Origin: Tribonema minus
Lineage: Eukaryota; Sar; Xanthophyceae; Tribonematales; Tribonemataceae
Length of the DNA stretch: 64,000 nucleotides
Assembly (NCBI GenBank): GCA_017506865.1
Contig: JAFCMP010000035.1
Coordinates: forward strand, 372,001-436,000
Reading direction: 5' to 3'
Shown: in pieces, positions 1-64,000 of the stretch
Layout: each line of letters opens with the position of its first letter
Position numbering within the stretch: the stretch's first letter is position 1
Notes under the pieces: generated by a model
What the model was told of the DNA's origin: nothing
The model's input: the letters and a program-made list of their open reading frames with translations, nothing else
Database searches by the model: none
Program-made: the position numbers and the translations under genes

Positions 1-470
1 GCGCGGGCGCAGCGCGGCGCTGGCTGGGCTGCAGTGCCGGCGGCGGGGGCGGCCGACAGTTAGCGCGTTCGCTCTGCTGCTTCTCGGCGTGGCCGCATAT
101 GGTCGTTGCATGCGCGTGCCTTCGCGCCGTTGATAGTATCATAGGAGTTCACAGTACTTGTAAGCATGTCAATGAGGCGACACGAAAGGGCGCTGCGGAT
201 GATGAGTGTTGTGTGCTGCGACCACAAGGCATGACCACAGATATTGGTAGAGCACCACACGGCCTGTTTGAGGGTGTGTTGACTTCCCCTTCATAGAGCT
301 TTGAACAATCCCCTGAGCGGCCCGGCAGCATCATTGCGCATGCCACGTCCCCATCGGCAAAGCGCCGCACAGCCACAAGCGCACGCGCACGTATCGTCTG
401 CCTGCCTGTCTCATTCCCCCCCCCCCCCCCCCCCCCCCCCCGCGTGCACCCGGCGCCCCCGCTGCGGCAG
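1..470 (+). other. Upstream intron/5' region of the ClpB gene
   Basis: No exon can be assigned here with confidence. The stretch precedes the first recognisable ClpB exon and should be intron. A run of 26 C (416-441) lies 29 bases before the acceptor ctgcggcag at 462-470 and probably acts as its pyrimidine tract. The N-terminal and first AAA domain of ClpB must lie to the left of the window. Confidence 0.5.
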
Positions 471-3400
471 GTCGGCGAGGTGGTGAGCCGCGCCACGGGC
501 GTGCCCATCGGCCAGCTGCTGGCCAGCGAGACGCGCAAGCTGCTGCACATGGAGGACGCGCTCGCCAAGCGCGTGGTGGGCCAGGTACGTGTGTATGCAG
601 GTAGGTAGGTAGGTATGCTTGCAACCTGTACGACCATCGTGTGGGAGAGAGGGCGGCGCACGGCACGAGGCGTGTGCTCAGACAGGTACGTACGCATGCT
701 TACAACCCGCACGACCATCCCGCAGTACAGAGGGCGACGCCCGGCACACGCCGTGCGTCAAGAGGGGGCGCGCGCTATGAATGAATGGCACGCTCGCAGC
801 GCCGCATGTCGTCGATCGCGTCGCGCGAAGGTTGCACGCAGAGCGCTGGCACTGTGCTTGCCATGAGAGCCAGCAATTGAGGGCGCCGCAGGTGACCATC
901 TGTGGCGCTGCGACCGCCGCATCGCTGTCGCAGTCGGCTTCAGCGGGGCGCCAGCGACTCAGGTTTTAGTCTGATGCAAATGGCGTGTGCAGGCTGCGCC
1001 CATCTTGGATCTGGTCGGTGCAGTCGATCTGGCCGTGCGTTTTCGTGTTTAGGCGCCCCGGGCTCACTGAGCCCAGTATGCCATTCAGTGGCCGCTGGTG
1101 CCACGATGCACTCTACAGCGGTACACAAGTCAAATCGTACCTGAGCTGGCATGTATGCACTGTGCAGCACCACAGATCACTGTGCAGCACCACAGATCAA
1201 TCACGCGAGTGCGCAGCGCTGCCCGGCAACAGCTGCCATGTGTGACCCTGCAGGCGCGAAGCGCATGCGGTGCGCGCGCGCGCCTGTGTGTCCTGGTGAC
1301 GCTGCTCAGCTGAGCTGGGTGCCGGTGATGACGGAGCACATTCTGCAGCGCCTCTATCGCCAGCACTTGGGATGTACGGCCATGACGACTGCGACTCGCT
1401 GCTGACACGCGCGCCCCGCCCCGTCCTTGTTTGCGCCCTTTGCGCCCTGCCTGACAGGACGATGCCATCAAGGCTGTATCCAACTGCGTCAGGCTCGCCC
1501 GAGCCGGTGAGTGTGGTGCTCATGCCACACCAACCGCGTGGTTTTACTGCGACTTTCTTCTGATCCTGACCGCTAAAATGTGGGCGTCGCTGACAAGTCA
1601 ATCGCGCACGTCATTGGTAGTGGCGCTGTCTTAGTCGGTGGTGGCTCTGCAGCATTTCTATGCGTCAGATGTGCCGCGCATGGCTTGTCATCGTGCTGTG
1701 CTTACTACCCTGCAGACACAGCGGTAACATCTGGTTCACCTGCTGCGCAAGCCCATGCAGTCTGCTGATCGATGACGGTTGAACCTTGAGCGCACATGCG
1801 AGCATTCTGGGGCTAAAAACAAAAGAAAAACTGGCGCCGCTTTGCTCTTGTCTCTGTGTTGGTTCCTGCAGGTCTGCGCTCCCACACGCGGCCACTGGGG
1901 GTGTTCATGTTCTTAGGTAGGTCACCATGAGCCCCCCGAGTCGCGTGTGCTCCGAGCCACGGGTAGCAGTGCTCAGCACTGTGCTGCCTGATGAGCACGC
2001 CAACGTCATAGTCAGTGGTCCCGTGTCTAGCCGCTGCCAATTTGCATGGAGTATCGCTTCATGTGATGGCTGAAGCCAAGTACTTGGTGAACAGGCTTGC
2101 CCCGCACGATGCCGCTCACCGTTTCTCGTCGACGATCTCAAGTCACAGTTATGCAAGACTTAGTTCACTGCCACAGCCGCTGGTTGCGCGTTCAAAGATC
2201 AGCAGCCAGACAGTCCTAGCACCAGCGCTGTCGTATACTTTGACGATGGCGTGACAATGAGCGTCATTAGCTGCGCACATCTAGGTTCGTGGCCGTGGCA
2301 CTCCGGTCGCTCCTGAGGCTGACTTCCGAGTGACCGCGCACAGCAATGGCATGAGATGTCACTGGTGCTCAGATGCACAGTGCCCCGTGCCGCAGTGTAA
2401 TTGGTGCACACACACAATGGCCTGTCGGCGCGCGCGAGCACGATCAATCTCAACCGAGCGCGCCTGTGCGTGCCGCAGGCCCCACCGGCGTCGGCAAGAC
2501 GGAGCTGACCAAGGCGCTGGCAGAGTTCCTATTCCAGGTGGGCCATGCCACTTGCTGATGTCCCGCGCGCTCTCACCTGTATATACCACACTTAGTCTAT
2601 GGCATGTGCCACTGTCCACATGCTCAACTTGCGGGTTGATTGTGGCCAGTAGGTGTCACAGGGGTGTGGCAACCTTGGGCCTCGTGGCTCATCTGAGGAA
2701 TTATGCAGTTGGCTCTTGTCGCGGCTTACAGGCAGCAGGCAGGGACACGGAACTGCAGATGATGAATTTGGTGCGGAAGTTGTGGGTTAGCCAGGAGATG
2801 CACAACATGCCCAGCAAGTGCGAATGCATGAATTCATCCATGAATCCTACCAAGTGCTCATCATCTGTCCACATGCAGCCCTTGTTTGCGCGATCTCCTT
2901 TCCATTTTCTCCAGCCGACTGTCTTGCCGCGGTGCACCGAGACCTCGCCCTTGCACATTGCATCAGGGTTAGCATAAGAGCTGCGCAGCGTCCGCCATGC
3001 TTGTACCCTCTCGCCTCGGGCCAGTCCTTTGCACATGAAACGTACACGGCCGTTGTAAAGCACGAACCCAGGGTATGCATGGAGCGGCAAATGACAAAGG
3101 CATGCGCAAGGCACAGCCAGCAGATGAAACTACTACAGGGCCAGGAGCGGCATCACCTCTGTGGCCGTCGATGACTGGACGATTGTGCTTCAGTTGCGCC
3201 TGCTTGAGTGTTTGCGCGCTTGCTGCCACCGCCGCGCCGCCTGCTGCGCAGTCGGAGTCTGCGATTGTCCGCGTGGACATGTCAGAGTACATGGAGCGGT
3301 TCAGCGTCAGCAGGCTCATTGGCGCGCCGCCGGGCTACGTGGGGTATGAGGAGGGCGGAAGTGAGTGAAAGGGAAGCTGCTGGATGTGAGCGCGCGAATG

Positions 3401-6400
3401 TGCTTCATGGATGATACCAAGTTGAGCGCATGGGTGCAAAGAAATGATGAGCGCCCTCGCCCCTGAGCGCATCAGCCATCGCGCGCTTGCAGATGAGATG
3501 TTGCTCTACTCTGCCTGGTTACCTCGCGCTAGTAGGGCCTCCACACTCAGGCGGCATTCGGCTAGGCTCGCTGAGCATGCAGGGCATCAGCATCACCCTT
3601 GTGCTGCTGATTGACCGACGCCCCCCCATGCGACTTGCATTGTGCGTGTGGCGCAGCGCTGACGGAGGCGGTTCGGCGCCGCCCCTACCAGGTCATCCTG
3701 CTGGACGAGTTTGAGAAGGCACACAGAGAGGTGAGGGAGACGCTCAGCTCACCTCCTCTCGAGCCGCGAAAGTTGCAAATGCGAACGCTATGCTTTTTGA
3801 AATGTACTTTGTTGTAAATGCTGGCAACTCACAGTAAGCTTTCGAGCCCGGAGAAGGTGAACGGTTGTGCTGGGGCGGAGCCCGTGGTTTGTGGTTGCCT
3901 GAACGGCGATTGCGTTTGTGGTTTTTCGATACGGATAGAGTTGCTTTCGGCGCGCAAAGAGGTGACAAATGAAACGCCACAACGGGCGTGCACTCAAAGT
4001 ACAAAACAAGAGTGAGTCGGGCCATCGCAGAATGTCAGCACTTGGTTTGGTCACGCGATTCGGTGCTGCGCTCACCACAGTGAGGGAAGGCATGAGTCTA
4101 CCAGTCGCTGACAGTACCCTGCGCCTGGTGCCAGTAGCGGCCTGCGTCAGGCCTCTCCGTCTCAACAAGTATTGCTGCTGCCGCATCACTGGCCTTAAGG
4201 TGCCATTACATTTCCATGCGGCCTTGAACGTGCTCCAACGAGCAGCTTGTGCAGTTGACATAAGATCCCGCGCTTGCGTATCATGGCATGCCAGATTTGC
4301 ACATGGCCGTCCGCAGTCCTGGCGCATTGCAAACGCGCCTCTCGCGTCTTGCCTGTACGACAGTCGGGCGCGCCTGAGGCACTCTCGGAGCTGACTGCAA
4401 CAGCTTGAAGCTGGCCAGCGCCTCTCATGCAGCTGCGGACTTAACTCAATCTCGGATAGCGCGAGCGCGCTGCCGCTGGTGCCGCCATTGCTGCTGCCGC
4501 TGCCTTTTGCGTGACGCTGCATACCTCGTGCCCTGCTTCTGTCCCCGCCGCTACAGGTTGCCAACCTCCTGCTGCAGGTTTTTGACGAGGGGCGCCTGAC
4601 GGACTCGCAGGGGCGCGTCATTGACTTCCGGTCAACGCTCATCATCATGACGTCCAATCTGGGTAAGTAGGCGGAGGCGCTTTCCGCAAGAAGGCGTTCC
4701 ACTCTGTCCGTGGCGTCGAGTCTGGGAATGCGCAATCTGCAGACTCTTAGCGAGGGGTGCATCCGGAGGGGGGGAATGAGTCTTGCGTATTTGAGGCACG
4801 CCATACCGCCTGCACACGTGCAGCTCGCCTGACAGCAGTGCGGTGGTTGCAGAGAAGTTTGTTGCACATGCTGCTAGATGTATGTGTCGTCTCCTTTCGC
4901 TGATGCTTGTGGGTCTTCCTGCATCCCCTCAACTTATCGTGGCCTTGGCGTCTGTGTGCTGCTGCGTGCCCGTGCATGCAGGGTCTGACATACTGTACGA
5001 GAGCGATCCGGTGAGAAGCATGCAAACCGCATGCACGCAGCACTTGCGCTCGTGCGCAACGACTTGCCTGCATGGGGCAGAAGTTTCGGCTTGAGCTTGG
5101 TTGAGCGGAGTTCAGCATCAGCTTAGCGCTTCCTTCCACACTCTGGATGCCCTGAGGTCCACTCGAGTTTTGCGCACTTCAGCTACTCGCAGACCAGGCA
5201 GTGCCCAATAGGTTGCGGCAGCATAGGTGTCACACAGAGATCGCACCATTATGATTGTCATCTACCGTTGCTTACAGCGGCATGTTGTATCGACACAGTG
5301 TTGTGGCGGGGCCATTGTGACAACTGCGACTTGGTCATGCATTGCTGCGTTGCTTGCTTCACGACACCAATTGTTAACATTACAGCCGAGACCTTGAGGC
5401 GGCCGGTGGCACAGTGCACGTGCCACCCTCCGTCTCATTGGGTATGAGCGCATGCCTTGCTCCCATACGAAAGCGCACTGTTTGTTTGAAACGCGCCGTT
5501 TTGGGCCCTCCGCGCCCGACAGGACCTGGACGTGTCTCTGCTGAAGCCGCAAGTCATGGCGCGCGTCGCGCAGCACTTTCCCCCAGGTAACGATCGCCCT
5601 TCCTCCCTGCACGAACTGTGCTTGCCGCAGCCAGTGTCACAGTGCTCAGCGGATCACACATGGGCATCCACTGAGCATCACCATGTGCACATCGGGCGGC
5701 GGTGTGGCGGAGCACGCACCATTAGGGCTGCGCTGCCTCCCGCCCTGCGTGCGCAATGCGCCTGCGACTCCCTTCTCAGGCTGTGCACAGGAGCGTGCGC
5801 TGCTCTGCGTTTACGACGGTCGCTGGCTCATGCCAGTGGCATGGAGGCAGCTCGCGGTTGCCACCGCAAAAACCTTTTGAACAATTCGCCAAGCTTCGCA
5901 AATGAGCAGAAATCAACCAGAGCCTTCGAAGTGGGCGCCCAATGGCATCTCGCTGAGTAGGTTGTGACACTTGGCATGTTTGCTGTCCATTGCGGTGCTG
6001 CAGAGTTCCTGAACCGCGTGGATGACATGGTCCTGTTCAACAGGCTCAAGCGCGCGCAGATGAGCGGCATCGTTGAGATCCAGCTCAAGGAGGTTAGTAA
6101 TGCTGCTCGCTTGCCATCACAGGGCGCGTAGAACTGCGCATTACGCGTTGATGTAGGCATCGTGCAGGGTGACGCCGCAGCGCTCACCAAAGTAGACAAT
6201 ATGACCAGGCAGCATGTGGATGTGCTATCCACAAGAGAAGACGGGGCAGTGCCGCCCCCTTGCTGAGTGCTTTCCACGGCAGACATAGGCCTGCCTGCTC
6301 AGCATGAGCAACATCGAGCTGAAGAACTACAGAGCAGCGCTCAGCCTGAGCGACTGCATGTCACCGTTGACCAATCTGCAGTGCTTGTTAGCCTGTGCTC

Positions 6401-7689
6401 ATGTGGCCGAAGCAGCAGCTGTGCATCTGCAAGGTGTGACAGTGAGGGGGTCCAGCAGTCCAGCAGCTGTGGCAGGCGCTCCTAGCCCTGGGCGCTGCAT
6501 TGCGGTCTCTCAACACAAGTGCGCATGTTAGCGTTCCCTCAACTTGCGGCGCATGAAACTGCCTCTGCCGCTACCCACCCTGCTGACTACAGGTGCAGTC
6601 GCTGCTGTCCGACAAGCGCATCATCCTGGAGACGCCGCCCGAAGTCGTGGAGTGGCTGGCGGACACCGGCTTTGACCCCAGGTGAGGAGGGAGCGCTGCG
6701 TCACATACCAAGCGTGCACCGCTTTGACACATTGCACAGAACACGGTGCTCCGGGGCTAGGATGCCTGATTGCATCATGTACTGGGGCGTAAGTTCGGCT
6801 GCATGCATGCGCCAGTGCTTGCTGCGCTGGGGGTGCGCATGCCTTGGCTAATGGCCACGCGACGCATTTCCAACAGCTGGGCTGGCGCCATGCCAGTCTT
6901 GACGTGCCGTTCGCGGTCGCCCGTTTCAAGCACCGCGGTATGCGCGTTCACACTTGCACGCACCAGCAGTGCCCTCCGCTGCTCATTCAGTGACGGGAGT
7001 AAGGCTCTTGTGAGGCTGGTGGCGCAGCGTTTTCACATGCCTATGCAAGGGGATAGTGCAGGAGATGTGAGTGACTGGGCTATCGCAATGTGAGAGTGCA
7101 TGCTTGTTCGTACTGCAGCATCATGGGAGAGACAGGCTCAATGCTGTTTCGATCTACTGGCATCAGTTGGGGGTGCAGTTTGTCGCGCCGGCTCTTGATG
7201 CTCGCATGCGCAAGAGGCGGACGAATCGTGTTGTGAAGCGTGCATGCAAGCCTTGGTAGCCAAGGCCAGTGCCCAGTGCGATACCTATGGTAGAAACCCC
7301 CATTGGGGCTTTTCGTGCCCTGAGCAACTTTGATGATTCATCATTGGTACCTACTTCAGAAGTATGCTATGCTAATCTCAGTAGCCCAGGCCTCTGCGTG
7401 TTTTTCCATGGCACGTGCAAGCAACGCCCAGCCCGCTCTGACACCGAATCGTGCCCACCACTGGCGCGGCAACCGCAGACTTGGCGCCCGCCCGCTGAAG
7501 CGCGCCATTGCCGCCTACCTGCTGGACCCGCTGGCCAACCTCATCCTCGAGTCGCGCTGCCCGGAGGGCAGCTACGTCAAAGTGCGCGTGGGGGCGGACA
7601 ACCGCCTCGACTTTGACATCACCACCGACCTGGCAGACACCAAAGAGGTCGCGCTGGGCCCTGCGGACACTGCCGTCGAGGTCGTGTGA
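471..7689 (+). CDS. CLPB: ClpB/Hsp100-type disaggregase, C-terminal half (12 exons, 5' partial)
   Basis: ATP-driven protein disaggregase that works with Hsp70; organelle or cytosol cannot be decided because the N-terminus is off-window. Exons: 471-584, 1458-1506, 1872-1916, 2479-2537, 3252-3360, 3657-3730, 4557-4662, 4982-5010, 5523-5586, 6004-6092, 6593-6681, 7479-7689. They total 1038 bases (345 residues plus TGA) and all phases agree. The first exon is the end of the middle domain ([10 protein letters not shown]). Then come Walker A GPTGVGKT (exon 4), the pore loop GYVGYEEGG (exon 5), Walker [12 protein letters not shown] (exon 6), sensor-1 MTSN (exon 7), an Arg-finger region EFLNRVD (exons 9-10) and sensor-2 GARPLKR (exon 12). 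This is the complete second AAA module with its small domain. Exon 8 is a 29-base micro-exon. The spliced architecture excludes a bacterial contaminant. Confidence 0.95.
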
Positions 7690-9285
7690 TGGGCGGCGGA
7701 AGCACTCTCTTTCGAACAGCAGGGTCCAGCCGCAATGGACTGATGCTGTATCAGGTGCATGTGATTGTTCTGTTCAGAAACGGGGGTAAATCAGCATGCA
7801 TCCATGGGAAGCAGGGCTTGAGGGGGAGGCGGAGTTGGCCGGGAAGTTGAAATATATCAGCTACACGTTTGTAAGTGCGCAATGGCCGCCCGCCCCTGTC
7901 ATGGGCACTTCACACTCAGATCTGAGGTTGGCCACCAGGCGGCATGCTGAAGAAAACTTTGGTGCCAAGGTAATTTTGAATGCGCCATGACTGGTGTCGG
8001 CGCAGTCTTGGCTGTCGCTTCAGCCCCACGCAACTCACTGAATCACATGATGCACAACGCATCCAACAGATGGCCGACCCGCTGATGATGCAAGGCTGTA
8101 AATAACGTACCTTCATACAGTAATATCTTCACTTGTTCCGGTGTATTATCGTGCTGGGCTGCCTGCCTGTTCCGAATTCCTCTGCAAGATGAAATCAATT
8201 GCTGTTCATACCTAAATGGGTGCACTTCTCATATGCATTACAGTGCCGCTCATGGGCAGCGGCATCGCATGCAGTGTATGCAACTCCAGTGCGCTGGCAT
8301 GCATGCTGTATGCAAACCTTCACAACGCCAAAATGCACGAGGCAGTGCCCGCCACATCACTTGTATACAGAGTCAAAGGTGGACTGACATGAAAAGCAAG
8401 TTGCTTTCTCAACAGGATGCGTTCATCAAGCCCATAAACCGCAGTACCATGCGTTGTTGCGTTCTGCATCTGATGATCAGAGCACGTTTTTCTAATCCTT
8501 GAGGCAGATCAGGAGCCACATTGGACAACCCACAACTTAAGTGAGCAAGCCGCCATCCCGGTGGCGCCAACGATGGTAGTAACGTGTCGAAATGATGGGA
8601 GCATAGCAGGTAGCTGCAGGCGACGGTCATGGTGAACCTACTCTTGCGCTGTGGGCCAGCTGTGGCACAACGGGGGAGAAACATGTCGAGGTGATCGCGC
8701 GGTAGTCCTGTGTAGCAGACTGGGGGGCAATGCACGGCGTTTCGCGAGCACACGCGGCCGTTGACGTGTGCGATGGTCAGGGGAAACTTTCATGTTTCAA
8801 GCATTGCCGCTGACAACAGGTGATGATCAAAGAAGTCACTGACTCATGTCCCCAAGTGTTGGGCGTCACAACGAGCTGCCTCACTCAACACGGGTGAGCC
8901 CAGCTTTGCCGAGGGTGTATGATTCGAAAGGACTATTGCCGACGAGGCCAGCCGGATAAGGATGATATGCTGCTTCATCACAGAAGAGCGCAGTTTCAAG
9001 CACCAAGAACGAGCGCAAGCCTCAGCGCCAGCGAGCGCAGCGCGCAGTTGACCGTTATTTTCAACTTGAAAATGTCTCTCCAGCCAGCAGCGGGGCGTGG
9101 CGCATTGCTGATGAAGGACGTCTATATTTACGCCATTGCGCCAGATTTGCATTGCTTCCAACTGCTACGGCAAGCGTTCCGTTGTGTGTTACCGTGTTTT
9201 TCGTTTCGCGACGAAACTTCAACAACAAAATTCAACTGCGGGTTCTCTACCCAAACAGTGACGCGACAGCTTGCCAAGGCTGTGG
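7690..9285. other. Intergenic region between ClpB and the HAD phosphatase
   Basis: No conserved protein or RNA gene was recognised. The stretch should hold the ClpB 3' UTR and polyadenylation signal and the promoter of the next gene; both genes run to the right. Open frames here are short and resemble nothing known. Confidence 0.5.
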
Positions 9286-10938
9286 ATGCTGGCGAGGCTG
9301 TTGGTATGGACGGCGCTACCAGCGGCAACCCTGTGCTTGCAGGTCATGCAGCCTCAGCTGGTCCGGGCAAGACCGCTCCTGTTTCTACTTGATCGAGATG
9401 GCGTCATCAACAAGGTACGTGTGCACACACCGTGCAGTCCTTCGCCAACGGAACATCGCTAGCATAGTTGTGTTCCCGGCATGATGACTCATACCGTGCC
9501 TGCTTGTCATGGCGTTGCGTGAGAGGACGTTGTCACCTCCGTGTAAAACGACGTGTAAAACGAGTGTTCTGAAACTCTCTCGAGGCTCCAGATCGTCACG
9601 TCTTGGCGTTGGGGCAGAAGTGCCACTCTTGGTGTCATGCTGGCGCTGGTGGTGTACATGCCTTCTGTGAGAGCCGTAAACACATTTTCATGCAGCGTCC
9701 TCCTGTCTGTTGTACTTCAGATGACGCAACGGTCAACGAAGCCTCTTGGAGACTTTCGCATTCCACCAGCAAATGCACAACCAGCAGCACACATTTCTCA
9801 ACAAGCGCCTGGCCGATTGGAGTGTTGTGGCAGTTTTCATATGTTGACGCCACCTTCACCCTTGCAGGATGTTGGCTCCCCCGGCGTCGTGCGACCTGAA
9901 GACTTCGAGCTCCTGCCGGGCTCAGCACGCGCCATCGCGAAGTTGAATAGCGAGGGCCACTATGTGTGCGTGTGCACAAACCAGTCTGCAGTGGGAAAGG
10001 GCATCATGAGCGAGACCGCATTGCGAGCAGTGCACGCCAAGATGGTGGATCTGGTCCGGGCCGAAGGGGGGTGTTTTGACCGTATCTTCGCCTGTTGCGA
10101 GGTGAGTCGCAATGTGTACACATGGTACTGGACACCACCTCGCCACCTTTTGATTTTAGTGCAGTCACAGAGAGGCGACGGTCATAGCAGCTCGGCACGT
10201 GCCCCGGACTCAGCAGCTGTGACAGTACTCCGAGCATGGCAGCTAGTGCTTCGGTTGGTCAACCCATGCGCTGCGCGCTGGCTGCTCGCTGGCTGCGCAG
10301 CGTAGCGCAACATCATAGCATGCCAGCGAGCGCCATTGATATGCACATGCACAGCGCCAACATCATAGCATGCCAGCGAGCGCCATTGATATGCATATGC
10401 ACAGCGCCAACAACCGGTCTCACCGCCGGCACAGCACAAATACGCCTGCCCGGCACTCTTCTCCGTCATCCATGCTCACCTCCGCAGCGGCAGCAGCCCA
10501 ACACCACTGCCCTCACTCCTCTGCCACTGCTATCCGCTGTACTCACGCGCGCCGCGTCAGACGGAAGCGCAGGCCGCGCTCAGCGGCTCCGCGCGCCGCA
10601 AGCCCGACCCCGGCATGCTGCTGGAGGCGATGGCCGTGGTGCGCGCGCGCAACGCCGCGGCGGCCGCGCCGCAGCGCTGCGTGTTCATCGGCGACGCGCT
10701 CTCCGACATGCGCGCGGCGGCGGCGGCCGGCGTCGCGCGACGCGTGCTGGTGACCTCCAGCCCGCACGGCGTCGCCGCCGCGGCCGCCGCGGCAGCCGCC
10801 GCCGCGGACGATGCGGCGGGCCTCGCGTTCGAGGTGCAGCCTACCTTGGAGGCTGCCGTGCGCGCAGTGCTCGGCGCGGAGGTGCTGCTGACGGAGCGGC
10901 GGCTGCAGGGCGAGGGGCAGGCGCTGGGAGCGCTATAG
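9286..10938 (+). CDS. HAD-superfamily phosphatase, GmhB/histidinol-phosphatase-like (3 exons)
   Basis: Mg-dependent phosphatase of HAD subfamily IIIA. Exons 9286-9414, 9868-10101 and 10561-10938 join in phase 0 to give 246 residues. Motif I is LLDRDGVIN (nucleophile D36, acid/base D38), motif II is CTNQSAVGKG, the motif III Lys is in RRKPDPGML, and motif IV is FIGDALSDMRAA. The order and spacing match heptose-1,7-bisphosphate 7-phosphatase and relatives. The Cys/His zinc loop that normally precedes RKP in GmhB is not visible; either it is lost or a small exon in 10102-10560 was missed. The first 20 residues (from ATG 9286) are hydrophobic and could be a targeting peptide; a later Met at 9346 is an alternative start. 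The C-terminal part carries Ala runs coded by GC-rich triplets. The substrate is unknown. Confidence 0.85.
10305..10410 (+). repeat. Two-copy tandem repeat, about 51 bp unit
   Basis: Two nearly identical copies of a unit starting aacatcatagcatgccagcg and ending cacatgcacagcgcc lie head to tail in intron 2 of the HAD phosphatase gene. They differ by a single base (cacatg versus catatg). The near identity points to a recent duplication. Confidence 0.9.
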
Positions 10939-13208
10939 CTCTGCCTGTGTGCAGGCGCTGCAGCGTAACTGTACGTGTGTATGTATGTGCGAGGGTATTC
11001 GTGGCGTGTACGTTTTGTGCATCGTCAGTCGTATCGTGGGAACCGGCCGCTGCCTGCCAGTGAAGCAGCCACAGTACTGGTGTGCATTGGCGCGGCGCTG
11101 CGCTGCGTTGCTTATTGGCTGCAGCTGCAGCGGCGGACTCAACCAACTTAACTAGTGCGCGACTCACATCTGCAAACAGTTTGGCACCTGCGGTTTTAGC
11201 AGCGTGCGGCAAATGGTTGTCTAGGATGTTTAGTGGATCGGTGGTAGCACACAGTTTTGGGTTCAGCGAGGTTTGCCAATTGCAAGATTTTGTGCACAAC
11301 AACAGTCGTGGATCACGTGAATTTTGGGCAGCAAGCCGCACGCTTTTACTTTTTTTTTAAAGCAGTTTTTGGCTTCAGTTTTGACCCGCTGTGTTGCCAC
11401 AAGGTCTTGCACCAGAGGTGAATGGAAACGAATCAAAAGATCGTAGAGCTCTAGAATGATGGCTGTTGTTTCAGCTGCAGCTTGCCAGTCTACATTTTGT
11501 ACCTGCTGCACTTGGTGTTCATGCATGTCCTGCGCTCTGCATCCGGCGCTGGCGTACACGGAAGTGTACACGCCATGACAGCAGCACATGTCACACAGGC
11601 AACAGCTGGATGAGCGCTGCCACGCTGCAGGGATCTTGGTGACCACATGCGTGATGTCTGCAGCAATCATTATCACGCCATGGTGCAATTGAGCTCGCTC
11701 GTCATGGCCCTGGTTTCTTGCACAGTATTCAAAAGCATTGGTCATGCAGTGTTGCATCTAATTAATGCCGTTGCATCTGACCCGAGGCAATTTCTGATGC
11801 GCATCATATATATTGTGGCTACAAGCCATTCACGTTCCGCAAAATCTATGAACAGATACATACCCTGCCTTTACGGCCATTTGCACACACACTCTGCCAG
11901 CACAAGTACCCCCCCAATCACTACAGCAATGTAGCAAACAGACTTGCTAAATGTCCTGCGAGCTGAGTCATTGAAGTGGTTGTTCCCAGCAACTGGCACT
12001 GCTGGCACCTTGTGCTCTTGTGGTACCCCCAGACTTCCATGTAGAAAACTTCGAATCCGTGGCAATTTGCGCACCCCCTGCTTGCATTTGTAGAATGTGT
12101 AAGGGTGTGTCCGAGCCTCCCTCAATGGCTGATGAGCTTCTGCCTATGTCTTTGTATGGCAGGTGATGATGTCCTATATATTGTCACGGCCTGCGTCCGT
12201 CAAAAATGATCAACCATGTCCGTTTGTGATGTAAGCGGCCTTCACATGTGCAACAGTGCTTCAATGCAATGAATACATTGCATTTTGTTAGCTCATGTTC
12301 TCTTGCTTTTGACAACTCACGTCAGTACATGCCACCCCTTCCTTTGTTCTCGCGCTTGTGGGGTCAGCTGTCAGCAGTAATGTCTGCGTCATCCCATACA
12401 GATGCCCACTTGTGATGTGCAACACGCAAATGGCAGTGCTCGTATGTTTTCATCTCTTGCCGGTGCGCATGTGCAAGCATAGCATTGCAGCAACAACGTG
12501 CGCCATACAAGCCCCTACTGCTGGGGTACACTGACGTGCTTGCACAAGCATACGCCCGATGCGCACAAGTCATGCACGGCCCTTCACAGGGCAGATGAGT
12601 CGAGCATGCGGCAAACTGCTCAAGCACAGCAAGCGTCACAGTTGTCCTGCATCTGTCGAGGCAAACACCACTTGCTTGATATTCACAGCGCTAAGCGGCA
12701 GGGGCACCTCCCACCGCAGGGCCCATCTGCCACGCGCGCGCACATCACCACAAAAAGTAAGTTGGTTTCCCGCGCGCCTGCGCGCAGCATTGCGAGAGAG
12801 ACGTTCGCGCGAATACCAGTACGGTGCGGCTCCGCAACCTAACGCAGTCGGTGCCGTCATTGCTGCACACTTCGGGCGGCCGCTGCTCGCTGCAGCACTC
12901 CCGGCTTGGGCTGCGTCGCAACAGTCGCGATGAAGCAGGGGAGCGGTGGGTACGTCAGCGATGCGCACGCCATTGTACGGACAGAGTGGAGCACGACAGA
13001 TCGCATGCCACGGCAGTGCATGCAGTAAGGCCGACGATGCCTGGATGAAAGATTCTCGTTCTTCACTGGATTGGCAAGCTGCCATGACGCAAGATGCGAA
13101 GTTGCATTTGACAGCGGTATCGCTGATCAGTGCGCAGCACGGATGACAGACGGCGTTGATGGTGCACTGATGACAACGGCCAAGCGCTTCTGCGACTGAA
13201 GATGTGTG
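10939..13208. other. Convergent intergenic region, no gene recognised
   Basis: This stretch lies between the stop of the plus-strand HAD phosphatase and the end of the minus-strand FTSH4-like gene, so it should hold both 3' UTRs. It is less GC-rich than the coding parts. An open frame of about 160 codons on the minus strand (11263-11757) has no recognisable motif and is probably chance. I see no tRNA or other structural RNA. Confidence 0.5.
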
Positions 13209-26884
<13,676 letters not shown>

Positions 26885-28090
26885 CAAGTGCGAATGGATC
26901 CTCCGCCGCCGCTGGCACCGGTCGTCAACGTCTGCTCGTCAGCCGGCGCTGATCTGGAAGACCGTGCGTCGATACCTACCCTATGAACAGTTGAAGTTGG
27001 GAGAAGTTGATGCCCTTGATCGTACTCGCAAGGGGTTTTTTTCGAGACCCCCTTGTGTATGCTGGCTTCATGAATGAAATTGCTGTTCACGAGTTGCTCA
27101 GGTGTGAGGTGTGCCGCAGTGCACACAGAGCTGGGCAAGCACTTGTAACGTTGGATGCGACCTCTGCCAGCACAGCACTGGACAAGCAATTGAGAATCAG
27201 CTGCGACATTTGTTGGTCATTGTACCATTTGTTTACAAACTATTCTTCCGACTTCTTCGCTGTCGCGACTTCGCCGCTGGAAGCGAAGCCGGCATGCAGT
27301 TCAACTTAGAGAACTTCACAAGGCAACAACGAGTCACCATTCCTAAGTACACGTTCTCAGTGAGTTTCACAGGGGATTGTGAGCTCGTAAGGTGGTGCGC
27401 ATTGCATGCTTGTCAAGCTGCTGCAAAGTTGGACAACGCAAGTCAGATTGCGCGCAACATAGCATCAGATCTCACATCTGCAACGCACACACTTTGAACA
27501 ACCCAGGCTACCATCGTTCCACCTTCAGACACATGTGTAGTTCAGCAGCGTTCATGCTCAAGCTTGCTCTCTGGTGAACTGACGCATGCATAAACACAGC
27601 AGACAGCGCATTCACAGCAAAATGCAACTACTCTTTGCAGTGGGCCGTCATGATCCTGTATTCGCACCAGGCGGTGGACAGACGCTGTCTCAGGAAGTAG
27701 GGGTGCTGGTTCCGTCGCTGCACAAAGAAACCCATACGAAACACTGTGTCTGCGTGCACACAGGTGGAAATGCGGCGAATGTTCTCTCCATCGACAACAA
27801 ACACTGCAGCGGATCTAATCTTCTACACCAACACAGAAGGCAGCTCATCAGGCGCGCCGCTGCCCGGACAACACAGGGTGTGTGAGCATAGGACAGCGCT
27901 GTGCGACTGCTGCACGCGCACAGTTGCACACGCAAACCCGTGGCCTGGCGCTGCAGAGTGCCGCGGCACAGGCTTGGCAAGGTAGCGCCCTCCCTCCCGC
28001 TTAGAGCGCCAGTGCTTGTAAGTGCTCTGCCCTGCAGCCTTCATGACTGTCTAAGCTCACATAATGCTCAGCGCTGGTGCTGCACAGCAA
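26885..28090. other. Intergenic: 3' end of the RS-domain gene and promoter side of FTSH4
   Basis: No gene recognised. Both neighbours are on the minus strand, so this stretch should carry the 3' UTR of the RS-domain gene and the FTSH4 promoter. It is less GC-rich than the flanking exon at 28091-31677, which fits non-coding DNA. Confidence 0.5.
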
Positions 28091-31000
28091 CTACCGCCGC
28101 CCGCCGCCCCGCTCTCGGCTTTTGGACCGGTGCAACCCAGGCTTGTCGTCTCTTAACGGCTCGCGCACGGCGCCACCGACGCTCATGCCGCCGCCACTGC
28201 CGGTGCGGCGGCGGCTACTGCTGCCGCTGCGGGCGCCTTGGTCGCTTGCGTGCGACGCGCTGCGTGCAGGCGACGCCCCATGCTCGCGGCTGCCGCGCCG
28301 CACGACGCCGCCGCTGCGCTCCCGGCTGGCCCGACGCTCACTGCTGCGCGGCGGCCGGTCCGTGGGGGACGGACTGCGTGGGCGCGAGCGGTCGCGGCTG
28401 CGCGCGAGGCGCGGCGCGGGCGACGGCGCGCGGTTGTGCCCCTGCCTGCGCCGGCCGCCGCTGTCGCGGGATGGGCTCCGCCGCCGGCCGCCGCCGCCGC
28501 CGCTGGCGTCGCGAGCGCTGCGGTCGCGGCTGTCGCGCCCTCTGCCGCGCTCCGCGTGCGGCGTGGGCGGGGACGGGGAGCGCGGCGCCTCACAGTCGAT
28601 GCTGCCGCCGCCGCCGCCGCGGCTGCTGCCGCGCTTGCGGGGCGGCCCGCTGTCGCCCACCGCGGCACGCCCCCTTGAGCGGGACGGCGACGCAGGCCTC
28701 CTGGCATCGGCCCTACGGTCAGGGCTCCTGCTGCTGCGCTGGGGCGTTGCGCTGCGGCGCTTTGCAACAGCGCTCCGCTCGCGGCTCCCTGCGCGCCGTG
28801 GAGACGGCGGCGCCTGGCGCCGCTGCCGCCGCGCGTCCGGGGAATCGTCTCCGCCCCCGCGGACCCCGCTCCCTCGTCGCTCGTGGCTTCCTCGCCTGAG
28901 GCCGCTCGAGGCGCGGCTACGGCTCATGCTGCGCGGGCGGGACGCGGCTCGCGCGCTGCCGGCGCTGCGCTCGCGGTCTCTCGCTCGAACGGGGGACGGG
29001 CTGCGCTTGCGCGGCGACGCTTCACGGCTCCTGGTCCACTCGCGCGTGCCGCCGTCGCCGGGGCGGCACGGCGGACGCGCGCGCTTGCGAGCTGATGCAG
29101 GCGATGCCGCGCTGCGTCGCGCGCCGCCGTCGCGGCCGGGAGACGCAGCGCTGCTGAGCTCGGGGTGTGAGTCGTGCGCTGAAAGTTCTTTCGCAGATTG
29201 GTCCCGCACTACCGAGAGCGCGCCGTGCTCGCTGCGCGCTCGCTTCGGAGGCGAAGCGCTGACGTTGTCACGCTCGGAGGGGCTGCGCCGGCGCCGCTCG
29301 CTGCGGCTGCTGCTGCCGCCGGCGACGCCGCTGTCGTGTTTGCCGCGGGAGTGCATCGCTGCGTCGATCGGCGGTGTGTGCGCATCTGCGGCCGCAGCGT
29401 CTGTACGCGTGCGCTTGTGCGCAGGCGACCGGCTGCGCTGCCGCTCCTCCCGAGAGCGCGACCGCGTGTTCGGACGCCTGTCGACGGCTGCGTCGCTGAC
29501 GCGCCGGCGCGGTGACGGCGGCGGCGACAGTGTCCTTGCGCGCTTGCTGCCTGCGTCGGCGCTTTTGCGACCAGGCGCCGCCGTCGCCGCGGCGTGGCGG
29601 GCCTTCTGATCGCTGCCGCTGCCGCCCCCCCCGCCGGATCCTGACGAGCTCTGGCGCTTGCGAGAAGCGTCACCGCCGTCGCCGCTCCCCCGGGCAGGCG
29701 GTGAGGCGCTGCGCCGCTGCGCTGGCCTCTGAGATACACCGGGCGACACGCTCATGCTGCGCTGTCGCTGCCGAGGCCCCGCGTCCGGCAATCGTCGCGC
29801 CTCCGCCGATCGGCTGCGGTCGCCTCTGCGGCTGCGGGCGGGCGAAGCGCCCGCGCCGCGCTGCCCCTCAACAGCCTCGCGCCGCGCAGGAGACGGCGAG
29901 CGGCGGCCGCCGGCAGCCGGGTGCGCCGCGCGCCGCGTCTCTTCGAGCGTGCGGCCCGGCACTGACGATGCGGAGCGGCTGCGGCTCCGCTTGACGCCGC
30001 CTGTGCGGGCACCGCGGTGCTCCGGGGCAACCGGCACGGAGGGGTGCTGCGCATGCGCGTCGCTCCTGCTGCCGCGGCGGCCAGGCGCTGACGACGGGCT
30101 CCGTGATGGCGCACCGCCGCGCGCGCCGCTGGCGCTGCTGCAGCCGCCGCGGTCTTTGCCATCGCGATGTGCAGTGGGCGCAGGGCTGCGGTGGGTGCGG
30201 CTGCTGCCATGCGCATGTGGCGACCGCGAGGGACTGCGAACTCTGCCGCCGCTGCCATTGCGCTGATGGTCACCGCTGCCGTGGCGTGGCGCCGATTGCT
30301 GCCTCCGCGCGCTGCCGCCTCGGTCTCTGCTGTCGCGGCGATGCGGCGACGGAGGCGCGTAAGCGCTTCTACCGCCGCGGCCGCGGCCGCCGCGCCCGTG
30401 CCCAGGGCTGCGTTGCCGGGACCTTGAGGGCCTACTACCTCTAGTGTGACGCGATGGCGAAGTGTGACGCGAAGGCGAAGGTCTGCTACTGCTGGCATCT
30501 CGAGGCAGCACAGCACGCTCGCTGCCCCGGTCCCGGCTGTCGTGCCAGATATATGCGCTGTTGCCGCCGCCGCGCCGCTCCCTGCTGGGGCGCCCTTCCC
30601 CTCTGCCGCTGTGGCTGCTGCGGCCACCGCCGCCGCTGCCGCCACCGCCGCGATCCCTGCTACCTCGCCTCGGCGGCGACGGCCCTCTCCCTGCCTTGGG
30701 GTGGTGTGCGCCGCTGCTGCCGTGATTACGGCCCTGGCTGCTGTGGCGAGTGCCTGACCGGCTGCGAGGACGCTCCAAGCGACGGCCGCTGCCGCTGCCG
30801 CCGCCGCTGCCGCGCCCGCCGCCACGGCCTCCGCTTGCGCTGTCTCTGCTGTCGCGTCGGTCGCCAACATGCATTCGACTTCGTGAGCGACTCGGAGACC
30901 GACCTCCGCCGCCGTGGTGGCTGCGGCGGCACTGCGACGTGCTGCGGCCGCGCTTGCCCCCCGCCGGCTCGTGCGCGGGGGAATGCCGCCCCCCACGCCC

Positions 31001-34000
31001 CGCGCGACCTCCGGGTTGTGAGCTCCTCTCGCGAGTCCGGCGATCTACCGCCGCCCTGTCGCGCGAGCCGCCACGGGCGTCGCGGCTGTGATGGCTGCCG
31101 CCAGGCGCAGCGCCGTTGCGCGCCCTGGTTGGCGGTGGGCGTGCTGCGCTGTGGCGATCGCCCTCGTGCCGCGGCGCGCCGCCGCCGCCGCCGCTCCTGC
31201 TGCGGCTGCGCCTTCGGCGCGAGGCGTGGCTGGCGCTCCGCCGCCGCGTGTCCGCGCCGCCGCTGGTGCGGCGGCCGCTGTGCCCGTTGACTGCGCCGTT
31301 GCCGCCGCCGCCGCGGTGCGCGGCGTGCTTGTGCGGCGGCGACATGATCTGGGGTGAGCGGCTGCGGCCGTCGGACGCGCTGCGGTCACGTCGCCCGCCC
31401 CCGTTGGTGTGGCGGCCGTCCTTGCGCGCCGGTGGCGGCGTCACGCTGCCGTGCCGCCGCTGCCGCCGCGCGCCACTTTCGCTCGCGCTGTGCCCGTTCG
31501 CGCGCTGCCGGTGCGGCGACGCGCTGTCGCCGCTCCGACCTCGCGCGGCGTCGCCACCGTGCCTTCGCTCCGTGCGCTGCGGCGAGTGCGCGGAGCGCCG
31601 CGTGCGCTTGCCGTTGCGGTCGCTGTCTCGCGGCTCCTCCTTGATGGCGACGCCGCTGGCGCGTTGCGCGTCTCCGCCTGCACAGCAGCGACGACACGCG
31701 GCATTTTCGCAGCGCTCAGCGCATCGCTTGCGCGGAGGATGTATTGCGCTGCAGGCGAGAGCCTGCCGCGCCAGCAGCAGCGTCACACTGACTGGCTGCA
31801 CTGTGGATGCAGCGCCAGCTGGGCGCCTGCAGACGTGCTCGCCGCCATGCCAACTACCAGCAGGCGCACGGGGCAAACGCGGCGCGGCGCGCGGAGGTGG
31901 TGGCAAGTGCCCCAATCGCGGCGGCGACAGTGCAGTGACAGCAGATGCGGCCGTGGAGAATGCCACAACCCCGACTACGGAGCATCCACTGGCCACTCTT
32001 GCGCCTGCACACGTTGCCAAGCACGACAATCGGAGCATTTGCTGCTGCTGCCAAATCCGCCGCTGCTGCTGCCGCCGGTGCCGCCGCTGCTGCCCCAGCT
32101 GCCTCATTTGACATCAATGCTGATGCTACTGATGTCATATCACTGCTGGTGTCGACGGAGGCGGCTGGCCGCTGCTGCCACCGCCGGTGCCGCCGCTGCT
32201 TCCAGTGCCTCAGCCGCCTCCGTCGACACCAGCGGTGCTATGACATCAGTAGCACCAGTGGTGATGTCAAAGGAGGAGGCTGAGGCTCTGGAAGCAGCGG
32301 CGGCACCGGCGGCAGCAGCAGCGGCGGCGGATTCGGCAGCAGCAGCAATGCTTTGAGTGTCGTGCTCGGCAACGTACTCAGGCGCAAGAGTCAGTAGCCA
32401 GTGGACGCTCCGTAGTCGGGGTTGCGGAATCCTCCATGGCCGCAGCTGCTGTCACTGCACTGTCGCCGCCGCGCACGGGGGGGGGCGCTTTCGCGGCGAC
32501 CGGCTCTAGAGCACCGCCTCAAAGTCAGTGCAAGCGCCTGCGGCGGCGGCAGCGACCGTGCTGTCCACAGCCACGGCAGGCAGGCCCTCTGCCTGCAGGC
32601 AGCATCACGCCATGCTGCGGCAGGAGCGGAGCGGTGTTGCTGCCGCAGCGCGCTCTGGGGTGCAGCGCCAGCGCCAACACATTGGTACATTGACGTAACA
32701 CCAGTGCCGGTGAACAAGCGCTTCGGCGTCACCTGCAGCGTGACGCGGTTCATCAGTACCGCACACACTTACCGGTCGCCGCGGTCGCCTCCGCGCCTTT
32801 CGCGCTCCAGCTGAGCTGCTGCGCGCCGCCGCCGCCGCGCCGCGCGCTGCCGCCGCTGGCCGATGGCGGCGTGCCGTCGTCCGAGGCCATCATGTTGTCG
32901 CCGTCGGAATCGACCTCCGCCTTCGTGCGCTGCGCGCGCAGCGGCGGCGTCGTCTCCAGCGGCGACAGGTCCGAGGCGTCCCACCGCGGCTCCGCCTTGA
33001 CCGCCGCCGCCGCACCGGAGCGTGTGACAAGGACCCCGCCGCCGCCGTTCGCAGCCGGCGGCGGCGGCGGCGGCACGTCTGCATGCTCCGCCTTCACCGG
33101 CGTGTTCCCCGCGGACAGTATCGCCCCCAGCCCCATGCCGAAGCCGAGGCCCAGCGCGAGGCTCGACTTCTTCTTGGTGGGCGTCGGCGGCTGGCCCGCG
33201 GGGTCGTCGTCCGCGCCCCCCGGCGGCGGCGGCGGCGGCGGCGGCGGCTCCGGCGACGCGTCGCCGCCGCCCGGCGCACCGCCGGCGACGGCGGGCGTCA
33301 GGCTCACGCCCGCCTTCTCCTGCAGCAGCGGCAGCACGTCCGTCCAGCCGTGCGCCGCGTCGCCGGGCGCGCGCGGCAGCAGCAGCAGGTGCGCCGCGCG
33401 CGCCGCGTCGCCGCCGCCGCGCGAGCGCTGCCGCGACGGCGGCGGCGGGGACGCGTCGTCGCCGCGCAGGTAGGCGCACGCGAGCGCCGCACGCGCGTCG
33501 ACGCGCGCCGCGGGGTCCAGCCGCAGCATCGCGCACAGCAGCTCGCACAGGCCGGGATCCATGGCGCGGCGCCGCTTCTTCAGCGCCGCCTCGCGCTCCT
33601 CGGCGAGGCGCTTGGCGAGGCGCGGGCGGCAGTTGAGCAGCACGCCGCCGGCGTCGCGTGGGCGTAGCTGCACGGGAGGGGGGGGGGGGGGGGGCTGTGG
33701 TCAGGGGATGGGGGAGAGGGGGGCGCTGCAGGAGTCGCCGTTTGAGCATCATTTCACGCCTCATGTGCGGAGGGACGCTCCGATGCGGTGCGGCAGTTGA
33801 GCAGCGTTCCGGCGGTGGTATCACGCGTGGTGGCAGCTGGGCATGCACGCGGCCTTTCGCCGCCGACAGAGGCCTCTGGCGCTGAGGTCGATCGGCGCAC
33901 TGACCCCCACAGTGATCATACAAGAGAGGGGCGCGCTTTTGCAGGCGCCACGCGAGTTGCGCGGTATGCATGTGCCCTGTGAACGCTACTTCTACCTCTG

Positions 34001-37000
34001 AGAGAAGTGCAGCACAAATACTCCGATCGTGGGGCGAGTGAGCGCACCAGCCGCGCCAGTTCGCCGCTGGTCGACAGCATCAGTCCTGCCCGCGTAGCAC
34101 TGCGATCCGCAATGCGAACGAAGGCGCGGCAAGCACCTTTGCATGGGTTCAAAATATGCTCCGCCTCTCGCGCCTGACACGGCCGGCGCGCATGCTTCCA
34201 TATGCAGACATCCACACCACTACGCCTCTGACTGCGCAGACAGCGGCTGCGCAGCACAGAGAGCCAGTTTCATCGCCACGCTGCACCGCCTCTAACGCGT
34301 GCTACGAGAACGGTACGAGCGAGCGGAGCGCTGTGCACGGGCACCTCTCACCTCCTTGTAGAACGGCGCGCGCGCGCCATCGGGCCAGTTGTCCGGCGCG
34401 GGCGTCCCGCAGCTGCGCATCACGTACGCGACCTGCTGCATGCGGTCCTTGCCCGTGAACAGGGGGCGCCCGACGGCGAGCTGCGCTGCCAGGCACGCAA
34501 CTGCATGACGGCAGGGGGGGGGGGGGGGGGGGGGAGTCGGTGTGTTGTGGCATTGTCAAAGATGGATGGGCTGGCAATTTGGTGGCACAACGACGGTACA
34601 TACTGCTGAATCGACTCCAGTCAGCGGCAGACCTGGCTGCCCTGAGTACAGCAGTCGCCAGCATTGCTGCCTGGGGAATTTGCTTGCTAGGGGGGGCACT
34701 GCGTGTAGGGACCGTAGTGGATGCCGGTGCTGGGGCGCGCGTGTTATACATACAAACTTCAGAAGTATATAGAAGGATAGATAGCAAGACAGCAGCAATC
34801 GGGGCACGTCCGTGACACTGGCAAAGCAGCTGGTCAGGACGGACCCACCGGCGCAAGTGTGCGTACACTTGCTGTCCGCATTTACCAAGAGCGGCTCAGT
34901 TGTCCGCGTTCAGCAAGTGCGCGACTTGAACGCCGGCATGCCTCGACGTGCTCGCTCTCACGTCCTGCCCTCAACGCTGCTGTGCAACCAAGGCAACGCC
35001 GTGCGCTGCCGCGCGTGCCTGCTCGGAGAGCTCGACCGGCCCTCGCTCGCTTCTTGCGTTGCATTTGCAGCGCTCAGTACGCTAAGAGGCGCATGTGGAC
35101 ACGTTTGATGAACTTCGAGTTATGAAGTTGGCGGCACGCTGCACCCACCTGCCCATATGTCGCTCGCCTGGGAGTGGCCGCTGGGCACGCCGAGCAGCAG
35201 CTCCGGCGCGAGCAGCGGCAGCACGCGGCGGTTTGGCTCCTTGATGGGCGCCGCCGCCGCGGCCGGCGCCGCGCCCCCTGCGCGCGCGCATCACAAGACA
35301 GGCACCGACTGATCATGAAAACGGGCCGAGCACAGCAGCAGGCACAGACCGGTGGCGAGCGGCTGCCACGCGGCCTGCTGAGCGGTGTGCACGCACGCGC
35401 GCATGCAGGCGGAGGATGCGTTCGCGCGCTTACCCGCGGACGGCGGCGGCGGCGGCGGCTGCGCGCGCTGCGGGCTCGGCGGCAGCGGCGGCGGCGGCGC
35501 CCTGACCGGTGACCCCCCCAGGACGAGAAGCCCCCCTCGAGCTCCTCCGACTGCTGCCGGCGCGGCGTCGTGTCTAGCGGCAGAGAGGTGGGGGTGCTTG
35601 GGGGGAGGGGCGGCTGGCTGGGGGTGAGAGGGGGGGCGGCGGCGGCAGCAGCGGCGACGGGCGGGGGTGGAAGAACGGGGGGCGCTTTTGCGGCCGTTGA
35701 CAGTCCGCCCACGCGCACCGCGCCCGTAGCGGTGATGAAGATGCACGCCGGGTCTATGGAGCGCAGCATGTAGCCCTGAGGGGGGCGGGGTGGAGGGGGG
35801 AGGGAGGGGGGAGGGTTTGTGTGAGGGGACAGCGCAGGCACGGACGCATATGGCGTGCGGTGCGGGTGTCGTGCCTGTGAGCAGTGGCAACGAGCAATCG
35901 GCATGAGCATGAGCATGCACGCGCCGAGCCGGAGGTGCATCGCGCGACGGCAGGTCGTGGAGAGCGTGCAGCAGCGCTCAGGCGCCGGGGCAGCGGCAGC
36001 CCTCGCAGACGCGCCTCTCAGCACCGATGCAACGCTCCCGCTGCTCGATGCACCAACAGAGCGGCGAAGTGCGGCCGTGGCGCGCTGTGCCGCGCCCAAT
36101 AAATGGAGTTGCGAGTGCTGTCGTAGCCAACTCACCGCCTCGTGCACCTCCGCCACGCCCTGCAGCATGCCGCGGACGATGTGCCGCACCAGCGCGTCCG
36201 GCACCGCCATCCACGGCTCAGCGGCGGCGGCAGCGGCGGCGGCGCCGCCCTTGCCGCCGCTGGACGAGGGCTGGCGGCTCATGCGCAGCAGGTCGTTGAG
36301 CGTGAAGGGTACGGCCGGCGCGACAAGCAACTGCGCCGCCGCCGGAGGTGGTGCTGCCGCCGCCGCCGCGCTGCTGCCGTCCGCCGCCTCGTCTGCCGCC
36401 GGCGCTGCCGCCGCCGCCGCCGCTGCCGTGGCCGCGTCCGCGGGCGGCGGCACCAGCTCCAGCGGCAGCAGCACGTGCTGCGCGCCGGTGGCCACGGCGC
36501 CGCTGGCGCTGTCGTCCGCCGCCGCCGCCGCCGCCGCGCGCGTGTGCACCTCCTGCAGCGCGTACACCTCGCACAGCGCGGCGGCGGGGATGCCGATGCC
36601 GCCTGAGCGCTGCTGCTCCTCCTCCTCCGCCGCCCCCGCGGCGCGCCCCGCCGCGCCCCACCACGCGACGCCGACCTCGCGCCAGCGCTCGGAGGCGCCG
36701 CCGTCGCCGCCGCCGCAGTCATCTGCAGGAGAAGAGGGAGTGCCGCGCGTCAGGGGTTGGGCTGCACGCGCAGGCAAGCTTTCTGCGCCCCTGCAGCCTG
36801 CGAGTGCGAGTCATGCACGTCGCGTGTGCGCCGAGTCGTCTGGTGACTGGGAGCTCGTGCGTCGCTATCCCCGTCATGAGTCACAAGTCACTCTCTGCTG
36901 CTGGCAACAACTCTCCTACGCAGTGCCCTGCAGCGCGTGCGCTCTGATCTTCAGTATAAGTGGCGGCGCAGGGGCACCCTTCGCGGCCAACCATGAAGTG

Positions 37001-37565
37001 CGCAGCGCTGCCGCAAGAAATTGTGTCTGCCCGGGGCGCATCTGAGCGCCCCATTCACAGTCCGCATGCGCTGCTCGCGAAACGCTGTTCCGCCACGTCG
37101 GCGCTGCGCACGTGCCGCGTGCGCGCGCAGCGCCGCCCGCGACCGCCACGCGGCGCGCCTCCGCAGCAGCGACGCAAGCAAGCGCTGCCCCCGCCCCCAA
37201 CACACCCTCCTGCCGCAAACGGCTCACCGCGCAACGCGCGCGGCACCGCCGACGAGACGCCATCCACACGCACCCACACGCGCGACGCACCTGGCTCTTC
37301 CGGCGGCGGGTACCCCGGCAGCGCTGCAGCCGCGAACGGCAGGCCCGCCGCGACGAGGCGCGCGTCGCGCACGCCGCCGCTGCGCACGGGCGTCATGAGC
37401 GCCGGCGCGCCGTTGGGCGCGGGCGGCGGCGCCGCGGGCAGGCGCGGCGCGTGCACGTGCGCCGGCTGCAGGTGCGCGAGCGCGAGCGCCTCCGCGGCGC
37501 GCGGCGTGAGCTGCTGCGCCGCCGCGGTCGCATTCGCGCTGGGCGGCGGCGGCGGCGGCGGCGGC
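28091..37565 (-). CDS. CDK-like pseudokinase with a giant C-terminal Arg/Ser domain
   Basis: Exons in transcript order: 37291-37565, 36136-36722, about 35514-35775, 35149-35277, 34352-34500, 32773-33667, 28091-31677 (stop TAG at 28091). Phases agree throughout; the 35514 donor (gtcacc) is weak and is the least certain join. CMGC/CDK landmarks are GIPAAALCEV (helix C, keeps Glu), TLNDLLRMSR, a helix-E segment ending AEVHEA, APELLLG (APE motif), DIWAV-CLA (subdomain IX), GRPLFTGKD and LLCAMLRLDPAARV (subdomain XI). Catalytic residues are gone: no Lys before helix C, HRDxKP reads LRSIDP, and DFG is replaced by GGL. So it should be a pseudokinase, perhaps a scaffold. After a Pro/Gly-rich linker (exon 32773-33667) one exon codes about 1194 residues dominated by R, S, D, G and H (RSRSRS, RDSRDR), as in SR splicing proteins. 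Exon 37291-37565 has an in-frame stop just upstream of its acceptor, so it is either spliced from the cyclin exon or the gene starts at an internal Met (LMTPVRSGG). Confidence 0.78.
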
Positions 37566-37860
37566 CTGCGCAGTGGGCGGAGGGGTGGCGGGCATGGTCA
37601 GCTTGCGCACGGCGGCGACCCGATGCCAGGGAGGTGTGCGGTGCCGCCGGCGCTGCGGCTGAGCTGTTGTCGCAGAGATGTTACGCGCGTTGCGCGCCGT
37701 GCGCCTTTGAACAGGCGGTCTCTCACGACCATCCGCCACGTATCGCCCGCAGACAGGCCACCCACAACGCAGTTCCCACGCACAGTGCGGCCCTCAATCT
37801 GCCTGTTGATCTGCAGCGGGCGTCACGCGAATGCGGCGACCAGCGCGCGAGCGCGGCCCA

Positions 37861-40800
37861 TCACCTGCTATGTGCCGTCATCGGCGGCTCCCGCGCGCTG
37901 CTGCTGCCGTTGCTGCTGCTCCTGCTCGGCCGCTCCGCCCCCAGCGGCAGCGGCGGCGCGGGCGCGGCAGCAGCGCTGCTCGCAAAGCCATTCGTGAAAG
38001 AGGCCGGCGGCGGTGGCAGCGTTACGGGCGGCGGCGAGCTAAACGCCGAAGGCGGTACGGGCACGGGGAAGCCCGGCGGGGGGAAGACGGGGGGCGGGGG
38101 GGACGGCGCCGGCGTCGGCGGCGGCGGCGGCGCTTGTTGAGCGCTGCTGCTGCTGCTGCTGCCGAGCAGCAGCGCGCTCTTCACGCGCTGCATGCTGAGC
38201 ACGTCGGCGATGCGCTGCAGGCTCGCGGCGGCCCTGCAGGACACGCAGAAGGTTTGCATGATGTGCATCAGCGGCGCTGCGTGACATTACGGACGCGGCA
38301 AGGGCGGAAGCAGCGGGCACGAGGCGGCCAACAGGGCAGGCGGCGGCGGCAGCACGGGAGGGTAGCGTGATGGCGGCGGCTCGCGCTGCGCCAACAGTCA
38401 GTGTGAGAGCAATGCCACCGTTGGCGGCCCGTATGCGCCGTCTCGCGCACTCCTGCGAATGAATGGCGGTCCTCCCCGCGCCCCTGCCGCGCCTGTGCGC
38501 CTCATATTGGCTACGTCACTGAGCCCCGGAACGCACAGCGGCGTGCACCGCAGCAATCCTCACGAGATGCGGTAACGTCACGCGGCATGTGCTGCGCGCC
38601 TCGGCGCAGCCTCCCTTGGCGGTGTCCAGGACGAATGTCGGCGCCGGTTGCTTGAGCACCTCACGCTGAAACCTCAAGAGGTGCAAGCACAGCGGCGTCC
38701 TGACTATATGCAAGGAAGCTCCATGTACAGCATGAACGCACACGGAATGGCTGCTTCGGCGCCCGCGCTGAACACCTCAAGAGGTGCAAGCACAGCGGCG
38801 TCCCGGCGATGTGCGACTGGTGCTCCATGAACAGTAGGTATGATCGCGCACAGCATCGCCGCGGCGGCTGCGCGGACTCACTCGGCGGCGTCCCGGATGA
38901 GCGTCGGCGCCGGCTCGCTTGGGCACGCACGTTGAAAACCCCAAGCAGTGCGGGCACGCGGCATTCCTGAACCTTTGTACGACGTGCAGCGGTGCTTCAT
39001 GCATGTTCCATGAACGGTACGGACGCGCATGGCATCGCCGCGGCGGCAGCTGCGCGGACTCACTTGGCGGCGTCCGGGACGAACGTCACTGTGCGTCCGT
39101 GACAACACAACACAATGCGCAGGTGCTGGAGGCAGTAGCCGAAGCCACTCCACTGAGCTACGACAACTGGGCAAAAGCCCCGATGCAGGCGGGATTCGAA
39201 CCCGCGACCTTACCCTCCCGAATGATGGCGTGGACTCACTTGGCGGCGTCCGGGACGAACGCCGGCGCCAGCTCCTCGGTCCACTGCTCGCACGTGTGCG
39301 CGCTGCCGATGCTCGCCGCGACGCTGCGCAGCGCGCCGCCCTCGCCCAGCGCGCCGTCCTGCGCAGCCGCCACCAGGAGGCAGCAGCTGGCGGCTATGGC
39401 GTCTGCGCGGGGGGGATACGACGTACGGTACGCACACACGGGTACAAGTACCGCGGTGGAGCGCGGTTAGGTGCTACATCAAGGGCTGCGAGGTGAGCGG
39501 TGGGTGTGGGAGAGAATCACACACGTATTGGCCTTCGCGCTACCAAGGCGCACGTGCGCGACGCGCCGTAGCTGTCGTGGCATCGCGGACGTGCCCAATG
39601 TTTTCAACAACTTTCACATGTGTTGGTTTTGTACATGGCGGTGACCGCCGCACCGCGTGCGCGTGGCCCCAATCCAAAACGCCACCTCTACCTGAGGCCG
39701 TGCTGCACGGCATGCGGGGGCGGAGAGAGATGAGCAGGCGACTCAAGTGCCATGCCCCCCCCCCCCCCACACACACACACACACCGCCACCACCGCCGCC
39801 GCCAAGCCTCAAACTTGCCCTCATTGAAGGCCATCGCTCCGAGACCAGACAGACGTGCGCAGCATTCCTGGGCGTGCACCATGAGATATGCTTTCGCTGA
39901 GAACCACTTGGTTTGATACAGCAGCGGCACGTGGTCACCTAAAGGCTCACCTGAAGGGTATCTCAGCCAGACGACCTGACCGCGCAGGGCCACGTCCTTG
40001 AGCTGCAGCTCCGCCGCAGAGCGCACCTTAGCGTCTTCAACATGTGCCAAAACGACAGTAAAGGGGTCTGCGAGGTGCAGGTGGGGCAGAGGGGGGGGGG
40101 GAGGGGGCATTTGAGGCATGGGGGACCGGCGGCATGGTTTCTGCATTCCATCGGTCGTGCGAGGCTCGACAGCAGTGCAGGATCTGTCGCGCACATGCAC
40201 GGGATGGCGTGTGATGACCGCAGGCGCAGCTGCCCCTAGCTTGTGTGTTGCAGCGGAACGGTGGCCGCTTCGACGGAGCGATCAATGTGCACGGCGTCGC
40301 TGGCAACCGGCAGACCGTTGCTCCATGCACAGCCGCAATGGCGCGCCTCGGGCGACGCCAAACAAGCGATGAGCGCTGCCACGCTGAGCTGCTGACGCGT
40401 CCGGGGCAGTGCTCCACGGATGGGTCAAAGTCGCATCAGGTGACCGGTGCCATGCGGTGGTGGCGCCTTTGGCATTCATATCGGGCCGCCGCGCGCGAAG
40501 GTGTGCGTGCTGCAGCAGCACTCCCCGCGCGCGCGCCAGCCCGTCCGCTGCGCAATGCGCCGCAGCGCGCCCGCGCGGCGAGCACATTGCGCAGCGCCAG
40601 CAAAAAAACTTGCGCGCACGCATGCGCATGCTCGTAAACGAATCAAGAAATACAAGCACAGTGTGCATGCAAAAGAAGCGCGTGCGCGCATGGCGCAGCG
40701 CGGCGGCTGCCGCCTCTCACCGGGAAAGTACAGGTCGTGGCGCAGCGCGCGCAGCACGCCGCCCTCGCAGCGCGCAATCTTGCCGACCCACTGCGCAAGC

Positions 40801-43800
40801 TCCGCGCGCGCCAGCCCGCGCAGGCCACGCCCCGGGTACTGCGCCTTGTGGGCGGCCTCCAGCAGCGCTCCAGTGCTGGCGGCGCGCGACTGCATGTGGC
40901 GAGGGGGGTAAAAGGGGGGGGGGGGGGGGTGAAGGGGGGAGGGGGGGGGAGGGGGCGCTGCGAGGAAGAGACAACATCATTGGCTTTTCTGGCGGGATGT
41001 GCGGGGGGTGGACTGCGCGGCGGAGCAACAGAGTTGTGACAACCGGTGGTGGAGTGCACACTGAGGTAAATAGAGTTATGACGACGTATCAAACCCGGCA
41101 CTTTGAAGTCCACACAATCGAGATTGGGGTGCCCAAGGCGGAGGACCACGTCACGCCAGCCGCGTCCCCTGCGTTGATATGATGCATCTGATCTATGGGC
41201 TTGTACATGGGGTGGCGGGCTGCGACACAGGCAGTGCAGCCAGGTGCAGCAGCAGCAGCAGCGGCGGCATTGACAGCAGCAGCAGCAGCAGCAGCAGCGC
41301 TCGCATCGCGCCAGCACGCACCGGCACGCAGCGCACGCGCAGCGTCTTGGTGGCCAGCAGCAGGCACGCCGTCGCCAGCGTGAAGGGGTTGCCCTCGCGC
41401 TGCCCCCACCACCTGGCGCCGCCCGCCTGCGCCAGCAGCAGCGACGCCGCCGCCGCCGCGCCGCCGCTGCCGCCGCCGATGCTGCCGCCGCGCGCGGCCT
41501 GCTCCGTGAGGACGTGGGCAGCCTCGTACCTGCAGCGAAACGCGGACGAGCCAGAGTCAGAGTCAGAGTCAGATGCGGATTTACGGCGGCCAGCGGCGCA
41601 GCAGCGAGAGGCCAGCGCCACGTGCGCTCGGCGAGACGCGGCAAGAGGTCGCCCTCCGCTCGCACGTGCGACGCGCTCTCTGCGCTGCGCTCACAAGTGC
41701 GGCGTGCAGTACGGGCAGAGCGGTAGGGCGGCGACACTGTACGACACGCCGCAGCATCCGCTTGCACGCGGCGGGCGGCGGCAACGGCAGCGGCGGCGAG
41801 TTCCTCAGCGCCGTGTTGCGCCAGGCTCCATCTACTGCAAGTACTTGAATGAGAGCTGAAACCCCGCGCCATGGAACTGGCGAGGCGAGGCGCACGCACC
41901 TCAAGAGGAGGACGCACGCGTGGACTGTCGCCTCCTGCGGGAGCTGAGAGTCCTGGGCGATCTCGCGCAGCACCTGCAGCGCAGCGGCGGCGGCGGCGGC
42001 AGCGGCAGCAGCAGCAGCGCGCAGTGACCGATATGGCGCGGCACGCGACTCTGGCGGCGCGTGAGGTGCACAACAACAGCCATGTGTACGATACTTTGTC
42101 AAAGAGCATGTGCAGCAAGGCAGCATGGCTCAGCACTGCCGCTCTTGTTTAGTGTATTCTAGAAGGTGTCGCACTCGCCTGAGCTGCGCCGTGCTCTGCA
42201 CAACAGCTGTTGACATTCGGGACTCGGCCACGGCGCACGCCACGGGCGCTCGCGATGGACCCCTGTGCTAGGGCTACCAACGGGCAGCGGCCGGGCGCAG
42301 ATGCAGCCGGCTGTCGCGATGCACCTACTCTGTGCACTTGCTGCTGCTGCTGTTGACGCGATGCTCTTTGGCGTCCGGTCATCGCCACCCACGATGAGGA
42401 ATGATGCAATGCGTACGCTCTCTGTTAGACGCATACAGAGATGCCTAGCGACATGGCGGGGTAGTGCAGATGCTGAGCGATGCCGCAGCACGTCGTTTGC
42501 TGGGTGTGTATGGAAGCGCGCAGCGGCGACGCAAGGTATTAGGGTGCTTGTGACTCAACATTACTGCATAGAGGTGATTGTTTGTAACGGTGCAGCAGCA
42601 CTGCGCAGCACGTGTGGCACCTCGCTGTATGGCTGGCGGGCTGATATGGAATCAACTTCAACATGCCGCCTGTGAGCCCTGTGTTACACGACAGCAGAAC
42701 TGCTGCAAAGTGCAAAAAGCACTTCCCTCAATGTACTCCTCGAAGCAAATCCAGCAGTCAATCAGTTTACAGATCATTCTATTGTATCATTGAGAGCCTC
42801 GCGGGTACACACGATGGGCACCTCAGACCTCAACATCAACAAATGACCGGATTCAGCACATACATGACCAAGCGCATATACACGATGCACTTGCGCAGAG
42901 CTGTGCTACAGGAAGGCGTCTCGCTCGGAGATGCCTACATACCTGGAATGTATTCCTGAGCATCTGCTGCGACCGCGCCCCGCTGCTGCCGCTCCTGCCC
43001 GACATGCGCTCCAGCTCCTGTGTGCACGAAGCGAGTTCGCAATGATACACGCAGTTATTCAACACGCCATGAGGTGCGGCATGGGGCCAGTACGTTCGGC
43101 GACGTGTACTAGTACACTTGTGAGATATGCAGCGTCAGCAAGCGAGTGAGGTCGCAGGGGGAGCGTCACTTGCAGCGGTGACGTGCCAGCGGTATTGAAG
43201 CAGGTGCGTCGAACGGAAAGCGAGACTGCCGTTTCCAGCAGGGTGAACTGCCGCTGCGCTCTTATGTCCCGCCCTGGACCCTAACCCGCACGTTGAGTCG
43301 GCAAGACTGTTATGCGGTGCTCCTACAGCATCAGATCTGCACAGGTGTCCGTTAAAGTACGCAGCAGCTGCTGCCGCTACTGTCAAAAGGATGAGGCGTT
43401 TCCCCATTGAGGTCAATTTGGTCAGCTGCAGTTTGGCAGTAGAGCAGATCCGATCACGGCGACCTGTACACAGCACAGCACATCTGTTTTTTGCGGAAAC
43501 ATGACGACCTCTGAACAGGATGTCTAGCACCTCCGAAAATGGGGGTGGATCCATCTGCATCTTGATTTTTACTGGTTAAAGTCGATGTTCGCCATGTATC
43601 AGAGAGAGCCGTAGCAATCTGGACTTCAACAGTCACGACATGGGCAACAGTAGGTACTGCAGCGCTGTGCGTGTACTTGCAGATCAGCTTGAGCAATCTC
43701 AGATCATCAGACCAGTGAGATGAGAGCAAAACGGGCTGCTTTCAGTCCGATGGCTCAACCGCTGCTGCTGGGTCTTGCGCTTCAGCTGACGCCGCCCCCA

Positions 43801-44099
43801 CTGCTGCATTGTCAGCACAGCGCAGCTATGACAAGCGGAGCACGACATGAAAATGCGCACACTGCCAATCTCCCGGCTGTTGTATGATAAACGACCATGC
43901 AAAACCACGCGAACAACAACGGCTACACGTAATACGCGGGAAAGCGAAGCCCGACTCTACCCTGAGTCTAACCTAACCCAAGCCCTAATCCAAAGTGTAC
44001 CTGAGTAGTGAAGCTGTTCCAGTCCCAGCCCATGCACCACCGCCTGCGCTCCCGCGGCGGCGGCGGCGGCGGCGGCGATAGCGTGGGGGTCGGCACGCC
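37861..44099 (-). CDS. Cyclin T/K-like two-fold cyclin
   Basis: Exons in transcript order: 44001-44099, 42943-43017, 41900-41973, 41322-41529, 40721-40889, 39951-40067, 39240-39402, and 37865-38233 (or to the TGA at 37861). Every junction is in phase. The N-terminal signature RRRW...NSFTTQELERMSGR resembles the W-FT-QLENSPSR entry of transcriptional cyclins T/K. Fold 1 continues with VLREIAQDSQLPQEAT and FTLATACLLLATKTL, fold 2 with KIARCEGGVLRALRHDL, DAIAASCCLLVAAAQ and CEQWTEELAPAFVPDAAK, then a helix LQRIADVL. A Gly/Ala-rich insert of about 30 residues splits fold 1. A long Pro/Ser tail follows. Family knowledge: such cyclins activate the RNA polymerase II CTD kinases CDK9/12. No Met precedes RRRWC in the first exon or its upstream frame (a stop occurs first), so this module probably continues from the upstream SET-Tudor exons. 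At the 3' end it stops at TGA 37861 or splices (agcag|gtgatg) in phase to the pseudokinase. Confidence 0.78.
38600..39280 (-). repeat. Tandem copies of a cyclin exon end plus adjacent intron
   Basis: The last ~35 bases of the exon 39240-39402 plus its splice donor (coding ...FVPDAAK then gtgagt) recur at about 39052-39090, 38874-38920 and 38612-38650 with few changes. Adjacent blocks such as cacctcaagaggtgcaagca (38656 and 38767 regions) are duplicated too. All copies have the same orientation and lie in the intron following the true exon, so this is local tandem duplication including a splice donor. Confidence 0.8.
39150..39205 (-). other. tRNA-like B-box and A-box modules in reversed order
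   Basis: On the minus strand a perfect T-arm GCGGG-TTCGAAT-CCCGC (39205-39189) is followed by CTGCATCG, the spacer GGGCTTTTGCCCA (39180-39168), then GTTGTCG and a perfect A box TAGCTCAGTGG (39160-39150). This is the order of a circularly permuted tRNA gene (3' half before 5' half). The presumptive acceptor strands GTTGTCG and CTGCATC pair at only 5 of 7 positions, and no convincing anticodon arm could be built. It may be two decayed neighbouring tRNA fragments; TTTT in the spacer could be an old terminator. It lies in a cyclin intron, same strand. Confidence 0.45.
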
Positions 44100-44351
44100 C
44101 TGCTGCTGCGAAGCGCCCCCTGTAGGCAAGCGCGAATGAGCGTGACGTACGAAGGGGGTTCAGATATGAGCTTGGGCGCGACTGCAGTACTGGGCTTCAC
44201 AGTCCCCCCGACGTTGGTGCGAGATTTGCGCGGACCTGTGGCTCACAGCCCAGAGTCGCAACAGCAATCATTCAACGCGGCTGCTTTGTATGCGAACACG
44301 GTGGTTTTCAGCAACCTAACCCTAATGCTACCCCTGACCTAATCCTAAGCC
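43940..44351 (+). repeat. Degenerate CCCTAA-type repeats flanking a cyclin exon
   Basis: Runs such as ctaacctaacccaagcccta (about 43960-43989) and ctaaccctaatgctaccc plus tgacctaatcctaa (44316-44349) lie on both sides of the exon 44001-44099. They resemble decayed telomere-type hexamers, like the cleaner array at 59301-59363. Confidence 0.6.
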
Positions 44352-45093
44352 ACCGTGCAGTGCGAGCGGCATTGCAACAGTGCTGTCCTCGCGTAGACCG
44401 CGAGTGCAAGCAGCACTTCGCTTTGTGCTGTCAAGAGGTGTCTTCGTTCGGAAGCTGTACTTGCACGGAGGATCGCGCGCACAGGCAGGCAGTGCACGCG
44501 GTGCGACTAGCTCTATCCCGGCCCTGATCCTTGCGCGGATGAACACATGCGGGCCAGAGCGCTGAGGCCCAAGGCTCCCTTGCTGCGCCTCTGCGACACA
44601 TGACATCTGCGGCGTAAGCGACAGCGCTGCGGCAGGCCGTCGCCACTGGGGCGCTGCGGGCGTCGCGCCTCGCACGATGCCACCACGCCAACAACGCAGT
44701 CGATTTCACAGCGCTCAGCCTCACCGGAGCGCTACCTACCTACCCACCGCTGCTCACCTGACATGACGTTGGTGACCTTGCTCAGGTCTGACGCTGGCCG
44801 GGCCTGCATGCGCACGGGCGCGAGAGGGAGAGCGGCGGCGGAAGGCACTGAGCACTGCGCGCCGATTCGCGTCCCTCGACGAGCGTGCGCGTGTCAACAC
44901 AAGCATGCATGGCAGCGCGCGCGCCCAGAGCGCATGTGGCCCCCGCCAGCCCCTCCCTGCCGAATCCGCAGATGCGCGCGCAGCGAAAACAGGTCTGCGC
45001 TTGCAACTATGCTTCTCCGCACTTTCCACGCATGCGCGCGCGCACAGCCGGCCGCCGCAGCATGCACGTCCGCCGCCCCGCTCCTGCACTCAC

Positions 45094-48000
45094 CCCGCGC
45101 GGCTTGTGGTGCGGAGCGCCGCTGCCGCCGCCGCCGCCGCCGTACCCATCGCCGCGGTCGCCCGTCGGCGTGCTGCCGCCGCCGGAGCTCGCCGGCGATG
45201 GCGCGCGTGCGTTGCGCAGCAGCCGCCGCCGCGGCGCGCCCCCACCGCCGCCGCCGCTGCTGCCGTCCGTCGACGGCGGCGGCGCGGCGTCGAAGGGCAG
45301 CAGCGGCGGCAGCGGCGCGAGCGGCGGGCGCTCCTTCTTGCGGATGAGCGCGCGCGCGTCGCCGGCGTCGCGGTCCTCCCAGATCTGCCATGAGTTCTCC
45401 GCGTCGACCTTGCCAAAGAGGTCCTCCTCCGTCTCGACGGTCTGCGCCGGAGAGAGATGTTGGGGGAGAGGGGGGGGGTGTCATGATGCGTCGCAGGCTC
45501 CGAGAGCGGCGTGAGGCGGACAACGCCGTGTGGCGACGCCTGCGGTGCGCGTGGCTTGCGCTGGTGTTGACGTCGGGCTGATGGTAGCTGCCACTGCCGC
45601 TGAGCACCCGCTCCATGTGTTGGAAGGTGACGGCTGATTGAGGTTACACGGTCACACGCAATGCTCGTCGTGACAGGCGCCTTGGGCTGATGCGTGCATG
45701 CCCGCGCGCCGCTCATCACCGTTAATGGCGCGTGACGCATGGCGATGGCTCCTGTTGCACTTGAAAATGGTCAACGTAGATGCATGAGACGGCTTGATCA
45801 CATCTCGGCTACAGCATCACGAGTATCCGTGGGCGGCACGTGAACGGCCCAGGTCCGGTGTCACCAGAGCGGACAGACCGTACGCACGAGACACTGCTCT
45901 TCTATGACTTTCCAACGCGGTGACAGGGTCGTAAGGCATGAACCATGCGCTTTATTGATAGGCTGCAATCTACTTCTACATCGCAGACTACAGCAGAGCG
46001 CGTGCGTGCATCGCAACGGCGTCGCATTCACGCTGCAAGGCCGGAGCGTTGACGCAGCTCACCTCCTCCCCGTCGTAGCCCACGTAGTGCTTGCCTTTCT
46101 CCGCGTTGTAGCGCAGCACCTGTGGGGCGGGGGGACACCGCACGCACAGGCAAGGGTAAGCATCGGCAAGGGGACTGTGGTACGGCCGAAGGCTGCAGGA
46201 GCGGCGCACAGCGCGTCTGCCGGCCGCGCGCCGCTGAGCTTGAAGCGACAAACAAAGAAGGCGACAGCGGCGGCGCACAGAGGAACGGCCGAATGAACCA
46301 GCGTCGGCGATTGAGGCGCGGTCGCCGCGGCTCGCAGCTCAGCTTCCGCACCGCGGCGTTGGCATTGCCATACAGCAGCTGCAGCGCGAGCACCGCCGCC
46401 GCGTTGGGCGCACCGCCAAGTGCCACACCAGGCCGCGCGCGATTCGAAGCGGAGTACCAGCCATGTGCAGATGCCAGTTCTGACCGCAGATGCAAGAGAG
46501 CGCGCTGCGCCCTCTGCAACAAGACACGCCACACGCAAGCAGTGCGTGCGCGTTCGCCGACCGGGCCCAGGCCGCAGCGCGGGCGGCGGCGCTCGGCGGC
46601 AGCAGCGGCAGCACCACAGCAGCGCTCACCGGCAGCGCGCAGCAGCAGCAGCGCTCACCTTGGCGGTGAAGTACACGCCCATGCCGTCCCAGAAGATCTT
46701 GACGCGGCGGCCCACGAGGCCCTCGCCCTCGCTCGCCTCGTCCTCTGTGGGCGCCCGGAAGACGCCCTGGGGGGGGTGCGCAGGGGGGGATGAGGGGATG
46801 TCAGCAGGGGGAGCAAGGGGGGGGGGGGGGGGGGGCACCACATGTGCGTGCGCACCTGACACGCAACAGATGTCTACATTGCAGTGAGATTGCCTTGCCT
46901 CATTATTGCATGACATCTCACGCAGGCAGCGAGCGCTTCGGACGGACATGGCCTACGCTGTGACGGCGAAGAGTGGTTACTGCACCGACAAGACACGCAT
47001 GCCATCCAAAATCAAGTGCTATACCCCAGCAGCAAGAGGCATCTGATGAACAGCAGCTGCTATCATTGCAGGGGGCATAGTGCCAGCCTGGAACTATGTC
47101 GATGGCGTCAGCATGCATGCCCACAGAACCACAACTCCCATTACGTTACCGACATCGCTTGCTGAATACGAAGCGCCGCGACAGCTGCACGACGCGCGCA
47201 GGCAGACACGTTGTGGATGCTGAAATCGGCATGTATACATACCTTGGCATCGGCGACCGCCGCGGCCGCTGCCACCGCCTGCAAACAGCGAGCGCAACAG
47301 CAGCGGGCATGAGGGCAGCAGCAGGCGTCAATAGGGGCTGTCCGCTGAGAAAACGGACAGATCCTGATGCTGTCACAATGATTTGGTACGGGGGGGGTAG
47401 GTTCAGACCCAGCAGTTGCATAGCGCGCATGTGGCGTGGTCTACCCTCAACAACACATCTGCACAAATGCAAGGAGCACTGCTGATACCACCCGCGACGA
47501 TGCTCCACCCCCCCCCCCCCCCCCCCCCCCCCCGCGGCCCCCGACCCCCCCCTCTCACCTGCTGGTACTCGGCGGACTCCACCTCTATGAACCCGCGGCA
47601 CGCGGGCGCGCCGCACAGGCACTTGGTCTTCTGGCGCGCCTTGTGGTGCCCCCACTGGTAGTCAAACGAGAGCTCCGTGCCGGCGGCGAGGTCGCGCTTG
47701 GCGAACACGGCGCAGCGCACGCGCCCGCCCGCGCGCCAGCGGTCCAGGCGGCACGTCGGCTCGCAGCTGCAGCAGCGCGCGCGTGTGGCGTGGATGCAAG
47801 ATAATAATATGTGATTGATGTATGGAGAGTGGGGTAGTGGCTGCGCCCGTTGCGCAGCTCCTGCCGCGCAGCTCACTCTCCGCAGCGCTTGCCCGGCTGC
47901 GGAGCGCCTGACGCACAGACATTGCCGATGTGTCTGACCGGACGCACTGCGACGGCGACGGCAGCGCCGCAGCTCGGCGGGTGCCGGCTGTGCATGGAGG

Positions 48001-51000
48001 CACGGGCACACATCGCGCTGCCGTTGCGGTACAGCCGCCTCGACCAGGCCACGCCAATCGCATGTTCAAAGCTCAGTGAAGGCGATTGGATGCATCTCAC
48101 ATTCCGCACGCGCTGCACACACAAAAGAGATCGTGACAGCGCCGCGAGTCTGGCAGGGGGGCCTGCGCGGCGTGTGCCCGAGCACCGCGCAGCGGGGCAC
48201 TACACAAAGCGTTGTCGCAGCAGCAAGCAAGCTGCTGTAGATGGCATGCAAACGAAGGCAGACCACCATGCGCAGAAACGCGGCGCGCATGCTCAGTGCT
48301 TGCTCCTTCCATCAATGCAAGCGCTCCGGAGCGAGCCTGAGCAGAAGCGGTGCCTGTGATCGCTGCGACTCACGCGGAGCGCCTGCGCTACGCCGCCTCT
48401 GCGCTGCGCCTCCGCGTTGCGCTGGCGACGTGAGCGTCCCCTGCAATTCGACCAGAGCGCTGGCGCACGACACCCCGGCACGGTTGACATGGTGTGCGTG
48501 CGCAGAGATATGTCGTGCTGTTCCCAACGTGTTACCTGTGGTTGATGAAGCGCGCCACACCGCCCTTGCGCTTGGCGTCCAGGAAGAGGTTCTGTGCCAG
48601 CTGCATGACGTACAGCTTGGACAGGCCGCCGCCGCTCTGCGGGGGCGCACACAAGTGACACATCAACGCGCTTAGCTCAGACAGACCTTGATATTTGTGC
48701 AAGTGCAGCGCTTAGCTCAGAGAGACCCTGCTCTTGTTGTTGTTGTGCAAGTGCATCATGCGTCGCTCAGGGAGAGCTTGCTTTTTGTGCAAGCGCATCT
48801 GTGCTGGCGCTGTGCGATGTGCTTTCTGACTGACACAGAGAGGGCGCAGGACGAGCCCTGTGACAGGGGCGACGAACCAGTGTTTTCATGCGTCTCAAGG
48901 TCGTCCTACTGCAGCACGCAGAGCGCGTCTAAGTGCCATCGGCCATCGTGGCAGTGTGCTTGAAGTTTCCCATACTGCGATTGAACGCGCACTTGATGAT
49001 GAAGCTAGAGGGCCTGTGCATTGGAAGTCACACTTGAACTTACAATCTGAGGTAACCGCCAAAATGTGCCAATGACTTCAGCATCCTCATCAAGCACGCT
49101 GGGACTGGCGTTACGCGCCAGCGGATGCGGCCCAGGTGCGCTCACCATTGGCCTAGTCACCACCTTAGACAATGCACGCTGTGGCCTCAGTGTGCAGATG
49201 TCGCCAAACACCCCGCCAGGCACTTAACGACCGTTGCTGATGATCATCAGACTTCACCGGCCCTAGGAGTGGCGTTCTCGACCGTGTCTACCGCCAAGGC
49301 CTTTGACAAGCGGTGGCTACGTGTCATCTACGCGTTCATCGATGTTCCATGCGGTGCATGCCGTCATGCCAGGCGCATGCTGTCACGGGCATACCGCTGC
49401 ATGTCATGGTCACACCGGGCTACGTTGGTCAGTTCCGCTACAGCCATGTAATAATGAGGGCACATTTGGTAAGGCGGAGTGGAGCTGCTGCAGCGATTGG
49501 GCGCCGCGCATACTTCCATCGCTTGTACTTCAACGCTGCCCTACCCTGTTCTCATACGCTTCAACTTTTCAGGCGACGCGCACGCTTCTGGCAGCCGCCC
49601 CTACTTGCAGCACAGCGCGCAGCCCCAACATCGCGGTAACACTCGACACGGGTGCCCCCAACAGCGCCGCCGATGCCGTCTCGCATAGCACAGCAACGCT
49701 CAGCAACAGCTACGTCGGCGTCAACTGCGCCGCCGCCGCGGCCACGCAGCAACACTGGCGGCATCAATTCGGCGCGGGTGCTGTCTCACCTCTTGCATGC
49801 GCTTGGCCCGCTCTATAGGCCCAATAACCTCCCCCACGTACTCCACCAGCAGCTGATCCGCCTTGACGTCCTCCAGAACGCGCAGCCCCCAGCCCTTGCC
49901 ACCCGCCGCGAACACCTCCAGCTGCGTAACGGGGCGATGGGGGGGGGGCACGGTGCGCTGACAGTTACGTCACAGTTACATGATGAGACACGGACGCACA
50001 GTGGCAGTGCATGCAAAGTTGCGCGCATTGCTGGTCTATCGTGAGTTTGCGGCGCATGCTTAGTTGCCCATCCTTGAATCGTGAAGCCATGGAGTCACAT
50101 GCCAGCCGTATATGACCTGCACGCTTACGTATGCGCATGTGCTTTCCGGCAGCGTGGCGCAATGCCGCAGCATCGGTTCAGCGCGTAGGCCGATGCAATC
50201 GCGTGCGATCCGCCGCTCTACCAGCCAGTCTGAACACCGCCGCCGGCGTGATTGATTGCACACGCCAAGGCCAAAAACGGAAGCGCAACAAACCGGACGC
50301 AAGGCGGCATGCGCAGCACATGAGGCAGCCTCTGCGAAAGCGCGTCGCGCGCTTGCTCACCTGCGCGAACTGCTTCCTCTGCAGCCGCTGGTTGCGGCAC
50401 ATGCGCGTGCAGCGCGCGCGCGGGCACTCCGTCTGCACGGCGTAGTTGATGCAGCCGTTGTCGGCGCACGTCGCCTCGGCCGCGCTCTCGGCGGGCGCGC
50501 ACATGCAGCGCGCCGCCTCGTCGTCCGAGTCGTAGCCGTCGCTGACCTGCGGCGGCGGTGGCGGCGGCAGTGCAGCATCATTGTTGTGGGTATCGGCGCT
50601 GTCTGTGAGCGTCAAGGGCGGTCGTACTTCGCAAAGTATCATGGAGCAGCGAATGTGTAGGCCTGACTGCATGGCGGCGTGCGCATGGCACGGCGGCGGC
50701 GGCAGCGCAAGATTATTATCGCAGGTATCAGCGCTGTCTGTGAGGGTCAAGGGCGGTCGTACTTGAAAACATCATGAAGTAGCGAACATGCGCTTCCTTC
50801 ACGTAGCCCCGACTGCATGGCAGCACGCGCATGGCACAGCGGCGGCGGTGCGAGATTATGATAGCGGGTATCGGCGCTGTCTGTGAGGGTCAAGGGCGGT
50901 CGTCCTTTCAAGATGTCATGAAGCAGCGAATGCGCAGGCCTGACTGCATAGCAGCGTGCGCATGGCGCGGCGGCGGTGGCGGCGCGAGAGTATTGCGGCT

Positions 51001-53017
51001 ATCGGCGCTGTCCGTGAGGGTCAAGCGCAGTCGTACTTTGCCAAGTATCATGGAGCAGCGAACGTGTAGGTTGCGCGTGTGCTTGGGGCGTGCACGCGGC
51101 GGAGTGGACATGCGGCGCGGCGGCGCTAGCTCGCAATGGTGGCGCTGTCTGTGAGGGGCGAAGTGTGGTCGTGGCGCAGAGCGCAGATGCTACGCATGTT
51201 GGTAGCACGTATGCGCGGCTGCAGCGGCGCTGCGGCGCGCGGTCCGGGCCGAGCTGCACCGCCGATCCGCGCGGCGCTTGCAGGCGCACAGCGCGCACCG
51301 TCACCAGAGCTACCAGAGCACGCGCGCGCGCTGGCGATTGGCAATGTGGCAGAGTGCGGCGCACTGGCCCCGCATCGCACAGCCGCAGCGACCATTGGAG
51401 GATAGACGGCACGGGATGAGCACTGCCAACGGCCAGTAAGGCTGGGGGTTTACGCGCGACATTACCACTAATGAAGGCCAGCACAAGGTCAGGGCTCGGA
51501 GCCGAGGCACCTGTGGCCAAGGCTCGTCAAGGCGAGGCGAGGGCTGACTCTACCCCGCAAGATAGGGGCAGTGGAGCAGCTGGTGTTTTGATACAAACGA
51601 CCGTCAGCGGCGCTGTTACTGAGCGGTGTGCTTGTGTTGTTCATGGCAACGCTCAGTCGGCGCCGTTGGCACAGACGACGGGCATCGGTGCTGCCGTCGC
51701 AGCGCTTGCTGATCGATGAGCAACAAAGGTCGCGTAATCGATATGAACCGCAACAGAGCGCAGGGCGACTGCAGACTGCGGCACACGGGTGGCGAAGGAA
51801 CCCACGCCACTAACATCAGTGAGATGTGGACGTTGCGGCCGTGCAGGAATGCTGGCATCCGCATGTCGCTGCATGCGCCGAACATGTAACCGTGACTGAA
51901 GCAGGGTTGCATGGTCAATGTGGGCCACCTCGCAGTACGCCAACACAGGCGCCATGCCATCACACGGGCAGATCATAAGCACCTCGTTGCACTCTGACCG
52001 ACTTATCATGTTTTGCAGTCTCGGGTTGCTCGTGCGTAGCCACAACAGCTGCAGTGCCCACAGACAGTATGATCTCTCTTGAATCCAACACTTTCTTGTG
52101 AGGTGGATTACTTCAACGTGCAGACCTACACCTGTACATACATGATAACGTAGAGCTCTCTGCTCACAAATGAGCAAAAAGACAGCTTCCCGAGCAATCT
52201 CACAGTTTGACTTCTCGGCTATGAGGAATTAGCTGTGCTGCCATATTTTTGACCGTTGCGGCGAGCTGCTGCGCTGCTGCTGTTGTTGGATATGCATGCT
52301 TTGGTAAATGAAACAGGCTCTTTATAAAGAACGCGGAGCATGATATAATGCTGGAGCAATCGGGCGCAGGACTGTCACTCGGTCGCGTTGCAGCGCGCGA
52401 AGAGCTCGCCAACAGTAGATTATCGAACTCCTGAAGCTCGCACAGCGATGCATACGACGAGCATGTCACATGCGCGAGGTTTGTCGAACGACACCGCTTC
52501 ACAGCCTGCGGATCCAATAGCGTTGACTCTGCGCCACAAATATAAAAGCAATGCAGCCAACGATGACTTTTCAGCACTCGGCGCTGGCTTCGGATTGCTG
52601 GTGTGTTGACATCACCAACACTACAGCAACAGTGCTACCGACTGACCCGGTGGATCGTGCAGCATAGGGTGTGAGCTAGCGGGGCGCCCCCATGTGAGAA
52701 AAGCACCAACGTCCTGCCAACTTGAACAGGCCGTAGGATCTGTCGAGAACCAAGCTCACCTCGCCCAGCGCACGAGCGGACTGCTTGCCATCCCGCCCTT
52801 TAGATGCGGCAACGTTGTCCTCGATCAGCTCGAAATCTTTCTGCCATGGCAAAGCACCCCAGTTCGCCTTCATTTGTGCGAAAGTCATGGCACTTGCTGC
52901 TTCCTTTCCATGGTCCCTGCCAGCCCTCGCTGCTGCATCGCCGCGATCAGCGCCAGCCGCCTCCGCCGCGGCCGCCTCTCCCCCACCCTCAGCGGCCCTC
53001 TGGCCGTCATCAGACAT
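45094..53017 (-). CDS. SET2/ASH1-type histone lysine methyltransferase with Tudor-like domain
   Basis: Exons in transcript order: 52760-53017, 50361-50546, 49790-49921, 48536-48636, 47559-47766, 46659-46766, 46063-46119, 45094-45441; all joins are in phase. The ATG at 53017 opens an Ala/Gly/Glu-rich leader, then FELIEDNV as in SETD2-like proteins just before AWS. Exon 2 is a Cys-rich AWS domain (CMCAP...CINYAVQTEC...CRNQRLQRKQ). SET motifs are GKGWGLR, VEYVGEVI, RFINHSCEPTC and ELSFDYQ, followed by the post-SET CLCGAPACRG. All zinc and SAM-site signatures look intact, so it should be active; H3K36 is the likely target by family, inferred. Next, LVGRRVKIFW...YFTAKV, YNAEKGKHYVGYDGEE and NSWQIWED form a Tudor-like fold spanning three exons. 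Exon 45094-45441 ends at a strong donor (gtgagt) and continues in phase into the cyclin exon at 44099. A stop at 45988 would end the protein early only if the donor at 46062 were unused. Confidence 0.9.
50560..51110 (-). repeat. Minisatellite, four copies of about 122-125 bp
   Basis: Four imperfect units share ggtatcggcgctgtctgtga, gggtcaagggcggtcgtact, catcatggagcagcgaa-like and gcctgactgcatggc-like segments, followed by a GCGGCGGC block. A fifth truncated unit is near 51130. The array ends about 14-20 bases from the acceptor of the AWS exon (50546), inside intron 1 of the SET gene. Confidence 0.88.
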
Positions 53018-54137
53018 GTGGCTCCCACAATACACATCACACACAGCTCCAACACACACACACTGAGCACTGACCTTCGCGGGTTAAAAAATTGAAAGTT
53101 CTGGCTGCTGCTGCTGCTGCTGCTGCTGGCTGCTGCTGCTGCTGCTGTTGCTGGTGCTGCTGCAGCCTCGACTATAGGTTCTTAAGTGGTAGTACCAATT
53201 TGTGATCATTTGAGTTCACTCTTGAGGCAACCAATTTATCAATGAAGACACCAAATGCAACTTGCTTGCAACATGGTGATCATTTGGCAATTTGGGGCCG
53301 GGGCAGGGCAATAATCTTCAAGCAAATATTGTTTCCTTGATGACCCAGACCTCTGGCCCAGAAGTGCAAAGCATGCGCATGAGCCTAACCCTAACCCTTA
53401 TGTCTGCAGTGCTCAGCACGACTACTCTTCCTAAGCAACGACTCACATGGTGGCCGCAATTTTGACAGGAGGTGGACAGTTTCGAGGCCTGATGCCACAC
53501 ACAGCATCCAGCCCAGCCGCCGACTTACAGGACTGGCATAATACATGTACACAATAATTTTGAACATGTACTGGGTGGGTGAGGCCTTCTTAGTGTTTGT
53601 CAAAAGACACAACCATGCTATATATGTAATGAAGAGCGGCATCATGCGGCCGACGCATGTAAGGTGGCCACAACACGGTGTTGAACCGGCAAAAAGAGCA
53701 TGCGGCGTTTCTGGTAGCCTTGCATTTTCAAAATAATAACATGATAATGACTGAACAACGATTGCGAGCAACACCAGATGGCAGTGTGTCGGGTGCACCA
53801 TTCTGAGCAGGGAGCACAGGAGAGCCCCACGTGAGTGTGTCTGCCCCTGTCTATTAAAAAAACGCATCAGCGCCCTGCCGCACACACACGCGGCCACCGA
53901 ACCGCGTGAGGCACACGGCACACAGCGCGCTCGCGCCAACACGCCGCACCCACGCCGCCGCATGCGCAGCCGCCGCCGCCGTCACCGCAGCCGCCGCCGC
54001 CGCCGCCGCCACTGCAGCCGCTGCAGCAGCACCCGCCGCCGCCGCCACTGCAGCCGCTGCAGCAGCACCGGCGGCAGCCGCTGAGCAGCAGCAGCGGCAG
54101 CGGCGGCCGTGCATGCCAGCGCCGTCATCATCGCTCA
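53018..54137. other. Intergenic between SET-gene start and MINDY4 stop
   Basis: Both neighbours are on the minus strand, so this is the MINDY4 3' UTR plus the SET-gene promoter region. It contains a CTG-rich triplet array (53103-53165, read as CAG on the minus strand) just upstream of the SET start and a short cctaaccctaaccctt tract at 53384-53400. A GCC/GCA-rich stretch at 53945-54110 could code Ala/Pro on the plus strand but shows no other gene features. Confidence 0.55.
53103..53165 (+). repeat. CTG triplet repeat
   Basis: About 18 CTG units in two blocks interrupted by single-base changes (ggc, gtt, ggt). It lies 86 bases upstream of the SET-gene ATG on that gene's sense strand, so it may fall in the 5' UTR or promoter. 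Confidence 0.9.
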
Positions 54138-55124
54138 TCAAAGTATCGGGTCGGTGCCATTCCAGTCCACGGCCGCGCCGGGCCAGCGCGTGCGCACGAC
54201 CAAGTCCAGCGGCGGCACGAGCGCGCCGGCGGCGGCGGCGTCGGGGCCGGGCGGCGGCACGCGCGGCCGCGTGTCGATGCTCAGCCGTATCGTCTCATCC
54301 TGCTGTCCCAGCGGGTCGTAGTAGAACAAATCGAACTGCGGAACGGGGGGGGGGGGGGAGGGGGAAATGGGGCCCCAGCGTGTCTCAGTTGCCGCCTGTA
54401 TACGCATTGAGGTGCCACACTCCTGGCCATGAGCGCATGGTACAGAGGACCGCTGCAGACACCTTTCAGATGGCGTGCGTGGGGGGGAATCGTGACGCAT
54501 GCGCAAGCGTGCAGCGTTTTGCCGCGGCGTGTGTCCGACAGGCAGCAGAGCACCGCGCCGCAGTCGTCGCTGATCGTGCAATTGTTGTATCGGTAGCACG
54601 CGGAGGCGCGCTCAAGCAGCGCGCACCGCACGGCGCAGTGTGCATCTGGTGTTGCTCACGCACCTCGTTATCACCGTTCGACGAGGTCAAAGGTCATGCG
54701 CATCGACAAGGGCAGGGCGAGCCATGCGCGCAAGCGATGGGGGGTGGGGGGTGCGTGACATGGCGTGCCCGCGTCCGCTACTGCGCCAGCGCCAGTGGCG
54801 GATTGGCACGTTGCGCCAGTGCAGCGTACGAGCGTACCAATGCGGCGCGCGCTCATGACAGCGCCAGCAGCAGCAGCAGCGGCGGCGGCGCTCACCTCGT
54901 GCGCCGCATCGTCACCGTCGCCGGCGCCGGCGCCAGCAGCGGCGTCGTTGCACGCGAACAGCGCCGAGTAGTGGCTCTCGCTGCAGACGACCCACACCGG
55001 CGCCGCGGGCCGCTTGTAGTGCGCGCCAACGCTCACGTGCCCGTATGCCTCGAACAGCGTGAGGAAGCCGACGCGGCCGCGCGCGGGGACGCCGCGCAGC
55101 AGCAGCGGCGGCGGCAGCGGCGCA

Positions 55125-55160
<36 letters not shown>

Positions 55161-58100
55161 TCGAGGGCGCGCTCGCCGTCGAAGACGTGTGGGTGTGCGC
55201 GCCCCGTCATGAGCAAGTTGACGAGCTCCTGTGCCGCAGGTGCGATCGTGAAGGGGGAGAAGGGGGAGGGGGGAGGGGGAGGGGGGGGGTGACATGTGGT
55301 GCTGGCTGGTGGTGGCGGAAAGACGGTGAAGCTGTGACGTTTGATGGCTACTGAAATTTTGACCCCACGGTCTCACACCGCGTGTGCCGCTGCAGAATGC
55401 AGCGAGCAGTGATGAGCGGCCTGATGGGCGCTGGCTGCGAGAGTGACAGTGACTGGTGAATATGATGTGATGGCTATCATTGGGTGCTGCACATTATCCT
55501 TAAGGAGGCTCACGCAACATACGATCCTGAATACGCAGTCACTGCGAGGCGCAAGCATTTTGTTGAGGAGATCATTGCTTTACTGCAGCACAGACGCGCC
55601 GTGGCGTTCTCCCTGGTGTATCACAAGCTGACATTGTGCAGCGAAGCGAACAGTCAGAACGTAATCCTACGCCTACCCCTACACCACCCACCACCTACCC
55701 TACACCTATTTCTGACCTATTTTTCAACCTCAACGTGACTTCAACACATCTGGTGTCACCTGCGACGCGTAGTCATGCCGGCCGATCAGCGTCGCGGCGT
55801 CGCCGAGGCCGCTGTCAGCATCGCTCCGCACACTCGCCAGCCCGCGCGTGAGCACCGCGGAGCACACCAGCAGGACCACACCAAGCCCCTTCTCTGCAAT
55901 ATTACGCGCACGCACGGGGGGGGGGCGCGTTTGCCTTAGAGCTTGTGACACAGACGTGGTGGCGATAAGGCGGCGGAGGCGAGCCCTTTCTCTGCGATCG
56001 CGCGCACACACAGGGGCGCGTGCATGCCTGTGTGCTCGTGTGACACAGGTGCGATGGCGATAAGGCGAGCGGAGGCTCGGGTTGTGCGCAGCTGCGCCGC
56101 AGCAGGCGGGTTCGGTGCACAAGTGCACGGCCGCACACTTGTTTGTGTCACGATGCCTGGATCAGCAGTCGATCGGGCCTTGCGCGTGAGGTGGAAGGGG
56201 TCACCTCCCGGGCGGGGGGGGGTCTCAACGTCACTGCGTCCAGCATCCTACCCCTCGGGTGGTATGTGCTGCTTGATGCAGCAGCTTGGTCAGTGATGGT
56301 TGCACGCCAAGCACAACGACAACCACTGCGCCAACGCCGTGACAGGGAGCTGATGACAACACACGCGGTGCTGCCACGGCCGTCTGCTGAGCACTGCAGG
56401 CACACCATGTGACTCACCACAAGATGGGTTCGGGCGACGCTGATTGAAGACGACATCACTTACGATACAGTTTGAACACGACATCACTTCAACAAGTGTA
56501 CCCACCCACTGCTGTTATATGAAGGTGAAAGGCGAAACTGCTGTGCGGCCCGCGCGCGCCGTGTCCCCTCACCTTCGGTAAATGCGCGCATGTGGCCTGC
56601 GATGAAGCGCGCCAGCGACGCCCGGTCGCGCAGCGCGTGCAGCTCGAGGCTGTCCGTCGGCGGGCCCGGCTGGAATGCGCCGCCGCCGCCGCCGCAGTCG
56701 TCGTCGGACCTGCGGGGACGCAACAAGTTGAAGTTGAACACTCGGCGGACCACTGCGCATGGCACGCGCGAGCGACAGCGCGAGGAGGGATGTAGAGGTT
56801 GCGTCTGCAAGGCGCGCTGAGCCGGTGAGCGCGCTGTGCAGCAGGGGGGGGCAGGGGGGAGGAAGAGTAGGGCATGACCATCAAGAGAAGCCACAGCGCG
56901 TCGACACCAACAGGGCTGTGGCACAGCGTGGTTGAACGTGATGGTTGTCAACATCACACTGTGGCACCTCTACTGCGTGTGCACTTGCTGAGTCCATCAG
57001 CGGCACACGCGCACGGCGGCAGCGCTCCAACCGCACCGCTACGCCGCGGCAACGAGGCGCATCGGTGTACACCAACGCCTGGTGCAACGCGCAGAATCGC
57101 AGTCCCGCCACCTGTGACAGAAAGTAGCTGGCCTCACCTAGGCAGCGCCACCACGCAGCCGCGTGCCGCGTCGCGCGCCTGCCAAAGCACGTGCGCCACC
57201 GCCTCCAGCACCGCCTCATGCTGCTGGCGCCTGGTGGGGAAACGCCAGTCCGCCGCGCCGGCGGAAGTTGGAGTTGCGCTGCGGCGCGCGCGGACACGCA
57301 TGGGGCACACGCCGCTGTCAGCTGCGGTGAGGTCGCCGTTGGGAGCGGAGGCAGAGGGGGCTGTGCGCGGCACATGCCTCTCTGCAGCAGCAGCAGCAGC
57401 AGCAGCAGCTGCAGCAGCACTCGAGCGCAGCACGCGCGTCGGCGCCAGTGCGTGCATGGCATTGGGGCGGCAGCAGCGGTTGGCGCGCACGGTCTCGAGC
57501 CGCTGCGCTCAACGCCCACGCTCAGTGGTGGTCAATGCGGCAGCGTCTGAAATGGGTTGCATGCGACAGCAGCTGCGCTGGCAGCCTGCGGTGCGCCGGT
57601 TGGCGCATCAAGCGACGAGCGGCCGACGCCGCACTGCCCCGTTAGTGTAAACACACAACGCTCAGTGAGAATTACATGCCTGTCGCTCAGTTCGTGTGTA
57701 CCGCTCGCGGGCGGCAGCCTTAAACAACCACGAGGCAGGGTTAGCCAGTGGCAGACTGTTTGTGGAGAGATCAGCCAGCGCAGACTCACAATAGGCGAGA
57801 GCCGAGGCGGTGGAGGAACTACCTTGTTTCTTGCAGTTGGCCAACGAAAGCGACAATGCAGAGAGTTAATTGCGCAGCAAGCTTCATACTGCAGTCTACT
57901 CAAAGCCACCAGCACCGCGTCGGCAGCAAACGTCAGCGCCGCCTCAACACGTCAGCAGTGCTTGAACAGTACGGTACGGACTTGAAGTACATAGATACTT
58001 ACCCCCCGTCGCCGTCTGCGCGCGCGAACACGTCCTCCGCGATGCCGCCATGCACCAAGTGCGCGAGGACAAGTGCCTGAATGACCGCGATGGGGCCACA

Positions 58101-61100
58101 GGGGCCGCCCCTGTGCTGCACCAGCCCGTAGTCGAGGCCCGCGCGCGCGCTGAAGGTGAGCCCCTGCTGCGCCCATGACGGCGGGAAGCACCTGCGCGCC
58201 CGTGTGCGGAGGGGGGGATGCGAACAGAGCGGAGGTCTGTCACTGCGCGCTGCGACCGGACGTGACGGCGCGCGAAATGCCCCCCCCCCCCCCCCCCCCT
58301 GGTCGCGCAGGAGGGTGCACTGGCGTGCGCGCTCCGCTTGCATGCATGCGTGCTCGTGTACGCAAGTGAGTGTACTCAAAGTGTACTCAAAGAACATGTA
58401 CACCAGCTTTGCGTGCTGCAGCCTAGAGTGATGCGAGGCCTCTTGACGGTGGCCGTTGAGATGAGCGCTTCTTTGTGCACCGGCCCCACGGCAGAACACC
58501 AAGATATGCTGTGTCTGAGTGGTGCATGTGGCGTCGGCCGCGGGACGATACACAGCCACATGCTCGTCCCTGCCGGCATCGGGCCGCGCACCTCAGCCCT
58601 GAAGGGCGCGCACGGCTCTGTCATGTTGCCGCTCCTTGCTCCCGACACAGCGCTGACCACGGTCACAACGCGCGCCCGTCGCTGGCGAACGTACCGCCAT
58701 CGCACGTGGCGCGGATACTGACCTTCCCCAGTCACGCAGATACACGTGGTGCCGCGTGACAAGGCGTTCAGCCGCAGCGCTCACTCTTGGGCATGCATGC
58801 AGCGTGCGGCGGCGGCGGCGGCGGCTGCGACCGACTGCCTGCGTGGATGGCGGCGCCAGCAGCGCAGCAGCGCTGGCGCTGCTGACGTCTCCGACGAACG
58901 AGCGCGGTCACGAGCAGCAGCAATCCACGAGCACGACTAGCGTGCCGTTGAGGCGAACCTCAAGGTTGGAGTACAATCAGAAGTGCAGGCGCATACCTCT
59001 TGGCATCGCCAAAGAGCAGCTGACGCAGCGCCACGGCGTCGGCGCGCGAGATGCGCGTCATCGGTGGCGCCGCTGCTGCCGGCGGCGGCGCCGCCGCTGC
59101 TCGCACGGGGGCGCGCAGCGGTGCGGCGCGCGCGCCGGGCTGCTCCTCATCGCTGTCAGCATCGTCAGCCTGCGGGCGCGGCGGCGGCGGCGATGTGCCA
59201 ATCACAATATGCCATGCTCGTTTGTTGACAACGTGCTGCATGTGACAGTGGCGCATTCAAGCTCGCGCTTTGTGCCCAACACACAAACTTATGCGCTGCC
59301 TTACCCTAATCCTAACCCTAACCCTAACCCTAACCCTAACCCTAACCCTAACCCTAACCCTAACGCTCGCGGTCCGTACATGGGGCGCGCGGCCTGCCGG
59401 CGCTGGCTAACTGCTTGTGTGCGCATGCACACACGTTTTAAGATGCGCTTGTTACACCTTCGCATCAACAAGCATTGCATGCAAGTTGCAGAGCGCAATT
59501 GGGGGCGCTCTGAGTAGCATATTGCCAGGTTTGACTTGCTGGCGACCAGCCTCGGGGTATGTAAGTATTCCACGACGCTGTGCGGAGCGTACACAGCACT
59601 GCTCAACGCTGCGTCGCGCATCAGAGGCGCGACTCTCGGCAGCGACCGGCGGCAGACTCACATGGAACTCCTCCACCTCCATGACCTCCAGCGGCGACTC
59701 GGGCCTCGTGCAGCCGCCGTGTCCTGTAAATGAAGGCGGCGCGCCAGCGAACTTTGCTTTAAAATTACGGTAAAAGCGCTCGTGGTGGAATCTGCGGCCG
59801 CATGCAGTGAAGGATTGACAGATCTGATGAACCCCACCCCTCAGCAGCAATTGATTGGGCCACTGGCATTGTCTGGCAGTAGAAAGGCAGCTACATCAGC
59901 AGCGTGCGTGCATCACTGGCTGACTGAGCACTCGCGACACGCTATCGTCGGCGACAGCCAGCGACACCATGCACTGCACAAGACAAGATGCATAGCGGCA
60001 GTTGGCAGCGTCCTCGTACGCGGTCCGTTGCGCCATCGGTGAGCGCCGCTCTTGCCGCTGCATCTGGCGGTGCCGCATGAGTGGCCATCAATACCACACA
60101 TACCGGTGCCATGCGCACACCACAACAGTCACCGCTGCATGAATCGCGCTCTCTCGAACGGGCGCTACCGCAAAGGGGGCGCATCCCCGCTGCCGCCGCC
60201 GCGTGACACGCAGCAGCGGTGGTCGCTGGCACGCTCGACGTGCGCAACAGCCACCGCTGCATAAATCGCGCTCTCTTGAACGAGCGCTACGCAAAGGGGG
60301 CGCATCCCCGCTGCCGCCGCTGCGCGACACGCAGCGTGCTGCAGCGCAGCAGCAGCCGTGGTCGCTGGCGCGCTCGACGTGACGGGGCGCACCTGCTGCC
60401 GTTGCGAGCGCCGCGCCTGGCGCGCACGGCCGCTCCGCCGCTGGCGCAAAAGAGACGTCCCACTCCAGCTCCTCCTGACAATACGCGCGCACGCGCATTG
60501 ACATGGGAAGTGGCATCAGTGCTTAAAAACGGTTGCATGAAGCCGGAAATGGCAGCACGTGCACCCTTGCGGGCCTAGGGGTTATCCACAGCCGTCGCCA
60601 TCGACACGCCTCCCGGAGCTCGAGTACGGGACCCACTGTCCAGGGCACATGGCATCGCGCCGGCGCAGGTTGGCAAGATCGTCAGCAGCGATGCGCAGAC
60701 GAGAGCACGCCGCCCCGGTCCTTGCGCCCCCTGCGCGATCAGCAATCATTACGCCGGGGCCGTCCCTCGCAGCAGGGGCTGCCCTCACCGCACCGCGGCG
60801 CAACGCAGGCGTTCGCGTCCTACGCACGGCCGACCGTTGGGACAGGCAACCCCCGTACTGCGCACACGGGCACCGGGGTTCGTGCCCAACCGCAACTTCA
60901 GCTTCACACAGCAGCTGCGGGATGACGATGCCTCGGCGGCGTCTCTCTCACCGGCAGCTCCCTCGCTTTGCGTTGGTGATGCCATGCGCGTCCGCCGCTG
61001 CCACCGCCGCCGCCGCCGCCGCCGTCCCCGTCGCTGCCGGTGCTGCGCTCCTCGGCGCCGCAGGAGAGCTGCGCGCGTGCGCAGAAGGTGGGCTCACGGC

Positions 61101-61814
61101 GGTCGTCAACCTTTGCAAGGTCACCCTCAAAGCGTTGTAGCGCACTCAGTTGCGGAGCGTGGGCTATGCGAACGTCACAGCGTGGTAGGTGCAAGCACCA
61201 AAGTTCAAGTTCGTGCACCATCAGCTTCAAGTGTGTGCATGCTACGTAGCTGGTAGGAGGTCTCCTGGGTATGATTTATGCAAAGCCTAGCATTGTAGCA
61301 ACTGCTGTAGAGCTGCAGCGACTTGTGAAAATGTGACGGCGATGTTTGCAAGGCCGAGGCTGAACAAATTGCTACAGTGAATAGGGGGGAATGATGCGCA
61401 TGGGCAGAGGCCGATTGCTTGCGGCACGCTGAAAGCGTTACTGTGTGACGGCTTGGAATTACGCGCTCGGGCAGAGGCGGATCACTCGCGGCACGCTAAT
61501 GCCGCCTGGGCGCTATACGCTCTTGAAAGCGAAGCTGGCCGGGCGCACCACTCTGCGTCGCGCGCTTTGCGCCGCACGCGCACAACGAGGAGACGTGGCC
61601 GGCTGCAGCTGGCAGGCGCCTCGTCCACGACTCGTGCGCATGGACCGGCCAACAGCAGACCTACCTCTGTGGGCACTGTCGACGCTGCCGAGACGCGTCG
61701 CTGGAGCAGAATGCCTCCTTGCGCTGTCGCCGCCGCTGCTGCTGCCGTCGCCGCCGCCGCCGCCGCCGCCGCCGCCTTGTGTAATGCGCCATTAGGCTGC
61801 GTCGGCGCAGGCAT
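54138..61814 (-). CDS. MINDY4: MINDY4-type (FAM188) deubiquitinase, 11 exons, complete
   Basis: Cysteine protease cleaving ubiquitin chains; MINDY enzymes prefer K48-linked chains (family knowledge). Exons in transcript order: 61665-61814, 60952-61068, 60393-60474, 59662-59723, 58997-59169, 58003-58191, 57138-57314, 56573-56709, 55760-55893, 54896-55228, 54138-54335; 583 residues, all in phase. The start ATG at 61814 leads an Ala-rich exon. The catalytic core begins ALRQLLFG, then GLVQHRGGPCGPIAVIQA with catalytic Cys about 226. Next are VLLVCSAVLTRGL, ELVNLLMTGRA, VFDGE, LLRGV and VGFLTLFEAYG, then WVVCSESHYSALF with catalytic His about 493. It ends FDLFYYDPLG, TIRLSID and VDWNGTDPIL, which matches the C-terminus of MINDY4 as I know it. 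An 11-Ala tract is inserted in the core after FDGERALDDT. The acceptor of exon 7 (57314) has an in-phase alternative about 35 bases further in. Confidence 0.93.
59301..59364 (+). repeat. Interstitial (CCCTAA)n array
   Basis: About ten near-perfect CCCTAA hexamers in an intron of the MINDY4-like gene (TTAGGG on the gene's sense strand). The hexamer equals the telomere unit of many eukaryotes, so this is an internal telomere-type tract. Confidence 0.95.
60115..60392 (-). repeat. Two-copy tandem repeat (123-150 bp) ending at a splice donor
   Basis: Units beginning caacagtcaccgctgcatga/caacagccaccgctgcataa share atcgcgctctct, aaagggggcgcatccccgct and tggtcgctgg-cgctcgacgtg. The second copy runs up to the intron side of the MINDY4 exon 60393-60474, next to its donor. 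Confidence 0.85.
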
Positions 61815-62718
61815 GGCGCGTGGCCTCTGTTGATTGTCACGAGCAGCGGCGAGGGCAGCAGAAGCTTAGAGGCGCACACAGGGTGTTCCGTCAGACGGCG
61901 CTCTGATCACTGCTCCAACTGAATCTGCGTACCAGCTATCGCCTCTACTGTAGCTGTGCCTAACCCTCGCTGACTGCGGTCAGCATGAGGTGTGATCTGG
62001 CACGCTGCCGGCCTCCCCTGGGGGCTCGCAGAAATCACCCATTTCACCTACGCCTGGTCCCGATTTGAGCAACGCAGAAGAGCCCGGCGGCGCTGACGAA
62101 CAGCCCGCCTGAGCTTCGGCCCGCAGTGCGGACTAAACATAGAAAACCGTGGAGCCGTTCACACTCCAGCAACGAAACAAACACAAAAAGCACGCGCGCA
62201 CACCGCCACAACGTCCGGCAACGAGCGCGATTGTCGTGCCGCTCCACCGTGCAGGGCAGTGAAAACAGGAAGGCTGCCATCTGCGTTTTAACAGTGTAGC
62301 TGACGGATGGCGACAGATGCGGCCCCGAGCCAGCGTTGCCCTGCACATCGGCGTTGCAGCAGGGCGTCACACTCCCGACAGCAGAGCGCAGCACGTATCG
62401 ATGCGATCTGCTGTGCCACGCGCCCTTGGATCCCTTGCAACGCGTCCATGGGATCAAGAAGCCGGCGAGAGTGCCGCCATTCGTTACGACGAGCGCTATG
62501 CATGCGCACATGCACTGGAGCAATCAAGAGGCGCCCGACAGGAAGTACAGCGTGGAGCCCTACTGTACCTGGGCTTCACAAGGTACGCACGATGCTGCCA
62601 ATCTGGCATCCTCGCCCGGGTGCACTGCGGCGATGGTGCTACACGACGCTCGGGTGCGGGTCGGGACCGGCCCCAGACTCAAACACAGCAGCGTCTCAAA
62701 TGCACAATGGCCACATAC
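61815..62718. other. Between MINDY4 start and the SANT gene exons; unresolved
   Basis: The remaining exon(s), stop and 3' UTR of the SANT-like gene and the MINDY4 promoter must lie here. A possible phase-0 exon on the minus strand at about 62580-62640 could not be confirmed. Three overlapping plus-strand frames of about 180-225 codons (62307-62984) have no recognisable content. Confidence 0.4.
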
Positions 62719-63211
62719 CTCATCCAGCTTTGCAGGTCTTGTGCCGCCGCACTCCTGCTCCCTCACACGTGCCTTCTTGTCCGCTTTCAGCTCCTTGTAC
62801 TTGTCTGCAGAGCAGCACGGGGCGGGGACAGCCGAGTCGCGTTCAGGTCGTGACGAGTGCCTGCGCTCTCACAGCAGCGCCGACGTGCTGTTATATAACA
62901 CGACGCTCGCCCCAGATCTCACGCAGTTTGAACTTGCGCGGCACAGCAAAAAATCATGGGTGGATCTTTAATTCCGCATCATAAGCACGCGTGAGATTCA
63001 GCTGCAGATATCTTTGTAGCGGAAAGTAGATGATCTCACCGTAACACTCTTTCTTGGTTCGGCCGCCCCCAACGGTGCGTGCGATGCACCTGAATCTCTC
63101 ATTTTTGTCGTCGGCGAAGTTCTGAGCAGGGAAGTCCTTTAGCGCTTTCTTTAGCAAATGCAGCTGACCTTTGTCCCATTGTGCCAAAGGCGGTGTTGGT
63201 GCCACAATCAT
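62719..63211 (-). CDS. SANT/Myb-like domain protein (first two exons, 3' end unresolved)
   Basis: Exons 63040-63211 (ATG at 63211) and 62719-62804 join in phase (codon split after KKECY). The product starts MIVAPTPPLAQWDKGQL. It has the SANT helix pattern W...LLKKALKDFP, RFRCIARTVGG, GRTKKECYDKYKELKADKKA. The last part resembles the end of the C-terminal SANT repeats of ZRF1/DNAJC2-like proteins. SANT domains bind histone tails or DNA. The chain continues past a good donor (gtatgt) at 62718; later exons could not be assigned. A start further upstream, spliced to the acceptor ccaccacag near 63222, is also possible. Confidence 0.65.
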
Positions 63212-63943
63212 CGTGCTCCTCTGTGGTGGGGGCACTCCCTCACCACATCATCAAACAAACTTCAAGTTACTTCGTGCCGCCGTTACGCGTTCTCGGGAAC
63301 CGAGAAAGGACCCGGGTCATGCTGCAGTCGCCGCTGTAAAGCGATTTTGACAGCATGTGTTACCCCTGGCGAATGAAAATGGTATGGTGTAACAATGCAC
63401 GCTGCATGTCAGTGGCATCAACGGCGTCGTTCCAGTCTTGATCAATCGACTTCCCACCCAGAGGCAACGAGCGTAGCATTGCATGCACCGAGTGCAGCGA
63501 GACAGCAAGGATGATGGCAGCGGGGCCCAGACGCAACGGCGTGAATTTATCAAAACGAGCAAGGGCCGGGCATTGCCCAGCGGGGGCGGCCGCGCCAGGC
63601 GCAGCGGGACAACACACAAGGAGGAACAACACAACACGGCTGCTCCACACAGCTTGCAGTCCGCGATGCCGCCGCTGCAGTGGCAGCGGCCAGAGGCAGG
63701 CAGGCGACGGGCACGTCAGCGCTCGCCGTCTCTCCGCCTTAGCGCGCGCTGACGTTCAAGGGAGACGCTCGCTGCGTGAACGCGTGCGCCGCAGCCGCCG
63801 TGCCGGCGCCGCCGCCGTCTCCGCTATCGGCGGCGGCAGCGCAGCGGCGGCGGCAGCGCAGCAGCGGCGGCGCGTCAGCCGCGCGCACTGCCGGTGTGTG
63901 AGCGGTTACGTACATATCACTGTTTCGTGTGGTGGCAGGGGTC
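63212..63943. other. Intergenic/upstream region near the right edge
   Basis: No gene assigned. A minus-strand frame (63739 to about 63900) ending FTQRASPLNVSAR-stop is Ala/Asp/Gly-rich at its start and could be the last exon of a gene beyond the window, or chance. Confidence 0.35.
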
Positions 63944-64000
63944 ATGGCACTGCTACTGCTACTCCTCATCGTCGGTGGTCTGGATGCACAGGGTGCGAGT
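63944..64000 (+). CDS. Possible start of a secreted/membrane protein (3' truncated by window)
   Basis: An ATG at 63944 opens 19 codons to the window edge: MALLLLLL, then IVGGLDAQGAS. This is an N-terminal hydrophobic stretch followed by small residues, as in a signal peptide with cleavage after DAQG or nearby. G at +4 favours initiation. There is too little sequence to identify a family. Confidence 0.35.
   Translation, partial: MALLLLLLIVGGLDAQGAS

Follow-up and report, generated by a model that had tools for sequence, protein, structure and literature searches.

The 64,000-nt window of Tribonema minus DNA analysed here carries on its minus strand (53017-28091) a predicted gene in which an AWS-SET methyltransferase, a Tudor domain, a cyclin box and a CDK-like pseudokinase are read as one chain ending in an RS-rich tail. 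Sequence comparison places it in a conserved family present in diatoms and, through the cyclin only, in the brown alga Ectocarpus, and indicates that the SET-Tudor-cyclin-pseudokinase join is not a gene-prediction accident. Such a join hints at an unusual coupling of histone marking to transcription. The fullest reading, held tentatively and at clearly less than even probability, would be a stramenopile Set2 with a built-in dead pair resembling CTDK-I or P-TEFb, probably predating the diatom-brown algal split, in which this pair takes the place of SRI in linking the enzyme to elongating RNA polymerase II, with the RS tail adding a direct splicing contact in the lineage of the window.

The original prediction chained 23 phase-matched exons. 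On rebuilding, all intron phases agree and the sole stop is the final codon. ATG 53017, TAG 28091 and the exon 45441-45094 are recovered, as are the alternative stops 45988 and 37861 (as ORF ends), and the predicted total of 8556 nt is reproduced when acceptor 44099 is used directly, without the micro-exon and acceptor 44119. The direct join 45094-44099, however, gives way to a micro-exon route, and the preferred model has 24 exons, 8622 nt and 2873 aa:

Exon 1, 52760..53017, minus strand: initiating exon with ATG 53017, covering the pre-AWS region; alignment to Ectocarpus P0001 begins at residue 46
Exon 2, 50361..50546, minus strand: AWS domain (Pfam)
Exon 3, 49790..49921, minus strand: first part of the SET domain (Pfam)
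Exon 4, 48536..48636, minus strand: middle of the SET domain, NHSC motif at its end
Exon 5, 47559..47766, minus strand: end of the SET domain and post-SET
Exon 6, 46659..46766, minus strand: first part of Tudor (family Tudor HMM over exons 6-8)
Exon 7, 46063..46119, minus strand: middle of Tudor; unspliced read-through meets stop 45988
Exon 8, 45094..45441, minus strand: end of Tudor (HMM and P0001 alignment) and Gly/Ser/Pro linker, Met-free
Exon 8b, 44758..44803, minus strand: micro-exon, entered in phase 0 and left in phase 1, from splice-site scores; absent from the earlier chain
Exon 9, 44001..44119, minus strand: cyclin N-terminal G.DW motif (alignment, splice scores)
Exon 10, 42943..43017, minus strand: cyclin (cyclin alignment, as for exons 11-15)
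Exon 11, 41900..41973, minus strand: cyclin HA..LL.R helix
Exon 12, 41322..41529, minus strand: cyclin A..A.K helix
Exon 13, 40721..40889, minus strand: cyclin E..L..D motif
Exon 14, 39951..40067, minus strand: second cyclin fold
Exon 15, 39240..39402, minus strand: second cyclin fold
Exon 16, 37865..38233, minus strand: last part of the cyclin, then a Pro-rich linker; alternative stop TGA 37861 overlapped by donor 37865
Exon 17, 37291..37565, minus strand: cyclin-pseudokinase linker, in-frame GC3 0.95
Exon 18, 36136..36722, minus strand: pseudokinase N-lobe with alpha-C and hinge-like regions (kinase alignment)
Exon 19, 35514..35775, minus strand: degenerate catalytic loop LRSIDPACIF, DFG lost (alignment); 3′ end uncertain
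Exon 20, 35149..35277, minus strand: pseudokinase APE motif region (alignment)
Exon 21, 34352..34500, minus strand: pseudokinase C-lobe (alignment)
Exon 22, 32773..33667, minus strand: end of the C-lobe and linker (alignment)
Exon 23, 28091..31677, minus strand: RS-rich tail of 1195 aa with TAG stop (composition; phase and splice sites)

The fusion is supported by its relatives. A profile search whose words were taken from the first 500 residues (the SET side), such that SET-less relatives could not become candidates, scored 7992 candidates and returned 256 proteins at E<=1e-20. Among the matches listed (120 of the 256), 116 carry both SET (PF00856) and kinase (PF00069) domains, 14 of the 120 have Cyclin_N (PF00134) as well, and diatoms account for 12 of the 13 organism-named entries. 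The same domain order, for which the original prediction had proposed to search related genomes, does recur: motifs stand in the order SET, cyclin, kinase in 115 of 122 proteins, and HMMs built without the window sequence match its chain in the order SET, Tudor, cyclin, kinase. P0002-P0004 (1844-1936 aa) have SET and Pkinase above the Pfam cutoff, P0003 also Cyclin_N, and the shortest returned family proteins carrying the pseudokinase have about 1520 residues. The entry P0120, named as the dinoflagellate Alexandrium tamarense, scores like the diatom entries, and its name is suspected to reflect contamination. P0005 was rejected as a full relative: its SET domain matches (5.5e-36), but the family HMMs find neither cyclin nor kinase in it. 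A protein search for longer relatives with the full 2873-aa query gave 13 matches, none recognisable as family by name or listed domains. The nearest relative, P0001 from Ectocarpus, carries a partial annotation and stops behind the cyclin, which leaves the cyclin-kinase join uncovered by any close relative.

The claim of a single gene is supported for the SET-Tudor-cyclin-pseudokinase part, a combination shared by relatives of which four are transcript-derived (MMETSP entries P0098, P0119, P0123 and P0146); the RS tail is joined only by phase and splice sites. One continuous predicted protein is permitted by the phases and splice sites throughout. A single gene through the cyclin is predicted with high confidence, extension through the pseudokinase somewhat less firmly but still strongly, and extension through the RS tail is likely.

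The first of the junctions at issue lies between exons 8 and 9. A scan of this gap for phase-0 exons with both splice sites of at least 4 bits gives three candidates, every one with acceptor 44803. The top candidate is the 46-nt micro-exon 44803-44758 (acceptor 9.4, donor 12.3 bits), whose phase-1 end matches acceptor 44119 (9.2 bits); acceptor 44099 scores 5.0 bits, and the far better scores of the micro-exon route leave the direct join 45094-44099 as an alternative only. That the Tudor fold runs into the Met-free exon 45441-45094 is borne out, as P0001 aligns through it and the Tudor HMM covers residues 306-388 (exons 6-8). The claim that no Met precedes the conserved cyclin Trp does not hold: one Met lies three residues ahead of the family-invariant D-W pair and another lies in the micro-exon. 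The missing-Met argument alone therefore leaves room for a separate cyclin gene beginning at the ATG within 44803-44758, where ATGTCAG ahead of the donor makes a start exon conceivable. SET-Tudor and cyclin as two genes is nevertheless very improbable, since this exon has a strong upstream acceptor in frame with exon 8, needless for a start exon, and since the SET motif shares the chain in all cyclin-motif members except P0106 (n=120, from a search that favoured SET-bearing proteins). A truncated isoform is possible, given the AATAAA found at 45956, shortly below in-frame stop 45988. The second junction at issue follows exon 16, where the fusion could be split into a SET-Tudor-cyclin gene, closed by TGA 37861, and an adjacent gene for the pseudokinase and RS tail. 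This stop overlaps donor 37865, the sole exon 16 donor above 1 bit, which scores 4.7-5.1 bits against at least 7 bits in 12 of the 14 supported donors (exon 9 has 4.3, exon 4 6.6), and P0001 likewise stops after the cyclin, albeit marked partial. Yet donor 37865 joins acceptor 37565 in phase, exon 17 has an in-frame GC3 of 0.95, no AATAAA, ATTAAA or TGTAA occurs in 37865-37300, and SET and kinase share one chain in nearly all the relatives listed; a split here is unlikely. Within the pseudokinase, the exon 19 donor 35514 is doubtful (-1.2 bits, or -2.3 with a larger training set). The best alternative single in-frame donor reaches 0.3 bits; several two-exon variants have better sites, but the best ones would remove conserved sequence downstream of the catalytic loop, so that none was adopted.

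The N-terminal part has the AWS-SET-post-SET layout with NHSC and FDY motifs, a layout also common to the ASH1 group. The SET domain is matched by Pfam at 2.9e-20, and AWS at 25.5 bits on the ORF with exon 2 or 21.8 in the joined piece (cutoff 23.3). Its catalytic motifs are intact: of 123 aligned rows, 122 keep the N, H and C of NHSC and 121 its S; for FDY the figures are 122 for D and for Y and 121 for F. The closest PDB matches are ASH1L, Set2 and SETD2, with Set2 and ASH1L in a near tie (146.0 vs 148.4 bits; core alone 71.5 vs 70.8). By homology it is predicted to be an H3K36-type methyltransferase of the Set2/ASH1 group, probably of the Set2/SETD2 branch. Genome SET exons give 39 matches, of which three outside this gene were typed; one (C514) is of ASH1 type and two (C528 and C516) are of SET1/MLL type, so that the gene described here remains a candidate for the Set2 role. 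Pfam finds no SRI domain in P0001-P0005 (E<=0.1, five of five, P0001 being partial) nor in residues ~1-814 and 932-1451 of the window chain. A genome-wide SRI search also gave no match, but its control searches were equally empty and it is hence uninformative; in the genome-wide AWS search the controls were empty and the window's own AWS was missed too. A structure model of P0001 (built with 32 relatives; mean pLDDT 49.4; containing no kinase) has SET and Tudor regions mostly above 70, with a KH-like beta-alpha region (649-720) and the cyclin helices lower. The 50 of 898 Foldseek matches listed for it are all SET structures and so carry no information on the cyclin.

The cyclin box is weak by Pfam, with Cyclin_N at 14.2 bits (E 0.036; cutoff 23 bits) in the window chain and above the cutoff in one of five relatives scanned. 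By a family profile that includes the window, it is of the transcription type (T/K/L): the best matches are CycT1 (6e-8), CycL2 (9e-8) and CycL1 (1e-7), with CycK at 0.014 and CycC at 0.09, and cell-cycle cyclins are absent from its 36 matches. The family kinase profile, window included, ranks CDK13 (129.9 bits) and CDK12 (126-127) ahead of CDK3 (123.5), PHO85 (123.1) and CDK2 (at most 120.3). For a single relative the CDK12 placement is weak, as with the P0004 kinase alone FUS3 (66.6), CDC2-type (65.1), PHO85 (63.6) and others outrank CDK12 (62.3). As the full-length alignment misplaces the window's cyclin and hinge columns, separate cyclin and kinase alignments were used there. The HRD Asp and the Asp of the DFG column are found in 0 of 120 members scored, window included (123 aligned rows minus P0001, which has no kinase, P0005, which is poorly aligned, and one member gapped there), and the kinase looks catalytically dead. 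The parts had been called CTD-kinase-like, which can hold for ancestry and fold; with both Asp residues absent it does not hold for activity. In the large alignment one DFG column shows an Asp for P0005, a protein whose kinase the family HMM misses. The PITA(L/I)RE pattern occurs at one site in the genome, on contig C60, presumably a CDK10/11-type helix.

The tail contains 116 RS/SR pairs in 1195 residues (R 22%, S 17%), whereas the 122 family proteins measured reach 2.3 pairs per 100 residues at most; it is known from this gene model alone. Neither exon 17 nor the tail gives a BLAST alignment with any of eight proteins compared. Of the RS domain proposed for the fusion, the RS-rich exon 31677-28091 stands; its predicted join to exon 22 is supported only by phase and splice sites.

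In the proposed mechanism the cyclin and pseudokinase would pack together into a cyclin-CDK-like module without catalytic function. This module would hold the methyltransferase to elongating RNA polymerase II or to partners of the polymerase, filling the part played by SRI in yeast Set2, while the Tudor and RS parts may supply chromatin and splicing-factor contacts. Pseudokinases often serve as allosteric partners, and the module might instead act as a brake on the SET domain, or switch it allosterically, by analogy with the auto-inhibitory region of yeast Set2. In yeast, H3K36me3 requires the CTD kinase CTDK-I and binding of SRI to the phosphorylated CTD (PMC4446442), and chromatin association of Set2 and of Ctk1, the CDK12 counterpart, is described as RNA-dependent (PMC5457138). 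Set2 fused to Pol II without CTDK-I is reported to give some K36me2 and no K36me3 (PMC4446442), so docking alone may be insufficient; the estimate for docking was lowered on this account from even to slightly short of even. The same result favours a brake, as does the report that the middle domain of yeast Set2 is auto-inhibitory and that SRI can antagonise it (PMC4446442). The sequence facts fit docking equally, and a brake is judged less likely than not. That cyclin and pseudokinase are functionless relics, with the SET enzyme alone of consequence, would agree with the lost catalytic Asp residues and the weak Pfam cyclin. Neutral relics, however, would be expected to decay, and here non-catalytic residues are kept (of 123 rows, P and E of APE in 119, in the D.W motif D in 119 and W in 117, the cyclin Asp in 121), which makes such relics distinctly improbable.

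Compared with Set2/SETD2 and ASH1, the protein has the same AWS-SET, intact catalytic motifs and post-SET stretch; SRI is not found in the five scanned relatives, and Tudor, cyclin and pseudokinase are extra. Compared with CDK12/13-CycK and CDK9-CycT (yeast CTDK-I, Bur1), the profiles put CDK13/12 first and CycT1, CycL and CycK among the best. In contrast to the active CTD kinases CDK12-CycK and P-TEFb, the catalytic Asp residues are absent, both parts lie on one chain and a methyltransferase is attached. No described protein had been thought to share this architecture, which is true in part. PITG_14137 of Phytophthora infestans, described in 2010, combines an N-terminal histone-lysine methyltransferase with an inactive CDK-like kinase, has orthologs in P. 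ramorum and P. sojae, and is stated to have a structure absent from other species (PMC3019232). By that description the order is the same, methyltransferase N-terminal and kinase C-terminal, but the account of PITG_14137 names neither cyclin nor Tudor, both present here (PMC3019232). Other CDKs of P. infestans, possibly inactive and reported with a single Asp to Asn change, carry cyclin domains at the C-terminus (PMC3019232) and likewise have cyclin and CDK on one chain; as described, their kinase precedes the cyclin and they are methyltransferase-free, whereas here the cyclin precedes the kinase. Diatom SETD2 homologs carry extra conserved motifs IV-VII of unstated nature, and "cyclin" and "kinase" do not occur in the main text of that report (PMC10421102); these are probably the same proteins as this family, which may account for the motifs. 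The fusion is thus not wholly new, the Phytophthora methyltransferase-kinase fusion and the extra motifs of diatom SETD2 being already known, and the family may widen the Phytophthora curiosity (PMC3019232) to other stramenopiles. A Set2-type enzyme and a dead cyclin-kinase pair on one chain would represent a shortcut, taken by evolution, for the CTD kinase-SRI link of yeast, and would offer a ready means to test whether the kinase acts as a scaffold independently of catalysis.

The minus-strand gene at 53017 to 28091 (C35:372001-436000 is the window's place in a genome of 158 Mb and 554 contigs) very probably encodes a real, conserved multi-domain protein. A single gene reaching through the pseudokinase is the likely arrangement. 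Exons were found in three-frame translation views and then joined by script. Rebuilt by script, the chain of the original prediction, from ATG 53017 to TAG 28091, has matching phases throughout and the terminal codon as its sole stop, and its total of 8556 nt is reproduced with a direct acceptor at 44099. Start, stop and phases are retained; that direct acceptor is replaced by a micro-exon (44803-44758) followed by acceptor 44119, so that the preferred model has 24 exons, 8622 nt and 2873 aa. The micro-exon has an acceptor of 9.4 bits and a donor of 12.3 bits in a weight matrix trained on 14 donors and 14 acceptors taken as homology-supported, each scored with itself left out, and acceptor 44119 scores 9.2 bits versus 5.0 bits for 44099. 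Within the gene (1276 GT and 1453 AG sites) a score of 10.1 bits puts a donor in the top 1%, and 9.1 bits puts an acceptor in the top 2%. Acceptor 44803 is common to all three phase-0 candidates between exons 8 and 9 whose acceptor and donor each score at least 4 bits. Exon 16, comprising the cyclin end and a Pro-rich linker, has a middling donor at 37865 (4.7-5.1 bits) that fits acceptor 37565; no other donor of this exon exceeds 1 bit. The donor at 35514 of exon 19, which carries the degenerate catalytic loop, is poor (-1.2 bits), and the 3′ end of this exon is a candidate only. Long C runs on the coding strand precede the acceptors near 33690, 34520, 40930, 46850 and 49960, and they seem to be the pyrimidine tracts of several acceptors in this GC-rich genome.

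A motif scan for AATAAA, ATTAAA and TGTAA returned none in 45094-44120 or 37865-37300. Reading through exon 7, the middle exon of the Tudor, without splicing reaches an in-frame stop at 45988, and an AATAAA follows some 30 bases further on, at 45956. A short isoform ending at 45988 and cut off within the Tudor fold is therefore possible. The 3′ end of exon 15 (the second cyclin fold) recurs with its splice donor along the next intron as four copies of a 49-nt family (38591-39263; similarity to the reference copy 61, 88 and 69%), which looks like repeated duplication of this exon end. Other features of the window are:

50657-50930, tandem repeat of a 143-base unit (x1.9), in the first intron
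59299-59364, telomere-like repeat of eleven CCTAAC copies, in the contig interior
21832-21904, minus strand, tRNA-Gln (CTG)

On the joined pieces, Pfam places SET (2.9e-20) and Pkinase (4.8e-10) above cutoff and AWS and Cyclin_N below their own cutoffs; AWS passes when the single ORF is scanned. Across the 123 aligned rows of the family, the N, H and C of the NHSC motif are retained in 122 and its S in 121, as are D and Y (122) and F (121) of the FDY motif. Against PDB the window SET scores 148.4 bits with ASH1L, 146.0 with a chain that we take to be Set2 and 137 with SETD2, and the SET core gives a near tie between Set2 (71.5 and 70.9) and ASH1L (70.8). The SET of P0004, a longer relative with SET and Pkinase, is closest to SETD2, the next group being 18 bits lower. 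Three other SET exons, among 39 SET matches in the genome, were typed as SET1 (contig C528), ASH1 (C514) and SET1/MLL (C516), which suggests that the window gene may be the one serving as the genome's Set2. Among family members, P0120 is assigned by its label to the dinoflagellate Alexandrium tamarense; its score resembles those of diatom sequences, and its source is suspected to be contaminated.

The Tudor region is recognised through alignment with P0001, a partial Ectocarpus relative, and an HMM built from relatives; Pfam gives it no Tudor name. KH-like segments lie between Tudor and cyclin in the longer relatives P0002-P0004 and at residues 649-720 of P0001, a reading based on the sequences and on the beta-alpha pattern of the modelled P0001 structure. 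They have no Pfam name, and the window gene seems to be without them. The RS tail of the window protein spans 1195 aa with 116 RS/SR pairs. Among 122 family members the highest whole-protein density is 2.3 per 100 (P0001), and P0001 carries 20 pairs within its first 175 residues, the opposite end from the window tail.

A cyclin profile of seven members including the window matches only cyclins T1, L1, L2, K and C, the yeast counterpart of C, and CCL1 (36 sequences). In the best 60 of 1398 matches to a six-member kinase profile, also including the window, CDK13 (129.9 bits) and CDK12 (126-127) come out on top, followed by CDK3 (123.5), PHO85 (123.1) and CDK2 (at most 120.3). The P0004 kinase as lone query scores 62.3 with CDK12, below FUS3, CDC2-type kinases and PHO85. 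The HRD Asp is replaced in all 120 scored members (T 43, S 41, N 25, others 11), and the DFG-equivalent columns, whose assignment rests on alignment, hold no Asp in these 120. P0005, a SET match left out of this count, has Asp in one DFG column. The P and E of APE are retained in 119 of 123 rows, the D of D.W in 119 and its W in 117. With the catalytic Asp residues gone and these others retained, the fold seems to be kept and catalysis lost. Elsewhere in the genome, an exon sequence on contig C60 (L024) resembles a kinase helix, presumably of CDK10/11 type.

In yeast, H3K36me3 requires phosphorylation of the CTD by CTDK-I, read by the Set2 SRI, even for a Set2-Pol II fusion (PMC4446442); the yeast counterpart of CDK12 is Ctk1, whose association with chromatin, like that of Set2, is supported by RNA (PMC5457138). 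No SRI was detected in the scanned residues of the window protein (about 1-814 and 932-1451), and together with a dead CDK-like kinase and a transcription-type cyclin this suggests that the latter two would form the docking part of a Set2-type enzyme. Docking is put forward tentatively, at slightly less than even chances. Its chief functional rival is that the cyclin-pseudokinase acts as an allosteric brake. Tethering alone yielded no K36me3 in yeast (PMC4446442), which counts against a purely tethering role.

A literature search outside subscription papers and preprints found no published description of SET, cyclin and pseudokinase on one chain. In the available texts, "cyclin" and "kinase" each have 0 occurrences in the main text on diatom SETD2 homologs, which carry conserved motifs IV-VII (PMC10421102), and in a paper on brown algal chromatin (PMC13076208); "cyclin" has 0 in a survey of stramenopile lysine methyltransferases that lists SETD2 candidates (PMC3145265), and "SET domain" 0 in one on oomycete domain fusions (PMC2705460). 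The cyclin and pseudokinase parts of this conserved protein have so far gone largely unremarked. The closest known case, as far as the available text goes, is PITG_14137 (PMC3019232), in which a histone-lysine methyltransferase at the N-terminus is joined to a kinase reported as inactive; two further Phytophthora species are said to have orthologs, and other species to lack the fusion. Part of the fusion had been reported earlier in Phytophthora; what is new is the presence of a cyclin and a Tudor, together with the relatives in diatoms and brown algae.
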